NCBI RefSeq assembly: GCF_009687865.1 | Contig: NZ_BLAE01000005.1 | Location: 78,299 to 142,298, forward strand | Reading direction: 5' to 3' | DNA length: 64,000 nt | Source: Acrocarpospora macrocephala | GTDB lineage: Bacteria > Actinomycetota > Actinomycetes > Streptosporangiales > Streptosporangiaceae | Shown: one piece after another, positions 1 to 64,000 of the stretch | Layout: each line of letters begins with the position of its first letter | Position numbering within the stretch: position 1 is the stretch's first letter | Translations under genes and position numbers: made by a program | The notes under the pieces: generated by a model | What the model was told of the DNA's origin: nothing | The model's database searches: none | Seen by the model: the letters and a program-made list of their open reading frames with translations, nothing else

Positions 1-202
1 CGTACCCGCCGGTCACGTAGTCGTTGTGCAGGTGGGTTTCGAAGACGTGGGTGATCTCGACCTTCGCCTGGTCCGCCACGGCGAGCATCCGGTCGATGTC
101 ACGCTGCGGGTCGACCACGAATCCGGTCCGCCCGTCGTGCACCAGGTAGCTCCGATCGCCCAGGGAAGGCGTGTCGAGGACGGCGACCGCGGGCCGGGTC
201 AC
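1..202 (-). CDS. MBL-fold hydrolase, persulfide dioxygenase-like (partial, N-terminus)
   Basis: About 67 N-terminal residues are visible before the window edge. They carry a beta-strand start followed by THLHNDYVTGG, the first half of the metal-binding HxHxDH motif in the form seen in persulfide dioxygenase/rhodanese-linked metallo-beta-lactamase proteins. Family members oxidise glutathione or protein persulfide to sulfite. The GTG start overlaps the stop of the upstream flavin reductase gene as GTGA, so translational coupling is likely; another in-frame GTG lies two codons upstream. As last visible gene of the leftward operon it could clear sulfane sulfur made by the sulfurtransferase. The family call is reasonable, the substrate inferred. 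Confidence 0.75.
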   Translation of the reverse strand, partial: MTRPAVAVLDTPSLGDRSYLVHDGRTGFVVDPQRDIDRMLAVADQAKVEITHVFETHLHNDYVTGGY

Positions 203-711
203 GCGCACTCCCCATCGGCGCGCTCGATCTGCGCGTAGGAGCCTCGGTAGTACAGCAGCGGGCACTTGTCGGGCTGTCCGGCCAGCGCCACCACCCGTCC
301 GAGGGTGAGGTAGTGGTCGCCCGCCTCGTACTCCGCCTGGGTCCGGCACTCGATCCAGGCCAGCACGCCGTCGATCACCGGGGTGCCCGCGGGGCCGGGC
401 CGCCAGCTCACCTGGGCCCACTTGTCGGTCCCGCTGCGCGCGAACGTCTGGCACAGCGCCTCCTGGCCGTCGCGCAGGATGTTGATGCAGAAGCTGTCGG
501 CGTGCCTGATCCGCGCGTAGCTGGTGGACGTCTTCGCGGCGGAGAACGCCACCAGGGGCGGGTCGAGGGAGACGCTGAAGAACGACTGGCAGGTGAAGCC
601 CACCGGGCCGTCCGCGGTTTCGGCCGTCACTATCGTGAGTCCGGAGCAGAAGAGCCCTAGCACGTTGCGGAACGTGTGGGTGGTCACCTCGATGTGGGGT
701 ACCGCTGTCAC
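199..711 (-). CDS. Flavin reductase family protein (two-component monooxygenase partner)
   Basis: The 170-residue protein matches the flavin reductase-like, FMN-binding split-barrel family in length and motifs: GLTIVTA near the N-terminus, GFTCQSFFSVSLDPPL in the flavin-binding segment, and a late GDHYLTLGRV stretch. Such proteins reduce free FMN or FAD with NAD(P)H and pass it to a separate monooxygenase, here probably the luciferase-like enzyme of the same operon. The GTG start has a strong ribosome binding site (GGAGGTGAAATC) and overlaps the previous stop as GTGA. Much longer upstream extensions in this frame run through the neighbouring gene and are rejected. Confidence 0.9.
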   Translation of the reverse strand: MTAVPHIEVTTHTFRNVLGLFCSGLTIVTAETADGPVGFTCQSFFSVSLDPPLVAFSAAKTSTSYARIRHADSFCINILRDGQEALCQTFARSGTDKWAQVSWRPGPAGTPVIDGVLAWIECRTQAEYEAGDHYLTLGRVVALAGQPDKCPLLYYRGSYAQIERADGECA

Positions 712-1253
712 GATTTCACCTCCGTGTCTGTTGGCAGCGCGGTGCCAGGAGCTGGGCCGCGCCCGGGTTCGAGCAGGCGGAGCAGTTGGTCCCGGGCCGG
801 CCCGAGCCAGGGCTCGATGGCGAGGGGGTCGTCGTACCGGTGGTCGAGCACGTACAGCCCGCGCGTGGGGCAGGTCGCGCCGAGTTCCACCAGAACGGGC
901 TTGAGCAGGAGTTCCGGCGCGAGCGCGTGGTCCGGCCCGGCGCCGAGCATCATCGGCACCGCGGCCACCCCGCGCAGTCCGTCCGGCGGCAGCTGGTCCA
1001 GGAAGAGCTTCAGCAGGCCGGTGTAGCTCGCCTTGTAGGTGGGGCTGGCCACCACGGCGAGGGTGGCCGCCCGTACCGTCCGGATCGCCGCCGCCACCGC
1101 GGGGCCGCCGGGGCGCAGCAGCTCGGCTCCCAGGCCGACCACGTCCACCACCGCGTCGGGCGGCGAGCCGGTCAGCAGCTGGGCCACCAGGCGGGCGGCG
1201 GCGAGGGTACGGGAGGCGGGCTTCGGGTTCCCGACCAGGACGACGGTGTTCAC
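708..1253 (-). CDS. NADPH-dependent FMN reductase (SsuE/MsuE-like)
   Basis: The 181-residue protein is a flavodoxin-fold NAD(P)H:FMN reductase. It opens with VVLVGNPKPASRT, the phosphate-binding loop of the family, and contains SPTYKASYTGLLKLFLDQLP, the typical segment around the flavin and dimer interface. SsuE and MsuE supply FMNH2 to sulfonate monooxygenases, so this gene reinforces the organosulfur reading of the operon. It is odd that the operon has two unrelated flavin reductases. The GTG start overlaps the molybdoenzyme stop as GTGA. The last ~20 residues are low-complexity and not conserved in type. Confidence 0.9.
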   Translation of the reverse strand: MNTVVLVGNPKPASRTLAAARLVAQLLTGSPPDAVVDVVGLGAELLRPGGPAVAAAIRTVRAATLAVVASPTYKASYTGLLKLFLDQLPPDGLRGVAAVPMMLGAGPDHALAPELLLKPVLVELGATCPTRGLYVLDHRYDDPLAIEPWLGPARDQLLRLLEPGRGPAPGTALPTDTEVKS

Positions 1254-3550
1254 GGCGCCCCCTCGGGCCACTCGTCGAAGGCACGGACCGGCGGGAGCGG
1301 GCCGTCGAAGCGGGCCACGTCGACCAGCGTGAGCTGGCCCGCGCAGCCCTGGGTGAGCCGGGACGTGCCGATGTCCCTGGTCAGGACGTTCGGGTTGCCG
1401 TGGACGCACATCAGCGTGCCGTCCGCGGTGGGCACGGGGTCGAACCAGGCGCCGGTGGAGAGCTGCACCACCCCCGGCATCACCCGGTCGGTGACCACCA
1501 GCCCGGCCAGGCAGCTCCCCCGGTCGTTGAAGATCCGGATCACGTCGCCGTCGCGGAGCCCCCGGCCGGCGGCGTCGTCCGGGTGCATTCGCGCCGGCTC
1601 CCGGCCCCGCACCTTCGTGGACCGGCTGTACTCGCCGTGATCGAGCTGGCTGTGCAGCCGGCTCGCCGGGTTGTTCGCCACCAGCACCAGCGGCAGCCGG
1701 GCCGCCTTGGCGGACCCGTGCCACTCCTCCGGCTCCAGCCAGCTCGGGTGGCCCGGGCAGTCGTCGTAGCCGTACCCGGCGATCGTCGCCGAGTACAGCT
1801 CGATCCGTCCGCTCGGCGTGCGCAACGGCGCGCGATCCGGGTCGGCCCGATAGCCGGCGAGGAACGTGCGCCGCGGCGTGTCCGCGCGCAGCGGCAGCTC
1901 GCCCGCCGCCCAGAAGTCCTCGAACGCCGGCGCCCAGCCGGCATGGCGGCCGCGCCACTGCTCGTACAGCGCGCGTAACCAGCCGGTCTCATCGCGTCCC
2001 TGGCTGAATTCCGGGCCGAAGCCGAGCCGCTCGGCCAGGTCGGTGAAGATGTCATAGTCGTTGCGGGACTGCCCGAACGGGGCGAGCACCTGTCGCATGG
2101 CGATGAGCAGGTCGTCGTTGCCGGCGGCGCCGAGGTCGTTGCGTTCGAGCGTGGTGGTGGACGGCAGCACGATGTCGGCGTGCCGTGCGGTCGCGGTGCG
2201 GAACGGCTCGTGCACGATCACGGTGTCCGGCCGGGCGAACGCGCGGCGCAACCGGGTCAGGTCCTGGTGGTGGTGGAACGGGTTGCCGCCGCACCAGTAC
2301 ACCAGGCGGATGTCCGGGTAGGTCAGCCGGTGCCCGTCGAAGTCGTACGACGTGCCGGGGTGCAGCAGCATGTCGGCGATCCTGGCCACCGGGATGAACT
2401 CCGGCACCGGGTTGCTCCCCTGCGGCAGCGTGGGCAGCGGGAATTCGAGCCGGCCCGCGCCGGCCCCCGCCACCGCGCCGTATCCGTGGCCGAACCCGCC
2501 GCCGGGCAGCCCGATCTGGCCGAGCAGCGCGGCCAGCGCCACGCCCGCCCACACCGGCTGTTCGCCGTGCCGGGCGCGTTGCAGGGACCAGCTCACCGAT
2601 ACGAGCGTGCGGTGGCTCGCCATCTCGTGGGCGAGGCCGGTCAGGAACGAGGCGGGAACCCCGGATATCTCTTCCGCCCAGGACGGGGTTTTGGGCTGCC
2701 CGTCGGTGCGGCCGGTGAGGTAGCGGTGGAACTCGTCGAAGCCGGCGCAGTATCGGGCCACGAAGTCCCGGTCGTAGCTGCCGTCGCGGACCAGCACGTA
2801 CGCCAGGGCGAGCAGGACCGCGGTGTCGGTGCCGGGCCGGACCGGCTGCCAGACCGGATCGAGATCGTCGGCGAGGTCATCGCTGATCGGGCTGAACAGG
2901 ATGAAGCGGGCCCCGCGCCGGTGGGCCGCGCGCAGCCGGTCCGGCACCTGATGCCGGCTGGCGCCGCCGGCGTTGACCGACGTGTTCTTCGCCGGCATGC
3001 CGCCGAAGCACACGAACAGTTCGGTGTGCTCGGCCAGCACCGGCCAGGTGGTGGGCTGCTCCAGCAGTTCGTCCGAGCCGAGCACGTGCCGCAGCAGGAT
3101 GCGGGACGCGCCCAGGCTGTAGGTCTCCACCGAGCGGACGTAGCCGCCCAGCCCGTTCAGGAACCGGTGCACCTGGCTCTGCGCGTGGTGGAACCGGCCC
3201 GCGCTGCCCCAGCCGTACGATCCGCCGAAGATCGCCCCAGGGCCGTGCGCGGCCCGTACCCGCGACAGTTCGCCGGCGACCAGGTCCAGCGCCTCGGCCC
3301 AGCTCACCGCGACGAACTCGGCGCCGCCCCGGGCCGGGTCCGGTCCCGGGCCGCGCTCCAGCCAGCCCCGGCGGACCAGCGGACGCCCTACCCGGGCGGT
3401 GCGCTGGCTCGCCCCGGCGACGTTGCCGAGCAGTGGCGAGGGCTGCGGGTCGCCGGGGTGCGGCCGCACCCGGACCAGCGAGCCGTCCCGCGCGGCCGCG
3501 AACGCGCCCCAGTGCGAGCTGTGCGGCCGCCAGCTCAATTCATCCGGCAT
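1250..3550 (-). CDS. Molybdopterin oxidoreductase, BisC/TorA (S- or N-oxide reductase) family
   Basis: The 766-residue cytoplasmic enzyme lacks a signal peptide and an N-terminal Fe-S cysteine motif, as in biotin sulfoxide reductase. The block SYGWGSAGRFHHA (Tyr112, Trp114) corresponds to the substrate-side Tyr/Trp of DMSO reductase, and ETYSLGAS supplies the serine Mo ligand (Ser145). The molybdopterin-dinucleotide domain follows, with LVLVANNPASRLHSQLDHG and the C-terminal GNPNVLTRDIGTS. The family reduces sulfoxides or N-oxides, or runs in reverse. The ATG start overlaps the MFS gene by 11 bp. In this operon an S-oxide substrate is the natural guess; the actual substrate cannot be read from sequence. 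Confidence 0.9.
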   Translation of the reverse strand: MPDELSWRPHSSHWGAFAAARDGSLVRVRPHPGDPQPSPLLGNVAGASQRTARVGRPLVRRGWLERGPGPDPARGGAEFVAVSWAEALDLVAGELSRVRAAHGPGAIFGGSYGWGSAGRFHHAQSQVHRFLNGLGGYVRSVETYSLGASRILLRHVLGSDELLEQPTTWPVLAEHTELFVCFGGMPAKNTSVNAGGASRHQVPDRLRAAHRRGARFILFSPISDDLADDLDPVWQPVRPGTDTAVLLALAYVLVRDGSYDRDFVARYCAGFDEFHRYLTGRTDGQPKTPSWAEEISGVPASFLTGLAHEMASHRTLVSVSWSLQRARHGEQPVWAGVALAALLGQIGLPGGGFGHGYGAVAGAGAGRLEFPLPTLPQGSNPVPEFIPVARIADMLLHPGTSYDFDGHRLTYPDIRLVYWCGGNPFHHHQDLTRLRRAFARPDTVIVHEPFRTATARHADIVLPSTTTLERNDLGAAGNDDLLIAMRQVLAPFGQSRNDYDIFTDLAERLGFGPEFSQGRDETGWLRALYEQWRGRHAGWAPAFEDFWAAGELPLRADTPRRTFLAGYRADPDRAPLRTPSGRIELYSATIAGYGYDDCPGHPSWLEPEEWHGSAKAARLPLVLVANNPASRLHSQLDHGEYSRSTKVRGREPARMHPDDAAGRGLRDGDVIRIFNDRGSCLAGLVVTDRVMPGVVQLSTGAWFDPVPTADGTLMCVHGNPNVLTRDIGTSRLTQGCAGQLTLVDVARFDGPLPPVRAFDEWPEGAP

Positions 3551-4820
3551 CGCCGGCCTCCCGTCGCAGGCGTTCCTCGGGCGGGTGGATGTGCCGGAAG
3601 GCGCGGTAGATCAGCACGTTGTAGACGACCTTGAGCGCGCCGGCGAAGAAGAACGGGGCGCCCAGCGCGGCGATGCTGTAGGCGTATCCGGAGAGCAGCG
3701 GGGCGGCGGCCCCGGCGGCGGTCCGCGCGACATTGGTGATCCCCGCGGTGGCGGTGCGCTCGTCCGGCTCGACGATCGCCATGTTGTACGACTGCCGGGT
3801 CGGGATGTCCATCTGGGAGATCGAGGAGCGGGCCAGGAAGACCGCCATGGCCAGGCCGGTGGAGGGCGCCAGGGGCAGCAGGATGAGCAGCAGGTTGGAC
3901 GGCAACTGGGTGAAGACCATGGTGCGCAGGAGACCGAAGCGTTCGGCCAGCCGCCCGGCGACCAGCAGGGACGCCCCGGAGAGCAGCCCGTCGGCGAAGA
4001 ACAGCGCGCCCAGCGCCTCCGGCGACAGGTGCCAGCGCAGGGTGAACCAGTAGGCGACCAGCGACTGCACCGTGAACCCTCCGGCGAAGGAGTCCAGCCC
4101 GTACAGCAGGGAGAGCCGGACCACGATGGAGCGGGAGCGGTGCACGCCGAGGAACCCGGGCGGCCGGGCGGGTTCCTCGGCGTCCGCCGCCGGCACCTCC
4201 ACCGCGGCCGTGAGCCGGCCGAGCAGCAGGGCGTTGCCGACCCCGATCAGCGCGTACACGACGAACAGCGGCCGGTAGGCGTCCGCGCCGTCCAGGCCGA
4301 GCCGGGCGAAGAACGCGACCGTGCCGGCGAAGAGCGCGCCGACCGCGGCGGCCAGGTTCCCGGCCATGGTGTAGTAGGAGAACAGCCGGGTGCGCCGCGC
4401 GTCGGTCGTCGTCTGCGGCAGTATCGCCTGATCGATCGTGTTCGCCGGGCCGATGTCGGAGCCGCTGACGCTCATCGCCCCGGTGAAGGCCCCGAGCAGC
4501 AGCAGCCACAGCGCGTCGCCGGCGGCGAAGATCAGGCCGCCGGCGGTCATCAGCACCGACAGGGCCACCAGGGTGCGCCGCCGCCCCAGCCGGTCGGCCC
4601 ACAGCGAGGAGAGCACCGTCGCCGTCGCGGTGCCCGCGATCGTCGTGGTCAGCACCGCCCCGACCTCGATCGGGCTCTTGCCCAGGGCGGCGAGATAGGC
4701 GGCCAGCACCACCGCCAGGTAGCCGAAGCCGAACGTGCGCAGCAGCCGGGCGGCCAGGATTCGGCGGCCGTCCGGGGAGAACCATTCCCCGCGCCTCGCG
4801 TGTTCGGCGGTCCGGGTCAT
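3540..4820 (-). CDS. MFS transporter
   Basis: This 426-residue integral membrane protein has about twelve hydrophobic segments. It carries the MFS loop 2-3 motif in the form WADRLGRRRTL and a mirrored half-way repeat near AGRLAERFG. I chose the ATG preceded by GGAGCG at good spacing; a longer frame starting 21 codons upstream would run into the monooxygenase gene. It lies between the luciferase-like enzyme and the molybdoenzyme, so import of the operon's substrate or export of a product such as sulfite or an organic fragment is plausible. The direction of transport cannot be decided from sequence. Confidence 0.85.
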   Translation of the reverse strand: MTRTAEHARRGEWFSPDGRRILAARLLRTFGFGYLAVVLAAYLAALGKSPIEVGAVLTTTIAGTATATVLSSLWADRLGRRRTLVALSVLMTAGGLIFAAGDALWLLLLGAFTGAMSVSGSDIGPANTIDQAILPQTTTDARRTRLFSYYTMAGNLAAAVGALFAGTVAFFARLGLDGADAYRPLFVVYALIGVGNALLLGRLTAAVEVPAADAEEPARPPGFLGVHRSRSIVVRLSLLYGLDSFAGGFTVQSLVAYWFTLRWHLSPEALGALFFADGLLSGASLLVAGRLAERFGLLRTMVFTQLPSNLLLILLPLAPSTGLAMAVFLARSSISQMDIPTRQSYNMAIVEPDERTATAGITNVARTAAGAAAPLLSGYAYSIAALGAPFFFAGALKVVYNVLIYRAFRHIHPPEERLRREAGDAG

Positions 4821-4845
4821 CGCGCCCGCTCCAATTCCCCGGCGC

Positions 4846-6192
4846 TCACGCTCGGCGCAGCGGCCCGAGGTTGAGCACGTCACGTAGCGTGCTGCCCTCG
4901 TACTCGGTGCGGAACAGCGATCGGCGCTGCAGTTCGGGGATCACGCCGCGGACGAACTCCTCGAAACTGCCGGGCAGGTGGATCGGGGTGATGACGAACC
5001 CGTCGCAGGCCTCGGACTCGAACATCTCCTGCAACCGGTCGGCGACGTCGACCGGCGAGCCGACGAGTTGCGGGGAGAAATGGCTGGTCGAGTACAGCGT
5101 CGCCGCCTCGGCCAGGGACAGGTCGTCGCGGTCGATCGCCTTGAGCACCATCTGGGCGCTGCCCCGCGCCGCCGTGCCCTGGTACGCGGTCTCCTGGAGC
5201 GCGTCCCGGTAGTTCATCTCCGGCGGCAGGCTCGACAGGTCGGCCTTGACCAGTTCGGAGAAGAGCCCGATGGCGAGCGCCGGGTCGACCATGGCCTCCA
5301 TCGCCCGCTGCCGCTCCCGGGCGACCCCGGCCGTCTCGCCGAGGATGACCTGCACGGCCGGCAGGAACTTCAGGCCGTCGGGGTCGCGGCCCAGCTTCTC
5401 GGCGCGGGCGCGGATGTCGGCCCGGACGGCGCGCATGTCGTCGGGGTTGTTCTGGATCAGGAACACCACCTCGGCCCAGCGGGCCGCGAAGTCCCGCCCC
5501 CGGTCGGAGGCGCCGGCCTGCATGAACACCGGGCGGCCCTGCGGGCTGGGCGGAAGGGTCAGCGGCCCGCGCACCTGGACGTACTGCCCTTGGTAGTCGA
5601 CCCGGTGCACCTTGTCCGGCTCGATGAACACCCCGCGCTCCCGGTCCATGACCATGGCGTCCGGGTCCCAGGACGACCAGAGCGCGGAGGTGGCCTCCAG
5701 CACCTCGTCGGCGATCTCGTACCGTTCGTCGTGGCCGGGCATCTCGGTGTGCCCGAAGTTGGCCGCCGCGGCGGGGTCGGCCGTGGTGACGATGTTCCAC
5801 GCCGCCCGCCCGCCGCTGAGCAGGTCCAGGCTGCCCAGCAGCCGGGCCAGGTGGTACGGCGGGTAGAACGTCGTCGAGAGCGTGCCGGCCAGGCCGAGCC
5901 GGTTGGTGACCCCGGCCATGGCCTGCAGGACCAGGGTGGGGTCGAAATGAATCACCCCGCGGGCGCCCCGGGTGAGCACCGAGCGGAAGGAGTCCTCGTA
6001 GGTGCCGGGGATGCCGAGCTGGTCGGGCATGAACGCCAGGTCGAAGCGTCCCTGTTCCAGGGTGCGGGCCAGGTTCTCGTACAGTGCCCGGTCGGTGAAG
6101 TTGGTCTGGGTGAAGGGGTGCTGCCACATTCCGACGAAGTGGCTGGAGGGGACGAAAACATAGGCGGCGAGGTGCATTTTCCGGGCGCTCAT
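4846..6192 (-). CDS. LLM-class flavin-dependent monooxygenase (NtaA/SnaA/DszA family)
   Basis: The 448-residue TIM-barrel enzyme shows the hallmarks of the NtaA/SnaA/DszA subgroup: HLAAYVFVPSSHFVGMWQHP at the start, FYPPYHLARLLGSLDLLSGGRAAWNIVTT in the flavin-binding core, and FMQAGASDRGRDFAARWAEVVF. Relatives use FMNH2 and oxygen to cleave C-S bonds of sulfones and sulfonates or C-N bonds of aminopolycarboxylates. Length is normal. The start has AAAGGAAGG seven bases upstream. Two flavin reductases in the operon can feed it. It is probably the key bond-cleaving enzyme of the pathway; a sulfur substrate is inferred from its neighbours. Confidence 0.92.
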   Translation of the reverse strand: MSARKMHLAAYVFVPSSHFVGMWQHPFTQTNFTDRALYENLARTLEQGRFDLAFMPDQLGIPGTYEDSFRSVLTRGARGVIHFDPTLVLQAMAGVTNRLGLAGTLSTTFYPPYHLARLLGSLDLLSGGRAAWNIVTTADPAAAANFGHTEMPGHDERYEIADEVLEATSALWSSWDPDAMVMDRERGVFIEPDKVHRVDYQGQYVQVRGPLTLPPSPQGRPVFMQAGASDRGRDFAARWAEVVFLIQNNPDDMRAVRADIRARAEKLGRDPDGLKFLPAVQVILGETAGVARERQRAMEAMVDPALAIGLFSELVKADLSSLPPEMNYRDALQETAYQGTAARGSAQMVLKAIDRDDLSLAEAATLYSTSHFSPQLVGSPVDVADRLQEMFESEACDGFVITPIHLPGSFEEFVRGVIPELQRRSLFRTEYEGSTLRDVLNLGPLRRA

Positions 6193-6226
6193 CGCTCGGC
6201 CTTCCTTTCAGGGGGAAACGTGCTGC

Positions 6227-7144
6227 TCAACGCATCCACTGCTCGCTGCGGCGGAAGGAGCGGACGTAGGGAACCGCCGCGGCGACCAGCAGGATCGCGA
6301 AGCAGACCGACAGTGCCGACGCCAGCCCGATGTCCTGCTGGTCGAAGGCCACCTTGCGGATCTGGATCGCCAGCGTGGTGGAGGCGTCCACCGGGCCGCC
6401 GTAGGCGAGCAGGTAGGGCAGGTCGAAGTCGTAGGCCGTCCAGATGGTGCGCAGGAGCGCGGCGGCCAGCAGGGAGGGGGCGATCCAGGGCAGGGTGATC
6501 GACCGGAACAGGGCGAGGCGGCCGGCGCCGTCGAGCCGGGCGGCGTCGTACAGGCTGCGCGGTACGGTCTGCAGCCGGGCCAGCACGATCAGGGTGATGA
6601 ACGGGGTGTACTTCCAGCAGTTGACGAGGATCAGCGTGGGCAGGACGGTGTCCGGGTCGCCGAGGAAGTTGACCGGCTGGTCGATCAGGCCCACCTGTTG
6701 CGACAGGTAGTTCACCAGGCCGGTGACATCGTTGAAGAGGTAACGGAAGATCAGCGTGGCGACCACGGCCGGCACCATGTACGGGAAGAGCACCAGCCCG
6801 CGGGCCAGCGTCTGGCCGCGCAGTCCCGCGTTGAGCACCAAGGCGCAGGCCACCCCGGCGACCACCTGGATGGCCAGGTTTCCCACGCTCCACGCGATGG
6901 TGCGCCAGGTGGCCGCCCGGATCGCCGGATCGGTGAACACGGTCAGGTAGTTGGCGCCACCCGGCGAGCGCCGGGCGCCGGTCACGAAGTCCACGTGGAA
7001 CAGGCTGCTGAGCACGGCCAGCGCGCTCGGGTACGCCACCAGGACCAGCAGGACGAGGGCGGGCGCGAGCAGCAGCAGCCCGGCCAGCGCGCGGTCGGAC
7101 AGCCCGGCGGCCGATCGCGGTGCCCGCTTCGACGCGACCGTCAT
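6227..7144 (-). CDS. Carbohydrate-type ABC transporter permease (MalF/UgpA-like)
   Basis: The 305-residue permease has six predicted membrane helices, the first over residues 19-40. The cytoplasmic EAA-type loop appears as LYDAARLDGAGRLALFRSITLP, the docking site for the ATPase. It belongs to the MalF/UgpA branch that pairs with a MalG/UgpE-type subunit. Its ATG overlaps the TGA of the partner permease by one base, so they are co-translated. It ends 34 bp before the monooxygenase start, which binds transport and catabolism into one transcript. Confidence 0.93.
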   Translation of the reverse strand: MTVASKRAPRSAAGLSDRALAGLLLLAPALVLLVLVAYPSALAVLSSLFHVDFVTGARRSPGGANYLTVFTDPAIRAATWRTIAWSVGNLAIQVVAGVACALVLNAGLRGQTLARGLVLFPYMVPAVVATLIFRYLFNDVTGLVNYLSQQVGLIDQPVNFLGDPDTVLPTLILVNCWKYTPFITLIVLARLQTVPRSLYDAARLDGAGRLALFRSITLPWIAPSLLAAALLRTIWTAYDFDLPYLLAYGGPVDASTTLAIQIRKVAFDQQDIGLASALSVCFAILLVAAAVPYVRSFRRSEQWMR

Positions 7145-8085
7145 CAGCGCACCGCCCCCTCGCCCAAGCCCTCCACCAGCCGGCGCTGGGCCAGCACGTA
7201 CAGGATCAGCGGCGGCAGCACGGTGACCACGCCGGCCGCCATGATCAGACCCCAGGAGTTGACCCCGGTCTCGTCGAGCAGGTTGCTCACCCCGACGCTG
7301 AGGGTCAGCTTCGACTGCTCGGTCAGGAAGGTGGCCGCGAACATGTACTCGCTCCAGGCCATGTTGAAGACGAACACCCCGGTGGAGACGAGTCCGGGCA
7401 GCGCCTGCGGGAGCACCACCCGGCGCAGCGCGCCGAACCTGGAGCAGCCGTCCACCATGGCCGCCTCCTCCAGGTCGACCGTCTCGCCCCGGAAGTACGA
7501 CCGCAGCACCCAGATCGCGAACGGCAGCATGTGCGCCGCGTACAGCACGATCAGGACCGGAGGCTGGTTGGCCAGGCCGGCGCCGTTGACGAGCTGGGCG
7601 ATCGGCACCAGCAGCAGGATGCCGGGGATCAGGTACGCCAGCAGGGACAGTTCCCCGAACCAGCGGGCGATGCGGAACCGCCGCCCGAACCGGGCCACCG
7701 CGTACGCGGCGAACACCCCGAGGACGAGCGTCACCACGGTCGAGCCGACGGCCAGCAGGCCGCTGTTGACCAGGTAGCGGGTGAACGCGCCGTCGGCGAA
7801 CAGGGTGCGGAAGTTGTCCAGGGTCAGGGACCGCGGCACGAGCTGCGGCGGGTACTGGACGATGTCCTGGTCCGGCCGGACGGACGTCAGCACCATCCAG
7901 AGCAGCGGGAGGTCGACCATGGCCAGGATGACCGCCAGGGCGGCGTACTGGCCGAGCCGGAACGCTCCACGTGGGCGGCGCCGCTTAGGGCCCGGCCCGC
8001 CGCTCGCGGCGGGTGCTCCGGGCCGGTCATTCCAGCCGGCGACCGTGACCAGCCGCCGGACCAGGGTGGCGGGCGCGGCGGTCAT
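7144..8085 (-). CDS. Carbohydrate-type ABC transporter permease (MalG/UgpE-like)
   Basis: The 313-residue permease starts with a ~45-residue cytoplasmic, Arg/Pro-rich tail and then has about six membrane segments. The EAA loop reads VDLEEAAMVDGCSRFGALRRVVLP, close to the family consensus. The ATG overlaps the stop of the binding-protein gene as ATGA. With the neighbouring MalF-type subunit it would form the importer channel. No ATPase gene is present among the operon genes in this window, so a shared MsiK-like ATPase encoded elsewhere, as used by many actinobacterial sugar importers, is the likely energy source. Confidence 0.93.
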   Translation of the reverse strand: MTAAPATLVRRLVTVAGWNDRPGAPAASGGPGPKRRRPRGAFRLGQYAALAVILAMVDLPLLWMVLTSVRPDQDIVQYPPQLVPRSLTLDNFRTLFADGAFTRYLVNSGLLAVGSTVVTLVLGVFAAYAVARFGRRFRIARWFGELSLLAYLIPGILLLVPIAQLVNGAGLANQPPVLIVLYAAHMLPFAIWVLRSYFRGETVDLEEAAMVDGCSRFGALRRVVLPQALPGLVSTGVFVFNMAWSEYMFAATFLTEQSKLTLSVGVSNLLDETGVNSWGLIMAAGVVTVLPPLILYVLAQRRLVEGLGEGAVR

Positions 8086-9539
8086 CCCCCCGGCTCCCAG
8101 GTCGGATTGTCCTTGCGCCAAGCCGCCACGATCGTGGTCATGGCCTCGGTCGCGGCGCGCCACTCCTGGGTGACGTCGTTGCCCTTGATGAGCACGTTCT
8201 GCACGAGCGTCCGGTCGATGGTGGAGCCCGACCAGATCTGGCCAGCCCATGGCGCCACGTTCGCGATCCGGCCCTTGAACGTGTGGTCGTGCACCGCGCC
8301 CATGCTCAGCGCCGGGTCCATGGCGGTGTCCACTCGCTCCAGAAAGACGCGCACCAGATCCCGATGCTGGGCCAGGTACCCGTCCGTCGCCGACTCCGCC
8401 GCCTTGGTCACCTCGGCCGCGACCGATTTCAGCGCCGGCAGCGTGTGGCCGGGCACGGTCAGCGCCATGGTCAGCGCGTTCTTCCCGGTGGTCAGGGCCT
8501 TCAGGAAGGCCTTCGCCTCGGCGGGCGCGGCGGTGCCGGCGTAGATCCCGTAGACGGTGATCGTGCCGTGGTGCAGCTTGCCGGTCTCGAACGGCCCGGC
8601 CGGCACGCCGATCACCCCGGTGCCCGCGGCGACCGCGGGCGCCTGGGCGGCCGCGTTCACGCCGAGCCGGCCAGGGAAGGTGGCGAAGACGGCGCGGCCC
8701 GAGACGTACGCCGAGGTGAGGTCGGCGTAACCGCCGTTGTAGAGACTGGCCTGGGTGTGCCGCAGCAGCTCGATGTAGCGCTTGACGCCGTCGAGCACCT
8801 CGGGTTCGCCGAAGGTGACCGAGCCGTCCGGCCCGAACCAGTCCCACCCGGACTGGTAGACGTACGGGGTGAGGAACTGCTTCGGGATCAGGTTGCCCTC
8901 GCCGGCGACCGTGGCGAGGCCGATCAGGCCGTCCTTCCCGTTGAGCTCCGAGACGATGTGCAGCAGTTCGTCGTACGACTTCGGCGCCGTGAAGCCGTAC
9001 TTGTCCAGCAGGTCCTTGCGGTAGTAGAGCAGCGAGGAGTTGGCCTGGTACGGCACCGCGTAGTCATCGCCCTTCCAGCCGATCCTGGTGCCGGGCATGA
9101 AGTCGTCCTGACCTATCTGCTGGACCAGGTCGGTCAGCGGCAGCAGATAGCCCGCCTTGGCCCATTCCGGGATCGCGGACACCGTGGCGATGTTGAACAC
9201 GCCGAGGTCGGTCTTGGAGCGCAGGCTGGTCAGCGTGGTCGGCACGGTGCCGTCCCAGGAGTTCAGCGTGACGGTCACGCCGGGGTGCGCCGCGGTGAAC
9301 TCGGTGATGACGGCCTTGTAGAACGCCAGCGTCTTCGGGTCGTTCTCGTTGGTGTAGAACGGGATCACTTTCGTGCCGCGCGTGGCGGGGGTGGCGGCCC
9401 CGCCGGCGCAGGAGGCGAGCAACGCGGTGGTGGAGGTGCTGGCGGCGAGGGTGAGGAAGGTCCGGCGGCTCATCGAGCCGGAGCGGAGCTGCCGCTCCCA
9501 TAGGTTGATCTTGCGTATCTCATCGCCGATTGCTGACAT
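8082..9539 (-). CDS. ABC transporter substrate-binding lipoprotein, Tat-exported (group 1)
   Basis: The 485-residue binding protein begins with a cytoplasmic stretch, then MSRRTFL with a twin-arginine pair (residues 25-26), a hydrophobic segment and the lipobox LLASC with Cys44 as the acylated residue. The mature part has the sugar-binder pattern VIPFYTNENDPKT..., a VPYQANSSLLYYRKDLLDKYG segment and a C-terminal helix rich in Trp and Lys. It resembles group 1 binding proteins for sugars, polyols or related ligands rather than the SsuA/TauA sulfonate type. The start has TAGGAG at good spacing. A ligand bearing both a polyol and a sulfur group would fit, but this is inference. Confidence 0.92.
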   Translation of the reverse strand: MSAIGDEIRKINLWERQLRSGSMSRRTFLTLAASTSTTALLASCAGGAATPATRGTKVIPFYTNENDPKTLAFYKAVITEFTAAHPGVTVTLNSWDGTVPTTLTSLRSKTDLGVFNIATVSAIPEWAKAGYLLPLTDLVQQIGQDDFMPGTRIGWKGDDYAVPYQANSSLLYYRKDLLDKYGFTAPKSYDELLHIVSELNGKDGLIGLATVAGEGNLIPKQFLTPYVYQSGWDWFGPDGSVTFGEPEVLDGVKRYIELLRHTQASLYNGGYADLTSAYVSGRAVFATFPGRLGVNAAAQAPAVAAGTGVIGVPAGPFETGKLHHGTITVYGIYAGTAAPAEAKAFLKALTTGKNALTMALTVPGHTLPALKSVAAEVTKAAESATDGYLAQHRDLVRVFLERVDTAMDPALSMGAVHDHTFKGRIANVAPWAGQIWSGSTIDRTLVQNVLIKGNDVTQEWRAATEAMTTIVAAWRKDNPTWEPGG

Positions 9540-9618
9540 GGGCGTCTCCTACATTGCAAGCAGACCTCGGGTGAGGGAGGGGGGTGTACGAGGGAGGAGA
9601 AGGAGCACGGCTGACAGG

Positions 9619-10464
9619 TCAGCCCGGATCAGGTCCGGTGATCACTGGCCGGTGTGGGTCGGTCACCCACTCCGACCAGGAGCCCGGGTAGAGGGCGGCG
9701 TCGATCCCGGCGACGACCAGGGCAAGCACCTGGTGCGCCGCGGTGACCCCGCTGCCGCAGTAGACGCCGACCGGGCGGGATCGATCGACGCCGAGGGCGG
9801 CGAACCGGTCCGACAGCTGCCGGGCCGGCAGCATCCGCCCGTCCGGTGCGAGGTTGGCGGTGGTCGGGGCGCTGATCGCGCCGGGGATGTGCCCGGCCAC
9901 CGGGTCGACCGGTTCCACTTCCCCGCGATACCGTTCCGCGGCCCGCGCGTCGAGCAGGATGCCCGTTCTGGCCAGTGCGGCGGCCTGGCCCGCGGTGAGG
10001 GTCGGCAGCGCCCCGGGGGTGAGTGTCACACTCCCGGCGGGGGGATCGGGTGTGCGCGCGGTCAGCTCGCCACCGGCCGCGGTCCAGGCCGCCAGCCCGC
10101 CGTCGAGCAGGCGCACGTCGGGCAGCCCCGACCAGCGCAGCAGCCACCACGCACGAGCGGCGCTGAGCCCTGCGGCGTCGTCGTAGACGACCAGGGGGGT
10201 GCCGTTGTGCACACCGGCCCGGCGTAGCGTCTGTTCCAGCGTGGCAAGGTCGGGCAGCGGGTGCCGGCCCGTGCCCGGGAGCACCGGCCCGGCCAGTTCC
10301 CGGTCCAGGTCGAGGTAGACCGCGCCGGGGATGTGCCCGGCGGCGTACTCCTCGGCCCCGCTCGGTCCGCCGAGCCGCCACCGGATGTCGAGCACCACCG
10401 GCGCAGCCGGCCCGCCCAGCGCCTGCCTCAGCTCGGCCGCCGAGATCAACGGCGCTTCGGTCAT
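9619..10464 (-). CDS. sseA: Two-domain sulfurtransferase (thiosulfate/3-mercaptopyruvate type)
   Basis: The 281-residue protein has two rhodanese domains. The N-terminal domain is inactive in type (VVYDDAAGLSAARAWW), and the C-terminal domain carries the active-site loop CGSGVTA with Cys236. That loop is closer to 3-mercaptopyruvate sulfurtransferases than to thiosulfate-specific rhodaneses. Both CH2-like motifs AAGHIPGAVYLD and VAGHIPGAISAP are present. An ATG with GGCGGG upstream is preferred; an in-frame GTG lies two codons before it. It could move sulfane sulfur released by the pathway to a thiol, giving a persulfide for the metallohydrolase at the operon end. Confidence 0.9.
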   Translation of the reverse strand: MTEAPLISAAELRQALGGPAAPVVLDIRWRLGGPSGAEEYAAGHIPGAVYLDLDRELAGPVLPGTGRHPLPDLATLEQTLRRAGVHNGTPLVVYDDAAGLSAARAWWLLRWSGLPDVRLLDGGLAAWTAAGGELTARTPDPPAGSVTLTPGALPTLTAGQAAALARTGILLDARAAERYRGEVEPVDPVAGHIPGAISAPTTANLAPDGRMLPARQLSDRFAALGVDRSRPVGVYCGSGVTAAHQVLALVVAGIDAALYPGSWSEWVTDPHRPVITGPDPG

Positions 10465-10499
10465 CTTCACGGTCCCGCCTTTCGTTACCGGCCGCGCGT

Positions 10500-12233
10500 T
10501 CAATACACCGGCCGGGCCGTCTCCGTCCCGGTCACCGCCCGGTGCCAGGAGGAGACGGGCGGCAGGCAGTCGTGCTCGTCGGGCACGGGCACGTCGATGA
10601 AGCACGGCCCGCCGGACGCCATCGCCTCGGCGAACAGTTCGGCGAACTCGTCGAGATCGCGCGCCCGCCGGGCCGGCACGCCGAACCCGCCCGCCACCGC
10701 CACCGCGTCGTACGCGGAGAGCTGGGTCTGGAAGAACCGCTCTTCGTGGTAAAACGCCTGGAGCGCCTTGATCCAGCCGAGCGATCCGTTGGAGAACTGC
10801 ACGTAGATGATGGGTAATCCGCTGCGCGCGGCCGACTCCAGCGCCCCGGCGGCCATCAGCATGCTGCCGTCGGTCGTGAAGACGATCACCGGCACGGCGG
10901 TGTTTCCGGCCTCCGGCCGCTCCGCCTCGGCGTACGCCGCGCCCACCCCGCCGGGATGCGCGTATCCCATCGGACCGTGGCCCCGCGGCAGCAGCAGCCG
11001 CCGCCCGGCGCTCGACTGGGTCCACGCCGCGGCCAGATACGGTGTCGGCGTGCCGCAATCCGCCACCACCGTGGCGCCGTCCGGGACCATCGCGTGCACC
11101 CGCTGGATGACTCGCAGCGGGTCCAGCGCGGGCGACGGATCGGGGCGCTTGTCGGCCGCCCGGTCCCACTCCGCCCGCTCCTGGGCCACCCAGCCGGCGA
11201 TCCGCGCGTGCCGGGCCGGGTTGGCCTGGACCAGCCGGTCGAGTGCGGTGAGAACCTCCCGGGCGTCGCCGGTCAACCCGGTGGCGCCGGGATAGTTGCG
11301 GCCCGCCCGGCCCGGCGACTCCACGTCGACGTAGATCACCACGGCGCCGGTCCTGGGCGGCGCTCGGAAGCTGTCGGTGTTCGTGGCGTTGGCCCGGGTG
11401 CCGACCAGCAGCACCACGTCGGCGTCGGCCACGAAGCCGGTGGCGTAGTCCCGGCCGCCGTTGGCGCCGACCACGCCGAGGCTCATCGGGTCGGTCTCGT
11501 CGATCGCGCCCTTGCCGTGGATGCTGGTCGCCACCGCGATGCCGGCCCGCCCGGCCAGCGCGCTCAGCGCGGCATGGGCCGCGGCCAGGTGCACCCCGCC
11601 GCCCGCGACGATCACCGGTCGCTCGGCTCCGTCGATGACCCTCGCGATGGGTACGAGTGTCGCCGCGTCCGGTCCGGGGTGCGGCGCCGTGACGGCGCGC
11701 TCCGGCACGGCGACCCGCGCGGTCTCGTCCAGCACATCCTCCGGGACGATGACCGCGACCGGGCCCGGCCGGCCGCGCACCGCCTCCTCGAACGCGTCGG
11801 TGAGCGCGGCCGGGATGTCCGCCGCCCGCTCCACCAGGCGCTGGGCCTTGGTCACGCCGGAGAAGAGCGCGACCTGATCGGTCTCGGTCAGTGCCCCGGT
11901 GCCCCGGCTTCCCCGGTGGATGTCCGAGCTGATCACGACCAACGGCACCGAGGCGGCGTACGACTCGCCAAGTCCGCCGACGGCGAACGTGGCCCCGCCG
12001 CCGCTGGACACCTCCACCACGCCCGGACGGTTGAGCCGCCGGGCGTAGGCGTCGGCGGCGAACACCGCGCCCCGCTCGTCGTTCATCAGCACATGGGTCA
12101 GATCCGCCCGGCGGGCCAGGGCGTCATAGAAGGTCACGCCGGTGTCGCCGGGTACGCCGAAGAGCGTGCTGGCTCCGCATCGATGCAGCGCCTCGCACAG
12201 GATCTCGGCACCGCTGCCTGCAAACAGGGTCAT
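10500..12233 (-). CDS. ThDP-dependent enzyme (acetolactate synthase/decarboxylase superfamily)
   Basis: The 577-residue protein has the three-domain layout of the superfamily: an N-terminal PYR domain with the activating glutamate in MNDERGAVFAADAYAR, a central domain with VIVAGGGVHLAA, and a C-terminal PP domain. The Mg-ThDP motif reads TDG-(25)-FSN instead of the usual GDG-(25)-NN, the first glycine being replaced. The start ATG has GGAG nine bases upstream; a longer frame adds 23 residues without support. Xsc-like sulfoacetaldehyde acetyltransferase would suit the sulfur context, but overall similarity looks closer to general acetolactate-synthase-like decarboxylases, so no substrate is assigned. 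Confidence 0.85.
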   Translation of the reverse strand: MTLFAGSGAEILCEALHRCGASTLFGVPGDTGVTFYDALARRADLTHVLMNDERGAVFAADAYARRLNRPGVVEVSSGGGATFAVGGLGESYAASVPLVVISSDIHRGSRGTGALTETDQVALFSGVTKAQRLVERAADIPAALTDAFEEAVRGRPGPVAVIVPEDVLDETARVAVPERAVTAPHPGPDAATLVPIARVIDGAERPVIVAGGGVHLAAAHAALSALAGRAGIAVATSIHGKGAIDETDPMSLGVVGANGGRDYATGFVADADVVLLVGTRANATNTDSFRAPPRTGAVVIYVDVESPGRAGRNYPGATGLTGDAREVLTALDRLVQANPARHARIAGWVAQERAEWDRAADKRPDPSPALDPLRVIQRVHAMVPDGATVVADCGTPTPYLAAAWTQSSAGRRLLLPRGHGPMGYAHPGGVGAAYAEAERPEAGNTAVPVIVFTTDGSMLMAAGALESAARSGLPIIYVQFSNGSLGWIKALQAFYHEERFFQTQLSAYDAVAVAGGFGVPARRARDLDEFAELFAEAMASGGPCFIDVPVPDEHDCLPPVSSWHRAVTGTETARPVY

Positions 12234-12334
12234 ACCGTCATCTCCAACTCGCGCCCGGTTCGCGGGCAGCGTCGACCGGACCGTGGACCCCAGCGGGGTC
12301 ACGGTGGCCGGTGGAACTTTGGTTCAGTAGTGAT

Positions 12335-13033
12335 TCAGTGGTTCAGGGGCTCGGGAGCCGCCTCGGCAAGGAACTTCGCGGACTGCCGGACGTCGTCGAG
12401 CACGTTGAGCAGGTGGTTGCGCATCAACTGCTCCGCCAGGACGGCGTCCCGGTCACGCACCGCGGCGACGATGGCCGCGTGCTCGTCGATGGAGTGAGGG
12501 AGCCGGCCCGGCACCTGAGCCGAGAGCAGACGTACCCGGTCGAACTGGTCGTTGAGCACCTGGATCATGTTCTCCAGCCGCTCGTCGCCGCTGAGCCGGT
12601 GGATGGCGGTGTGGATCGCGTGCCCGGCCTCGGCCACGTGCGCCCAGTCGCCGTCCCGCGCGCGATCCCGCGCCTGGACGAGGAGTTCCTCGATGCTCGC
12701 GAGGTCCTCGGACGACGCCCGCTCGCATGCCTGCCGGGCCGCCAGACCCTCAAGCACGGCTCGGATGTTCATGATGGACTCCGTGTCGGCCAGGGTCAGC
12801 GAGGCGACGAAGTAGCCCTTGTAGGGCGTGCTGACCACCAGGCCGGTCTGGGCCAGCCGGACCAGGGCCTCCCGGATCGGCGTCTTGCTGATCTGCAGGT
12901 CCGCGGCGAGACGGCTCTCCACCAGTGCCTCGCCTGGGGCGAGTGCCATGGTCTGGATGGCGTGCTTGATGGCCTCATAGGCCCGCTCGATGATCCGCTT
13001 CTGGGTGCTGCCGAGAGGTTGCAGTGCGCTCAC
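12335..13033 (-). CDS. GntR-family regulator, FCD (FadR C-terminal) subgroup
   Basis: The 232-residue protein has an N-terminal winged helix (LVESRLAADLQISKTPIREALVRLAQTGLV, residues ~39-68) and an all-helical FCD ligand domain. The domain's metal/ligand histidines are visible in AGHAIHTAIHR and later NHLL. It starts with GTG overlapping the previous stop as GTGA, after GAGGATGGGA. Being second in the operon it is probably the local regulator that responds to the pathway substrate or an acid intermediate, with autoregulation at the palindromic region upstream of the first gene. Confidence 0.92.
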   Translation of the reverse strand: MSALQPLGSTQKRIIERAYEAIKHAIQTMALAPGEALVESRLAADLQISKTPIREALVRLAQTGLVVSTPYKGYFVASLTLADTESIMNIRAVLEGLAARQACERASSEDLASIEELLVQARDRARDGDWAHVAEAGHAIHTAIHRLSGDERLENMIQVLNDQFDRVRLLSAQVPGRLPHSIDEHAAIVAAVRDRDAVLAEQLMRNHLLNVLDDVRQSAKFLAEAAPEPLNH

Positions 13034-13467
13034 GAAGTCCCATCCTCACTCTGATCCGGCCGGACGGCGGGCAGAAACTCCACACCGTCATGAACCTGAA
13101 AGCCGGCGGCCACGCCGGTGCGGGGCCGTTCGCTGTAGAGCACCACGTTGTAGTGGTTCGGCAGGTGGGTTCCGTCGAAGCCGATCAGGGTGGCGACTGG
13201 CGCGCCCCGGACCAGCACCCGATCACCCACCACGAGCAGACCCGCGGTGTCGATGCGCACGAACCCGAGGTAGGTGGCATCGGGAACCCGGTCGCCTGGC
13301 CCCCGGTCCGAATCGTTGCTGAGGATCAGCTCGCAGACGTCACCGGCCCGGAAAACGCGGGTCAGATAGCTCTCCAGCACCAGCTCACGCCCCTCAAGGG
13401 CCAGGTCCATCACCGCCACGAGGGCCCCAAGAACGGGCGCCTTCCGGGCGAACGCGTCCGGCGTCAC
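13030..13467 (-). CDS. Conserved small protein of unknown function, first gene of the operon
   Basis: The frame encodes about 145 residues from a GTG, or 156 from an ATG at 13500. It reads as a compact beta-rich domain: VLGALVAVMDLALEGRELVLESYL, then RVFRAGDVCELIL, FVRIDTAGLLVVGDRVLV and YNVVLYSERPRTG. No catalytic motif, signal or membrane helix is visible. I prefer the GTG because AGGGGCGA precedes it and the candidate GntR operator then lies upstream of the coding region. It overlaps the regulator gene by a GTGA. The function is unknown; its first position suggests a role tied to sensing or to the substrate. Confidence 0.65.
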   Translation of the reverse strand: MTPDAFARKAPVLGALVAVMDLALEGRELVLESYLTRVFRAGDVCELILSNDSDRGPGDRVPDATYLGFVRIDTAGLLVVGDRVLVRGAPVATLIGFDGTHLPNHYNVVLYSERPRTGVAAGFQVHDGVEFLPAVRPDQSEDGTS

Positions 13468-13489
13468 TCGCCCCTGGGTGTATGGATCC

Positions 13490-13523
13490 TGAGATCTCAT
13501 ATCTCGGATCTGATCTCTCATGT
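13490..13523. promoter_or_regulatory. Candidate GntR operator/promoter region
   Basis: The perfect 10-bp palindrome TGAGATCTCA (13490-13499) is followed by further GATC/TCTC half-sites: ATATCTCGGATC, then TGATCTCTCATG. This cluster sits just upstream of the preferred start of the first gene of the organosulfur operon. It is a reasonable binding site for the GntR protein encoded there; the protein-site link is inference. Confidence 0.4.
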
Positions 13524-13570
13524 TGCAAGACGCTAAGTCGCGCATCAGCCCCTGTCAAGGCCCAAACCAC

Positions 13571-13590
13571 AGCCGAAACAAGCCGAAACA
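13571..13590. repeat. Tandem decamer AGCCGAAACA x2
   Basis: Two perfect, directly adjacent copies of AGCCGAAACA lie in the 180-bp gap between the leftward operon and the rightward serine hydrolase gene. A tandem pair in a divergent promoter region is compatible with an activator site, but two copies alone could be chance. Confidence 0.5.
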
Positions 13591-13650
13591 TGTTCATACT
13601 TGGACCGAAAGCAATCGGCAGGCGGCCGGGGCGGGGCGGGTGGATTCCAC

Positions 13651-14778
13651 GTGAGATCGCGTACGAGACGCTCGACGCGGATGCTGGTCGTCGCCGTGAC
13701 AGCGCTGGCCGTCTCGTCGTCAGGTCTGCAGCCGGTGAACACCACCGTGGACTGCGACACCATCTGGCGACGAACGGGAAGCGGCTGGTACGAGAGCAAC
13801 CCGAGCTACACCGACAGCCGGGACGACACGGCTGACTGGCAGTTCTCGATCCCTGAGGCACAGGGGATGAACTCCAGGGCGCTGACCAGCGGGCTGAACA
13901 GCCTGCGGGCGAACAAGTCCATCCTCAGTGCGATCGTCATCCGGCACGGCAAGATCGTCACGGAGTCGTACTACAACGGAAGCACGCGCTTCAGGAGCAA
14001 CAATGTGCACTCCGCGTCGAAGGGCATGATCCAGGCGCTCCTTGCGATCGCCGTCCAGAAGGGGTACATCACGAGCCTCGACGACAAGGTCTCGAAGTAC
14101 CTCCCGCGGTACCCGAACGGTGCGCAGATCAGTCTCCGGAACCTGATCTCGATGGCCTCCGGCCTCCGGTGGGAGGAGGACAGCACGGAATACAAGATCC
14201 GGATGCGGTCGGATTGGGTCGGGGCGGCCCTCTCGCAGGGGTTCCAGAGCACGCCGGGGACGCGATTCACGTACAGCACCGGCAACACTCATGTCCTGTC
14301 GGGTGTGCTGCAGGCAGCGACGGGCATGAGCACGTGTGCGTTCGCCGACACGAACCTGTTCACCCCGCTGGAGATCACCCCGGAGCACTGGGGACGGGAT
14401 CCGCAGGCGATATTCGCGGGTGGCTACAACCTGTACATGACGCCCCGTGAGTTGGCGAAGTTCGGCCTGCTCTATCTGCAGAACGGTGTCTGGAAGGGCA
14501 CCCAGCTCGTGCCGACCTGGGCGATCACGGACGCGACGACCACCCTGTGGCAGGTCGATGACACATTCAGCTACTCCCAGGGCTGGTGGAACCAGACCGT
14601 GTCGGGGCACAAAATGTACTTCGGCTGGGGCCACGGCGGCCAGTTCTTGTACGTCATCCCCTCCCTCGACATCGTGTTCACCACGACCGAATACACGGCG
14701 GACGGTCACGACAACATCGAGATCAACTCGAGGGAGTTCATCCAGAACTCCCTCATCCCGGCGGTCACCGGACCGTAG
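13651..14778 (+). CDS. Secreted serine hydrolase, beta-lactamase/penicillin-binding-like
   Basis: The protein has about 375 residues from a GTG preceded by GGTGGATTCC. An Arg-rich start and hydrophobic MLVVAVTALAVSSSG form an export signal. The class C-like fold is shown by SASKGM (nucleophile Ser and Lys), TYSTGN in place of YxN, and GWGHGG in the position of the KTG/HxG motif. Relatives are esterases, D-amino peptidases or penicillin-binding proteins, not usually true beta-lactamases. It is monocistronic: the upstream gene is divergent and a strong hairpin follows. Confidence 0.88.
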   Translation: MRSRTRRSTRMLVVAVTALAVSSSGLQPVNTTVDCDTIWRRTGSGWYESNPSYTDSRDDTADWQFSIPEAQGMNSRALTSGLNSLRANKSILSAIVIRHGKIVTESYYNGSTRFRSNNVHSASKGMIQALLAIAVQKGYITSLDDKVSKYLPRYPNGAQISLRNLISMASGLRWEEDSTEYKIRMRSDWVGAALSQGFQSTPGTRFTYSTGNTHVLSGVLQAATGMSTCAFADTNLFTPLEITPEHWGRDPQAIFAGGYNLYMTPRELAKFGLLYLQNGVWKGTQLVPTWAITDATTTLWQVDDTFSYSQGWWNQTVSGHKMYFGWGHGGQFLYVIPSLDIVFTTTEYTADGHDNIEINSREFIQNSLIPAVTGP

Positions 14779-14864
14779 GGATGTTGACCATGTCGGGTGC
14801 CTGGGACCACGACGATCCGGGTGCCTTCGATGGTGTTGCCGTCGAGATTGATGCGGGGCAGCCT

Positions 14865-14901
14865 CCGAGGCCTCGCCGGGACATCCCCGGCGAGGCCTCG
14901 G
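14865..14901. terminator. Bidirectional hairpin terminator
   Basis: A perfect 16-bp stem (CCGAGGCCTCGCCGGG and its complement) encloses a 5-base loop between two convergent genes. No T-run follows, as is usual in high-GC actinobacteria. Confidence 0.8.
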
Positions 14902-14911
14902 TTGCCTGGCG

Positions 14912-15859
14912 TCACGTGGAGGCGGTGGCCGACCCGCCGAAGTTGCTCTTGACGGTGATGCGCTGGGGGTTGAAGACCCAGCCCCGCTGGTCCGCGTAGC
15001 GGCCACCGCCGAGGTTGGTGAGCGTGAACATGAAGGAGTCGGACGAGGTCAGGTAGACGCTGAGAATGGCGTTGGGGTTGGTGCTGGTGGCCTCGATGCG
15101 CAGGAGGCGGCCCTTCCACTCAGCGCGCTTGATCCGGACCACGTCAGAGACCGGGGGCGTGGTAGCGGGGACGACGGTCAGCGTGCCGGTGCGAGTGACG
15201 CCGAAGGCGGTGGCGGTGACGGTCACCGTGGTGCCGGCGCTGACGGAGGTGGTGGTCACGGGGAAGGCGCCGGACGACTGGCCGCCGCTCACGACCGTCT
15301 CGGCGGGGACACTGACCACGGCCGGGTTGCTGCTGGACAGTGTGACCACCGCGCCATCGGTCACGGAGGCGAACCGGACCGTGCCGGTGGCCGGGCTGCC
15401 TCCGGCGACGGTCGCCGGGCTGAACGTCACCGAGGACAGGACCGGGCCGGAAGGGACCGGGTTGACGTTGAGACAGTCCACCTGGGTGATCCCGCCCGCC
15501 GTGCCGTTGACGCACGCGAAATCGCCCGGGCCGGTGAAGGGGACGGTCGTCACGGTGAAGTCCGCGCTGAGGGCCCCGGCCGGGATGGTCACCGAGCCCG
15601 GGACCCTGACGACACCGGTATTGGTGCTGGACAGGGTCACCACCGTGTCCTGGTCGACGGCGGCCGCCAGCGTCACCGTGCCCTGCGCCGGGGTGCCCGC
15701 GACGACCGTGCCCGGGGAGATCGACAGGCTGTCGAGCGTCCCGGCGCTGAGCCCGTACGCGGTGGAAGGGAGGCCCGCCAGCGAGCCGCCGCAGAGAACA
15801 ATCACCGAGGCGGCCACGACGGACAGCCTCCTGAATAAGCCTGCAATCACCTTTACCAC
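14912..15859 (-). CDS. Secreted protein with Ig-like beta repeats
   Basis: The 315-residue protein has an export signal (FRRLSVVAASVIVLCGGSLAG). Two tandem ~85-residue beta-sandwich repeats follow; each begins LSISPGTVVAGTPAQGTV or VTFSPATVAGGSPATGTV and contains VVTLSSxNxxVVxVP. A C-terminal domain of ~70 residues starts at RIKRAEWKGRLLRIEATS. These look like bacterial Ig-like or adhesion-type modules with a structural or binding role outside the cell. The start is GTG; another GTG three codons later is possible. It converges on the serine hydrolase, which is also secreted. Confidence 0.75.
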   Translation of the reverse strand: MVKVIAGLFRRLSVVAASVIVLCGGSLAGLPSTAYGLSAGTLDSLSISPGTVVAGTPAQGTVTLAAAVDQDTVVTLSSTNTGVVRVPGSVTIPAGALSADFTVTTVPFTGPGDFACVNGTAGGITQVDCLNVNPVPSGPVLSSVTFSPATVAGGSPATGTVRFASVTDGAVVTLSSSNPAVVSVPAETVVSGGQSSGAFPVTTTSVSAGTTVTVTATAFGVTRTGTLTVVPATTPPVSDVVRIKRAEWKGRLLRIEATSTNPNAILSVYLTSSDSFMFTLTNLGGGRYADQRGWVFNPQRITVKSNFGGSATAST

Positions 15860-16055
15860 AGCCTTCGCTGAGATCGGATCGGACGTGTCCGTAGCACAAC
15901 ACGGATAGCCGCCCCTCGCGGTTCAATGTGCCGGAACAGGCGGTCATCGCCGCGTACGAGTCGGGCTTGATCCAGCCGGGCGGCTGAGCTCCTCCGTCCA
16001 GCTGAAGACGTCCGAGGGCGGCCCCGGGCGGCGTGTCGAAGATCGGCGAGCCGCG

Positions 16056-16517
16056 TCAGTCCAGGCAGAACTCGTTGCCCTCGGGGTCGGCCATCACGAT
16101 GAAGCCGGCGCTCATCGGGGGCTCGGGCTCGTCGCGGCGTAGCCGCGTCGCTCCCAGCGCGACGAGCCGGTCGCACTCGGCCTCCAGCGCCGCCATCCGC
16201 TCCTCCCCCCGCAGTCCGGGAGCCGCGCGGACGTCGAGGTGGACGCGGTTCTTGGCGACCTTGTCCTCCGGCACCTGCTGGAAGAACAGCCGCGGGCCGT
16301 GCCCGTCCGGGTCCTCGATGGCCGATCTCGTGTTGCGCTGATCCTCCGGCACGCCGACCCGCGCGAGGAAGTCGTCCCACGCGGCCAGCGGGTCGGCGCC
16401 CTCGGGCAGGTCGACTCCGGGCGGGCCGGGGTGGACGTAGCCCAGGACGTCGCGCCAGAAGAACGACAGCGCCCGCGGGTCGTGGGCGTCGAAGGTGACC
16501 TGGATGTGGCGGCTCAT
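16056..16517 (-). CDS. VOC-family (glyoxalase-like) protein
   Basis: The 153-residue protein has two beta-alpha-beta-beta-beta units of the vicinal oxygen chelate fold: IQVTFDAHDPRALSFFWRDVLGY at the start and VHLDVRA..., FIVMADPEGNEFCLD at the end. It belongs to the large group of small actinobacterial glyoxalase/bleomycin-resistance-like proteins with unknown ligand. The ATG overlaps the stop of the DinB gene as ATGA, and GGAGC precedes it. The two genes are probably co-induced under the divergent WYL regulator. Confidence 0.88.
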   Translation of the reverse strand: MSRHIQVTFDAHDPRALSFFWRDVLGYVHPGPPGVDLPEGADPLAAWDDFLARVGVPEDQRNTRSAIEDPDGHGPRLFFQQVPEDKVAKNRVHLDVRAAPGLRGEERMAALEAECDRLVALGATRLRRDEPEPPMSAGFIVMADPEGNEFCLD

Positions 16518-17101
16518 CGGGTTGCTCCGTTCGTCGCGGGTTTCGTGTGCAGGTAGAGGTCGCGCAGCAGGCAGACCTCGGACAGGTGGTGGATCAGCTC
16601 GCGGTGGATGTGCAGCACCAGATCGGCCATGGGCGCCTCGGGGTAGGGCTCCTTCGCGCCGATCGGGACCCGGAGCCCGGCCTCGCCGAGGCCGCGCACC
16701 CCGGCCAGCCAGAGGTCGAGCTGGGCCTCCAGCTGGTCGAGCGCGGTGGCCGCGCCTCCGGCGTACTCCCAGGTCTCGTACGACGCCGCCGGCGCGCCGA
16801 AGTGCGCCGCGTTGCGCGCCGCGAGCACGCCGACGATGACGTGACCCAGTCGCCAGGCGATCGTGGTGAAGGCCGCGGGAACCGGCTCGGGGAAGGCGTA
16901 GTCCATCGTGAAGTCCCCCGCGCCGACCTGCACAGGCGCCGTCGAGCTGCCGCGCGGCCGCACGCTCCAGGCGTCCGGCACCGGCGACCAGAAGTACTCC
17001 TCGTCGGTGAGGCCGTCGAGCCGGGCTCGGAGCTGATGGTTCCAGTGGAATTCCCACTGCTTGCGCAGCGTCCGGTTCCAGTCGAGTTCGTCTGCGTCCA
17101 T
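16514..17101 (-). CDS. DinB-family protein
   Basis: The 195-residue four-helix protein fits the DinB/YfiT-like metal-binding family. Histidines at the expected helix positions occur in WRLGHVIVGVLAARN and LHIHRELIHHLSEVCLLRD. Such proteins are often thiol-dependent (mycothiol or bacillithiol) transferases or stress proteins. It is transcribed divergently from the WYL regulator, with a 61-bp gap holding a perfect operator-like palindrome, and forms a two-gene unit with the VOC protein. Substrate unknown. Confidence 0.88.
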   Translation of the reverse strand: MDADELDWNRTLRKQWEFHWNHQLRARLDGLTDEEYFWSPVPDAWSVRPRGSSTAPVQVGAGDFTMDYAFPEPVPAAFTTIAWRLGHVIVGVLAARNAAHFGAPAASYETWEYAGGAATALDQLEAQLDLWLAGVRGLGEAGLRVPIGAKEPYPEAPMADLVLHIHRELIHHLSEVCLLRDLYLHTKPATNGATR

Positions 17102-17105
17102 GGAG

Positions 17106-17158
17106 CCACTCTGGCACCCCTAGCGGACAGGATCGGTCCGCTATCTCTGGCAGAGTGG
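17106..17158. promoter_or_regulatory. Nested palindromic operator of the DinB/WYL divergon
   Basis: Two perfect inverted repeats share one centre at 17132. The inner arms are TAGCGGAC and GTCCGCTA with a 7-bp spacer. The outer arms are CCACTCTG and CAGAGTGG, each 7 bp outside the inner arms. It fills the gap between divergent starts. The inner repeat is a good candidate for the WYL protein; the outer arms overlap the two ribosome binding site regions. Confidence 0.7.
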
Positions 17159-17162
17159 AGAC

Positions 17163-18176
17163 GTGGTCGTGGCAGGCGGTGACGAGCGGGGTACGACGGA
17201 GCGGGTGCTCACCCTGCTCGGGCTGCTGCAGCAGCGCCGGGTCTGGACCGGCCCCGAGCTCGCCGACCGGCTCGGGGTCACGCCGCGCACCGTACGGCGC
17301 GATGTCGAGCGGCTGCGCACGCTCGGCTATCCGGTGCATGCCAGCCAGGGTGTCGGCGGCGGCTACCAGCTCGGCCCGGGGCAGGACCTGCCGCCGCTGC
17401 TGCTCGACGACGAGGAGGCGATCGCCACCGCGGTCTCGCTGCTGGCTGGCGCGGGTGGCGCGGTCGCCGGCACCGGCGACGCCGCGCTCCGGGCGCTGAC
17501 CAAACTCGACCGGGTGCTGCCCACCCGGCTGCGGCACGAGGTGCGGGCGCTCTCCGGCTCGGTGGAGTCCTTCGGCGGAGGCCGCACGCCGGTCGACCCC
17601 AAGGTGCTCATGACGCTGGCCAGAGCCTGCCGCGACGAGGTCGAGGCCGGCTTCGACTACCCGTCCGGGAGCTCCGGGAACGAGGTGCGGCGGCGGTCAG
17701 TCGAGCCCTACCGCCTGGTCGCCTCCGACCGGCGCTGGTACCTGTTCGCCTACGACCTCGATCGCGACGACTGGCGCAGCTTCCGCGTCGACCGGATGAC
17801 CGATGTGTCCGCACGGACCCGCCGTTTCCGCCCGCGCGCGGCGCCCGACGCGGCGACGTACGTGCAGGAGGGGGTGGCGAGCCGGGTCTACCCGCACCAG
17901 GCGCGCTTCCTCGTGCACGCGCCGGCCGGCACGGTGCGCGCGCAGATTCCGGCGTCGGCGGCCGTCGTACGACCGCGCGGAAGCGAGCGCTGCGAGGTGC
18001 TCAGCGGCGCCGCCAGCCTCGACTTCGTGCTCATGCACGTGCTCCTGCTGGGGCACGACTTCGAGGTGCTCGACCCTCCGGAGCTCGGGAGTCGCTGCCG
18101 CGCGCTGGCGGAGAGACTGCTGTCGGCCGGCGCGACGATCTCATCGGTGCAAGACAGCCCAGCAGTGGAACCCTGA
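17163..18176 (+). CDS. WYL-domain transcriptional regulator (HTH_11)
   Basis: The 337-residue protein has an N-terminal winged helix (TGPELADRLGVTPRTVRRDVERLRTLGYPV) followed by GGGYQLG. The WYL domain carries VEPYRLVASDRRWYLFAYDLDRDDWRSFRVDRM, and a WCX C-terminal domain ends the protein. Members usually sense a small ligand or nucleic acid and regulate an adjacent divergent operon. The GTG start follows GAGTGGAGAC. The target is most likely the DinB-VOC pair. Confidence 0.93.
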   Translation: MVVAGGDERGTTERVLTLLGLLQQRRVWTGPELADRLGVTPRTVRRDVERLRTLGYPVHASQGVGGGYQLGPGQDLPPLLLDDEEAIATAVSLLAGAGGAVAGTGDAALRALTKLDRVLPTRLRHEVRALSGSVESFGGGRTPVDPKVLMTLARACRDEVEAGFDYPSGSSGNEVRRRSVEPYRLVASDRRWYLFAYDLDRDDWRSFRVDRMTDVSARTRRFRPRAAPDAATYVQEGVASRVYPHQARFLVHAPAGTVRAQIPASAAVVRPRGSERCEVLSGAASLDFVLMHVLLLGHDFEVLDPPELGSRCRALAERLLSAGATISSVQDSPAVEP

Positions 18177-18321
18177 CCGGATCTCGTGCATGGCACACGC
18201 CTGCGGGTGGACCGTGCGGGCGATGCGCCCTCACGTGGCGTCACCGGCCAGGCGCAGGCCTGCCGGTTCTGTCGGTGGCGTGTGCGAGCATGACGCTTTG
18301 CCGGGCGTCGAGGGGAACCAA

Positions 18322-19467
18322 TTGTTCAGATCACTGCCCGCGGCGGCCAGGACGCTGGTGTGGGTGCGGATCCTCAACCAGCTCGGCGCCTATGCGCTGT
18401 CGTTCCTGGCGGTGCTGGCCGGGCCGGATCTGGCCGCGGCGGCGCTGGCCCTGTTCGGGCTGACGGCGCTGGCGTCGCGCTGGGCGGGGGCGTTCCTGCT
18501 GGATCGCTGCTCACCCCGCGGCGTGCTGGCCGGCGGGCTGGCCGCAACCGGCGTGGCGCTGTTCGGGCTTGCGCCGGCGCACGGGCCGGCGCAGGTGCTG
18601 ATCGCGATCGCGCTGGTCGGACTGGCCTTCGAGCTGTATGAGCCGGCGGCCCAGGAGCTGCTGGCGCGGGCGAGTTCGGGCGAGCAGCGCCATGCGACGT
18701 ACGCGGTGATGGGCGTGGTGTTATCGGCGGCCGGAGCGGTCGCGGGACTGCTGGCCGCAGTGTTGCTGCCACTGGGGGTGCGCTGGCTGGTGGCCGCCGA
18801 CGCGCTCACCTGCCTGGCGGCGGCCGCCGTGGCGATGGCGTTCCTGCCGCGCGAAGCCGGCGAGGGCCGGCGAGCCGCGCGCCGCGCCCGGCCGGGTGGG
18901 CGCTGGCGGCCACCGGCGGCCCTGCTGCGGCTGACAGTGGCCAGCACCGCGTTCGCGGTCGGTTACCTGGCGGTGATGATGTACCTGCCGCTGGCGCTGC
19001 TGGAGCGTGGCGTGGCCGCGTGGGTCCCCGGTCTGACGCTGGCGGGCGCGGCCGTGCTGGCCCCGCTGGCCCTGTGGGCGGCCCGGCGGCTGCTGGCCGG
19101 ACGCATGCACCGGGTGATCCTCGGCGTCGGCACGGTGCTGCTTGGAGTGCTGGCGCTGGTCATGGCTTCGACCACCAGCGCGCAACTCACCATCGCCGCC
19201 TACCTGGCCGGCACCGCGGTCAACGGCGTGCTGCTCGGCCGCTGGCAGTCGATGATCGCCGATGCCGCGCCGGAGCGGGAACGACCTCGCTGGTTCGCCT
19301 TCCAGGGATCGTCGTGGGGCCTGGCGCAGCCCGCCGTCCCACCGCTGGCCGCACTGGCCGCCGGTGCCGTGGGCACCGCCGGGGCGGGCGCCTTCCTGGC
19401 CGCGGGCGTGGCGTTCCTGCTCGTGCCGTTCGCACTGCGCCGCGCCACGGCTGCTACTACGGCCTGA
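18322..19467 (+). CDS. MFS transporter
   Basis: The hydrophobic 381-residue protein has about twelve membrane segments and the loop SRWAGAFLLDRCSPRGVLAGG in the loop 2-3 position. I chose a TTG start because GAGGGG lies six bases before it and the first helix follows directly (VWVRILNQLGAYALSFLAVLAG). Upstream in-frame extension overlaps the regulator gene. It resembles DHA-type drug or metabolite exporters; no substrate can be named. The gene follows WYL by ~145 bp and may be separate. Confidence 0.82.
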   Translation: MFRSLPAAARTLVWVRILNQLGAYALSFLAVLAGPDLAAAALALFGLTALASRWAGAFLLDRCSPRGVLAGGLAATGVALFGLAPAHGPAQVLIAIALVGLAFELYEPAAQELLARASSGEQRHATYAVMGVVLSAAGAVAGLLAAVLLPLGVRWLVAADALTCLAAAAVAMAFLPREAGEGRRAARRARPGGRWRPPAALLRLTVASTAFAVGYLAVMMYLPLALLERGVAAWVPGLTLAGAAVLAPLALWAARRLLAGRMHRVILGVGTVLLGVLALVMASTTSAQLTIAAYLAGTAVNGVLLGRWQSMIADAAPERERPRWFAFQGSSWGLAQPAVPPLAALAAGAVGTAGAGAFLAAGVAFLLVPFALRRATAATTA

Positions 19468-19667
19468 CAGTTACGGCGAGCTGGAGTCTCCGCTGTCACG
19501 CCAGGGCCCGTACCGCCTCCACTCCCGTCCCCACCGCCGTGCGGAAGGCCGGGTCCAGTTCGGCCGGTGGCGTGAGCTCCTCATCCCCTCACACATGACA
19601 GCGTCCACCTTCGATGGACGCCGAAAACCCTTTGCGGGGCAGCGGGAGTGGCCGACACACTCTCGGG

Positions 19668-20579
19668 GTGGTTGAGAACCTGCACATCGATGGGCGCGCC
19701 GGCATCGATGCGGGGCTGGTGAAGCGGCTGGTCGCAACCCAGTTCCCGCAGTGGAGCGCCCTTCCCGTGACACCGGTCGAGGTCGACGGGTGGGACAACC
19801 GCACCTACCGGCTCGGTGCCGAGATGTCGGCGCGTCTTCCCACTGCCGCCGGCTATGCCCCAGCGGTCGACAAGGAACATCGATGGCTGCCGGTTCTCGC
19901 ACCGTCGTTGCCGGTTGCCATTCCCGCGCCTCTGGCGAAAGGGGCACCGGGCGAGGGGTACCTGTTCAGCTGGTCGATCCGCGGTTGGCTGGACGGCGAG
20001 ACCGCGAGCGTTGACCGCATCGACGACCTGTCGGAATTCGCGGCCTCGGTTGCCGACTTCCTTCTCGCCCTGCAGCGCATTGACGCTACTGGCGGGCCGC
20101 CGGCGGGCGCGCACAGCTTCTATCGGGGTGTGTCACCGGCCCACTACGACGATGACACACGCCGCTCCCTCGCCCTGCTGGACGGCCGCATCGACACCAC
20201 CCGGGCCTTGGCCGTGTGGGACGCCGCCCTCGAGGCGGCCTGGTCCGGGCCGCCGGTGTGGTTCCACGGCGACTTCGCGAGCGGCAATCTGCTGGTCAGG
20301 AACGGAAAGCTGGCTGCCGTCATCGACTTCGGGACATCAGGTGTCGGCGATCCCGCCTGCGATCTGGTGATCGCGTGGACGATGTTCTCAGGCGAGAGCC
20401 GGGAGACCTTCCGCGGCGCTGTCGGTCAGGATCCCGCCATGTGGGCGCGGGCTCGCGGCTGGGCCCTGTGGAAGGCCCTGATCACCCTGGCCGAGGACAT
20501 CGACAAGGACGAGAAGCGAGCCGCGGGCAACCGCCGCGTCATCGATGAAGTCCTGGCCGACCACGATCGCGCCAACTGA
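19668..20579 (+). CDS. Aminoglycoside phosphotransferase (APH/ChoK)-family kinase
   Basis: The protein has ~303 residues from a GTG; an ATG at 19614 would add 18 residues that look unrelated to the family. The kinase-like fold shows VEVDGWDNRTYRLG in the N-lobe, FHGDFASGNLLV as the catalytic loop (Asp base) and VIDFGTSGVGDPACDL as the Mg-binding DFG equivalent. This subgroup is common in actinobacteria and includes macrolide and aminoglycoside kinases as well as metabolic kinases. Whether it confers resistance is not known. Confidence 0.88.
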   Translation: MVENLHIDGRAGIDAGLVKRLVATQFPQWSALPVTPVEVDGWDNRTYRLGAEMSARLPTAAGYAPAVDKEHRWLPVLAPSLPVAIPAPLAKGAPGEGYLFSWSIRGWLDGETASVDRIDDLSEFAASVADFLLALQRIDATGGPPAGAHSFYRGVSPAHYDDDTRRSLALLDGRIDTTRALAVWDAALEAAWSGPPVWFHGDFASGNLLVRNGKLAAVIDFGTSGVGDPACDLVIAWTMFSGESRETFRGAVGQDPAMWARARGWALWKALITLAEDIDKDEKRAAGNRRVIDEVLADHDRAN

Positions 20580-20695
20580 CCCCGGGGGCACCAGGCCAAC
20601 GTCGGGTTGGTGGTTCTCGGTGGCTGCTCTGGAGCGCCCGTACCTGGTGCCTGAGGGCCTAAAGGTTCGTGCCACCTCGATCCGTGGCGGTCCGG

Positions 20696-21247
20696 TCAGG
20701 AGGCGACAGGAGCGACTGCACTGTCGCGATGACGACGCGGGCGAACATCCTCTGTCTTCAACCGCCCGGCGCGGTTCTCCTCCGCGGCGCCTTTCAGGAT
20801 GTAGTGCACGGCACTGACCAGCCAGGTGATCGGCAGGTCGGTGCGGAACGCGGCTTCGTTCTGGCCACGGCGGATGAGCTCTTCGACACGCTGCGCGGGG
20901 GCGGCGTGCAGCTGGAGGACGCGTCCGGGGGGAAGAGTTCCCTGGGCCGCCGTCAGCAACGCCATGGATTCGGCCACGAGGGACCAGCTGGAGTCGAGCA
21001 ACCGGGCCAGCGCGTCCTGCGCGTCCCCGGTGAGATCGACGGCTGACAGCACCTCGTCACCGGCGCGCATCGCGTCGGCCAGGGCGGCCTCGACTAGTTC
21101 CGCCCGGGTGCGGAAGTGGCCGTAGAGCGTCATCCGGCCCACTCCGGCGGCCTTGGCGATGTCGTCGACGCTCGCGTTCGGATCACCGCTCAGGGTCTCG
21201 CGTGCCGCGGAGACGATGCGGGCGATGCTGCGTTCGGCGTCTTGATC
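20696..21247 (-). CDS. TetR-family regulator with lost native start
   Basis: From AERSIARIVSAARETLS onward the protein is an ordinary TetR regulator of about 183 residues, with helix-turn-helix ASVDDIAKAAGVGRMTLYGHF and a C-terminal domain like those next to EmrB/QacA pumps. Immediately before DQDAERS the frame has no start codon; it continues antisense into a truncated pump gene, where a GTG 13 codons upstream of that point could serve. The native first codons and promoter appear to have been removed by a deletion, so expression is doubtful. Confidence 0.75.
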   Translation of the reverse strand, partial: DQDAERSIARIVSAARETLSGDPNASVDDIAKAAGVGRMTLYGHFRTRAELVEAALADAMRAGDEVLSAVDLTGDAQDALARLLDSSWSLVAESMALLTAAQGTLPPGRVLQLHAAPAQRVEELIRRGQNEAAFRTDLPITWLVSAVHYILKGAAEENRAGRLKTEDVRPRRHRDSAVAPVAS

Positions 21248-21970
21248 TACGCGATCACGCGCGCTGGAGACCACGGGTGGCTCACCGCCACGACCGGGTG
21301 GCTCGTGCCGGCGGCCGTGCTGGGCTACCTGGCGTTCGTGATCAGGCAGAAGACCGCCAGGTCGCCTCTGATGGACCTCACCCTGCTGGTACGGCGCCCG
21401 GTGGCCACCGGCACGTTCCTCATCCTGATGGCGACGGCGCTGATGATCGCGGTGTTCTTCCTCGGCACCTTCTACTTCCAGCACGCGCGGGGCTTCGGCG
21501 CCCTCCAGACCGGCCTGCTGTTCCTCCCGGTCGCGGTGGGGACGATGCTCGGGGCCAACCTCACCGGCCGGGCCATAGCCAGGGCCGGAGCGCGCCGGCT
21601 CGCCGTGGCCGGACTGCTCACCACCGCGATCGGCATGGCCGTGCCCGCCCTGTCGATGCACCCCGTGACCGTCGTGGCGGGCACCGCGGTGGCGGCCGCC
21701 GGGGCCGGCGCGATGTTCGTCGTCGCCTCGGCGACCGCTCTCGGCCAGGTGGCCCCGCACGAATCCGGTATCGCCTCCGGCATCGTCAGCACCTTCCACG
21801 AGTTCGGCGCCTCCATCGGAGCCGCGGTCATCTCCAGCGTCGCGGCGGCCGGCATCACCGGGGACGCGCTCTCCGGGTTCACTGACGGCTTCATCCTCGC
21901 CGCGGTCGCCGCGGGTGTCGCGGCCCTCGTGGCCGCCATCCTGACACCCGGGCGAGCCGGCACACGCTGA
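21236..21970 (+). pseudogene. EmrB/QacA-type MFS pump, C-terminal half only
   Basis: The frame opens abruptly at VLIYAITRAGDHGW and runs through about seven membrane helices to a normal terminus. It includes the mirrored loop GRAIARAGARRLAVAGLL and FLGTFYFQHARGFGALQTGLLFLP. Family members have 14 helices and ~480-520 residues, so the first half with the proton-coupling motif C is missing. It meets the TetR gene head-on with no intergenic region, which marks one deletion that removed the promoter and the 5' half of the pump. Confidence 0.85.
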
Positions 21971-21976
21971 TGTGAC

Positions 21977-22006
21977 GCCGCCGCGCAGCAGGTCCTGCGC
22001 GGCGGC
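21977..22006. terminator. Bidirectional hairpin terminator
   Basis: A perfect 12-bp stem GCCGCCGCGCAG/CTGCGCGGCGGC with a 6-base loop lies between the convergent pump remnant and the nuclease gene. Confidence 0.8.
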
Positions 22007-22012
22007 GACCGC

Positions 22013-22789
22013 TTAGAGGCATTGAGCGAGCATGGCGGTCTTGTCTTGCTCGGTAACACGAAGGTCGTACTTCGCGGCGACCTGGGCGAAACGGGTGACG
22101 TAGGCGCAGCGGATCTTCTGTACCGGCGGGAGCCAGGATGCCGGGCCGGCGCCGCCCTTGGCCTCGTTGATGGGGCCGTAGACGGGCATCAGGTTGAGGG
22201 GGTCGTTGGCGATCCGTACCCGCTTGTCTTCCGGCCACTCCCAGGCGCCCATCCGCCATTCGTACGACAGGGGCACCACGTGATCGACCTGCACCTGGCC
22301 CGCGTCCTGCTTGCGCCACTCGATCGTCTTGCCGGTGTAGGGGTCCGAGAGTTTCATCGCGACGACTTCACAGCGCGATCCGGGACGGAATTTCAGGTCT
22401 TCTCCGTCCCGGGCGAGCAAGTCATCGCGGGTACGACATCCGTTCTTCGCATAGGGGACGTCTATCGCGGTGTCCGCCCAATTCTCGCCGAACCAGGAGC
22501 GTGTGTAGCCCCATAGGGAGTAGGGCTCCATGACCCCCAGCTTCTTGATTAATTCGACGGACTTCGCCCGGTCCGCGCGTGAGGTGATGGGAACCAGTCC
22601 TGGCCTGGTCCCGTCCGGGTTGTGCAGAGGGTTCGCGCTCACGCCGACCGGGGAAACGCTCGGTGTGATCGCGGGTGCTGGGCGTCGGGCGTCGGGGGTT
22701 CGCGTGGCGGACTGTCGGGTGGCGACCACGAGCCAGCTTGTGGCGGCGCATGCGAACAGCAGGAAGGCGATCCGCTTGGTGATTGTCAC
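22013..22789 (-). CDS. Secreted HNH (GmrSD/DUF1524-type) nuclease
   Basis: The 258-residue protein begins with GTG after AGGGAGACCTC and has a single N-terminal hydrophobic segment (IAFLLFACAATSWLVVA), so it is exported or anchored. The nuclease core shows VQVDHVVPLSYEWRMGAWEW, with the DH of the beta-beta-alpha-metal site, and ANDPLNLMPVYGPINEAKG, with the conserved Asn and Lys. This arrangement is shared by many secreted actinobacterial HNH proteins, presumably for extracellular DNA use. It is transcribed leftward, apparently alone. Confidence 0.9.
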   Translation of the reverse strand: MTITKRIAFLLFACAATSWLVVATRQSATRTPDARRPAPAITPSVSPVGVSANPLHNPDGTRPGLVPITSRADRAKSVELIKKLGVMEPYSLWGYTRSWFGENWADTAIDVPYAKNGCRTRDDLLARDGEDLKFRPGSRCEVVAMKLSDPYTGKTIEWRKQDAGQVQVDHVVPLSYEWRMGAWEWPEDKRVRIANDPLNLMPVYGPINEAKGGAGPASWLPPVQKIRCAYVTRFAQVAAKYDLRVTEQDKTAMLAQCL

Positions 22790-22936
22790 GAGGTCTCCCT
22801 CTGGTCTGCATCGTCTGGGAGGTCCGTCCCGCCCGCTCACGATCAGGAGCGATAGCCGACAAGGCCCTTCGCCGCCTTCCGCGCGATCGGCGACCGCCGG
22901 GGATCGCGGCTTGGGGCCGCGTCAGGTCGGCGCGCT

Positions 22937-22966
22937 GGTACGCGGCGTGGCGGTACGCGGCGTGGC
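22937..22966. repeat. Tandem 15-mer repeat (GGTACGCGGCGTGGC x2)
   Basis: Two perfect adjacent copies lie in the region upstream of the secreted nuclease gene, followed by a degenerate third part. They may be a simple slippage product or a regulatory element; nothing else supports either. Confidence 0.5.
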
Positions 22967-23005
22967 GGTCGGTAGCGCGGTTTGGCGCGATTTGGTGGAT
23001 TCCTC

Positions 23006-23040
23006 GTCCCCGGCCGACGCGATGGACGACGGCCGGGGAC
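23006..23040 (-). terminator. Hairpin terminator
   Basis: An 11-bp perfect stem GTCCCCGGCCG/CGGCCGGGGAC with a 13-base loop lies 15 bp downstream of the SH3-like protein gene. Confidence 0.75.
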
Positions 23041-23055
23041 GTCATCTCACATCTG

Positions 23056-23388
23056 CTACTTATTCAACTTGACCAGGTACTTGGCGGAGGCCCAGCCGGG
23101 CTTGCCGCAGGAGGACTTGACCGCCACCCAGTTCCTGACGGGCTGGCAGGCTCCGGCGAAGAACCCGTCGGCCACTTTGAGCTTGCCGATGCGGTGAGAG
23201 CGCAGCGACGGGTTGAGGCGGACATTGAGGTAGCTACTCGGACGCACATGCCCAACTTGGTACACGCACGCAAGGGCGGCCCGGGGCACCTTGGGGTGGG
23301 GGTGGGTGCTGGCCGAGGCCGGCACGCTGGCGACCGTGAGCCAGCCCGCGGCACAGACGATCATTGAGGCGGCGATTCGTTTTCCCAT
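23056..23388 (-). CDS. Small secreted SH3-like domain protein
   Basis: The 110-residue protein has a clear signal peptide (MGKRIAASMIVCAAGWLTVASVPASA, cleavage near residue 26) and a mature bacterial SH3-like fold: YLNVRLNPSLRSHRIGKLKVADGF, WVAVKSSCGKPGWASAKYLVKL. Four mature cysteines could form disulfides. The start is set by GGGAGAC seven bases upstream. Such small SH3 proteins bind cell-wall peptides or act as extracellular modules. It precedes the nuclease gene but a terminator separates them. Confidence 0.85.
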   Translation of the reverse strand: MGKRIAASMIVCAAGWLTVASVPASASTHPHPKVPRAALACVYQVGHVRPSSYLNVRLNPSLRSHRIGKLKVADGFFAGACQPVRNWVAVKSSCGKPGWASAKYLVKLNK

Positions 23389-23480
23389 GGGAATGTCTCC
23401 CTTCGCTTGCATCGCGTCCGTGGGCCCGAACCCGTCGGATGGTCAAGTCCTGGTACTTGACCTGCGATGATTACGTAAGG

Positions 23481-23503
23481 TACATAGCCAGTTACTCTAT
23501 GTA
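23481..23503. promoter_or_regulatory. AT-rich inverted repeat upstream of the SH3-like gene
   Basis: TACATAG and CTATGTA form a perfect 7-bp inverted repeat with a 9-bp spacer in a locally AT-rich stretch about 95 bp upstream of the start. It may be an operator or upstream promoter element. The rest of the 295-bp gap to the CBS-protein stop shows nothing I recognise. Confidence 0.4.
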
Positions 23504-23683
23504 TAAACATGGAAGCAATGGAAGGCGCTGCCACTCACCTGGAGTGATCCAAGAGGAGGCAACGCCTTAAGCGTCCGCCGGAGCCCACGGCAGCTCCAGC
23601 CGGCAGCCTGAACCTGGCCGCGACGAGCAGGCTCGCCAGAACGGCCAGTCGTGCCGCGAACGCGGCGACCTCCCCCGGCGGGG

Positions 23684-24700
23684 TCAGGCGGGGATGAGGA
23701 GGGTTGTCAGCAAGTCGTCGAGGGTGATCAGGCCCTCCAGGGCGCCGTCGGCGGTGCGGACGAGGGCGAGCTGGCTGTGGGCGGCGCGCAGGGTCGTGAC
23801 CGCGTCGGTGATCGAGGTGCCGGGTGTGAGAGTGGGTGTCTGGTGCGACAGCCGACGGGCTGGGACGGGCCGGGCCGCTCTGCGGGCGAGATAGGCGTCG
23901 CGGACGTGGACGACGCCGATCGGCGTCTGGTCGTCCCAGACGATCAGGCGGGTACGGCGGGTGGCGGCCGAGGTGTCGATCACATCCTGCGCGGACGCGC
24001 CCCCTTGCACTCCGACGATGTCGGCCACCGCGACGACGAGCGGAGCGATCTTGGCGGTGGGGGCGTGCAGGGCCCGGGTGAGCACGGCGTGGTCGTCGCT
24101 TTCGATGAGGCCGAGCCTGCGTGATTCCTCCACCAGGTGCTGCAGTTGCTGCGGCGTGCGGGGGTTGGCCTCGCCGTCCGCCCGGGGGTGGACGCGAACC
24201 AGGCGCAGCAGGCCGTTGCTGACGCTGTTCAGGACGCGCAGCAGCGGCCGGACGACCACGGTGAAGGCGCGGAATGGCGGCGCGAGCAGGGTGGCGGAGC
24301 GTTCTGGGTGGGCGATGGCCCAGGACTTGGGCGCCATCTCGCCGATGACCATGTGCAGGAACGTCACGAGGGCCAGGGCGATGACGAAGGCGACGGCGTG
24401 CGCGGCGGCCTCAGGCAGGCCGATGGTGTGGAAAAGGGGCGTGAGGGTGCCGGCGATGACCGGTTCTGAGACCACGCCCAGGCCGAGCGAGCACAAGGTG
24501 ATGCCCAGCTGCGCCCCGGCGAGCATGAGCGACAGCTCCTTGATGCCCGCGAGCGCGGCGGCGGCCGCGCGGCTGCCCTGGGCCGCGGCCTTTTCCAGCC
24601 GGTGTCGTTTGGCGGCCACCAGCGCGAACTCGGCGGCGACGAAGAAGCCGTTGCCGATCAGCAGGAGCAGGGTGAGCAGGAGCCCGGTGGACAGGTTCAC
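23684..24700 (-). CDS. CNNM/CBS-domain (hemolysin-like, TlyC/CorC) membrane protein
   Basis: The 338-residue protein has the CNNM transmembrane domain (LLLTLLLLIGNGFFVAAEFALVAAKRHRLE, then GAQLGITLCSLGLGVVSEP and HMVIGEMAPKSWAIAHPE) and two CBS repeats in the C-terminal half. It lacks the CorC_HlyC C-terminal module found in its neighbour. The family is linked to Mg or Co ion transport or homeostasis. The GTG start overlaps the upstream gene's stop as GTGA, so the two paralogues are coupled and may form a heteromer. Confidence 0.92.
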   Translation of the reverse strand: MNLSTGLLLTLLLLIGNGFFVAAEFALVAAKRHRLEKAAAQGSRAAAAALAGIKELSLMLAGAQLGITLCSLGLGVVSEPVIAGTLTPLFHTIGLPEAAAHAVAFVIALALVTFLHMVIGEMAPKSWAIAHPERSATLLAPPFRAFTVVVRPLLRVLNSVSNGLLRLVRVHPRADGEANPRTPQQLQHLVEESRRLGLIESDDHAVLTRALHAPTAKIAPLVVAVADIVGVQGGASAQDVIDTSAATRRTRLIVWDDQTPIGVVHVRDAYLARRAARPVPARRLSHQTPTLTPGTSITDAVTTLRAAHSQLALVRTADGALEGLITLDDLLTTLLIPA

Positions 24701-26046
24701 GAGGTGCGCTCCTGGCGGTCATGACGGACGGGGGTGAGCCTGACTCGTTCGGGTACGTGCCGGTCCAGGCTCAGCACCTCGATCTCGACGTGGGTGGGCG
24801 CCTCCGCCTCCAGGGTCGGGGCCAGCTCCACGGCCAGGACGTCGCCCACCACGGCGAAGCGGCCCAGGCGCGCCAGGATCAACCCGGCAAGGGTGTCGTA
24901 GTCGTCCTCATCGGGCAGTTCCAGGTCGGTCTCCAGGGCGATCTCGTCAACCCGCAGCCCGGCGTCCAGCTCCCAGCGTTGTCCCCGCCGTACGGCGAGG
25001 GGGTCGTCGAGGTCGTTCTCGTCGGCGATCTCGCCGACGAGTTCCTCGGCCACGTCCTCCCAGGTGACCAGACCGGCCAGGCCGCCGTGCTCGTCCAGAA
25101 CGCAGGCGACTTCCTCGCCGCGCTGGTGCATCTGGGTGACCAGGTCGGGCAGCGACGCCGAGAACGGCACCACCAGCACCGGGCGGGCGATATCGGCCAC
25201 CCGTGTGGACGCGGCGTCGGCCGGGGCGACCTTGACGAGTTCGCGCAGGCCGACGATGCCGACGACGTCGTCCACCCGCTCGCCCAGGACGGGGTAGTGG
25301 GTGTGACCGTGGGCGGCGAGGATGCCGTCCAGCTGGGCCACGGTGGCCGTGGCGTTGACGCTGACGACGTCCACGCGGGGCCGCATCACCTGGCCGGCGG
25401 TGTGCTCGGAGAAGGCCAGCGCCCGCTCGAGCAGGTCGCCCTGGCTGCCGGGCAGATGACCGTGGGCCTGCGATTCGCCGATGATGTGGCCCAGCTCCTC
25501 CAAGGTGGCGCCGTGGTGCAGTTCCTCGACCGGTTCGATGCCGACCGCGCGCAGCAGCTTGTTGGCGGCGGTGTCGAACAGCTTGATGATCGGCCCGGCG
25601 ATCATCAAATAGATGAGGGTGGAGCCGGCCAGCGTGCGAGCCAGCGGTTCGGGTCTGGCCAGCGCCCAGTTCTTGGGCGCGAGCTCACCCAGCACCATCT
25701 GGATGATCGTGGCCAGGATGAAGCCGAGCGCCAGGGCGACGCCGCCCACCATCGGGGCGGGCAGGCCGACCGCTTCCAGGGCCGGCGCGATCAACTCGGC
25801 CAGCGCGGGTTTGGCGATGAAGCCGACCACCAGCGCGGTGACGGTGATGCCCAGCTGCGCGCCGGAGAGCATGAACGACAGCCGCTCCATCACCTTGATC
25901 GCCTTGGCGGCCTTCTTGTCGCCGCCGGCGGCCTGCTGCGACAGGGCCAGCCGGTCGGCGGTGACGAAGGCGAACTCCTGCGCGACGAAGTAACCGGTGG
26001 CCAGCGTCAGCACGAGAACCGCCAGCAGGCCGAGCGCGACGCTCAC
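24697..26046 (-). CDS. CNNM/CBS/CorC-domain (hemolysin-like) membrane protein
   Basis: The 449-residue paralogue of the next gene has a CNNM membrane domain (FVAQEFAFVTADRLALSQ, GAQLGITVTALVVGFIAKPALAELI, LGELAPKNWALARPEPLA), two CBS domains (HTHYPVLGERVDDVVGIVGL and EEVACVLDEHGGLAGLVTWEDV) and a C-terminal CorC_HlyC domain with LPDEDDYDTLAGLILARLGRF. Its likely role is cation efflux or homeostasis at the membrane. The start is GTG. It is the first gene of a two-gene leftward unit. Confidence 0.93.
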   Translation of the reverse strand: MSVALGLLAVLVLTLATGYFVAQEFAFVTADRLALSQQAAGGDKKAAKAIKVMERLSFMLSGAQLGITVTALVVGFIAKPALAELIAPALEAVGLPAPMVGGVALALGFILATIIQMVLGELAPKNWALARPEPLARTLAGSTLIYLMIAGPIIKLFDTAANKLLRAVGIEPVEELHHGATLEELGHIIGESQAHGHLPGSQGDLLERALAFSEHTAGQVMRPRVDVVSVNATATVAQLDGILAAHGHTHYPVLGERVDDVVGIVGLRELVKVAPADAASTRVADIARPVLVVPFSASLPDLVTQMHQRGEEVACVLDEHGGLAGLVTWEDVAEELVGEIADENDLDDPLAVRRGQRWELDAGLRVDEIALETDLELPDEDDYDTLAGLILARLGRFAVVGDVLAVELAPTLEAEAPTHVEIEVLSLDRHVPERVRLTPVRHDRQERTS

Positions 26047-26367
26047 CTCGACACCCCGGCTCGTATCCGCCTGCGGTTACGGACCCTGGCATCCGGTGAC
26101 ACGGATTCCACCACCTGGTTCTTCTCGATGTCGCTGACGACGTGTCCGGTACCGCACTTTCCCACGAGGATCGTTGCTCCCACTTGAACACGTCGAACAG
26201 GCCGTCGGGCAGAAGAACGAAGAGGCGGCGCTGTGCGTTCCGTCTGGTGACAACGATTGGCGAGGAAACTGTCACCCATCCGAGCCCGATCGCCGGAACC
26301 TCCCGCCCGAGATGATCGTTTGGCCCTCCGGCATGCACCATCGTCCAACGTGACAGGAGAAGCAACG
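26047..26367. other. Divergent intergenic region, no gene seen
   Basis: The 321-bp gap lies between the leftward CBS-protein operon and the rightward Spo0M gene and must hold both promoters. The only structure noticed is the inverted repeat GGTGACA (26246-26252) and TGTCACC (26270-26276) with a 17-bp spacer. No credible reading frame was found. Confidence 0.5.
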
Positions 26368-27327
26368 GTGGTCTTCAAACGGATGCTCGGAGCCTTCGGC
26401 GTCGGCGCACCCTCGGTGGACACGGTCCTGGCCGTGTCCCGGATCCAGCCCGGCGGATCGCTGGCCGGGCAGGTGCGGCTCAAGGGCGGCGACTTCGACG
26501 CCGAGATCGAGCACATCACCCTGGGCCTGGTGGCGCGGGTGGAGATCGAGCACGGCGACGGCGAAGGCAGCGGGCTCGGGGAGTTCTTCCGCTTCCAGGC
26601 CTCCGGTCCCTTCATCCTGCGCAAGGGCGAGGAGCGGGCCATCGACTTCCAGACCCCGATCCCGTTCGAAACGCCGATCAGCGAGATCGGCGGCCAGCAG
26701 CTGCACGGCATGCAGCTCGGGGTGCGCACCGAGCTGGCCATCGCCAAGGCCGTCGACAAGGGTGACCTGGACAGCATCGCGGTCGAGCCGCTGCCCTCCC
26801 AGAGCGCGGTCCTGCACGCCCTGATCCAGCTCGGCTTCCAGTTCAAGTCAGCCGACCTCGAAGCCGGCCAGGTCTTCGGCACCCGCCAGGAACTCCCGTT
26901 CTACCAGGAGATCGAGTTCTACCCGCCCGCCCAGCACGCGAGCCACGTCAACGAGATCGAGCTGACGTTCGTGGCCAGCGCGACCGGGCTGGAGGTCATC
27001 CTGGAGGCCGACACGCGCTCGGGCCACTCCGGCGACGCCGTCGGCCGCTTCCACCTCAGCCACGACGAAGCCCTGCGCACCGACTGGGCCGGCGAGATCG
27101 ACCGCTGGCTGATCGGACTCGCCCAGTACGGAGCCGGCGGCCACCACATTCCCCACCACGACGGCTACGGCGACCACCACCATGAGCACCACCATGAGCA
27201 CCGCAGCGGACCAGGCTGGGGTGCGGTCGCGGCCGCCGGTGCCGCGGGCGTAGTCGGCGGGCTCGTGGCCGGTGAAATCATCGAAGAGATCTTCGAAGAC
27301 GAAGAGGAAGAAAGCGACGAGGACTGA
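26368..27327 (+). CDS. Spo0M-family sporulation-control protein
   Basis: The 319-residue protein starts at GTG after AGGAGAAGCAACG and carries the Spo0M arrestin-like domain: VVFKRMLGAFGVGAPSVDT, SLAGQVRLKGGDFDAEIEHITLGL and later HVNEIELTFVASATGLEVILEAD. A His-rich linker (~residues 265-285) is followed by a glycine/alanine helix (AVAAAGAAGVVGGLVAGEII) and a highly acidic tail. This tail is typical of actinobacterial members and may associate with membrane. The role in development is known only for distant relatives. It is monocistronic, followed by a strong terminator. Confidence 0.92.
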   Translation: MVFKRMLGAFGVGAPSVDTVLAVSRIQPGGSLAGQVRLKGGDFDAEIEHITLGLVARVEIEHGDGEGSGLGEFFRFQASGPFILRKGEERAIDFQTPIPFETPISEIGGQQLHGMQLGVRTELAIAKAVDKGDLDSIAVEPLPSQSAVLHALIQLGFQFKSADLEAGQVFGTRQELPFYQEIEFYPPAQHASHVNEIELTFVASATGLEVILEADTRSGHSGDAVGRFHLSHDEALRTDWAGEIDRWLIGLAQYGAGGHHIPHHDGYGDHHHEHHHEHRSGPGWGAVAAAGAAGVVGGLVAGEIIEEIFEDEEEESDED

Positions 27328-27336
27328 TAAACGGCG

Positions 27337-27367
27337 TCTGGGCCGCCCCTCCAATGGGCGGCCCAGA
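27337..27367 (+). terminator. Hairpin terminator after spo0M-like gene
   Basis: A perfect 12-bp stem TCTGGGCCGCCC/GGGCGGCCCAGA with a 7-base loop starts ten bases after the stop codon. Confidence 0.85.
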
Positions 27368-27390
27368 ACCAAGGTTCGCAGGGGCGGCGG

Positions 27391-27477
27391 TCAGCGTAGG
27401 ACTACGGTCTTGTGGCCGCTGAGGGCCACCCGGTTTTCGGTGTGCCAGCGTACGGCGCGGGCCAGAGCCCGGCACTC
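27391..27477 (-). pseudogene. purU: purU (formyltetrahydrofolate deformylase) 3'-end remnant
   Basis: Read on the minus strand the last 26 codons give ALARAVRWHTENRV, ALSGHKTVVLR and a stop, which matches the conserved C-terminus of PurU. The frame is lost upstream, where the sequence passes into an unrelated hydrolase fragment. Only about one tenth of the gene remains. It shows that a purU gene once ended here and was removed by rearrangement. Confidence 0.75.
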
Positions 27478-27481
27478 CCCC

Positions 27482-27718
27482 CGGCCCACCCCGCACCCGT
27501 GGCTCACCTACACCGAGCCGCTGCGGCTGACCGGCAAGGGCGACCAGGTGCTGGGCGCGTTCATCGAGTGCACCGATTGGATGCGCGTGTTCACCCCGCA
27601 CGCCGAGCGAGCCGCCGCCCGCGGCTGGCCGGTGTACGAGCTCGCCACCGGCCACGAGGCGATGGTCACGGCACCCGCCGAACTCGCGGAACTACTCCTG
27701 CGGGCCGCCGCAGCCTGA
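27482..27718 (+). pseudogene. Alpha/beta hydrolase C-terminal remnant
   Basis: The frame LTGKGDQVLGAFIECTDW, FTPHAERAAARGWPVYEL, ATGHEAMVTAPAELAELLL reads as the C-terminal ~75 residues of an esterase-like alpha/beta hydrolase. It contains the catalytic His (GHEAM) but has no nucleophile or start region. It abuts the purU remnant directly. The two fragments face each other, so a deletion or recombination joined the 3' ends of two genes. Confidence 0.75.
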
Positions 27719-27789
27719 CCGGAAACAGCTCGCAGTCCGGGTCGTTCAGGGGCTACCGTCAGGATGCCGAATCTCCGGGGAGCCGCCTG

Positions 27790-28629
27790 ATGACCACCTC
27801 TGCCCCGCCCTGCCGTCTTTACGTGCTCGTCGCCACGGCCGCGCCCGTCGCGCTGATCATGCGCCGTGGTCCGTCCAGCTGGTGGCACCTGCTGGAGTGG
27901 GACCTGCGGCTTCCCGAGGTGAGACCCGGCGCCTGGTTTCGCGGGACGCTCTATCCGCGCCGGTGCGACATATCGCCCGACGGGAAGCTTCTCGGGTATT
28001 TCGCATTCGGGGACGGGCAGCCCCCTTGGGACGCCTATTTCGCCGTATCCAAGGCGCCGTGGCTTACCGCGCTCGCGGCCTGGCGCACTTACGGCACCTG
28101 GACCGGCGGCTGCGAGTTCGCCGCCGACAACAGCCTGACGATCTCCGCTTCGATGGAGAAGCAGCCCTTCCACGGCAGCCACCCGTACGACGCGGTCGTG
28201 CAGGGCCTCACCACCGACTGGACCTACCGGGACCTGCAGAACGAGTACAAACGCGGCTGGTCCCCCCTGGAGGGGGCGGCGGATCGGATGCCCCCCGAGT
28301 TGCGCGAAGCCGTACTCATCGGCCGCATCCAGCCGGGCGGCGACCGCGCGCTAGTGCTGGCCCACACCGGGACCGACTTCCAGCAGCACGGGATCGAGGG
28401 CGTACAGGTCAGTTACCTGCGCGAGGAGGACGACGGCACCCTCACGCCGCTGCCCGAGGCGGCCTGGGCCGACTGGGACAGCGAGGGCCGACTGCTCATG
28501 GCCACCCGCGACGGCGAAGTCAAGATCATCGAGCGACAGTCCGGCGCGTGGACGCAAACCTGGTCCCAGGACCTGCGCGACCTCATCCCCGACCCAGCGC
28601 CGTCCCCTGCCTGGGCCCAGACCTGGTAG
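27790..28629 (+). CDS. Uncharacterised protein
   Basis: The 279-residue protein is probably cytoplasmic and Trp-rich. Segments such as CDISPDGKLLGYFAFGD and WADWDSEGRLLMATRDGEVKIIE look like beta-propeller-type strands (display of a value versus a key), but no full repeat set is seen. There is no signal peptide and no catalytic motif. The frame has normal high-GC codon use over its full length, and it converges on the esterase gene with one base between them. Function unknown. Confidence 0.75.
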   Translation: MTTSAPPCRLYVLVATAAPVALIMRRGPSSWWHLLEWDLRLPEVRPGAWFRGTLYPRRCDISPDGKLLGYFAFGDGQPPWDAYFAVSKAPWLTALAAWRTYGTWTGGCEFAADNSLTISASMEKQPFHGSHPYDAVVQGLTTDWTYRDLQNEYKRGWSPLEGAADRMPPELREAVLIGRIQPGGDRALVLAHTGTDFQQHGIEGVQVSYLREEDDGTLTPLPEAAWADWDSEGRLLMATRDGEVKIIERQSGAWTQTWSQDLRDLIPDPAPSPAWAQTW

Positions 28630-28630
28630 C

Positions 28631-29728
28631 TCAACGGGAGGATCTGTCGAGCTTGTCGTGCAGGAACTTGACGGCGGCGGTGCGGGCCTGAATCGCCTCG
28701 GGGAGTACAGGTTCCCAGTGGAAGCCGTGCCACATGCCCTCGGAGACCAGCAGCCTGGTTTGGACCCCGGCGTCGTCGAGCCGCCAGGTGAGGCGGACGA
28801 TATCGCTGAGGTTGAGGTCACGGGTGCCGGTGGTGAGCACGGTGGGCGGGAAGTCGGCGCTGTAGTCGGCGTAGACCGGGGAGAGGCCAGGTGAGTCGAG
28901 AGGTTCGTCCCCGGCGTAGAAGCGGGCGGGGACCTCGACGCGGAGGTTGGCGACGAGCCCGTCCCTGCGGTCGTTGGCGACGATGCTGTCGCCGACGCCG
29001 GTGAGGTCGGTCACCGGGGTGAACAGCCCGAGCGCGGCGATCATCGGCAGCCCTTCGGCCTTGGCCGCGAGGACGGTCGCGGTGAGCAGGTTGCCCCCGG
29101 CCGAGCTGGCGACGCCGACGATGTTCGCGGGGTCGTAACGGCGGACGAGTTCCCGGTAGACGGCGAGGATCTCGTTCACCGCCTGCGGATATATGGCCTC
29201 CGGCGCGAGGGTGTAGTCGATGGAGTAGACGCGCACGCCGAGTTCGCGGGCCATCAGCAGGCCGACGCGGTCCCGGGCGGTGCCCAGGAAGAATCCGCCG
29301 CCGTGGATGTTGATCGCGATCTGGTCCCGCCGGTTCGGGGCGATCGCGGGAGGAGTGACGACCGTCACGGGTACTCCCCCGATTGTCTCCCGGTGGAGGG
29401 TGAGGCCGTACCGGGCGATCAGCTCATCCTCGACGATCTTCTCCGTGGCGGTGAAGTTCTCCCGTTCCTGGATGAGCCGCTCTCTCGTGACCAGCACCGA
29501 GGTGAGCGCGTCGGGCAGGAACAAGGGTCGCATGCCCGCCAGGAACCTTGCCGCCTCATCGCTCATCGTGGTGCGCTGGGCCGCGGTCGCGGCGAGGGGG
29601 CGGTTGCCGTAGGTGAGGGCCAGGTGGGTGCCGGCGGGGATCAGGACGGCCAAGGCGACGGCCAGCCCGATCAGCCATCGGCGGCGACTCTTCCTGGCAG
29701 GGCTGGGACGGAGATCAGGTTCGGACAC
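28631..29728 (-). CDS. Membrane-anchored alpha/beta hydrolase, hormone-sensitive-lipase-like
   Basis: The ~365-residue protein has an N-terminal signal anchor (RRRWLIGLAVALAVLIPAG) and the HSL-type fold. The oxyanion motif reads HGGGFFLG, the nucleophile elbow ASSAGG, the acid region TTGTRDLNLSD and the His MWHGF. The elbow is unusual because GDSAG is expected and the first Gly is Ala. The GTG start is chosen because upstream codons enter the TetR operator. The divergent TetR gene and two operator copies in the gap suggest ligand-induced expression. Substrate unknown. Confidence 0.87.
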   Translation of the reverse strand: MSEPDLRPSPARKSRRRWLIGLAVALAVLIPAGTHLALTYGNRPLAATAAQRTTMSDEAARFLAGMRPLFLPDALTSVLVTRERLIQERENFTATEKIVEDELIARYGLTLHRETIGGVPVTVVTPPAIAPNRRDQIAINIHGGGFFLGTARDRVGLLMARELGVRVYSIDYTLAPEAIYPQAVNEILAVYRELVRRYDPANIVGVASSAGGNLLTATVLAAKAEGLPMIAALGLFTPVTDLTGVGDSIVANDRRDGLVANLRVEVPARFYAGDEPLDSPGLSPVYADYSADFPPTVLTTGTRDLNLSDIVRLTWRLDDAGVQTRLLVSEGMWHGFHWEPVLPEAIQARTAAVKFLHDKLDRSSR

Positions 29729-29754
29729 AGCTCGGCTACTCTCATCAGATCTAA

Positions 29755-29766
29755 CCAAACGGTTGG
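29755..29766. promoter_or_regulatory. TetR operator site 1 (CCAAACGGTTGG)
   Basis: A near-perfect 12-bp palindrome flanked by TAA and ATAC lies just upstream of the esterase start. It matches site 2 in 11 of 12 bases and also shares the following ATA. Confidence 0.65.
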
Positions 29767-29801
29767 ATACATACGGTACGCAATCCCTTGCCCTCTTGCA
29801 A

Positions 29802-29813
29802 CCAACCGGTTGG
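29802..29813. promoter_or_regulatory. TetR operator site 2 (CCAACCGGTTGG)
   Basis: A perfect 12-bp palindrome 14 bp upstream of the TetR start, with centre 47 bp from site 1. One site in front of each divergent gene fits autoregulation plus esterase control. Confidence 0.7.
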
Positions 29814-29826
29814 ATATGGTGAGCGG

Positions 29827-30414
29827 GTGAGCATACGCAACGCAGACGCCACCCGGCAGCGCATTCTTGACGCCGCCCGCCACGAGTTCGCCCGCTATGG
29901 GGTCGCCGGCGCCAGGGTCAACCGGATCGCGGAAGCCGCGGAATGCAACAAACAGCTGCTATACGCCTACTACGGCGACAAGAACGCCCTGTACGCGGCG
30001 ACCCGGGAAGAGGTCACCCGGCAGACGGCGAGCGGGGTCCCCTTCGACGCCGACGACCTGCCCGGCTACGCGGGGCGGCTGTTCGACCACCATCAGCGGC
30101 ATCCGGAGAACCTGCGCCTGATCAGCTGGGCCCAGCTCGAAGGGCTCTCCACCGAGACCGTCTCCCCCGCGGGCTCCGAGTCGGTGTACCAGAAGATCGC
30201 CGCGATCCGGGCGGCCCAGGAACGCGGGACCGTCCGCGCCGACCGCTCCCCCGAGGAGATCCTCGCCCTGGTCCTCAAGCTCTCCGCACTCGGCAGCCCC
30301 GGCTCCCCCGAGTCGACCTATCCCGGCAAGACCCCTGCGGACTTCCGCAGGCTCGTCGTCTCCGCAGTCCACGAACTCGTCGCGACCGCCCAGGATCGGC
30401 AGAGCACCGTGTGA
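29827..30414 (+). CDS. TetR-family regulator of the adjacent esterase
   Basis: The 195-residue protein has the helix-turn-helix ARVNRIAEAAECNKQLLYAYYGDKNALY after TRQRILDAARHEFARYG, and a C-terminal domain of the kind with RHPENLRLISWAQLEG and LKLSALGSPGSP. The GTG start follows GGTGAGCGG; a longer frame would use the operator itself as coding sequence. It is divergent from the hydrolase, with matched palindromes before each gene, so it very probably represses both. Confidence 0.92.
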   Translation: MSIRNADATRQRILDAARHEFARYGVAGARVNRIAEAAECNKQLLYAYYGDKNALYAATREEVTRQTASGVPFDADDLPGYAGRLFDHHQRHPENLRLISWAQLEGLSTETVSPAGSESVYQKIAAIRAAQERGTVRADRSPEEILALVLKLSALGSPGSPESTYPGKTPADFRRLVVSAVHELVATAQDRQSTV

Positions 30415-30428
30415 TTCAGCTCGCGGGG

Positions 30429-30470
30429 CAGCGGGTGGTCGCCATCGGGCACGACCAAGACCACCCGCTG
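30429..30470 (+). terminator. Hairpin terminator after TetR gene
   Basis: A perfect 12-bp stem CAGCGGGTGGTC/GACCACCCGCTG with an 18-base loop begins 14 bases after the TetR stop. Confidence 0.7.
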
Positions 30471-30479
30471 ACGGCGGGT

Positions 30480-30514
30480 CGGTCCGGTCCTGCCGTCTCG
30501 GTAGGGCCGGACCG
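30480..30514 (-). terminator. Hairpin terminator after MFS gene
   Basis: CGGTCCGG and CCGGACCG form a stem that extends inward through a T/G mismatch and a further CCT/AGG; it lies six bases past the stop of the leftward MFS gene. Confidence 0.65.
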
Positions 30515-30520
30515 AGATCA

Positions 30521-31729
30521 TCAGCCTGCGGCTTGCCGGAGCGGGTGCCAGGCCATGACTGCGACGAGCGCCGTCAGGGCTGTGGCGAGCCAGAACGGTG
30601 CTGTGAGCCCCAGCGTCTGGGCCAGTGCGCCGCCGACCAGCAGGCCGACCGCTGTTCCTGTCGCGTCGAACAGGGCGTAGACGCCGCCGACCCGGCCCCG
30701 CAGCCGATCGGGTACCGCCTCCTGCCGGCGAGTCGTCGCGATCACGCCCCACACCGTGGTGTGTGCTCCGAAGACCGTGATGATCGTGGCGGCCACCAGG
30801 GGCTGGTGGGTCGTCGCGAGCGTCAGGTGGGTCAGGACCTCGATGAGCAGCCCAGCCCGGAGTAGCCGTACTGCTCCGAAACGGGTCCAGAGTGGCCTGA
30901 TGAGCACGTTGCCCAGGAGCCCGCCGACGGCGAAGGCCGTCAGCAGGAGGCCGTAGCCGATCTCCGACAGGCCCAGGCGCTGCTGGGAGTAGAGCACGAA
31001 CACGGCGAACGCCGCGCTGAACCCGATGTTCGCGATCCCCATCGAGACCGCGAGTGTTCGAAGCAGGTCATGCCGCCACAGCCACGTCACGCCCTCCCGG
31101 ATGTCGTGACCGATGGACGGATGGACCGCGCCCTGGGCCTGCCGGGCCGCGCCGGGCCTGATCGCGGCGATCAGCGCCGCCGCCACCAGGAAGGTGAGTG
31201 CGTCGAAACCTGAGGGCAGGGCGACGGCGACGACGAAGAGCCAGGCACCGAGTGGCTTGGCCACGAACTGGTTGCCGATCGTGAACGTCGCGTACAGGCG
31301 TGAATTGGCCGTCGCCAGCCGCTCCTCGGGCACCACGTCGGGGATGAGGGCTCCGGCGGCGGTGTCCGCCAGGGTCTCGCCTGTCGCCGACAGGAAGAAC
31401 GCGGCGTACACCAGCGGAACCGAGGCATGGCCGGTCGAGACCAGCACCGCCAGCAGTCCGAGGACGAGGCCCCGGAACAGGTTGACGGCGATGATCAGCC
31501 GTCGCCGGTCGTACCGGTCGACGAAGGCCCCGCTGAGCACGGCGAACAGCACCCAGGGCAGGGTCTGGACGAAGGCCGCGCCGGCGATCAGTGAAGGATC
31601 GTCGGTGAGTGAGGCGACGAGCAGTGGCCCGGCCACCATCGTGACGCCGTCACCGAGGTTGGAGACGGCTGAGGCCGTCCAGAGTTTGACGAAATCCGTG
31701 CCAAGGGGCACGGGCTTGAGGGCACGCAA
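30521..31729 (-). CDS. MFS transporter, DHA3 (EntS/macrolide-efflux-like)
   Basis: The 402-residue, 12-helix protein has the DHA3 signature: LWTASAVSNLGDGVTMVAGPLL in helix 1, GAFVDRYDRRRLIIAVNLFRG as loop 2-3 motif A and PDVVPEERLATANSRLY after helix 4. Relatives export siderophores or macrolides. I use the TTG start with GAGGAG five bases upstream; a 61-codon longer frame upstream has unlikely composition and no membrane features. The 287 bp upstream to the next gene hold no recognisable gene. Confidence 0.85.
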   Translation of the reverse strand: MRALKPVPLGTDFVKLWTASAVSNLGDGVTMVAGPLLVASLTDDPSLIAGAAFVQTLPWVLFAVLSGAFVDRYDRRRLIIAVNLFRGLVLGLLAVLVSTGHASVPLVYAAFFLSATGETLADTAAGALIPDVVPEERLATANSRLYATFTIGNQFVAKPLGAWLFVVAVALPSGFDALTFLVAAALIAAIRPGAARQAQGAVHPSIGHDIREGVTWLWRHDLLRTLAVSMGIANIGFSAAFAVFVLYSQQRLGLSEIGYGLLLTAFAVGGLLGNVLIRPLWTRFGAVRLLRAGLLIEVLTHLTLATTHQPLVAATIITVFGAHTTVWGVIATTRRQEAVPDRLRGRVGGVYALFDATGTAVGLLVGGALAQTLGLTAPFWLATALTALVAVMAWHPLRQAAG

Positions 31730-32016
31730 GAAGGCTCCTCGAGAGGAAACGGTCGGTGGCCGTATCCGCTTCGAGGCAAGGAGGACAGGCTCAGAGCGCG
31801 GCGGACTCCTGCATCGAAGCGCCAGCCGTGACCATGATGCGAAGCATGCGTACTCCCTCGTATCGCGCCGGACTACGGGATGAACGTAGCGGAACAGCGA
31901 TCCATAGACCATTCGTCATAGCGGGCTTGCGTGATTCCGGACCGGGTGACCTGGCTCCTTCAGCGGGGAAGCGAAAAGGGCGTCAGTGGAGCGTCGGTAC
32001 GGTTGTCGGCCTGCGT

Positions 32017-32433
32017 TCAGCGCAGGTCGACATCGACTCCGTCGTCGGTGAGGAGGTCGAGCAGGTCCTGCGTCGCCACGGCCAGACCGGCGTCGTCGAC
32101 GGCGTAGATCGTTGCCTGCAGGTGGCGCCGCTGGGGAGATGTCCGCTCCAGCAGGGCCTGCAGAGGTGCCTCAGGACGGCAGCCGAGGAGGGTCACCGGC
32201 TGCCTCGGCGGGTACGGGCGCTCCCGGAAGACTCCGGTGGTGCGTCGGCACGTGCCCAGCGGTTCCTCCTGGGGACCGGTCAGCAGGAATGCTTGTGCGG
32301 CGGGCGGCTGCGCCGGTGGCCATCTGTCCTCTGGGAGGATGCGCAGATGCCCGCGCAGGTCGATGTCGACGAGCCCAGGTCCTGCTGCCGACGGGCGATG
32401 GCCGAGCGCTGTGACATCGAACAGTTCCTCCAT
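32017..32433 (-). CDS. Small protein of unknown function
   Basis: This 138-residue frame begins MEELFDVTALGHRP and ends LDLLTDDGVDVDLR. It has balanced charged and hydrophobic composition and no signal, helix-turn-helix or catalytic motif. The start is uncertain because no good ribosome binding site precedes it. The frame is uninterrupted and not shadowed by a better gene on the other strand, so it is probably real, but I do not recognise the family. Confidence 0.5.
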   Translation of the reverse strand: MEELFDVTALGHRPSAAGPGLVDIDLRGHLRILPEDRWPPAQPPAAQAFLLTGPQEEPLGTCRRTTGVFRERPYPPRQPVTLLGCRPEAPLQALLERTSPQRRHLQATIYAVDDAGLAVATQDLLDLLTDDGVDVDLR

Positions 32434-32551
32434 GCATGAGCATCCGAGATCGTAGCGCTGGCAGCCCTTCGGCGGCGGCTGATGCGGATCATGCAACGGG
32501 GCTCAGGCCATCCTGACCGTTGGCCAGCAGCCGAGCCATCGGCGCCGAGAC

Positions 32552-32584
32552 CACTCCCCGGCCCGCGCAGCGGGACGGGGAGTG
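32552..32584 (-). terminator. Hairpin terminator after His-Gly protein gene
   Basis: CACTCCCCG pairs with CGGGGAGTG and, after one G/A mismatch, CCCGC with GCGGG around the loop GCA. It lies 12 bases beyond the stop codon. Confidence 0.8.
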
Positions 32585-32595
32585 AGGCCTAAGCC

Positions 32596-32949
32596 CTAGT
32601 GCCCGTGGCCATGCCCATGGCCGTGACCGTGGCCATGCCCATGCCCATGCCCGTGACCATGGCCGTGCCCGTGACCGTGCCCGTGACCATGGCCGTGACC
32701 GTGGCCGTGCCCGTGACCATGACCATGGCCGTGACCGTGGCCGTGCCCGTGACCGTGGCCGTTGTCGTGGCCGTGACCAGGCGGTGGCTTCAGCGGGGAT
32801 TCCGCGTTCATCGATGTGACAGTTGAGGCGCCGATGGATGTCGTGTTCGCTGGAATCTGGCTGGCTGACGCTTCAGATACCTGGCCCATCACCAGAGTCG
32901 CGGCTCCGAAGAGTGCTGCGGCCAGCAGTGACAGTCGCTTACGCTCCAT
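32596..32949 (-). CDS. Secreted His-Gly repeat protein (putative metal chelator)
   Basis: The 117-residue protein starts at an ATG with a strong AGGAGGAG nine bases upstream. Residues 1-30 form a signal peptide (KRLSLLAAALFGAATLVMG, cleavage near ASA). About 25 Ser/Thr-rich residues follow, then PLKPPPGHGHDN, and residues 64-117 consist of 27 uninterrupted Gly-His pairs up to the C-terminus. Histidine tracts of this kind bind Ni, Zn, Cu or Co, so an extracellular metal-sequestering or storage role is likely. It is not hydrogenase- or urease-linked here. The tract's codons alternate CAC/CAT and GGC/GGG/GGT, so it is under protein-level selection or expanded from a degenerate unit. Confidence 0.85.
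   Translation of the reverse strand: MERKRLSLLAAALFGAATLVMGQVSEASASQIPANTTSIGASTVTSMNAESPLKPPPGHGHDNGHGHGHGHGHGHGHGHGHGHGHGHGHGHGHGHGHGHGHGHGHGHGHGHGHGHGH
32599..32760. repeat. Hexanucleotide-based Gly-His coding repeat, 27 units
   Basis: A 162-bp low-complexity tract with period 6 and higher-order periods of 12-18 encodes the (Gly-His)27 tail on the minus strand. Repeat-length variation between strains would be expected. Confidence 0.9.
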
Positions 32950-33267
32950 GAGCGTCTCCTCCTGGATTCGCCTGACGTTTGCGAATCCATCATTCACACG
33001 GGCGTCGAATGGCGTCCAGACAAGCCGGTACGGATTTAGCGGCAGACGGCCCAAGCTATATTTCCTCGTATACGCGCGCTTGCCACACGCTAATCCGGAA
33101 TACCTTGCACCTGCGATTTCATGAATCGCGAAGGGGAAACCAAGCGCGCCGTACTCATGGAAGCGACCTGGGGATACCCCGCCATCGGCTGAATGCCTGG
33201 GCCCCCAAGGGTTCGCAGCCGCGTCAGCAAACCCCACATATTGGTAAGGACGGACGGGCGCGAAGTC
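32950..33267. other. Upstream region of the His-Gly protein gene, no gene seen
   Basis: The 318-bp gap is less GC-rich than its surroundings. An in-frame open stretch runs upstream of the His-Gly protein but the ribosome binding site and signal peptide place the start at the downstream ATG. An inverted repeat GCGATT/AATCGC lies at 33113-33129. A long leader or regulated promoter is possible; no riboswitch class could be matched by eye. Confidence 0.4.
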
Positions 33268-33753
33268 TCATTTTGGCGCGGCGGAAGGCTGCTGAGTGCG
33301 AATCGCGGCTATGAGACCGGGGATGGCCGCTTCGATCTGCGCGCGTACGCGTTCGAAATCGGCGCGGTCGCCGTAGTAGGGGTCCGGCACGTCCAGGGAG
33401 TCCGCGCTGGGGTCGAACTCGCGGAGGAGGCGCACCTTCTCGCGTTGCGGTTCCGTACGGGCCATCGAGCGCAGGTCCCGGTGGTGTCCCCGGTCAAGCG
33501 CGATGATCAAGTCGTACCGGTCGAACCACAGCGGGCGGAACTGGCGCGCCGCGTGCGCCGAGGTGTACCCGGCCCGGCGGAGCGCCGCCACCGTACGGCG
33601 GTCGGCCGGATTGCCCGCATGCCACCCGTGCGTGCCCGAACTGTCCACCTCCACCTCCAGCCCTTCCTCCGCGAGCCACCGCCGGACGATGTGCTCGGCC
33701 ATCGGGGAACGGCAGATGTTGCCCGTACACACGAATGTCACGCGAAAGACCAT
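33268..33753 (-). CDS. Low-molecular-weight protein tyrosine phosphatase
   Basis: The 161-residue protein has the P-loop signature CTGNICRS (Cys9, Arg15) directly after the first beta strand, and the general-acid region DVPDPYYGDRADFERV near the C-terminus. Length and both motifs are typical of active LMW-PTPs. It lies 19 bp after the NadR-like gene in the same direction, so it may be the last gene of the NAD-salvage transcript. The link may be only positional. Confidence 0.95.
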   Translation of the reverse strand: MVFRVTFVCTGNICRSPMAEHIVRRWLAEEGLEVEVDSSGTHGWHAGNPADRRTVAALRRAGYTSAHAARQFRPLWFDRYDLIIALDRGHHRDLRSMARTEPQREKVRLLREFDPSADSLDVPDPYYGDRADFERVRAQIEAAIPGLIAAIRTQQPSAAPK

Positions 33754-33772
33754 GTGATCCAGTGTGGAGGTG

Positions 33773-34882
33773 TCAGAGCGGTGGCGCGAACGGGCGGCCG
33801 GTGGCGACGAGGGTGTCCACCGCCTGGACCGCGGCGGCCAGGCGCTCCTCGTGCGGGCCCCTGACGACGAGGTGCGGCAGGCCGCGGTCGGCGAGTTCCG
33901 CGCGGAACCGCCGGTCCATGCCGTGGCGGATGTGCTCGCCGTCGCGCCAGCCGTCCTGCTCGAACGGCATGCCGTCCACGCTCGTATGGATCCACAGATC
34001 GTGGCGGGCCCGCTCGTCGACACCCACGACGTCCTGGCTCACCGTGCCGAGATAGCGCTCGTGCCACAGGGCCGTGCTGAGCGCGTCGGTGTCGCAGAAC
34101 AGCAGCGGGGACCCCACCCGCGCGGCCGCGTCCTCCCACGCGAGCTGCCTCTCCGCGATCAGGCTGAACTCCTCCGGCGCCCACCGCAGGTCGTCCAGCC
34201 ACGGCTCGGGCTCCCCCGCCGCCTTGGCCGACCGGCGGGCCAGGGCCAGCTTCTCCTCGCAGTACGTCCTGCCGTACTCGGGCACCCACCGGGTGGCGGC
34301 CCAGACGCCGCCGCGATCCGCGTAGTGCGCGGCCAGCGCGCGGGCGAGCGTGGTCGTGCCGGTCGACTCGGCGCCCACGACCACGACGCGCCAGGCGAGA
34401 TACGCCCGCACGGGCGGGGCCAGCCAGGGCCAGGCGGCCACGGGATCCGCCCGCGCCAGGGTCCCGCTCACCGGGTGGCGCTCCCGCCCGGGGTCGACCG
34501 CCACGTGCTCGGCCGCGAACCTGCGGGCCAGTTCGGGGCCGTACGCCTCGGACGAGAACACGGCGTCGATCCCGGGGCCCGCCGCGCCGTGGGCCAGCGC
34601 CAGCGCGTGCCGGAACACCTCGACGTGCGCGGCCCAGATCTCCGGGTCGTCGTAGTCGACCTCGATGTCGTCGACCACCGGCGCGATCACCACGTGCGGC
34701 TGCGGATGCGCCTCCCGCAGCCATGCCGTACGCCAGGCCAGCGGGATGCTCTCCACGCTGGAGGCGGCCACGACCACCGTGACGAGCGCGCAGCGGTCGG
34801 CGGCGGTGTCGATGAGGTGGTGGTGACCGGCGTGGGGTGGATAGAACTTGCCGATGACGAGACCGTGCGCGAATCCGGTCAT
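33773..34882 (-). CDS. nadR: NadR-like bifunctional NMN adenylyltransferase/ribosylnicotinamide kinase
   Basis: The 369-residue protein has an N-terminal nucleotidyltransferase domain with GKFYPPHAGHHHLI (HxGH at residues 17-20) and ISSTR-equivalent motif PVSGTLAR. A C-terminal kinase-like domain begins VVVVGAESTGTTTLARALA. There the Walker A lysine is replaced by Thr (GAESTGTTT, residues ~170-178), so phosphoryl transfer may work differently or be impaired. It lacks the DNA-binding domain of enterobacterial NadR. The ATG overlaps the pnuC stop as ATGA; the pair would import nicotinamide riboside and turn it into NAD. Confidence 0.9.
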   Translation of the reverse strand: MTGFAHGLVIGKFYPPHAGHHHLIDTAADRCALVTVVVAASSVESIPLAWRTAWLREAHPQPHVVIAPVVDDIEVDYDDPEIWAAHVEVFRHALALAHGAAGPGIDAVFSSEAYGPELARRFAAEHVAVDPGRERHPVSGTLARADPVAAWPWLAPPVRAYLAWRVVVVGAESTGTTTLARALAAHYADRGGVWAATRWVPEYGRTYCEEKLALARRSAKAAGEPEPWLDDLRWAPEEFSLIAERQLAWEDAAARVGSPLLFCDTDALSTALWHERYLGTVSQDVVGVDERARHDLWIHTSVDGMPFEQDGWRDGEHIRHGMDRRFRAELADRGLPHLVVRGPHEERLAAAVQAVDTLVATGRPFAPPL

Positions 34883-35529
34883 GAGGCGGGCACCGGGATC
34901 TGCCGGGATGCCAGATCGCGGTGCCAGGCGAGCAGCCCGGCGACGCACAACGCCAGGAAGATCACGTAAAGGGCGCTGGTGAGATAGAGCTCCTTGTACG
35001 CATAAAGCGGGATGTAGAGGAGATCAGCGGCGATCCACAGCCACCATGACTCCAGCAGCTTCCTGCACTGGCCGTACGTCGCCATCAGGGACAGCGCGGT
35101 CGTCAAAGCGTCCCACAACGGCACGACCGAGTCGGTCCACGTGGACAGCACGGCCGTGAGCAGCGCGGTGACGGCGACGCCGGCGAGGATGAGCCAGGTC
35201 CACTCGGCGCGACCGGTCCTGGTCACGGTGAGCGAGGTCCGCCCGGTCCCGCCGTACAGCCACTGCCACCACCCGTAGAGGCCGAGGGCGACGTAGACGA
35301 TCTGCAGCGCGGCGTCCGCGTACAGGCCGGAGGTCAGGAACACGAGCCCGAGCAGGACGACGTTCGCCACCCCGATCGGCCAGTTCCAGACATGCTGGCG
35401 GACCACCAGCCAGACGGTGAGCACCCCCGTCGCGAACCCGAGCACCTCCGCCCAGCTCATCGGCACCCCGCCGAGGGTGATCGCGGGCTCCAGCAGGGGC
35501 CCCAGCACATCGGTCACCACGACCTCCAT
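34879..35529 (-). CDS. pnuC: PnuC nicotinamide riboside transporter
   Basis: The 216-residue membrane protein has about seven helices and the substrate-binding signatures VWNWPIGVANVVLLGLVF and ESWWLWIAADLLYIPLYAY of PnuC facilitated diffusers. Transport is driven by metabolic trapping through the coupled NadR-like kinase. It is the first gene of the operon. An inverted repeat lies two bases upstream of the start codon, overlapping the place of a ribosome binding site. Confidence 0.95.
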   Translation of the reverse strand: MEVVVTDVLGPLLEPAITLGGVPMSWAEVLGFATGVLTVWLVVRQHVWNWPIGVANVVLLGLVFLTSGLYADAALQIVYVALGLYGWWQWLYGGTGRTSLTVTRTGRAEWTWLILAGVAVTALLTAVLSTWTDSVVPLWDALTTALSLMATYGQCRKLLESWWLWIAADLLYIPLYAYKELYLTSALYVIFLALCVAGLLAWHRDLASRQIPVPAS

Positions 35530-35530
35530 A

Positions 35531-35547
35531 ATCGTCGGATTGACGAT
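35531..35547. promoter_or_regulatory. Inverted repeat at the pnuC start (ATCGTC/GACGAT)
   Basis: A perfect 6-bp inverted repeat with a 5-bp spacer ends immediately before the pnuC initiation codon. Its position suits an operator of an NAD-responsive repressor or a leader element; no known NrtR or NadQ consensus could be assigned. Confidence 0.4.
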
Positions 35548-35587
35548 AACAGTCGGTGGCGATCAGTGGAATACTCACCGGCCGAGG

Positions 35588-36943
35588 TCAGCCGCCGGGC
35601 GTCAGCCGGTAGACCAGGCCGGCCTTGTCGTCGGTGAGGTAGATCGATCCGTCCGGTCCCGGCACGGCGGTCACCGAGCGGCCCCACCGGGAGCCGTTGG
35701 CGTCCTGGAACCCGGTGACCAGCTCCACCGGCACGCCGAGAGTGTTCGTCGCGCTGTCCCAGGCGCTGTAGGCGACATACGGCGGACGGGGCGGCTGCCG
35801 GTTCCAGGAGCCGTGCGCCGTGATCAGCGCCCCGTTCCGCAGCGGCTCCGGCAGCGTGGAGTCGTGGGTGAACGCGAGCCCGAGCGGGGCGCTGTGCGCG
35901 GGCAGGCCGACCATCGTCCTGCCGATGCTGCCGCAGTCCAGCGCCCGGCCGTCCGGGTTGTTGATCGGGTCGTTCACGTACGGCAGGTTCAGCAGGTCGC
36001 GGCTCCCACGGGTGTCGGGCACGCAGTACGGCCAGCCCAGGTCGGTGCCCGGCGTGACGCGCGAGACCTGCTCGACCGGGTTCTCGTTGATGTACGCCCG
36101 AACCGTCTGCCCATACTGCCCGGTATCGTCCCGGAACGGGTAGGGCTGGTTGTCGGCCTGGTTGACCGCCACGAAGAGTGTGCCGTCCGGGGCGAAGGAC
36201 AGGCCGAAGCCGTTGCGGACTCCGGTGGCGATCGTGCGGTTGCCGGTCCCGTCCAGACCGACCCGCGCGACGGTGCCGCGTTCCGGGACGGAGGTACGGT
36301 CGACCGGGTCGCGGTTCGTGCCCGAGCCCACGTTGTAGTAAACGATCCCGTCCTGAACAGCCACCGCCTTGCTGCCGTGGCCGCCGCCGGGCAGCCCGTC
36401 GATGATCACGCGGCGGTTCGACACGGCGCCGTCGGCGTAGTCGAAGGCGACCAGCCGGGTCTTCTCACCGACGACGAGGATCGTCCGCCCGTCCTGCTGG
36501 GTGAACGCGAGCCCCTGCGGGTTGTCCAGGCCGTCCAGCAACGTCGCCACGGCCGGGGCCTGCCCCGCGGCGCCGGGCGTGAGGATCGACACGACCCTGC
36601 GGTCCCCGGTCGAGACGACCAGGCGCTTGTCCGGCGCCCACGCCGCCAGGCGCGCCCCCGGGACATTCGCCCACACCTCCGCGGTCCAGCCAGCCGGCAG
36701 GTTCAGCGAGCGGCCGCCCGCCGCGCCCGCGTCGACTCCGCCGGCGACCTCGAGCGGAACCGGGGCGAGCGGCCCGACTCCCCTTTGTCCGGTCGAGGAG
36801 AGCTCGGGCGAGGTGGAGGGTTTAGCAGGCGGCAATCCCGTCGCGCTGGCGTCCCCCTCGCTCGTGCAGGCGCTGAGCCCGATGAGCGCGATTGACAGGG
36901 CGGCGGCCGTACTGATCGTGCGGAGGCTTCGCGTGGGTGGCAT
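35588..36943 (-). CDS. PQQ-dependent sugar dehydrogenase-like (sorbosone dehydrogenase family) lipoprotein
   Basis: The 451-residue protein starts with a lipoprotein signal (STAAALSIALIGLSAC, acylated Cys26), a ~50-residue linker, and a six-bladed beta-propeller. It contains WAPDKRLVVSTGDRRV, DGLPGGGHGSKAVAVQ with a catalytic-type His, GVRNGFGLSFAPDGTLFVAVNQAD and the C-terminal GSIYLTDDKAGLVYRLTP. The family oxidises aldoses or sorbosone at the outer face of the membrane using PQQ, though many actinobacterial members have no proven activity. It appears monocistronic. No ribosome binding site is evident before the ATG. Confidence 0.87.
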   Translation of the reverse strand: MPPTRSLRTISTAAALSIALIGLSACTSEGDASATGLPPAKPSTSPELSSTGQRGVGPLAPVPLEVAGGVDAGAAGGRSLNLPAGWTAEVWANVPGARLAAWAPDKRLVVSTGDRRVVSILTPGAAGQAPAVATLLDGLDNPQGLAFTQQDGRTILVVGEKTRLVAFDYADGAVSNRRVIIDGLPGGGHGSKAVAVQDGIVYYNVGSGTNRDPVDRTSVPERGTVARVGLDGTGNRTIATGVRNGFGLSFAPDGTLFVAVNQADNQPYPFRDDTGQYGQTVRAYINENPVEQVSRVTPGTDLGWPYCVPDTRGSRDLLNLPYVNDPINNPDGRALDCGSIGRTMVGLPAHSAPLGLAFTHDSTLPEPLRNGALITAHGSWNRQPPRPPYVAYSAWDSATNTLGVPVELVTGFQDANGSRWGRSVTAVPGPDGSIYLTDDKAGLVYRLTPGG

Positions 36944-37045
36944 GTGTCAACGCTACGGGTGACAATCTCGGGGAGGCAGGGTATGTGACTCCCCCTTTAC
37001 GCAAGCCGCTACGGGCGGCGGCTCCGCAGGTGAGACGATGGAGAC

Positions 37046-37417
37046 GTGCCCTTCCTCATCAAGCGGATCTACGACGAGGTGGATCCCCGTGACGGTTTCC
37101 GAGTTCTGGTCGACCGCCTGTGGCCGCGGGGAGTGTCCAAGGAGGAAGCCCATATCGACCTGTGGCTGAAGGAGGTGGCGCCGAGCACAGAACTGCGAAC
37201 CTGGTTCGACCACCGAGCCGATCGTTTTACCGAGTTCTCCGATCGCTATGCCGCCGAGCTCGACAGCAACCCGGCAGTCGCCACGCTCCGGCAGCTCGGC
37301 CAAGCGCACCCGACGGTGACCCTGCTGTACAGCGCCAAGAACCCGCAGATCAATCAGGCCGTCGTACTGGCCGAATACCTGGCCGCGGACGACCATGAGA
37401 CCCCAGGTGGCAATTAA
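37046..37417 (+). CDS. DUF488-family protein
   Basis: The 123-residue protein has the full family pattern: IKRIYDEVDPRDGFRVLVDRLWPRGVSKEEA, WLKEVAPSTELRTWF, and TLLYSAKNPQINQAVVLAEYL. DUF488 proteins are small, cytoplasmic and of unknown biochemical function. A GTG start follows GATGGAGAC. It is divergent from the propeller lipoprotein and apparently monocistronic. Confidence 0.93.
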   Translation: MPFLIKRIYDEVDPRDGFRVLVDRLWPRGVSKEEAHIDLWLKEVAPSTELRTWFDHRADRFTEFSDRYAAELDSNPAVATLRQLGQAHPTVTLLYSAKNPQINQAVVLAEYLAADDHETPGGN

Positions 37418-37540
37418 GCCACTTACCGCCGCCCCAACGTTGTAGACGGCCAGCGCCGTTTCCGGGGCGTGGCGCGTGGCTCGCTCGATGTTCCCGCGCT
37501 GTTCGTCGCGGCGACGAACAGCGCGGCGATAGTGATCGGC

Positions 37541-39148
37541 ATGCCCGCTCTTGAGCTCAGCCGCCGCCACCTGCTCGGCGGCGCGGCCGCCGTCGCCGGC
37601 GCGACCCTCCTGCCCTCCCTCAGCAGCAGTCCCGCCGCGGCCCACGCCGGGCAGACGGCTGACCCGTTCCTGCTCGGCGTCGCCAGCGGTGATCCGCTAC
37701 CGAATCAGGTCGTGCTGTGGACGCGCCTGGTCCGCGACCTCGCCGGCGCCGCGTTCTCGTCCCGACCGGTGCCCGTGAGCTGGCAGGTGGCCCGCGACGA
37801 GCGGTTCCGCCGCCCGGTCCGCTCCGGCGTCGCCCTGGCCGGCCCTGAACTCGCCCATTCGGTCCATGTCGACGTGACAGGGCTGGAGCCGGGTCGCGAG
37901 TACTTCTACCGATTCAAGGCCCTGGGCGACATCAGCCCCGTTGGCCGTACCAAGACGGCGGCGGACCGGTGGACCGATCTGTCCCGGCTGCGGCTGGGCA
38001 TCGTCAACTGCCAGGACTTCCAGAACGGGTACTGGCCCGCGTACTGGGGCCTGGCCGAGGAGGACCTCGACGTGGTCTTCCACCTCGGCGACTACATCTA
38101 CGAGTACGACCCGCGCAGCCGCTTCCCCGACCGCGCCCACACGACGCCGGAGACACCGGGGCTCGACCAGCTGAGCACGCTCAACGACTACCGGCAGCGG
38201 CACGCGCAGTACAAGTCGGATCCGGCGTTGCGCGCCGCCCACGCCTCCTTCCCGTGGGTGGTCACGTGGGACGACCACGAGACCGAGAACAACTACGCGA
38301 CCTTGACCGATGAGATCGACGACACCGGCCCGGCCAAGCAGACACCCGAGCAGTTCGCCGCGCAGCGCGCCAGCGCCTACCAGGCGTACTACGAGCACAT
38401 GCCCATCCGGGCCGATTTACGCCCGGGCAGCGCCGACCTGCGTATCTTCCGGCGCTTCGACTTCGGCCGGCTGGTCCGCTTCAACGTGCTCGACACGCGG
38501 CAGTACCGTACGGACCAGCCCGGCGGCTTCCCCACCGACTTCGGCCCGCCGACGGCCGGCACGGGGAACACCGCCGGCACGCTGACCGGCGAGGCGCAGG
38601 AACGCTGGCTCGCCGACGGGCTGCTCCGCTCGCACGCGCGCTGGAATGTGGTCGCCCAGCAGGTCATGATGGCCCGCACGCTGTTCCCCAACCCCACCGG
38701 CCAGCAGCCGCCGGTGCTGGCGAACCTGGACCAGTGGGACGGCTACGCCCCCCAGCGCACCCGCCTGCTGCAGCTGCTGGCGGACGCCAGGATCTCCAAC
38801 CCGGTGGTCCTCGCCGGTGACATCCATTCGACCTGGCTGAGCGAGCTGAAGGTGGACTTCGACCGGCCCGAATCGCCCTCGGTAGCCGTGGAGCTGGTCG
38901 CCACGTCGATCAGCTCGGACTTTCCGGTGGCCTTCGACGCCCCCATCAAGGCCGCCAATCCGGTCTTCAACCCGCATGTCCGGTACTTCGACGGCCTCAA
39001 GCGGGGCTATCTGCGGTGCGATGTGCGGCGCCACGCCTGGCGCACCGACGTACGCGTCGTGGACACCATCGAGGTTCGCCAGGCGCCGGTCAGCACCAGC
39101 GTCTCGTACACGGTGGAGAACGGGAGGTCCACCCTGATTCCCGGCTGA
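37541..39148 (+). CDS. phoD: PhoD-type alkaline phosphatase, Tat-exported
   Basis: The 535-residue protein starts at MPALELSRRHLLGGAAAVAG, a twin-arginine signal. The PhoD N-terminal domain follows (DPFLLGVASGDPLPNQVVLWTRL), then the metallophosphatase core with NCQDF, HLGDYIYEYDP, TWDDHETENNY and, near the C-terminus, LAGDIHSTWL. These supply the Fe/Ca ligands of Bacillus PhoD. It should release phosphate from phosphodiesters or monoesters outside the cell. A longer frame adds 24 residues before the Tat motif and is less likely. No Pho box was recognised. Confidence 0.93.
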   Translation: MPALELSRRHLLGGAAAVAGATLLPSLSSSPAAAHAGQTADPFLLGVASGDPLPNQVVLWTRLVRDLAGAAFSSRPVPVSWQVARDERFRRPVRSGVALAGPELAHSVHVDVTGLEPGREYFYRFKALGDISPVGRTKTAADRWTDLSRLRLGIVNCQDFQNGYWPAYWGLAEEDLDVVFHLGDYIYEYDPRSRFPDRAHTTPETPGLDQLSTLNDYRQRHAQYKSDPALRAAHASFPWVVTWDDHETENNYATLTDEIDDTGPAKQTPEQFAAQRASAYQAYYEHMPIRADLRPGSADLRIFRRFDFGRLVRFNVLDTRQYRTDQPGGFPTDFGPPTAGTGNTAGTLTGEAQERWLADGLLRSHARWNVVAQQVMMARTLFPNPTGQQPPVLANLDQWDGYAPQRTRLLQLLADARISNPVVLAGDIHSTWLSELKVDFDRPESPSVAVELVATSISSDFPVAFDAPIKAANPVFNPHVRYFDGLKRGYLRCDVRRHAWRTDVRVVDTIEVRQAPVSTSVSYTVENGRSTLIPG

Positions 39149-39235
39149 GCTTTCCCGGCGGAAAATCGTTCGCTCCTTCCGTACGCCCTGGTGCACCATG
39201 GCCACGGCGGGCCGGTATTCAGGGGGCGAATGGCT

Positions 39236-41059
39236 ATGGTCGGATCACTTGACTCCCCGGGAGACAAACCGTCGGCCCGGAGGTCGGCCGTCCTGCTGGC
39301 GCTGCGGTACTACAACCGGGAACTGCGCCAGCAGTGGCGGGTCGCGGCACCCGCGCTGATCTTTCCGGCGCTGGGGAACATCTGCCTGTTCTACCTGGCG
39401 CCGCTGGCGGTGGGCGCGCTCGTGGGGCATCTGGCCGGTGGCGGGGACGGCACCGTCGGGGTGCTCATGCCGTACGTGCTGGTCTTCGGCGCGCTGCTGC
39501 TCATCGGCGAGGCACTCTGGCGGGTGGGCCTGCACTTCCTGAACCGCACCGACGCCCGGGGCATCGAGCGGCTCGGCGTGGTGGGCATGGACGAGTTGCT
39601 GGCCAAGGACGCCGCGTTCTTCCACGACAACTTCGCCGGTTCGCTGACCAAGCGGGTGCTGAGCTTCTCCAGCGGGTTCGAGGAGTTCGCCGACACGCTC
39701 ACGTTCTCGATCATGGCCAAGGTGGTGCCGCTGGCGTTCGCCTCGGTGGTGCTCTGGCAGTACCACCCGCTGCTGGTCTTCGTGCTCGTGGGCCTCATCA
39801 TCGTCACCGGGTTCCTCGTCGCCCCGCTCATCCGCCGCCGCCAGGCGCTGGTGGACGAGCGTGAGGCCGCCAAGGTACGCGTGTCCGGGCACGTCGCCGA
39901 CGTACTGGCCAACATGGAGACGGTCCGCGCGTTCGCCGCCGAGGACCGCGAGGCCGTCGAGCACCGGGCCAGGCTCGCCGAGCAGCGCCGCCTGTCGCTG
40001 CGCTCCTGGGACTACGGCAACCTCCGGGTGGACACCGTCGTCGCCCCGATGTCGATCCTCACCAGCACCATCGGCCTGCTCCTGGCCGTGGCTCTGCGGG
40101 GTGGCCTGGGCGTGGAGGCGATCGTGGTGACGTTCACCTACTACACGAACACGACCGGCTTCATGTTCGAGTTCAACCAGATCTACCGTCGCATGGAGAG
40201 CGTGCTGACCGAGGCCGCCCAGTTCACCGAGCTCCTCCTCACCCCGCCGGACGTGACCGACCCCGACAACCCGCAGCCGCTGCGCCCCGCCGACGCCGGC
40301 GTCCGCTTCGAGCGGGTGACGTTCGCGCACGCCGGCAACCCGCTCCTGTTCGACCACCTGGACCTGGACATCCCCGCCGGCACCAAGATCGGCCTGGTCG
40401 GCCGGTCCGGCGGGGGCAAGACCACCCTCACCCGGCTGCTGCTCCGCCTCATGGACATCGACGGCGGCCGGATCCTGATCGGCGGCCAGGACATCACCCG
40501 GCTCCGCCAGACCGACCTGCGCAGCCTGATCGCGTACGTCCCCCAGGAACCCGCCATGTTCCACCGGTCGCTGCGCGACAACATCGCCTTCGCCCGGCCC
40601 GGCGCCTCCGACGCCGACATCCACCGGGCCGCCCACGCCGCCCACGTCACCGAGTTCGCCGAAGCCCTGCCCATCGGCTTCGACACCCTGGTCGGCGAAC
40701 GCGGCGTCAAACTCTCCGGCGGCCAGCGCCAGCGCGTCGCCCTGGCCCGCGCCATCCTCCGCGACGCCCCCATCCTCCTGCTCGACGAGGCCACCAGCGC
40801 CCTGGACTCCGAAAGCGAAATCCTCGTCCAGGAAGCCCTCTGGCACCTCATGCGCGACCGCACCGCCCTCGTGGTCGCCCACCGCCTGAGCACCGTCGTC
40901 CGCATGGACCGCCTGGTCGTCCTCGACCACGGCCACATCGTCGAACAGGGCACCCACAACGAACTCCTCCAGTCCCAGGGCCCGTACGCCCGCCTCTGGC
41001 ACCACCAATCCGGCGGCTTCCTCGTCGAACAGGACACCCCAGACGCCGTCCACCGCTGA
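39236..41059 (+). CDS. ABC exporter, fused permease-ATPase
   Basis: The ~607-residue half-transporter has a six-helix exporter domain (residues ~25-320) and one ATPase domain with Walker A GRSGGGKTT, Q-loop VPQEPAMF, signature LSGGQRQRV and Walker B ILLLDEATSALD plus H-loop AHRLST. It would act as a homodimer; the substrate is unknown. Of two close ATGs the second has better spacing to AGGGGG. The last seven codons and ten bases beyond the stop are duplicated 13.96 kb away, at the far end of the catabolic island. Confidence 0.92.
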   Translation: MVGSLDSPGDKPSARRSAVLLALRYYNRELRQQWRVAAPALIFPALGNICLFYLAPLAVGALVGHLAGGGDGTVGVLMPYVLVFGALLLIGEALWRVGLHFLNRTDARGIERLGVVGMDELLAKDAAFFHDNFAGSLTKRVLSFSSGFEEFADTLTFSIMAKVVPLAFASVVLWQYHPLLVFVLVGLIIVTGFLVAPLIRRRQALVDEREAAKVRVSGHVADVLANMETVRAFAAEDREAVEHRARLAEQRRLSLRSWDYGNLRVDTVVAPMSILTSTIGLLLAVALRGGLGVEAIVVTFTYYTNTTGFMFEFNQIYRRMESVLTEAAQFTELLLTPPDVTDPDNPQPLRPADAGVRFERVTFAHAGNPLLFDHLDLDIPAGTKIGLVGRSGGGKTTLTRLLLRLMDIDGGRILIGGQDITRLRQTDLRSLIAYVPQEPAMFHRSLRDNIAFARPGASDADIHRAAHAAHVTEFAEALPIGFDTLVGERGVKLSGGQRQRVALARAILRDAPILLLDEATSALDSESEILVQEALWHLMRDRTALVVAHRLSTVVRMDRLVVLDHGHIVEQGTHNELLQSQGPYARLWHHQSGGFLVEQDTPDAVHR

Positions 41060-41069
41060 CGACACCAGC
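41037..41069 (+). repeat. 33-bp direct repeat, left copy
   Basis: This copy covers the end of the ABC exporter gene, including its stop codon. It is identical over 33 bases to 54997-55029, with 37 of 38 matching if extended to the next GCGA. The left copy is followed at once by a truncated SDR fragment. Confidence 0.85.
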
Positions 41070-41074
41070 GGCGA

Positions 41075-41215
41075 CATGCGGCGGCGATGGCCGTGTAGGC
41101 ACCGCCCAGGTGAACATCCACGACTTCGGTCCATTCCTCCTCGGACATCCGGCCGAACGTGCGATCTCCTACGTGACCGGCGTTCACCACGAGCGCGTCG
41201 GTTCGCTCATTGCGC
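41075..41215 (-). pseudogene. SDR oxidoreductase remnant at island border
   Basis: Minus-strand reading gives ERTDALVVNAGHVGD and RTFGRMSEEEWTEVVDVHLG, then GAYTAIAAA. This is the central NNAG-helix region of a short-chain dehydrogenase of the acyl-CoA-pathway type. It has neither the Rossmann start nor the YxxxK active site. The fragment stops at the left 33-bp repeat and runs into the thioesterase 3' end on the other side, so both ends are lost. Confidence 0.75.
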
Positions 41216-42049
41216 CGTGCGGCGCCGTCCTGTCACGGTCGCGCTGACACAGGAACGTCCGGAGTCGTCTGATCCCGTCACCTGGATCACGCCGAACGAC
41301 CGGCCGATATGTATCGGCTGACCGATCATGGATATGGCTGCGCCGGGTACGGGGGGCCGCAGGTACGAAACATGAACATGAGCCGTCCGAAGATCCCCGC
41401 CTCGCGCGAACGCCTCCGCAGCCGCGACCTCGGCCATGCTCGCCCAGACGCCGCCGTGGAGCACGCCGTACCCGTTGTACCAACGCGCGGGATCCCGGAG
41501 TTCGACGCGGGTGCGCTGGTCGTCCGTGCTGATCCGCACGCCCAGGTGCTCGGCGAAGTTCACGGCTCCGGGCGGAGGGCCGTCGGTCGGCACGACAAGC
41601 TCTGCGGCGACGCGGGAATCACCGGCCGGCACGTACTGGGTCCAGGCGGCGCCCACCGCGATGAGGGTGCCGAAGTCGTCGGCCACTTCGCATTGGGCGA
41701 ATCCTCCTGTCGCCTCCGCCCTCGGGACCCAGGAGGTGGCGTGCAATGTCGCCGTGTTCCACGGTGGTGGAACGATGATGTCGCACGCCAGCTCGGTGGT
41801 CAGCGACCAGTGGCCCGCCGGTCTCGCGGTGTAAATGGTTTCGCCCAAGGCGTGGTCGAGGAGCACGGCCAGCGCGCCCGCCTGCTGGCGCCCATGGGAG
41901 CCGTCCATCCAGGGACCGGTCCTCATCACCGATCGCAGAAACCTGCCATCAACCCGGCAACCGACGACGCCGAAGCGTCTCTCCACCACACCCAAGTCAC
42001 AGGTGGGCGGCGCGTCTCCCAACAGCTCTCCGCCGATGCCGGGCGTCAT
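41207..42049 (-). CDS. Acyl-CoA thioesterase, double-hotdog (PaaI-like)
   Basis: The 280-residue protein consists of two hotdog domains. The first contains GALAVLLDHALGETIY. The second contains YNGYGVLHGGVWASMAEVAAAEAF with the PaaI-type HGG and acidic residue, followed by VSYLRPPVPGAAISMIG. Double-hotdog members hydrolyse acyl-CoA esters. The ATG start follows AGGTAGGGG. It is transcribed leftward, downstream of a crotonase gene, and fits as CoA-recycling or overflow enzyme of the pathway. Confidence 0.87.
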   Translation of the reverse strand: MTPGIGGELLGDAPPTCDLGVVERRFGVVGCRVDGRFLRSVMRTGPWMDGSHGRQQAGALAVLLDHALGETIYTARPAGHWSLTTELACDIIVPPPWNTATLHATSWVPRAEATGGFAQCEVADDFGTLIAVGAAWTQYVPAGDSRVAAELVVPTDGPPPGAVNFAEHLGVRISTDDQRTRVELRDPARWYNGYGVLHGGVWASMAEVAAAEAFARGGDLRTAHVHVSYLRPPVPGAAISMIGQPIHIGRSFGVIQVTGSDDSGRSCVSATVTGRRRTAQ

Positions 42050-42115
42050 AGCGCCACCCCTACCTGTTTGCGACAGCTGCATCGTGCTCCTCGACGAGTA
42101 TCACCGGCGGGATCG

Positions 42116-42877
42116 CTACTTCTTCTTGATCTTGCGGTAGGCGTCGTTGATGCGGGCCACGACGTCGGGGTGCCAGATCACTTCCCGATAGGCCAGGGTT
42201 TCGTAGGTGAGCGCGCTGTTGGGGTCGAGAGCTGGGGACGTCCGTGCCATCTCCTTGTTGTTCACCGCCGATTTGACGGTGGTCTGCGCGATGGAGGCGG
42301 CGAGGGCGCTCGCGTGACCGACTACCTCACCTTCGGGTGCCAGCCGATCGATGAGGCCGATCCTCAGGGCCTCCTTCGCGTCTATCCGTTCGCCGGAGAA
42401 CGTCAGCACCTTCGCCTGGCTGAGGCCGACGATCCGCCAAAGGGGCGAGAAATAGGGGGTGAGCCCGAACTTGACCTGCGGGTATCCGAAGATCGCGTTC
42501 TCGCTGCCGATCCGGATGTCGGCGAAGACCGCGATATCGCATCCGCCGCCGAGCGCGGGACCGCCGACGGCGGCGATGGTCGGCTTCCGGTAGTCCAACA
42601 GTGTGCCGTACGCCCGAAGGCACGCTTCGGAGTAGATCGCGCGGGTTTCCTCGGTGAATCCCGATTGCAGGTCCAGATCCAGACCCGCACAGAAGATGTC
42701 TTCACCGCCGGTCAGCACCACCGCGGCGACCTCGTCGTCGTAGGCCCACGCGTCCAGCTGGTCGCTCAGGTCCGTCATCAGCTCCACGCTCAGGGCGTTG
42801 CGGCGGTCGAGCCGGTCGAAGATGATCGTCCCGACGCCACCCTTGACGGTGGATTTGATGTTCTGAAATTCCGTCAT
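42116..42877 (-). CDS. Crotonase-superfamily protein with D/Q active site
   Basis: The 253-residue protein has the crotonase fold: FDRLDRRNALSVELM, FCAGLDLDLQ for CoA binding, and PALGGGCDIAVFADIRIGSENAIFGYPQVKFGL. At the two catalytic Glu positions of hydratases it has Asp114 and Gln134. It ends in KKIKKK-like basic residues. The same two substitutions occur in its island paralogue, so simple hydratase activity is doubtful. Isomerase, decarboxylase or C-C hydrolase chemistry is possible. It lies directly after the acyl-CoA ligase in the leftward unit. Confidence 0.9.
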   Translation of the reverse strand: MTEFQNIKSTVKGGVGTIIFDRLDRRNALSVELMTDLSDQLDAWAYDDEVAAVVLTGGEDIFCAGLDLDLQSGFTEETRAIYSEACLRAYGTLLDYRKPTIAAVGGPALGGGCDIAVFADIRIGSENAIFGYPQVKFGLTPYFSPLWRIVGLSQAKVLTFSGERIDAKEALRIGLIDRLAPEGEVVGHASALAASIAQTTVKSAVNNKEMARTSPALDPNSALTYETLAYREVIWHPDVVARINDAYRKIKKK

Positions 42878-42909
42878 GCTGAAGTTCGCTCTTCTCGTTG
42901 AAATCGGCT

Positions 42910-44523
42910 CTACGACACGATGTCGTCGAGGTTGGCCAGCCGGTGCTTCTGGATCTTTCCGGCCGCGCTCCGCGGAATCTCGGCGACCACATGCCAGCGC
43001 GTGGGAATCTTCTGCTTGGCCAGCTTCTCCGCCTCGAGGTGCGTGATCAGCGGTTCCGGCCCGCGCCACTCGGCCCCGGGCCTGAGGACGAGCCAGGCCC
43101 CGACGGCCTCCCCCAGCCGCTCGTCCGGGACAGCGGTGACCGCCACCGCCTCGACATCGGGATGCGACGCGATGGCGAGCTCGATGTCCATCGCCGAGAA
43201 CTTCTCCCCGCCGCGGTTGATGATGTCCTTGCTGCGGCCGGTCATCCGCACCCAACCCTGGGTGTCGACCCGGCCCACGTCGCCCGGATAGAACCAGCCG
43301 TCCTCGTCGATCTGCGCCTTGGTCAGCTGGGGATCGGTGTATCCGGACAGCAGCTGCGGCCCTCTGATCCGCAGCTCGCCGTCGGTTCCCAGCGGCAGCG
43401 GCTGCCGGAATTCGTCCACGGCCTGGATTTCCATGCCCCGCAGGAGTCGGCCGTCCCATTCCCGGCGCCGGGCCAGCGGGTCACCGGACGAGGCGATGGC
43501 GCAGACTCCGGCCGTTTCCGTCATGCCATAAGCGCGCACTACGGTGACGCCCACCTCAGCGGCACGGTCGACGAGGGGGGCAGGGATCGCGGCACCGGCG
43601 CAGGCGTAGGTCGGCAGACGATGGCTGCGCGACAGACCTCGCTCGTAGCGGTCCACCAGATCGGAGACGAACACGGTGGCGCCCATCATCAGGGACACCC
43701 GCTCCTGCTCGATGAGCGACAGTGCTTCGTCGGGTTGCCAGCCGCGCGTGATCACCGACCTTCCGCCGAGGAAGGCCGGAAACACCACTCCGGCCACGAA
43801 GCCACCGAGGTGAGACAGCGGGGTCGCGGCCAGGGTCACCGTCTGCTCGCCGGCGCCGAGGGCCTCCTGGAAGTTACGCATGTGCGCCAACAGCGCCTGG
43901 CTGGACAGGAGCGCGCCCTTGGGCGCGGAGGTCGTCCCCGAGGTGTAGAGCAGCAGCGCCGGTTCCTCCGCCGCCAGCGGCTCAGGCAGCTCGACGTCGT
44001 CCTCGGCCTCTTCGGCCGGAACCTGCTCCCAGTCGTCCCGGTGCCCGCCGACGACATAGCGCACCGCGGGTGCCAACCCCAGTTCGGCGAGCAGGTTGTC
44101 GAACTCTTCGACTGGCCGCCGGCTGCCGAGCTCGGCCGCCGCGGCGATCACCGCCGGCCGGCAGTCGGCCAGGATGCGGCGCATCTCGTGCTCACGGTAG
44201 ATCGGCACGACGGGCACGTCGACCGCGCCGATGCGGAACGCCGCGACCTGGAGGACCAGTGCCTCAAGGCAGTTGGGTAGCTGCACGAGGACGCGGTCGT
44301 GCCGGCGGACACCGCGACGGACCAGGTCGGCGGCCACCGTCCTGGTCCAGCCGTCGAACTCCCGGTACGTGATGCGACGCCCCTCAAAGCAGAACAGCTC
44401 CTTGTCCGGATACCGCCTGGCCCGGGAGGGCAGCAGAGCACCGATCCGGTCTTCGGTCCACAGACCGATCGCCCGGTAGCCCGCATGCCGGTATTCCGTA
44501 GCCAAGTTCGACACCGTCGTCAT
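42910..44523 (-). CDS. Acyl-CoA synthetase (AMP-forming, class I adenylase)
   Basis: The 537-residue protein has all adenylation motifs: LLLYTSGTTSAPKGALLS (A3), RAYGMTETAG (A5), DGWFYPGDVGRVD (A7), TGRSKDIINRGGEK (A8) and the C-terminal catalytic lysine in SAAGKIQKHRL. It activates a carboxylic acid to its CoA ester and probably starts the island's pathway. A candidate operator lies 70 bp upstream. The substrate (fatty, terpenoid or aryl-alkanoic acid) cannot be read from sequence. Confidence 0.94.
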   Translation of the reverse strand: MTTVSNLATEYRHAGYRAIGLWTEDRIGALLPSRARRYPDKELFCFEGRRITYREFDGWTRTVAADLVRRGVRRHDRVLVQLPNCLEALVLQVAAFRIGAVDVPVVPIYREHEMRRILADCRPAVIAAAAELGSRRPVEEFDNLLAELGLAPAVRYVVGGHRDDWEQVPAEEAEDDVELPEPLAAEEPALLLYTSGTTSAPKGALLSSQALLAHMRNFQEALGAGEQTVTLAATPLSHLGGFVAGVVFPAFLGGRSVITRGWQPDEALSLIEQERVSLMMGATVFVSDLVDRYERGLSRSHRLPTYACAGAAIPAPLVDRAAEVGVTVVRAYGMTETAGVCAIASSGDPLARRREWDGRLLRGMEIQAVDEFRQPLPLGTDGELRIRGPQLLSGYTDPQLTKAQIDEDGWFYPGDVGRVDTQGWVRMTGRSKDIINRGGEKFSAMDIELAIASHPDVEAVAVTAVPDERLGEAVGAWLVLRPGAEWRGPEPLITHLEAEKLAKQKIPTRWHVVAEIPRSAAGKIQKHRLANLDDIVS

Positions 44524-44590
44524 CGATGTGCTCCCTTCCGGGTGCGCCTGGTCCCCGCGTGTAGCCGCGAGGACCTGCGGCGAATTTATC

Positions 44591-44606
44591 TAGTTAATAC
44601 TCACTA
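44591..44606. promoter_or_regulatory. Imperfect copy of the island TetR operator
   Basis: TAGTTAATACTCACTA matches the perfect palindrome at 46784-46799 in 14 of 16 bases and sits upstream of the acyl-CoA ligase gene, so one regulator probably controls both units. Confidence 0.6.
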
Positions 44607-44654
44607 AACGAAGAGATGGCTGTTGTTCGAGACCGATGACGGGCAATGGGCACG

Positions 44655-45452
44655 TCACGATCGGGGCCGGAGGCGCTCGGTCGCCTTGCTCCGTCCGGAT
44701 CGCAGCGCTTCGAGTCCTTCGCCGAGCCGCCTGGTGAACAGCCCGCGCTGGACCAGGTCGGCGGTCACGCGCAGTTCGTAGGCCGTGGCGCCGATGTGGT
44801 CCATGTTGCCGGACCGCAACGCGACCTCCTTGAGCACGGTCGTCAGTTCGGTGCCGGCCTCGGCGATGTGCCGGGCGAGGCGAAGGCCGCTCTCCCGTAC
44901 GGTGCCGACCGGTACGACCTCATCGACAAGGCCGGCCCGGTGGGCTTCCCGCGCGTCGATCGGGTCGCCGGTGAACAGCATCCGGCGTGCCCGTTGCGCG
45001 CCTACTTTGCGCAGCATGCCGTGGTAGAAGCCGTTCATGGCGTATTTGACCTGCGTGGACCCGAAGGCCGCGTTTTCGGAGGCGACCGTGATGTCGCACA
45101 TGTTCGCCAGGTCCATGCCGTAGCCAGGTGCCATGCCGGCGACCGCCGCGACCGTGGGCTTGCGATAGTCGTAGATCGTCACCATGAGCTTGCACGCCAG
45201 GTCGACGAAGCGGGTGAGCTCCTCGCCGGATATCCGGTCGAGCACGTCGAGTGCCCAGCCCGAGCAGAAGTAATCCTCGTTGCCTACGAACAGGACGGCG
45301 GCCACACGGTCGTTCTCGGCCCAGTCCTGCAGGGCGGCGATGATCTCGTGGTGCAGGTCCCAGCCGAGGGCATTGCGCTTTTCCGGATGGTTGAGCTGAA
45401 TGACGCCGACGCCGTCTTCGACGGAGGTGATCAGGTACTTGTACTCGGCCAT
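44655..45452 (-). CDS. Crotonase-superfamily protein with D/Q active site (paralogue)
   Basis: The 265-residue protein shows NHPEKRNALGWDLH, FCSGWALDVLD and APGYGMDLANMCDITVASENAAFGSTQVKYA. Asp114 and Gln134 replace both hydratase glutamates at exactly the positions seen in the other leftward crotonase. The oxyanion glycine loop reads GMAPGYGM, slightly unusual. It is transcribed leftward with a 130-bp gap to the ligase gene. Function beyond crotonase fold is not assigned. Confidence 0.9.
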   Translation of the reverse strand: MAEYKYLITSVEDGVGVIQLNHPEKRNALGWDLHHEIIAALQDWAENDRVAAVLFVGNEDYFCSGWALDVLDRISGEELTRFVDLACKLMVTIYDYRKPTVAAVAGMAPGYGMDLANMCDITVASENAAFGSTQVKYAMNGFYHGMLRKVGAQRARRMLFTGDPIDAREAHRAGLVDEVVPVGTVRESGLRLARHIAEAGTELTTVLKEVALRSGNMDHIGATAYELRVTADLVQRGLFTRRLGEGLEALRSGRSKATERLRPRS

Positions 45453-45512
45453 CGAGTGGTGATCCTTTCTGGCTCTTGGACGCGATGAGAATTCACCGGG
45501 TGAAGCCTGGTC

Positions 45513-46727
45513 TCAGCCGGCGATCTCCGACGGTTGCTCCGTGGCTGTCGCATCACGGGTGACGTCCGCATTGAGGACGGCGTGAAGGAAAGTCTCGAGC
45601 TCGGCCTCGACGTGTGGCCGGGCGTGCAGGTGGCCGACGCGGACGACGTCGTTGACGATGCCGCGGGCCGCGTACACGAGCGCGTGGCTCTCGGTCACGC
45701 TCAAATCGGGCCGCCGTAGCCGTAGCGCGGCTGACCATTCCTCGACGTTCGCGGCCAGCTCGGCGCCGATCCGGCGACCGTCCTCCTGCGGCAGGTTGAT
45801 CGCTTCGGTCACGTAGACGCCGAAGAGATGTCGCTGCTGGACGCCGACGCGGATGTAGCCACGCACCAGTTCGTCGAGGGACGTGTCTCCCCGCTGGGGC
45901 GCGAGCCGGTGCGCCGCCTGGGTGAAGGCCGTCACGAGCAGCTCGGACTTCGTCGCGAAGTGGTGGTAGATGCTCGGGCCGGACAACCCGATCGCCGCCC
46001 CGATGTCATCCAGGCTGACCCCCGCGTAGCCACGCTCATGGAACAGCGCGATCGCCGTTTCCAGCAGCTCCTCGGTACGGGACAGCGTGACTTGAGGCCG
46101 GTGCGGCGCAGCCGGGGGCCCGGTGCGCGGGCCCGCTGGCGGCAACTCCGTGCGGGCCGCCGCGGCTGCCGCGGCGGCGAGGACGCGAAGGTACTCGGCG
46201 CGCGGGAGGCGCACACCGCTGACCGAAGCACTTGCCATGGTCGCCAGCACCGCGGTGACGAGCAGCTTCAGCCGGCCACGGTCGGCATCGGGGCGGGCCT
46301 GCCGCAGGCGTGCCGACAACCGGGAGACGAACTCGCCGAACCGGGCCTCGACCCTCGCGCGTTCCGCACCGCCGAGGTGCCGCATCTCCCGTTGCAGCAG
46401 GACCCAGAGGTCGCGCCTGTCGAGGGCGGCGCCCGCCAGCCTGAACAGGAGGTCGTCCAGCGACTCCGCGGCCGCGGCGAACGCGGCGTCCACCACGTCG
46501 AGCGCGCCATCGATGGCACCGGCGAGCAGCGCGTTCTTGTTCCGGAAGTGCCGGTAGACGGCCGGCGCGGTGACGCCGACCTCCGCCGCCACGTCGGCCA
46601 GCGCGACCGCGTGGTAGCCGTACCGATAGAAGCGCCGCGCCGCCGTCTCCGCCAGCTGCCGTCTGCGCTGCCCGGCGCCGAGGCGAGCAGCGCCGGCGCG
46701 ATGACCGTTCCGTGTCGTCGTTGCCAC
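45513..46727 (-). CDS. Double TetR regulator (two TetR units fused in tandem)
   Basis: The 404-residue protein contains two complete TetR-like units. The first helix-turn-helix is VALADVAAEVGVTAPAVYRHFRNKNALL (residues ~41-68). A linker rich in Ala/Pro (~190-212) leads to the second, VSLDDIGAAIGLSGPSIYHHFATKSELL (~237-264). Each is followed by its own ligand-domain-like helices. Ordinary TetR proteins are ~200 residues. It is divergent from the thiolase operon, with a perfect 16-bp palindrome in the gap. The fusion would let one chain imitate a TetR dimer. Confidence 0.93.
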   Translation of the reverse strand: MATTTRNGHRAGAARLGAGQRRRQLAETAARRFYRYGYHAVALADVAAEVGVTAPAVYRHFRNKNALLAGAIDGALDVVDAAFAAAAESLDDLLFRLAGAALDRRDLWVLLQREMRHLGGAERARVEARFGEFVSRLSARLRQARPDADRGRLKLLVTAVLATMASASVSGVRLPRAEYLRVLAAAAAAAARTELPPAGPRTGPPAAPHRPQVTLSRTEELLETAIALFHERGYAGVSLDDIGAAIGLSGPSIYHHFATKSELLVTAFTQAAHRLAPQRGDTSLDELVRGYIRVGVQQRHLFGVYVTEAINLPQEDGRRIGAELAANVEEWSAALRLRRPDLSVTESHALVYAARGIVNDVVRVGHLHARPHVEAELETFLHAVLNADVTRDATATEQPSEIAG

Positions 46728-46783
46728 AACCCAGCCTCTCCTCGCCGTGCCGCGCGCCGGCGCGATCGAGCGCCATTCTTGCC

Positions 46784-46799
46784 TAGTGAATATTCACTA
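46784..46799. promoter_or_regulatory. Palindromic operator TAGTGAATATTCACTA
   Basis: A perfect 16-bp palindrome in the 127-bp gap between the double TetR gene and the thiolase gene. It is the expected position for autoregulation and control of the rightward operon. Confidence 0.75.
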
Positions 46800-46854
46800 A
46801 GCTACCGTCTGCGTCAATAGCCGCACCCGTCAGTCCGGGGAAGGAAGCACCGCG

Positions 46855-48081
46855 ATGTCTCACTCACCGTCGGTACCGGAAGCGTTCATCTACGACGCCA
46901 TCCGCACTCCGCGTGGCCGGGGGAAGAGCTCCGGGTCCTTGCACACCATCAAGCCCGTCACCCTCGTCGTCGGCCTGATCGACGAGCTACGCGCCCGGCA
47001 CCCCGATCTCGACCCCGCCGCGATCGACGACCTCGTCCTGGGCATCGTTTCGCCGGTCGGCGACCAGGGTTCGGTCCTCCCCCGTACGGCCGCCCTCGCA
47101 GCCGGCCTGCCCGACACCGTGTCGGGGCTGCAGCTCAACCGGTTCTGCGGGTCCGGTCTGGAAGCGGTGAACACGGCCGCGCAGAAGGTTCGGTCGGGAT
47201 GGGATCGGCTCGTGATAGCGGGTGGCGTGGAGTCGATGTCGCGGATACCGCTCGGGTCCGATGGCGGCGCCTGGATGAACGACCCGGAGACGAACTTCGC
47301 GACGTCCTTCATTCCGCAGGGAGTGAGCGCTGACCTGATCGCCACGATCGAGGGCTTCACCCGTGAAACCGTCGACTCCTACGCGGAGCGCTCGCAGCGG
47401 CTCGCCGCGGCCGCGTGGTCCGGTGGGCATTTCACGAAGTCCGTCGTCCCGGTGCGCGACCGCAACGGCGTCACCGTCCTGGACCATGACGAGCACATGC
47501 GGCCGGACACGACGCTCGAGTCGCTGGCCACGCTCAAGCCGTCGTTCGCCAAGATCGGCGAGGCCGGTTTCGACGCGGTGGCGCTCCAGCGCTACCACTG
47601 GGTCGAGCGGATCGAGCACGTGCATCACGCCGGCAACTCGTCGGGCATCGTCGACGGCGCGGCTCTCGTGCTGATCGGCGACGAGCGCATCGGCCAGCAG
47701 CACGGCCTGACCCCCCGCGGCCGAGTCGTCGCCACCGCCACCTCCGGGGCCGACTCGACGATCATGCTGACCGGTCCCATCCCGGCCACCCGCAAGCTGC
47801 TCGGCCACACCGGCCTCACGGTGAATGACATCGATCTGTTCGAGATCAACGAGGCATTCGCGGCGGTCCCCCTGAAATACGCCAAGGATCTCGGCATTCC
47901 GCTGGAGAAGATCAACGTCAACGGCGGCGCCATCGCGATGGGCCATCCGTTGGGCGCGACCGGGGCCATGCTCGTCGGCACCATGCTCGACGAACTCGAG
48001 CGCCGGCAGGCCCGCCGCGCGCTCGTCACCTTGTGCATCGGCGGCGGTATGGGCGTCGCCACCCTCATCGAACGTCTGTGA
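46855..48081 (+). CDS. Acetyl-CoA acetyltransferase (thiolase, FadA-like)
   Basis: The 408-residue protein has the catalytic residues of degradative thiolases: [15 protein letters not shown] with the nucleophilic Cys, [25 protein letters not shown] with the His, and [11 protein letters not shown] with the second Cys. It opens the rightward operon and would pair with the FadB-like protein encoded next as the beta subunit of a trifunctional complex. The gap to that gene is 31 bp. Confidence 0.95.
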
Positions 48082-48112
48082 CGCCGCATCCACCGATTTC
48101 TTGGAGCCACCG

Positions 48113-50278
48113 ATGACGAACTACGACCACCCGATGTTCCACTGGGAACGGGACGCCGACGGCATTGTCACCGTGACGATGGACGACCCGGACCAGTCGG
48201 CCAACACCATGAACGACCGGTTCCGCAGCGAACTACCGATCCTCGTCGATCACCTGCACGCGGAGCGTGACTCCATCACCGGCGTGATCGTCGCCTCGGC
48301 GAAGAAGACGTTCTTCGCCGGTGGCGACCTCGGGATGATGATGCGCGCCACGGCGGACCAGCTCGTGGACGTCACCGCCATGCTCGACGGAGTCAAGGCC
48401 GCCCTACGGCGCCTGGAGACCCTCGGCAGGCCGGTCGTCGCGGCCCTCAACGGTGCCGCGCTGGGCGGCGGCTACGAGATCGCCCTGGCCTGCCACCACC
48501 GGATAGCGCTTGATCAGCCCCATGTCAGTGTCGGTCTTCCCGAGGTGACGCTGGGCCTGTTGCCCGGTGGCGGCGGGACCACCCGCACGGTCCGTATGTT
48601 CGGTCTGCGGACCGCCCTGCAGGAGATCCTGCTCACCGGGACGAAGTTCCGTCCGAGGGCCGCTTTGGAGAAGGGGCTGGTCGACGAACTGGTCGCCGAT
48701 CCGGGACAGCTCGCGACGGCCGCCCGGGAGTGGATCGTGGCCAATCCAGAGCCGGCGCAGCCTTGGGACCGACCTGGTCATCGGATCCCCGGCGGCACTC
48801 CGGCCGACTCGGCACTGGCCGCCGTCCTGCCGTCTCTGCCCGCGGTGCTGCGCAAGCAGACCCACGGATCGCCGGCTCCCGCCGCTCACAACCTGCTCTC
48901 AGCCTCGGTCGAAGGCGCCCAGGTGGACTTCGACAACGCCCTGACCATCGAATCGCGGTACTGCGCGGAACTGATCTGCGGCCAGATCTCGGCGAACATC
49001 ATCAAGTCGATGTTCTTCGACGTGCAGGCGATCAACCGGGGCGCCGGCCGCCCCGCGGGCCACCCGCCGCATCAGGCCCGGAAGCTGGTAGTTCTCGGCG
49101 CCGGCATGATGGGCGCCGGGATCGCCTACGTCAGCGCCAAGGCCGGTCTCGAGGTCGTGCTCAAGGACGTGTCTCTGGAGGCGGCTGAGCGTGGCAAGAG
49201 CTACAGCGCGAAGATCCTGGACAAGGCGGTTCAGCGGGGAACCATCACGCCCGCACGACGTGAGGAGGTCCTGGCCCGGATCCACCCGACCATCGACCCG
49301 GCCGACGCCGCAGGCGCGGACCTGCTCATCGAGGCCGTCTTCGAAGACCCCGAACTGAAGAAAAGGGTCACCGCCGAAACGGCCGTTCACCTCACCCCGG
49401 ATGCCGTGCTCGCCTCCAATACCTCGACCTTGCCCATCACCGGCCTCGCGGAGGGGATGTCCAGGCCCGAGGACTTCATCGGGCTGCACTTCTTCTCCCC
49501 TGTGGACAAGATGGCGCTGCTGGAGATCGTGGTCGGCGAGAAGACCAGCGACGCCACCGTGGCGAAGGCGATCGACATCGCGCGGCAGATCGGCAAGACC
49601 CCCATCGTGGTCAACGACAGCCGGGGCTTTTTCACCAGCCGCGTCATCCTGGAGTTCGTCAACGAAGCCGTGGCGCTGCTCGGCGAGGGAGTGCCGGCCG
49701 CATCGATCGAGCAAGCGGCGATCCAGGCGGGATATCCCGTCGGCGCCCTCGCCCTCGTGGACGAGTTGACGCTGACCCTGCTCCGTGAGATCCGCGAGCA
49801 GAGCATCGCCGTCGCGGCCGGGATCAGCCGGCCGACGCATCCGGCCGCGGCGGTGGCCGACCGGATGATCGACGAGTTCGGACGCCGGGGACGTGCGGCC
49901 GGGGCCGGGTTCTACGACTACGTCGATGGACGCAAGGCGGGTCTCTGGCCAGGCCTGAAGGACGCCTTCGGCGGCACCGACACGGCGGTGCCGCTGATCG
50001 ACATGCAGGAGCGCATGCTGTTCGCCGAAGCGCTCGACGCGATTCGCTGCCTGGACGAAGGAGTCCTCCGATCGGTCGCCGACGCCAACGTCGGTTCGAT
50101 CCTCGGCATCGGCTTCCCCGCCTGGACCGGCGGGGTCCTGCAGTACGTCAACCAGTACGACGGCGGCCTGCCCGGGTTCGTGGCCAGGGCACAGGAACTG
50201 ACGCAACGCTACGGCGACCGGTTCGCGCCGCCGGAATCGCTCGTCCGCAAAGCGGAGAACGGGGAGGACTACCGATGA
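48113..50278 (+). CDS. FadB/FadJ-like enoyl-CoA hydratase/3-hydroxyacyl-CoA dehydrogenase
   Basis: The 721-residue protein has an N-terminal crotonase domain (AALNGAALGGGYEIALACHH and LPEVTLGLLPGGGGTTR, with both catalytic Glu present) and a Rossmann domain (LVVLGAGMMGAGIAYVSAKAG). The dehydrogenase active site (IGLHFFSPVDKMALLEIV, His and Glu) and tandem C-terminal domains follow. The ATG after GGAGCCACCG is used. It performs hydration and NAD-dependent oxidation in beta-oxidation and partners the thiolase before it. Confidence 0.95.
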   Translation: MTNYDHPMFHWERDADGIVTVTMDDPDQSANTMNDRFRSELPILVDHLHAERDSITGVIVASAKKTFFAGGDLGMMMRATADQLVDVTAMLDGVKAALRRLETLGRPVVAALNGAALGGGYEIALACHHRIALDQPHVSVGLPEVTLGLLPGGGGTTRTVRMFGLRTALQEILLTGTKFRPRAALEKGLVDELVADPGQLATAAREWIVANPEPAQPWDRPGHRIPGGTPADSALAAVLPSLPAVLRKQTHGSPAPAAHNLLSASVEGAQVDFDNALTIESRYCAELICGQISANIIKSMFFDVQAINRGAGRPAGHPPHQARKLVVLGAGMMGAGIAYVSAKAGLEVVLKDVSLEAAERGKSYSAKILDKAVQRGTITPARREEVLARIHPTIDPADAAGADLLIEAVFEDPELKKRVTAETAVHLTPDAVLASNTSTLPITGLAEGMSRPEDFIGLHFFSPVDKMALLEIVVGEKTSDATVAKAIDIARQIGKTPIVVNDSRGFFTSRVILEFVNEAVALLGEGVPAASIEQAAIQAGYPVGALALVDELTLTLLREIREQSIAVAAGISRPTHPAAAVADRMIDEFGRRGRAAGAGFYDYVDGRKAGLWPGLKDAFGGTDTAVPLIDMQERMLFAEALDAIRCLDEGVLRSVADANVGSILGIGFPAWTGGVLQYVNQYDGGLPGFVARAQELTQRYGDRFAPPESLVRKAENGEDYR

Positions 50279-51138
50279 CCATCAACGACCAAACGCGCCC
50301 GCTGGCCGGTCGCACGATCCTGATGTCCGGCGGCAGCCGCGGCATCGGCCTCGCCATCGCGACCCGGGCAGCCCGCGACGGGGCGAACGTCGTGCTGCTG
50401 GCCAAAACCGATAAGCCCGACCCCCGGTTGCCCGGCACGGTGCACACCGCCGTCGCCGAGATCGAGGCCGCCGGCGGCAACGGTCTCGCGGTGGTCGGTG
50501 ACGTCCGCCGCGAGGAGGACGTCACCGCGGCGGTGGATCGGGCCGTGGCCGCCTTCGGCGGGATCGACATCGTGGTGAACAACGCTTCGGCGATCGCCCT
50601 GGCCCCGATCGGCAAGCTGCCACTCAAGCGCTACGACCTGATGCTCGACATCAACGCCCGCGGCACCCTCGCCCTGATCAGTGCGGCGCTGCCCCACCTC
50701 TACGAATCCGACAACCCGCACGTTCTCACCCTTTCGCCGCCGCTGAACCCGGATCCGGTGTGGCTGTACCGGCACGCGCCCTACACGATCAGCAAGTACG
50801 CCATGACCATGCTGACGCTCGGGCTGGCCGGGCAGCACCACCCGCGGCCGCTGGCCGCGAACTGCCTGTGGCCGCGCACGACGATCGCCACTGCGGCGGT
50901 GCGGAACATCGTCGGCGGCGACGCGGCGATGGCCGTGTCCCGCCGCCCCGAGATCATGGCCGACGCCGCGCACGCGATCCTCTCCCGCAAGGCCACCGAC
51001 CGTACCGGCCAGTGCCTCATCGACGACGACGTGCTGCGCGGCGAGGGGGTCATCGACTTCAGCGTCTATCGCTACGGCGACGCCGCCGAAACCGATCTCA
51101 AGATCGATCTGTTCCTGCCCGGAGGCGAGCATGCCTGA
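50275..51138 (+). CDS. SDR-family oxidoreductase, HSDL2-like
   Basis: The 287-residue protein has the cofactor motif MSGGSRGIGLAIA, IVVNNASAIAL, and active-site pattern LTLSPPLN with YTISK. The long insert after GxxxGxG, with KTDKPDPRLPGTV, is diagnostic of the HSDL2/SDR-C3 subgroup found with fatty-acid and terpenoid catabolism. The gene overlaps the previous stop as ATGA and overlaps the dehydrogenase gene downstream by 8 bp, so all are tightly co-translated. Confidence 0.93.
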   Translation: MTINDQTRPLAGRTILMSGGSRGIGLAIATRAARDGANVVLLAKTDKPDPRLPGTVHTAVAEIEAAGGNGLAVVGDVRREEDVTAAVDRAVAAFGGIDIVVNNASAIALAPIGKLPLKRYDLMLDINARGTLALISAALPHLYESDNPHVLTLSPPLNPDPVWLYRHAPYTISKYAMTMLTLGLAGQHHPRPLAANCLWPRTTIATAAVRNIVGGDAAMAVSRRPEIMADAAHAILSRKATDRTGQCLIDDDVLRGEGVIDFSVYRYGDAAETDLKIDLFLPGGEHA

Positions 51139-52285
51139 GGCCACCCGCACGGCGTACGAGGAGGAGCACGAGCTGTTCCGGCAGGCCGTGCGGTCCTTCA
51201 TCAAGACCGAGGTCGCCCCGTACGACGAGGAGTGGGAGCAGCGCGGAATCGTCGACCGGTCATTGTTCCGTAAAGCCGGGGAAGCCGGTCTGCTGCTGTT
51301 CGCGACACCGGAGGCCTACGGCGGAGCCGGGATCGACGACTGGCGGTTCAACGCGGTCGTGAACGAGGAGTTCGGCCGGTCCGGCTACGCGTCCGCGGGT
51401 CTCGGGCTCGCCCTGCAGAACGACGTGGTCGGGCCGTACATCCTCGACTTGACCAGCGACGAGCAGAAGGCTCGCTGGTTGCCCGGCATGACTTCGGGCG
51501 AGCTGATCGGCGCGATCGCGATGACCGAGCCGGGTACCGGCAGCGACCTGTCCGCCATCGCGACCCGCGCGGTCCGCGACGGCGACCACTACGTCCTGAA
51601 CGGCTCGAAGACCTTCACCTCCAACGGGCAGAACGCCGACCTCGTCGTGGTGGCCGCCCGCACCTCCGAGGAGAGGCATCGCGGCCTGAGCTTGTTCGTC
51701 GTCGAGCGGGGCATGGAAGGCTTCGCACGAGGACGGAATCTGGAGAAGCTGGGCCTGCACGGCCAGGACACCAGCGAACTGCACTTCACCGACGTGCGCG
51801 TCCCTGTCGCCAACCGGCTCGGTGCGGACGGGCAGGGCTTCTTCCAGCTCATGCGCAACCTGCCGCAGGAACGCCTCTCCCTGGCGGTCACCGGGGTCTC
51901 CGCCGCGGAAGGTGTGCTGGCCCGCACGATGGAATACGTCACCGAACGCCGCGCCTTCGGCCAGCCGATCGGTACCTTCCAGCACAACCGGTTCCTGCTG
52001 GCCGAACTGCACACCGAAGTGGATATCGCGCGGGTCTTCGTGGACCACTGCGTGGCCCTGCACGCAGGCGGGCAGCTGACTCCCGCCCAGGCGGCCAAGG
52101 CGAAGTGGTGGTGCACCGAACTGCAGGTCCGGGTGGCCGACCGTTGCCTGCAACTGCACGGCGGATACGGCTACATGCGCGAGTACCCGGTCAGCCGGGC
52201 CTTCGCCGACGCCCGCGTCCAGACCATCTACGGCGGCACGACCGAGATCATGAAAGAGATCATCGGCCGGGACCTCGGTCTTTGA
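51131..52285 (+). CDS. Acyl-CoA dehydrogenase
   Basis: The 384-residue flavoenzyme shows IAMTEPGTGSDLSAIATRA (FAD/substrate loop), LNGSKTFTSNGQNADLVVV, ERRAFGQPIGTFQHNRF, and the C-terminal QTIYGGTTEIMKEIIGRDLGL. The last includes the Glu used as catalytic base in most family members. It would introduce the 2,3-double bond in the pathway's acyl-CoA. Electron transfer proteins are not encoded nearby. Confidence 0.95.
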   Translation: MPEATRTAYEEEHELFRQAVRSFIKTEVAPYDEEWEQRGIVDRSLFRKAGEAGLLLFATPEAYGGAGIDDWRFNAVVNEEFGRSGYASAGLGLALQNDVVGPYILDLTSDEQKARWLPGMTSGELIGAIAMTEPGTGSDLSAIATRAVRDGDHYVLNGSKTFTSNGQNADLVVVAARTSEERHRGLSLFVVERGMEGFARGRNLEKLGLHGQDTSELHFTDVRVPVANRLGADGQGFFQLMRNLPQERLSLAVTGVSAAEGVLARTMEYVTERRAFGQPIGTFQHNRFLLAELHTEVDIARVFVDHCVALHAGGQLTPAQAAKAKWWCTELQVRVADRCLQLHGGYGYMREYPVSRAFADARVQTIYGGTTEIMKEIIGRDLGL

Positions 52286-52293
52286 GCGGCGGC

Positions 52294-53088
52294 ATGAGCA
52301 CACCAGTGACGCTCGAGGTCAGCGACGACATCGCGCTGATCGGCCTGTCCCGGCCCGGCAACGGCAACGCCATCGATCTGCCGATGGCGCGGGGACTCCG
52401 GGACGCGGTGACCGAGGTCGGCTCGATGCCCACCGTGGGCGCGGTGGTCCTGTTCGGACGCGGCGAGCAGTTCTGCGTCGGCGGCGACCTTCAGGTGTTC
52501 GCCACCGCGGCGGCGCCCGGCCAGTTCCTCGCGGAACTCGCCGGCACCGCGCACGAGGCCGTGCTCGGGCTTCGCTCGCTTCCCATCCCAGTGATCAGTG
52601 CCGTTCACGGCGCCTGCGCCGGTGGCGGGATCGGCTTCGCCCTCGCCGCGGACCTGGTGCTGGCCGAGCGCACCGCCCGCTTCGTGGTCGCGTACACCGC
52701 CGCTGGTCTGTCTCCCGACTGCGGGGTGTCCTGGACCCTGACGAAAGTGCTCGGCCCGGCCCGCGCCAACGACCTGATCCTGACCAACCGGCGGCTCGAC
52801 GGCACCGAAGCGGAGCGGCTGGGATTGGTCAGCCGCGTCGTGGAGCCCGGCACCGTGTACGAGGAAGCGCTGCGGCTGGCGCGTTCGCTCGCCGAGGGCC
52901 CCCGCCGCGCGCTGGCACACTCCGCTCAACTGGTACGCGAGGCCGGAGCCGCCCCGTTGACGGAGCATCTCCAGCGCGAAGCGGAGTCCATCGCTTCCCT
53001 GATCGAGACACCGGACGGTTCGGAGGGCATCGCCGCCTTCCTCCAGAAGCGGCGGCCCGACTTCACCAGCACCCGATTGAGGAATTGA
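52294..53088 (+). CDS. Enoyl-CoA hydratase/isomerase family protein (PaaG-like)
   Basis: The 264-residue crotonase has FCVGGDLQVFATAAA and HGACAGGGIGFALAADLVLAE. Instead of the hydratase Glu pair it has Gly in the first position and AYTAAGLSPDCGVSW, the pattern with GLSPD typical of PaaG-type enoyl-CoA isomerases. The ATG nine bases after the acyl-CoA dehydrogenase stop is used. An isomerase step would let the pathway process pre-existing double bonds in an unsaturated substrate. Confidence 0.9.
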   Translation: MSTPVTLEVSDDIALIGLSRPGNGNAIDLPMARGLRDAVTEVGSMPTVGAVVLFGRGEQFCVGGDLQVFATAAAPGQFLAELAGTAHEAVLGLRSLPIPVISAVHGACAGGGIGFALAADLVLAERTARFVVAYTAAGLSPDCGVSWTLTKVLGPARANDLILTNRRLDGTEAERLGLVSRVVEPGTVYEEALRLARSLAEGPRRALAHSAQLVREAGAAPLTEHLQREAESIASLIETPDGSEGIAAFLQKRRPDFTSTRLRN

Positions 53089-53094
53089 GGCACC

Positions 53095-53607
53095 ATGAAC
53101 CACAGCGAGGCCACCGATGCCGCGTTCCTGCGCCGATTCGCCACCGACTGGCTGGTGGCCTGGAACTCACACGACACCGAGCAGGTCCTGGCCCTGCTCC
53201 ACCTGGACATCGTCTGGGAGGACACCGTCTTCTGGACCGACGTCATTCACGGCCGGGAAGCGCTCCGGGAGTACGTCGAACGAATCTGGAAAGCGATGCC
53301 GGACGTCCGGTTCGACGAGGTGCAACTGTTCACCGCGCCGGAGGATGGCCGGGCGGTCGTCCTGTTCCGCCAGGAAGGCAGCGGGCCGCCCCAGCTCGAC
53401 CCCACCCGCAGGTTCGAGACCTACGGCTGCGACATCTTTCTCGAGTTCACCGATGGGCTGCTGTCCCGTTACCTGGCGCAGTACGAGATCACGGAGATGA
53501 TGCGCCAGCTCGGGGCCCTGCCCCCGCGCGACGGGAAGATCGGCGGCGCGTACCTTCTCGCACTGCTGGGTGGGGACCGGACGGCGCACTCCACCGGGTC
53601 GCGCTGA
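53095..53607 (+). CDS. NTF2-like (SnoaL/KSI-fold) protein
   Basis: The 170-residue protein shows the cone-shaped alpha+beta fold: FLRRFATDWLVAWNSHDTEQVLALLHLDIVWED, a middle GREALREYVERIWKAMPDV, and beta strands ending FLEFTDGLLSRYLAQYEITEMMRQLG. Such proteins act as isomerases, cyclases or hydrolases, or bind small hydrophobic ligands. As last gene of the rightward operon it may handle a ring or unsaturated intermediate. Function unknown. Confidence 0.85.
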   Translation: MNHSEATDAAFLRRFATDWLVAWNSHDTEQVLALLHLDIVWEDTVFWTDVIHGREALREYVERIWKAMPDVRFDEVQLFTAPEDGRAVVLFRQEGSGPPQLDPTRRFETYGCDIFLEFTDGLLSRYLAQYEITEMMRQLGALPPRDGKIGGAYLLALLGGDRTAHSTGSR

Positions 53608-53626
53608 GGACGTGAATCACGCGGTT

Positions 53627-53663
53627 CGCCGGACGGAGGCCATCTGCTGGGCACCGTCCGGCG
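53627..53663. terminator. Bidirectional hairpin terminator
   Basis: A perfect 10-bp stem CGCCGGACGG/CCGTCCGGCG, extendable by GTT/AAC, with a 17-base loop separates the convergent NTF2-like and double-TetR genes. Confidence 0.8.
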
Positions 53664-53669
53664 GAACGT

Positions 53670-54869
53670 TCACCCGTCGGCGGCCAGGGCGGCGTGGACG
53701 AGAACCCGCAGCTCCTCCGGCAGGCCCGGACGGGCATGAAGGCGGCCGATCCGTACGACATCATGGACGATACTGCGCCCGGCCTGCACCAGGACCAGCT
53801 GCTCTGCCTCCGTCAACTCCGGGCGTTCGCGGCCGAGCGCCTGGCACCACGCCTGGACATCGGCCTGCAGACCTGCCCTGATCCGTCGACCCGCTTCGGC
53901 AGGCAGATCGACCGCGTCCAGCACGTAGACGCCGAGGAGCAGTCGTTCCCGCACTCCGAGGTCGACGTACACGCGAATGAGGTCGTCAAGGCTCGGCGGC
54001 TCAACGCCGGAACCCCGATGCGAGGCCAACCACTCCGTCGCCCTGGTGACCGCCGCGACAAGAAGGTCAGCCTTTGTAGCGAAGTGGTAGTAGATGCTCG
54101 GCCCGGTGATCCCGACTTCGGCGCCGATGTCATCGAGACTGACCGCCGCGTAACCCCGCTCGTGGAACAACCGCACGGACGTCCTGAGCAGTTCCTCACT
54201 TCGGGACGGCGCGGAGGACCCCACCGGGATCGCCTGTTCGGAGACGGCATTCCCCTGCGCGTGACTGTTGGCGACGGGCGAGGGCAACGACACACGGCAC
54301 ACGGCTTCCGCGGCGGTGGCGAGCAGGCGCTGCTGCTCGTCCGCTGGGAGTTTGAGCCCGTAGGACGAGGGGCTCGCGAGGACGGCAAAGGCCGCGGTGA
54401 CAAGGAGGCGGACGTCCACCATGTCGACATCCGGGCGCAGCCGTCGCACCGCGGTGCTGAAGCGGTCGACGAACGCCGAGAAGCGCTCCTCGATCGGCGC
54501 TCGCTGCGCCGGGTCGAGGTGGCGCAACTCGCGCTGGAGAAGGGCCCACAGGTCACGCCGCTTGACGGCAACGGCCGCCAGAGGCGTCAGCAACTCGTGC
54601 AGCGGCGCTGAGCCGGCATCGGCGGAAGCGGCGTCCACGACGTCGAGGGCACTGCCTATCGCGGCCGCGAGCAACTCCTGCTTGCTCCGATAGTGCCGGT
54701 AGATGGCCGGTGCGGTGAGGCCGACAGACGTCGCCACCTCCGCCATCGAAACTTTGTGGAACCCGAGGCGGTGAAAGTGCCGCGCGGCGGACTCCGCCAG
54801 CTGGCGCCTACGCTCCTCCGTGCTCAACCGCGTGCGCCTGACGGTAGTCCCCGTACCGGCTCGGGCCAT
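53670..54869 (-). CDS. Double TetR regulator (second tandem fusion)
   Basis: The 399-residue paralogue of the double TetR protein elsewhere in the island has a first helix-turn-helix VSMAEVATSVGLTAPAIYRHYRSKQELL and a second VSLDDIGAEVGITGPSIYYHFATKADLL. They are connected by a linker with SHAQGNAVSEQ. Both units keep the LLVTAAFAV/ARSIVHDVVRIGRLHAR type ligand helices. Two such proteins in one cluster suggests control by two related ligands. No copy of the 16-bp palindrome was seen upstream; a GGTCGG/CCGACC inverted repeat lies about 20 bp before the start. Confidence 0.92.
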   Translation of the reverse strand: MARAGTGTTVRRTRLSTEERRRQLAESAARHFHRLGFHKVSMAEVATSVGLTAPAIYRHYRSKQELLAAAIGSALDVVDAASADAGSAPLHELLTPLAAVAVKRRDLWALLQRELRHLDPAQRAPIEERFSAFVDRFSTAVRRLRPDVDMVDVRLLVTAAFAVLASPSSYGLKLPADEQQRLLATAAEAVCRVSLPSPVANSHAQGNAVSEQAIPVGSSAPSRSEELLRTSVRLFHERGYAAVSLDDIGAEVGITGPSIYYHFATKADLLVAAVTRATEWLASHRGSGVEPPSLDDLIRVYVDLGVRERLLLGVYVLDAVDLPAEAGRRIRAGLQADVQAWCQALGRERPELTEAEQLVLVQAGRSIVHDVVRIGRLHARPGLPEELRVLVHAALAADG

Positions 54870-54996
54870 GAGCTTCCCTTCAAGGTCGGTCGTGGCCGAC
54901 CGCGCCGCCCACTCTCCCGATCCTACCGATGGCCCTTACCCCGGATTTGTCAGTGTCCAGCACCTCACCTCCTGCTCGGGGCCATGGCCAGGCCGT

Positions 54997-55029
54997 CCCC
55001 AGACGCCGTCCACCGCTGACGACACCAGC
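54997..55029 (+). repeat. 33-bp direct repeat, right copy
   Basis: Identical to 41037-41069 and in the same orientation. Here it has no coding context: the bases before it do not continue the ABC exporter frame. It lies 46 bp before the AAA ATPase gene. Confidence 0.85.
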
Positions 55030-55075
55030 AGCGATTGCGGTGATCGGTGAGTTCTTGCCGATCTAAGCTGGTGTC

Positions 55076-56188
55076 ATGACGCGCCACAGGCTCCGGTCGA
55101 TCACGGTCGAGGGATACACCTCGATCCGCGCGGCCCAGGTGAGCCTGCGCGGCCTCAACGTTCTGGTCGGCGCCAACGGCGCGGGCAAGAGCAACTTCAT
55201 CTCCGCCCTCGCCCTGCTGGGCCGCATCGTCGACGGAGAGCTCAACCTCTTCGTCGGCCAGGCAGGCGGCGCATCCGCCCTGCTCCACGACGGCCCCAAG
55301 GGTGACGCGCGGATCGTTTTGCGACTGGACTTCGAGCCGAACGGGTACGAGGCAACCCTCATACCCGCCGCCGGGGATGAACTAATCTTCGGGGACGAAC
55401 GCATCCGGTTCCACGGCGAAGGCCACGCCACGCCGTTCGACGCCTCACTTGGCAGAGGACACCGGGAAACCCGCCTGCTGGACGAGATCGGCCAGCGCGG
55501 CTCGTCCTCCGTCGCCGGGCACGTGGTGGACATGCTGCGCGGCTGCCGGGTCTTCCACTTCCACGACACCGGCCCCAGCGCCCCCGTCAAACAGACCGGA
55601 TTCGCCTCCGACAACATCGCCCTCCGCCCCGACGCCGGAAACCTGGCCGCCGTCCTACTCCGCCTGCGGCAGAGCGACACCACCTCCTACCGCCGGATCG
55701 TGCGCACCATCCGGCACGTCGCCCCCTTCTTCCGAGACTTCGTGCTCGTCGAAGAGAACAGCCGGCTGCGGCTGCGCTGGCAGCAGGAAGGCTCCGACGT
55801 CGTCTTCCCCGCCGACGCGCTCTCGGACGGCACCTTGCGATTCATCTGCCTGACCACCCTGCTGAGCGTGCCCGCCCTGCCCAACCTGGTCGTGCTGGAC
55901 GAACCAGAACTCGGCTTGCACCCCTACGCCATCGTCCAGCTGGCCGACATGCTGCGCGCCGCCAGCCACGACAGCCAGGTCCTCATCGCCACCCAGTCGG
56001 TCACGCTGATGAACCAGTTCGAACTCAACGACCTCATCGTCGTCGAACGCTCCAGCGGCTCCTCGATCTTCGACCGACCCGACCCCGAACGGCTGCGGAA
56101 CTGGCTGGCGGACTGGACTACCACGGGCTCCCCGCCGACGTTCCCGGGATGTCGACACGCCCGCCCGGCTCACCACGCAACCGGGTAA
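55076..56188 (+). CDS. AAA/SMC-like ATPase with altered C-terminus
   Basis: The 370-residue protein is a RecF/OLD-like ABC-ATPase: LRGLNVLVGANGAGKSNF (Walker A, residues ~32-39), ALSDGTLRFICL as signature, LVVLDEPELGLHPYAI as Walker B, and VLIATQSVTLMNQF. Relatives, often followed by a DUF4276 (TOPRIM-like) gene in defence-type pairs, normally end with a conserved DYSLGELW-like tail. Here the sequence departs at NWLADWTTTG into Pro/His-rich residues and no partner gene follows. A deletion or frameshift at the 3' end is likely, and activity is uncertain. Confidence 0.82.
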   Translation: MTRHRLRSITVEGYTSIRAAQVSLRGLNVLVGANGAGKSNFISALALLGRIVDGELNLFVGQAGGASALLHDGPKGDARIVLRLDFEPNGYEATLIPAAGDELIFGDERIRFHGEGHATPFDASLGRGHRETRLLDEIGQRGSSSVAGHVVDMLRGCRVFHFHDTGPSAPVKQTGFASDNIALRPDAGNLAAVLLRLRQSDTTSYRRIVRTIRHVAPFFRDFVLVEENSRLRLRWQQEGSDVVFPADALSDGTLRFICLTTLLSVPALPNLVVLDEPELGLHPYAIVQLADMLRAASHDSQVLIATQSVTLMNQFELNDLIVVERSSGSSIFDRPDPERLRNWLADWTTTGSPPTFPGCRHARPAHHATG

Positions 56189-56433
56189 TTCACGTCGAGC
56201 GAGCCCGCGCGGTGTTGATCCTTTCCTGCCACGAGGATGAGCGTGATCCGCTGATGGCTGCAGTGCTACCCGATCCCGATGGCGTGCTTCGCGCACGATG
56301 GACGCCCTGATGCCCTCGCCCAAACGGGTGCGCCGCCATCGATGCCGTCGCTCCGCTGCTCATCGGCTGAGCCGAAGTCGGTCCTGGGCTACTGCGCCAG
56401 ATCCACATCTCAAGAGTCCAGGGCCGGGCGCGG

Positions 56434-57572
56434 TCAGCCGCGTCTCATGCTGAGGATCTCGCGTCCCCGTTCGGGGGTGATCAGCCGGGCGGTTCGGGGA
56501 TCCGTCAGCAGGGTGAGCGGGGCGAGGTGGTCGTCGCTCATTGGCTGCCACGTCGATATGGCGTCGTGTAAGAGCGGCCAGGCGTCGTCCGGGCTGGAGT
56601 TGGTGAGGATGGCGCGGACCGCGGTGTCGAACTCCGGGTTGCCGAACCGGGGTTGGAAGCCGGGCTCTGCCGAGCGTTTCCGGTAGTCGGCGATCAGCTG
56701 CTGGACGCGGTCGGAGCCGCGTTTCATCAGGCCGGTGACAGTGGACTCGGTGCCCCAGTGACGGGAGCGCTGGTGCTGGACGAAAAGGAAGGGCAGGATT
56801 TCCGCCGTGAAGAGGGCTTCGTCAAGAGGCCAGGAGAGGTGGTGGCCCCGGCCGAGGAGATGGTCGAGCCTGTTGTCTTGGTCGGTGTGGCCCAGCATGG
56901 CCGACATCTGGAACAGCAGGAGGTCGGCGCGATCTCGGCCGAAGCGGGACGCCTCCTTCAGCATCGTCAGGGGCTCGTCCAGCTCGCCTGCCAGGCTCGC
57001 CCGCCGGGCTTGCTCGACCTTCGCGTCTCACTCGCACTGGGTCTGGCACTGCGGGCGGTCGAGAGCGTGGAAACCGGCGTAGAAGTCGTACATCTTCTCG
57101 TAGAAGGAGTCGTACCGGTCCGGGCCCATGGCCGTCCACGAGAACATGTCGTAGGCGGCCCATTCGCCGCGCTCGTCCACGTCTCCCGGATCGAGGAACA
57201 CGACGCCGGCGTCCGCCTCCAGGGAGATCAGCAGCGACCGCGCGAGAACCGCTCCCTCGTCTCGAAGTCCTCCGTGTCCTCGTAGAGTTCGGCCATCAAG
57301 GGATCCAGGTCGCGCATCCAGCCGATCTCGTCGGTGTTGCGTAACTGCGATACGAAGTTGCCCGCGTCTCGCCAGCCGTTGGTGACCAGGAGGAATTCCC
57401 GAAACGATGGCGGGAGCGCGCATCCCAGCCGCCTCTCAAGAGCTTCTACCTCTTCAGGAGACGCGGCGGGGAAGCCGAGCCAGGGATCGGCGCCCGGTTC
57501 CTCGGCCGGATTGGCGATCTGCCATTCCTCACTCCAGCGCATCAGGAACGGCTTCCAGGCGGTACGGTCCAC
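56434..57572 (-). pseudogene. SMI1/KNR4 (SUKH)-family gene broken by frameshift and stop
   Basis: Residues 1-108 are an intact SUKH start (LGFPAASPEEVEALERRLGC, LPPSFREFLLVTNGWRDAG). The frame then shifts near 57245, within GAGACGAGGGAG, and continues as GAVLARSLLISLEADAGVVF and MFSWTAMGPDRYDSFYEKMY. An in-frame TGA at 57028-57030 interrupts before DAKVEQARRASLAGELDEPL, which runs on to LITPERGREILSMRRG. Joined, the parts give a ~380-residue protein of the long actinobacterial SUKH type. SUKH proteins act as immunity proteins to nuclease and deaminase toxins. Both lesions should be confirmed at read level. Confidence 0.8.
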
Positions 57573-57593
57573 GCGGCACTCCTCACACCTCGG

Positions 57594-59507
57594 TCATGTC
57601 CCGCTCATCCCAGCAGAGACGGCTGACATTCCGCGGGGCACGGTGGTGACCGCGAGGTGGGAGGGGGTTGAGGCGCCCACATGGACTGTGTTGTGGGCCG
57701 GTGACCACCGGCCGTTGGACCAGAGTGGGTCGCCGGTGTTCGGGTTGACGTCGAATCGCGGGAAGTTGGAGCTGGAGATGTCCACGCGTATGCGGTGATG
57801 GCGGGCGAAGAGGTTGGCCGTCGGATAGAGCGTGATGGTGACGGGGACGACTGTGCCTGGTTCGTAGCTGCTGGCCTCGGGGGCGTTGCGGTATCGGAGC
57901 CGGATGATGGAGTCGGTGAGATTGAGCGCGTAGCCGTTCGGATAGTCCACGGAGGGTGGGTAGACGTCGATGAGCTTGGCGGTGAAGTCGGTGTCGGGCG
58001 CGTCGGTGGACACCCAGATCGTGACGGTGATGTCCCCGATTACCTGGAGCGGTTCGCTGAGCGGAGGAGTCTGGAAGACGAGGACATCGGAACGGGCGGC
58101 GAGGGGGACGTGCGGGCGGCGGGCGCCGAAGATGTTGTCGTCGGGTGTCTGGTCGAAGCCGCCGGGGTGGACGATTGGGGTTGTGCGGGAGATATCAGGG
58201 TTGTCGACCGCGGCGACGCGGTCTTGGTGGCGGAGGGGGATGAGGTCGTAGAGCGACGAGACGTTCCCGCCGATGGTGGGGACGGGGTCGCGTGGATCGA
58301 AGGTGTAGCTGAGCGTGGATTCCGTGGTGGGGGGCTCGCTGTCGAGGCGGTTGTCCGCCGTCAGATAGAGCTGTGTGGTCGTCGCGTCGGGATGGGGCCA
58401 CCGGTCGGTGGTGAGCCAGCGCCCACCGTGGTCCATTCGCCCACTCGGGAGCCGGCGTCCGGTGCCTCCGCCCATCACGAAGATCCTTATTCGGCGGCTG
58501 TCGCCCAGCCCGCGCTCCTGCCCGAAGAGATGCTGGTCGTACCAGTCGAGGTGAAGTTGCCGGAAGTCGGTGATGGCCGCCTGGGGCCCGAAATCGATGT
58601 CGCCGGCATGGCTGAGTGCGACCTTCTTGGTGCCGTGGACCCAGGGTCCGATCACGGCATGCACGGCCGCCGATTTGGCCTCGGCGAGAGCGGTGAAGAG
58701 CTGGAGGGTGGCCAGGGTGTAGGAGTCGTACCAGCCGCCGACGAGCAGTACCGGGACGTCCGGAAACTTGGCTATGTGGGCCAGCGGATTCACGCTGGGG
58801 TGCATCCACCGCTCATCGAGGTCGGCACGCGTGGCGATGTCGAGCATCCATCGCTCGTACGGTTCGACGAGGGACAGCTGCGTGACGTCCCGCTTGAGCG
58901 GAAGGCGGCGCAGCCACGCTGACATCAGCATGGGTGCGTCGTTGAGTGCCTCATCGGTGGATCGTGGGCGCACCTGCGGCCGGTAGTTCTTGGCGGAGTG
59001 CCAGAACGCCCAGGCGATGAACCGGAGTTCGACGGCGCCACCGTGCCGCACCGATGACTCGTGGGCGTTGGCGCCGCTCATCGTCGGGATCATCGCGGCG
59101 ATGCCGTTCGCACCGGCCGCGGCGGCGGCGGTCTGTGCCCAACCGGACCACGATGTGCCGCGGAGCACGACGCGACCATCGCAGAAGTCCTGCTCGACCA
59201 ACCACTCGATGGTGGCCTGGCCGTCGTCGGCCTCCGGCCACAGGAAGTCGACCTCGCCTTCTGAGCGGTAGCAGCCGCGGCAGTCCTGGGCGGCGACGAC
59301 GTAGCCGCGGGCGGCGAAGTAGTGCGCCCAATCGGCTTCCTTGACGCGCTTGTTGTACGGCGTTCTGAACAGCACGACCGGACGAGGACCAGCGAGCGCG
59401 GTGCCGTCGGCCGCCGGCCGGTGCAGGTCCGTGGCGAGGCGGATTCCGTCCGGCATGGGGATCATGACGTCGCGTTGAACGACGACGTCGTAGGTGGCCT
59501 CGGTCAT
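57594..59507 (-). CDS. CocE/NonD-family hydrolase (X-Pro dipeptidyl-peptidase-like)
   Basis: The 637-residue protein has an alpha/beta hydrolase core with VVLFRTPYNKR, DCRGCYRSEGEVDFLWPE, the nucleophile elbow RGTSWSGWAQ, and LVGGWYDSYTLATLQLF with the catalytic Asp. IGPWVHGTKK carries the His. A C-terminal jelly-roll beta domain ends with HHRIRVDISSSNFPRFDVNPNTG. Relatives are cocaine esterase, glutaryl-7-ACA acylase and X-Pro peptidases. No signal peptide is present. The ATG overlaps the ABC-ATPase stop as ATGA, so it probably hydrolyses the imported ligand inside the cell. Confidence 0.93.
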   Translation of the reverse strand: MTEATYDVVVQRDVMIPMPDGIRLATDLHRPAADGTALAGPRPVVLFRTPYNKRVKEADWAHYFAARGYVVAAQDCRGCYRSEGEVDFLWPEADDGQATIEWLVEQDFCDGRVVLRGTSWSGWAQTAAAAAGANGIAAMIPTMSGANAHESSVRHGGAVELRFIAWAFWHSAKNYRPQVRPRSTDEALNDAPMLMSAWLRRLPLKRDVTQLSLVEPYERWMLDIATRADLDERWMHPSVNPLAHIAKFPDVPVLLVGGWYDSYTLATLQLFTALAEAKSAAVHAVIGPWVHGTKKVALSHAGDIDFGPQAAITDFRQLHLDWYDQHLFGQERGLGDSRRIRIFVMGGGTGRRLPSGRMDHGGRWLTTDRWPHPDATTTQLYLTADNRLDSEPPTTESTLSYTFDPRDPVPTIGGNVSSLYDLIPLRHQDRVAAVDNPDISRTTPIVHPGGFDQTPDDNIFGARRPHVPLAARSDVLVFQTPPLSEPLQVIGDITVTIWVSTDAPDTDFTAKLIDVYPPSVDYPNGYALNLTDSIIRLRYRNAPEASSYEPGTVVPVTITLYPTANLFARHHRIRVDISSSNFPRFDVNPNTGDPLWSNGRWSPAHNTVHVGASTPSHLAVTTVPRGMSAVSAGMSGT

Positions 59508-61120
59508 CGGTGTGCCTTTCCGGGAATCGCGTCGAGGAGCTCGCGCGTGTACATGCTCGTTGGATTGTCGAAGACCGTGGCCGTCGCTCCTTGATCGACG
59601 ATCCGGCCGTTGTGCATGACCGCGACCCGGTCGGCGACCTGGCGTACGACCGCGAGATCGTGAGAGATGAACAGGTACGCCGTGCCGAGGTCGCGCTGGA
59701 GATCGAGGAGAAGCTCGAGGATCTGTGCTTGCACCGTCACGTCCAGGGCGCTGGTGGGCTCGTCGCAGACGACGATGGTGGGATCGAGGGCCAGTGCCCG
59801 CGCTATGGCGACACGTTGCCGCTGCCCGCCCGAGAGCTGGTCGGGCCGGCGGTCGAGGACATGCGCGGGCAGCGCGACGCGCTCCACCAACTCGGCGACC
59901 CGCCGGCGGCGGTGGGTGCGGTGGCCGATACCGAATGCCCGCAGCGGCTCCTGGATGATGTCGCTCACCGTGAATCGGGGATCGAGCGACGCGTACGGGT
60001 TCTGGTAGATCATCTGGATGCCGCGTCGAGCGGCACGTGCCTGCTTCGGTGGTAGCTCGCCGATCTCCACACCGTTGACGGTCACGATGCCTCCGGTCGG
60101 ACGGGTCAAACCCATGACCATGCGGGCCGTGGTCGTCTTGCCCGAGCCGGACTCACCGACGATCGCGAAGGTCTCCCCGGGCGAGATGTCGAAAGTCACA
60201 TCCGCTACGACCGGTGTCATCCGGCGGCGGCCTTCCTCGATGGCGGGGAACGCCTTGACCAGCTTGGCCGCGGCGACGACCGGAGTTCGCGGCGCAGACG
60301 CCTCGTCCGTTCGCCGCCGCCTCGGCCGAACCATGGTCAGACTGGGAGCCGAGCTGATCAATTGCCTCGTGTACGGATGCTGAGGGGCCCGGAGAACGTG
60401 ATCCGTCGATCCGGTCTCGACGATACGGCCCTGCGACATCACCACGATCCGGGCGGCGCGATCGGCGGCGACGGCGAGATCGTGCGTGATGAGCAGGACC
60501 GCGGTACCGAACTCGCGGGTCAGGTCGCCCAGGTGGTCCAGGACGCGCCGTTGCACGGTGACGTCGAGCGCGCTGGTGGGCTCGTCGGCGATCAGCAGTC
60601 GCGGCTGGGCGGCGAGGGCGATGGCAATGAGGACGCGCTGCCGCATTCCGCCGGAGAGCTCGTGGGGGAACTGCCGGGCTCGTGCCTCCGGCCTGGTCAG
60701 TCCGGCCTCGGCGAGCAGCTCGACGGCTCGACGTCTGGCTGCCCTGCCTCTCGCGAGGCCATGGATCTGAAGGACTTCGGCGACCTGCGATCCGACTCGC
60801 TCGACCGGGTTGAGCGAGACGCCGGGGTCCTGCGGGACGACCCCGAGCAGGCGGCCGCGGATGGACCGCCATTGACGCTCGGACGCCGCGACGAGGTCGT
60901 GGCCGTCGAGGGTGATCCGCCCGGACGTGATGGCGCCGGCTGCGGGCAGGAGCCCGGCGACCGCGTTCGCCAGCGTGGTCTTGCCCGAGCCGGACTCCCC
61001 CACGATCGCCACGACCTCGCCCGGCTGAACCTCGATGTCGGCGTCGATGACCACGGGGTGGAGCCGATGGCGGCCGTAGCCGACGTGGAGTCCCTCGATC
61101 CGCAGTATCGGCGGGGTCAT
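59504..61120 (-). CDS. Dipeptide/nickel-type ABC ATPase, fused DppD-DppF
   Basis: The 538-residue protein contains two complete ATPase domains. The first has GESGSGKTTLANAVAGLL, LSGGMRQRVLIAIAL and LLIADEPTSALD. The second has GESGSGKTTTARMVMGL, QMIYQNPYASLDPRF and LSGGQRQRVAIARALALDP. In most Opp/Dpp importers these are separate proteins; fused forms are common in actinobacteria. Start and stop both overlap the neighbours by four bases. It energises the two permeases encoded upstream. Confidence 0.95.
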   Translation of the reverse strand: MTPPILRIEGLHVGYGRHRLHPVVIDADIEVQPGEVVAIVGESGSGKTTLANAVAGLLPAAGAITSGRITLDGHDLVAASERQWRSIRGRLLGVVPQDPGVSLNPVERVGSQVAEVLQIHGLARGRAARRRAVELLAEAGLTRPEARARQFPHELSGGMRQRVLIAIALAAQPRLLIADEPTSALDVTVQRRVLDHLGDLTREFGTAVLLITHDLAVAADRAARIVVMSQGRIVETGSTDHVLRAPQHPYTRQLISSAPSLTMVRPRRRRTDEASAPRTPVVAAAKLVKAFPAIEEGRRRMTPVVADVTFDISPGETFAIVGESGSGKTTTARMVMGLTRPTGGIVTVNGVEIGELPPKQARAARRGIQMIYQNPYASLDPRFTVSDIIQEPLRAFGIGHRTHRRRRVAELVERVALPAHVLDRRPDQLSGGQRQRVAIARALALDPTIVVCDEPTSALDVTVQAQILELLLDLQRDLGTAYLFISHDLAVVRQVADRVAVMHNGRIVDQGATATVFDNPTSMYTRELLDAIPGKAHR

Positions 61121-62031
61121 CGCTCACCGCCCCGGGGATCGGCGACGAGAGCACGAGCGAGGCGATTCGCGGCGACGACGGTAGCGACAACGGCCAGTCC
61201 GGGAAAGGTCGCCAGCCACCACGACGTCGCGAGAGCGTTGCGACCTTCCGCGACGAGCGATCCCCATTCCGGTGTCGGTGGGACCGCGCCGAACCCGAGG
61301 AAGCTCAGCGAGGACACCGCGAGGCAGGCCGTACCGAACTCGAGCGTGGCGAGGGCGAGCACCGGGCCCACGACGTTGGGCGCCACATGGCGCAGGAGCA
61401 CGGTACGGCGCGTGCAGCCGCTCGCGTAGGCCGCTTCGACGTATGTCGCGCCGCGGATCCGCAGCACCTCCGAGCGGGTGACCCGGGCGAAGGAGGCGAC
61501 GCTTCCGATACCCACCGCGACGGCGACATTGGTGGTGCCGAACCCGATCGCGGTGACGACGGCGAGGGAGAGCAGCAGTCCCGGAATGGAAAGGAGGACG
61601 TCGACGAAGCGCATCGCGAGGTCGTCGACCCAGCGGCCGGTGAACCCGGCGAGCAACCCGATGGACGAGCCGGCCACCAGGCCGACGAGCACAGCGAGCG
61701 CCGCGCTCCGCAGTGACAGCGATGTGCCGTGCACGACGCGCGCGAAGAGGTCCCGTCCGAGCCGGTCGGTGCCGAACAGGTGGTCCCAGCTCGGGGCCTG
61801 GTTCGCTTGCGAAGCCAGGCCACGCAACGGGTCGTGGCTGGTGAACAGCGACGGCAGGAGCGCCCAGCCGAGGAGTACGGCGATGAATGCGACAGCCGCC
61901 AGCAGACCGGGGTTGCGCAGGAGCCAGCGCGCCGGTACCGACCTCGTGCGCCCTTGCTTCGCCGGTCCGGGCGCGGGAGGCGTACCGGCACGAGAACCGT
62001 GCATATCGTCGGGGGTCGTGGCGATGGTCAT
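61117..62031 (-). CDS. Dipeptide/nickel-type ABC permease (DppC-like)
   Basis: The 304-residue protein has the OppC N-terminal region (PARWLLRNPGLLAAVAFIAVLLGW), then SWDHLFGTDRLGRDLFARVVHGTSLSL, the family signature, and the EAA-type loop YVEAAYASGCTRRTVLLRHVAPN. It has about six helices. The ATG overlaps the DppB-like stop as ATGA. It forms the channel with that subunit. Confidence 0.95.
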   Translation of the reverse strand: MTIATTPDDMHGSRAGTPPAPGPAKQGRTRSVPARWLLRNPGLLAAVAFIAVLLGWALLPSLFTSHDPLRGLASQANQAPSWDHLFGTDRLGRDLFARVVHGTSLSLRSAALAVLVGLVAGSSIGLLAGFTGRWVDDLAMRFVDVLLSIPGLLLSLAVVTAIGFGTTNVAVAVGIGSVASFARVTRSEVLRIRGATYVEAAYASGCTRRTVLLRHVAPNVVGPVLALATLEFGTACLAVSSLSFLGFGAVPPTPEWGSLVAEGRNALATSWWLATFPGLAVVATVVAANRLARALVADPRGGER

Positions 62032-62993
62032 GCGGAGCTCCGCACTGTCGACGCGCCGGCCGAAAGGTCGACGCGCGGATCGAGCTTCGGGTAGAGGACG
62101 TCGACGGCCAGGTTGGCGGCGACGTACACCAGGGCGCCGAGGATCACGAGGGCCTGCACGACCGGCAGGTCGTGTGCTTCGACCGACTGGATGGTCAGCC
62201 TGCCGACGCCGGGGCGGGAGAACACCGTCTCGACCACGACGGATCCCGACAGCAGCTGGCCGACCAGCATCCCCAGGACGGTGACGGCGGGCAGGGACGC
62301 GTTGCGGAAGGCGTGCCGCAGGTGGATCCGGGCTCGAGACGCTCCTTTGGAGCGGGCGGTCGTGACGAACGTCTCGTTGAGGGTGTCGGCCATCCGCTGG
62401 CTGAGCAGTTGCGCCAGCGTCGCGGCCGTGGGGATGGCCAGCGCGACAGCGGGCATGAGGAGGCCGGACGCGCCCTCGGCGCCGATCGCCGGCAGCAGCT
62501 TCCACCGGAACGAGACGACCTGGATCAGCATGAGCCCGGACCAGAACGTCGGCACGGACACGCCGATCGCCGGGATCGACTGCAGGATCGATCGCAGCGC
62601 CCTGCTCTTGACGTACGTGGAGAGCAACCCGATGGACACGCCCGCGATCACGGCCAGCACCAGCGCGCAGGCGGTCAGCTGGAACGTCGGCCCCAGCGAG
62701 CGGGCGACGGCGCCGAGCACGCTCTCGCCGGTCCGGTACGAGGTCCCGAGGTCCCCCCGCACCGCGTCCCAGACCATGTCCAGATACTGCGCGTAGAGGG
62801 GCCGGTCGAGTCCCAGCCGGGCCCGGAGCTCGTCGGCCTGGGCCGCCGTGGCCACCGACGGCCCATCGCCACTGGACAGCATCGCCTGAACGGGATCGCC
62901 TGGGAGCAGGTACAGCACGGCGAACGCCAAGGTGTACGCGGCCCACAGGACGATCAGGGCGTGGAAGACGCGGCGGCGCAGGTATCGCGTCAT
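62028..62993 (-). CDS. Dipeptide/nickel-type ABC permease (DppB-like)
   Basis: The 321-residue protein starts with the OppB signature MTRYLRRRVFHALIVLWAAYTLAF and LPGDPVQAM. It also contains YRTGESVLGAVARSLGPTFQLTACALVLA and the loop FVTTARSKGASRARIHLRHAFRN. Six helices are predicted. It lies 37 bp downstream of the binding-protein gene in the same operon. Confidence 0.95.
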   Translation of the reverse strand: MTRYLRRRVFHALIVLWAAYTLAFAVLYLLPGDPVQAMLSSGDGPSVATAAQADELRARLGLDRPLYAQYLDMVWDAVRGDLGTSYRTGESVLGAVARSLGPTFQLTACALVLAVIAGVSIGLLSTYVKSRALRSILQSIPAIGVSVPTFWSGLMLIQVVSFRWKLLPAIGAEGASGLLMPAVALAIPTAATLAQLLSQRMADTLNETFVTTARSKGASRARIHLRHAFRNASLPAVTVLGMLVGQLLSGSVVVETVFSRPGVGRLTIQSVEAHDLPVVQALVILGALVYVAANLAVDVLYPKLDPRVDLSAGASTVRSSA

Positions 62994-63030
62994 GACCGCT
63001 GCCGGCCCCGGGGCGAGTCGCGGCGCGTGC

Positions 63031-64000
63031 TCACGCTGCCTTCCACACGTCGTAGACGACGAAGCGTGACGTGGAGTCGAACGCGAGCCCGCGCACGTCC
63101 GGCGCCGCGGCGTTGGTCTGGCTCAGCTCGATGATGGGGAACGCGTACCCGTGCTCGAGGATGTACGTCTGGAGCTCCTTCGCCGCCGTCGCCCGGCCCT
63201 CCGGATCGCTGATCGAGGCGACCTTCTCAAGCAAGGCGTCGAGCTCGGGATCGTTGACGTTGGTGGTGTTGGCGTTGGCGGAACCGAAGAAGGTGCGCAG
63301 GGCGTCGGGGTCGGCTCGGGTGAAGTTGAACCAGCGCAGCTGGTACTGCTTCGTGTCGCGTGCCGCGTCGTAGGCCTCAGCGGTCATCGGGGACAGCCGG
63401 AGGTCGATTCCGATGTCGAGCAGTTGCTGCTGAGCCAGTTCGAGCGCCGGAGTGCTGGTGCTGACCTTGTCCTCGTACTGAACCGTCACGGTGAGACGAT
63501 TGCCGTTCTTCTCGCGGATTCCGTCGCCGCCGGCACGCCAGCCGGCGTCGTCGAGGAGCTTCGCGGCCTCGTCGGGGCGATAGGCGAGCATGGCGGTCAG
63601 GTCGGCGAACATCGGTGTCGTCGCCGACAGAACGCTGCGCGCGCCCTCGACGTCGGGGCCCTGCACCGTGTGGGCGATCTGGCTGCGGTTGATGCCCATC
63701 TGGATGGCTCGCCGGACGGCCAGGTCGCTCAGCACCGGATCGGCGGCGTTCGGGTGCATGTGGAAGGGGATGCCGGGGCTCGGGCGGCTGTAGATGGTGA
63801 GGCCTTCGGCGTCGAGCCGCTGGATGTCCTGCGGTTCGACGCTCAACATGGCATCCACCTCACCTGAGATGAGAGCACCGGCGCGGACCCCGGATTCCGG
63901 CACGATTCGGAAGTTGATGGCGTCGAGGTAGGCATCACCGCTGTGTTCCGCCGCCGCCGAACTCCAGCCGTAGCCCTCCCGCCGCTTCACCATCACGTTC
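63031..64000 (-). CDS. ABC transporter substrate-binding protein, family 5 (partial)
   Basis: The C-terminal ~322 residues are present; the start lies beyond the window edge. Family 5 features include INFRIVPESGVRAGALISGEVDAM, VRRAIQMGINRSQIA (the conserved RxAlxxaIDR segment), a DPDALRTFFGSANANTTNVNDPELDALLE region and LQTYILEHGYAFPIIE. It delivers peptides, Ni-complexes or other amphipathic ligands to the DppBC channel. A CocE-type hydrolase in the operon suggests that the ligand is an ester or amide. Confidence 0.92.
   Translation of the reverse strand, partial: NVMVKRREGYGWSSAAAEHSGDAYLDAINFRIVPESGVRAGALISGEVDAMLSVEPQDIQRLDAEGLTIYSRPSPGIPFHMHPNAADPVLSDLAVRRAIQMGINRSQIAHTVQGPDVEGARSVLSATTPMFADLTAMLAYRPDEAAKLLDDAGWRAGGDGIREKNGNRLTVTVQYEDKVSTSTPALELAQQQLLDIGIDLRLSPMTAEAYDAARDTKQYQLRWFNFTRADPDALRTFFGSANANTTNVNDPELDALLEKVASISDPEGRATAAKELQTYILEHGYAFPIIELSQTNAAAPDVRGLAFDSTSRFVVYDVWKAA

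Follow-up and report, generated by a model that had tools for sequence, protein, structure and literature searches.

A predicted acyl-CoA catabolic cluster bracketed by perfect 33-bp direct repeats at the 3' end of an ABC exporter gene

Analysis of the window (the whole stretch of 64,000 nucleotides) showed that two identical and equally oriented 33-bp sequences bracket what is predicted to be a twelve-gene acyl-CoA catabolic cluster for fatty or ring-shaped acids. Our preferred reading, to which we give close to an even chance, is that this segment is a horizontally acquired island with att-like ends and no integrase, inserted at the 3' end of an ABC exporter gene; its close rival is an illegitimate insertion with target duplication. 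It is difficult to learn how whole degradation pathways enter actinobacterial chromosomes when no recombinase is in sight and the junctions have not both been located. In the present case the two junctions, a congener lacking the block and a plasmid relative make site-specific recombination, end joining and template switching separable, and even if the segment has no mobility it is still a clear case of an integrase-less bracketed island. The features of the two junctions are as follows.

39191..41059, +, ABC exporter gene, presumed insertion target (Pfam ABC_membrane and ABC_tran)
41037..41069, +, left 33-bp repeat copy (last part of the ABC exporter gene with its stop codon, followed by 10 bp)
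41053..41071, no strand, inverted arms CCGCTG / CAGCGG with a 7-base spacer at the end of the left copy, read from the sequence
54997..55029, +, right 33-bp repeat copy (coding role unsupported)

The earlier note had called the repeats perfect and taken the left copy for the true 3' end of the exporter gene. Both descriptions held: the copies at 41037-41069 and 54997-55029 agree at 33/33 positions, and the exporter stop codon, TGA at 41057-41059, lies inside the left copy with the last exporter codons. When one mismatch was allowed, the match extended to 38 bp (37/38). An independent-base model predicts about 3e-9 chance pairs of 33 bp for a 64-kb sequence and about 2e-4 for one of 12.1 Mb. 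When up to three mismatches were allowed, the 12.1-Mb genome yielded exactly two copies of the 33-mer, contrary to the multiple unrelated copies that would have spoken against an island. The search for the repeat site elsewhere returned nothing, as the 33-mer had no match in 59 of the 59 other genomes (60 searched, the genome's own being the only positive), and an exact 22-mer from the repeat site gave 0 matches in viral_contigs. Two mechanical open reading frames, 54693-55019 (+) and 54965-55288 (-), overlap the right copy.

Inverted arms with a short spacer, such as those at the end of the left copy, are usual for the core sites of tyrosine recombinases, and this favours the att-like reading. 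The inverted arms of the right copy differ from those of the left copy by one arm base, and RNA folding of 27 bases gave -10.3 kcal/mol (z -4.7) for the left copy and -7.4 kcal/mol (z -3.9) for the right copy. The arms are missing from the exporter flank of the closest congener, G001, where folding of the site gave a z of -0.56 and 61 of 200 shuffles were equally good, a point against that reading.

The DNA between the repeats carries the following genes.

41070..54996, no strand, catabolic island of 13,927 bp (not found in congeners G001-G004; 11 of 12 genes with relatives on plasmid pBCI1-2)
41068..41243, -, remnant of a short-chain dehydrogenase (SDR) gene, cut at the repeat edge (homology to an SDR of the P. 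endophytica cluster)
41207..42082, -, hotdog thioesterase-like protein (PF03061, TIGR00369)
42116..42877, -, first enoyl-CoA hydratase family protein, start estimated from homology (PF00378; 67% to L183, identities being computed against three Pseudonocardia loci only)
42910..44523, -, AMP-dependent acyl-CoA ligase (PF00501; 64-69% to Pseudonocardia)
44655..45452, -, second enoyl-CoA hydratase family protein (PF00378; 75-78% to Pseudonocardia)
45513..46727, -, first regulator, two TetR_N stretches in a single chain (domain search)
46855..48081, +, acetyl-CoA C-acetyltransferase (thiolase) (NF006090 above cut-off; 84% to L183)
48101..50278, +, FadB/FadJ-type hydratase-dehydrogenase (family profiles; 73% to L183)
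50275..51138, +, SDR oxidoreductase (NF006133 above cut-off; 77% to L183)
51131..52285, +, acyl-CoA dehydrogenase (family profile; 78% to L183)
52300..53088, +, third enoyl-CoA hydratase family protein, start estimated (PF00378)
53095..53607, +, SnoaL/NTF2-like protein (PF12680; 67% to L183)
53670..54869, -, second regulator, two TetR_N stretches (domain search)

All gaps between these genes are shorter than about 150 bp. The AMP-ligase would activate a carboxylic acid, which the dehydrogenase, the hydratases, HCDH and the thiolase would then oxidise, and the two double-domain TetR regulators, the second of which is 54% identical to the first, would control the cargo. The SDR remnant showed 71% amino acid identity over 42 residues to an SDR of the P. 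endophytica cluster, and its DNA alignment to the foreign SDR gene stopped at 41068, the repeat edge.

None of the four congeners yielded the cluster; the best match in each of them was a dehydrogenase paralogue (70-73%). The AMP-ligase was present at E<=1e-180 in 3 of 394 genomes of the class and the second TetR regulator at E<=1e-60 in 4 of 297 genomes of the order, the own genome being included in both counts. Relatives of 11 of the 12 island genes lie together on one stretch of the megaplasmid pBCI1-2 of Pseudonocardia sp. EC080619-01, which is typed as mobilizable. Comparison of the proteins showed 43-84% identity for 10 of the 12, 36% for the thioesterase and 27% for the third hydratase (52300..53088), the only one of the twelve that has no close relative on that stretch. 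The clusters of pBCI1-2 and P. endophytica, which are related, have largely the same enzyme set and the same regulator type as the island, and the order TetR-thiolase-FadB-SDR-acyl-CoA dehydrogenase is common to the island and the Pseudonocardia clusters. However, the left part of the cluster is rearranged between them, the SDR gene is long in the Pseudonocardia cluster and a stub in the island, and P450, SCP2 and MCE genes adjoin the cluster on pBCI1-2. When the first 7 kb of the island, the part of its DNA that was searched, were compared with plasmids, no plasmid place covered 80% of them.

To the right of the island lie the following features, all outside the repeats.

55061..56174, +, decayed HEC-01A-type AAA ATPase gene with a short DUF4276 (HEC-01B) piece (PADLOC HEC-01A, 435.6 bits)
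56432..57575, -, frame-broken SUKH (SMI1/KNR4) gene with in-frame stops (PF09346, 37.2 bits on 57231-57575)
57594..59507, -, S15 peptidase gene (G001 homology restarts at 57623)

The right repeat copy lies between the start of the second TetR gene and the AAA gene. The AAA gene is the decayed remnant of a defence-type pair, in which a deletion of about 300 bp has fused it to a short part of its DUF4276 (HEC-01B) partner; complete AAA-DUF4276 pairs were found in G037 and G008, and a similar partner frame in G057. The last nine bases of the right repeat are the inverted complement of nine bases ahead of the AAA start; this might have assigned that portion of the repeat to the AAA module, but as the similarity of the AAA leader to L107 starts only at 55061, nothing was concluded from it. 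An old SUKH-S15 neighbourhood common to congener G002, proposed by eye from a few dozen similar bases, was also abandoned: the SUKH stub on G002:C39 is 64% identical over 73 amino acids, and because no S15 match was present in the 20-kb G002:C39 stretch, all that is left of it is a stub in G001, 20 bases from the end of the SUKH gene beside the S15 gene.

Comparison with G001 showed that its exporter end is the same and is followed by other DNA. The first 24 bp of the left copy are unchanged there (28 bases with a 1-bp gap), and the match to the S15 peptidase starts 64 bases past the end of the exporter match. The block missing from G001 is thus 16.6 kb long and includes the AAA gene, so that the island belongs to a variable zone larger than itself; no repeat was found at the outer edges of this 16.6-kb block, which speaks against the att-like reading. 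The earlier note had placed the AAA gene 46 bp behind the exporter once the segment was removed. That distance is correct when counted from the repeat but is 56 bp from the exporter stop, and the ancestral exporter-AAA order that it implied received no support, as the AAA protein had no match in the 16-20 kb behind the exporter end in any of 11 relatives, G001 included. An empty site with a single 33-bp copy was likewise not seen in these 11 relatives. The earlier note's interpretation is supported in part: insertion at the gene's 3' end with a 33-bp repeat is favoured by the exporter end of G001, the failure to find the cluster in the congeners and the cut left edge, whereas the ancestral exporter-AAA order is not supported.

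No recombinase or transposase family (Pfam) was found among the 12 island proteins, and none of the 37 Phage_integrase and 3 Resolvase matches of the genome lies on the island's contig, in agreement with the earlier report of no integrase in the segment. When the first 60 bases of the island were compared with its last 60, no inverted match exceeded 6 bp, and the terminal inverted repeats and transposase of a transposon are both lacking. No tRNA gene is present in the 64-kb window; the target of the repeat is a protein gene. A contrast in composition with the flanks was looked for and not found, the tetranucleotide deviation of the island, ordinary for the host, being equalled or exceeded by 65% of 94 windows. 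A search for integrases near the exporter in relatives, for which a motif had selected 23 query proteins among 30 integrase loci, returned one weak match only (32% over 84 amino acids); it lies in G036, about 4.6 kb away from the end of the exporter.

The survey of repeats covered 692 kb of 12.1 Mb (contig C5 whole, 200 kb of C6 and 200 kb of C9). No other exact repeat of at least 25 bp with unrelated flanks and a mate within 50 kb was found on the island's contig, and the one other pair of at least 30 bp with unrelated flanks in the 692 kb belongs to a 14.4-kb tRNA-Arg island of the same genome (G000:C6:75823-90310) with an integrase gene inside. The two islands are alike in having a direct repeat (44 bp in the tRNA-Arg island) at a gene 3' end and in size and geometry, whereas the tRNA gene target and the internal integrase are peculiar to the tRNA-Arg island.

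According to our preferred reading, the acyl-CoA catabolic cluster, which has a counterpart on the mobilizable Pseudonocardia megaplasmid, would have been acquired horizontally, the block having probably been gained here rather than lost elsewhere. Its insertion at the exporter 3' end, presumably by site-specific recombination, would have left the 33-bp direct repeat, with the left copy as an attL-like site that kept the exporter reading frame and stop intact and the right copy as an attR-like, displaced half-site. The recombinase, absent from the island, may have acted in trans or been lost, as in decayed CIMEs and the MccH47 island. Compared with an integrase-bearing island, the segment has the att-like repeats and the restored gene 3' end, and lacks the internal integrase, which in such islands usually lies beside one att site. 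The part of the literature consulted describes CIMEs as cis-mobilizable elements derived from ICEs or IMEs that retain att-like ends and miss the integration and transfer genes (PMC5704250). The segment resembles them in its att-like ends, which may be functional att sites, and in having no recombination or transfer genes. As to descent from an ICE or IME or mobilisation in trans, neither a relative nor a remnant of such an element was recognised here, and a related cluster lies on the plasmid typed as mobilizable. The MccH47 genomic island of E. coli, as presented in the excerpts cited, is similar in its size (about 13 kb), its direct-repeat flanks and its missing recombinase, a function supplied from elsewhere in the cell; it differs from the present segment, with its perfect 33-mer, catabolic cargo and putative mobility, in its extensive imperfect repeats and microcin cargo and in that its excision and integration were shown by PCR (PMC3191183). 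We regard as improbable the broader idea of a recombinase-free mobile metabolic cassette, in which plasmid-travelling catabolic clusters would use a host recombinase and hairpin 33-bp sites at gene 3' ends.

A circular form with the SDR gene across the joint was considered by testing the right end of the island as the missing SDR half, and was rejected: against three SDRs, 102, 169 and 196 of 500 shuffles scored equally well in the best frame, and 23, 27 and 70 of 300 were equally good at the DNA level. The broken gene at the left edge speaks against the att reading inasmuch as a random break would be expected to leave it equally.

The illegitimate insertion, less probable than the att-like island and still a serious candidate, would have joined linear foreign DNA into a long-staggered double-strand break behind the exporter, fill-in of the overhangs copying 33 bp to both sides with no att site and no mobility. 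The genome encodes Ku, and end joining is therefore possible; the broken SDR gene at the island's left edge, the surrounding patchwork of decayed genes (the AAA-DUF4276 remnant and the broken SUKH gene) and the many block indels in which the region is dense are also consistent with it. However, a stagger of 33-38 bases is long, the repeat spans a gene end and the gene stays intact, and no direct bacterial precedent for such fill-in duplications was recognised in the parts of the literature searched. The other block indels between this genome and G001 also argue against it, as their junctions are repeat-free: 11 of 11 scored showed 7-10 bp at the outer junctions, like random pairs. Routine gain and loss of DNA in this lineage does not produce repeats of this kind, which also favours the att-like reading. 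The comparison as a whole had 13 gaps of at least 700 bp, of which 12 were scored in a span reaching 150 bp to each side of an outer edge (longer genome, n=10; G001, n=2), a rearranged-match gap (C5 252335-253057) being left out; at one of the ten longer-genome gaps (C5 113884-115752), G001 has more DNA than the genome scored.

It is unlikely that the right copy is filler, made when the island and the AAA remnant arrived as a multi-piece insertion and the exporter-island junction served as template for repair synthesis at the second one, so that the repeat would mark template switching and no target would have been duplicated. G001 lacks the AAA region together with the rest of the 16.6 kb, and the island and the AAA piece may therefore be joint arrivals; the final repeat bases fit the SDR remnant as well as the AAA side, so that copying may have run in either direction. 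This explanation nevertheless requires two coincident foreign pieces, and the 20-base SUKH stub beside the S15 gene of G001 makes part of the difference look like a deletion there and not an insertion here. An assembly artefact, in which short-read assembly would have joined two sequences with a common 33-mer, is least probable of all. In its favour, the assembly is a draft in 166 contigs, and a read is longer than 33 bp. Against it, the 33-mer has only two genome copies and includes the exporter end, so that a false join would still require the island to carry that site; the contig also continues beyond the repeats, by 119 kb on the left and 158 kb on the right, and both sides are collinear with G001 in blocks that span C5:94 kb to 289 kb.

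The catabolic segment is an integrase-less, repeat-bracketed island, ordinary in kind and well defined in its details. The features of the locus are as follows.

39191-41059, + strand: ABC exporter gene
41037-41069: left exact copy of the 33-bp direct repeat
45513-46727: regulator with two TetR_N stretches in its chain
53670-54869: regulator with two TetR_N stretches in its chain (mutual identity 54%)
54997-55029: right exact copy of the 33-bp direct repeat, in equal orientation
55061-56174: remnant of a HEC-01-type defence pair (AAA gene and DUF4276 stub); in G037 and G008 the partner gene is complete
56432-57575: SUKH (SMI1/KNR4) gene behind the AAA gene, disrupted by stop codons and frame changes

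The earlier note had described the repeat as identical and equally oriented, with the exporter gene end and its stop in the left copy, and both points were borne out, the stop TGA lying at 41057-41059. When the 12.1-Mb draft genome was checked for extra copies with up to 3 mismatches, only these two were found, and the 33-mer was present in 1 of the 60 genomes searched, that one being the source genome. Removal of the island in silico placed the AAA start codon 46 bp past the repeat and 56 bp past the exporter stop; the earlier note had given 46 bp from the exporter.

Comparison of the source genome with its nearest congener, G001, showed 13 block gaps of 700 bp or more, 12 of which were scored. 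At the 11 scored gaps besides the island locus the longest match in the junction neighbourhood was 7-10 bp (396 random control pairs: median 9, maximum 15 bp), in a test that is blind to inner repeat pairs at those gaps. The 16.6-kb block at the island locus likewise gave a longest match of 9 at its outer edges, which makes the 33-bp pair a feature of the inner segment only. In addition, 692 kb of the genome were surveyed for exact direct repeats of 25 bp or more, spaced 0.5-50 kb apart. This gave only pieces of paralogous genes, one 29-bp pair separated by 1 kb, one 25-bp pair separated by 2 kb, and two pairs of at least 30 bp with unrelated flanks: the 33-bp island pair and one other, on contig C6.

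C6:75823 and C6:90267: 44-bp direct repeat
C6:75823-90310: canonical tRNA-Arg island, 14.4 kb, bracketed by the 44-bp repeat and containing an integrase gene
C6:88084-88629: Phage_integrase match inside the bracketed segment
C6:90268-90341: tRNA-Arg (acg), at the 44-bp repeat

The tRNA-Arg island equals the catabolic island in size and geometry but has its own enzyme, and is a built-in positive control.

At the left edge of the catabolic island an SDR gene remnant is cut off (71% identity with the SDR of the Pseudonocardia endophytica cluster across 42 aa). Its DNA similarity reaches as far as 41068, one of the two final repeat bases, and the exporter-side similarity to G001 stops at 41060-41065, so the junction falls at the right-hand end of the left copy. 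A search for the SDR continuation at the island's right end gave nothing above shuffles, and the longest terminal inverted match at the island ends was 6 bp. The end of the 33-bp repeat carries inverted 6-base arms around 7 bases, folding at -10.3 kcal/mol (z -4.7) in the left copy and -7.4 kcal/mol (z -3.9) in the right. Inverted arms with a spacer are an architecture that fits a tyrosine-recombinase core, and this hairpin is compatible with such a core and also with a transcription terminator. The corresponding G001 site folds no better than its own shuffles, so that the presumed target is not readable from G001.

The island would have arrived by a site-specific insertion event, with a recombinase since absent or working in trans. 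We prefer this reading because the other block indels are repeat-less, the target gene is spared and the genome holds a canonical island of equal geometry. The main rival is end joining with fill-in, in favour of which the genome has Ku. A chance origin does not explain the 33-bp pair, since about 3e-9 such pairs are expected per 64 kb and 2e-4 per genome under an independent-base model. Mobility of the island is putative. Among precedents, the MccH47 island is described as excising and integrating between direct repeats while encoding no recombinase (PMC3191183), and among the E. coli recombination functions that a later account reports as tested, none appeared involved (PMC5426353). CIMEs are presented as having lost integration and transfer genes while retaining att sites (PMC5704250), and repeats, mostly below 30 bp, are reported to flank 10-18% of variable segments in E. 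coli, Staphylococcus aureus and Streptococcus pyogenes (PMC2884548).

The proteins of the island (Pfam and NCBIfam) are a thioesterase, three enoyl-CoA hydratases, an AMP-ligase, a thiolase, a FadB-type enzyme, an SDR, an acyl-CoA dehydrogenase, a SnoaL-like protein and the two regulators. The ligase and dehydrogenase match cyclohexanecarboxylate-enzyme models among others, far below the cut-offs of those models. Island DNA was not found in the four congeners G001-G004 by a DNA-level search that scored three candidate places in each; the top match was in every case to the dehydrogenase gene (70-73%). Counting the source genome, the second TetR protein was matched at E<=1e-60 in 4 of 297 genomes of the order and the AMP-ligase at E<=1e-180 in 3 of 394 of the class. 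Relatives were located in P. endophytica and P. sp. 73-21, and 10 of its 12 genes were matched at 43-84% protein identity on one stretch of pBCI1-2, an 850-kb plasmid of Pseudonocardia sp. EC080619-01 typed as mobilizable. The weakest matches there were the thioesterase (36%) and the third hydratase (only 27%), and the TetR-thiolase-FadB-SDR-dehydrogenase order is common to both. Proteins similar to the two regulators accompany the related Pseudonocardia clusters, and the matches listed include weaker full-length ones (32-34%) on Rhodococcus plasmids.

G001 is collinear with the window's contig from C5:94 kb to 289 kb, in blocks mostly of 92-96% identity, and its exporter is 96% identical. Its exporter end has the same 24 bases, a one-base gap and 4 further bases before the match stops; 64 bases further on, the match to window 57623 onward (S15 peptidase gene) starts. 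The block missing in G001 (16,557 bp) comprises the island, the AAA gene and the SUKH gene. Because a 20-base piece of the SUKH gene end (window 56432-56451) survives beside the S15 gene of G001, the difference appears in part to be a loss in that genome. An old SUKH-S15 neighbourhood, argued from a SUKH stub (about 220 bp) that G002 carries on another contig, was dropped, no S15 match being present within the 20 kb fetched around that stub; this has no bearing on which mechanism is preferred.

The ancestral exporter-AAA order implied by the earlier note found no support: downstream of the exporter, the AAA protein had no match in the 16-20 kb read in each of 11 relatives including G001 (a twelfth, G003, stops at a contig edge), and the matches of the window proteins there, G001 aside, were limited to the exporter and to paralogue level. 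The AAA gene (at 55076), that note's landmark, scores 435.6 bits against HEC-01A, a candidate defence family, and is, judged by comparison with its relatives, itself a remnant. In G037 and G008 a DUF4276 gene comes after the AAA gene (identified with Pfam; the HEC-01B test was confined to G037), and G057 has a similar frame at the partner position; the window copy lacks about 300 bp, so that the AAA end is fused to a piece of the DUF4276 partner. The surroundings of the island are a zone of decay and turnover.

Elsewhere on the contig, window 32575-32796 holds an array of GTGCCC/ATGGCC-like units of 6 and 12 bases, and past the right end of the window (C5:149913-151863) two similar segments lie about 1.56 kb apart, with exact shared stretches of 22-65 bp.
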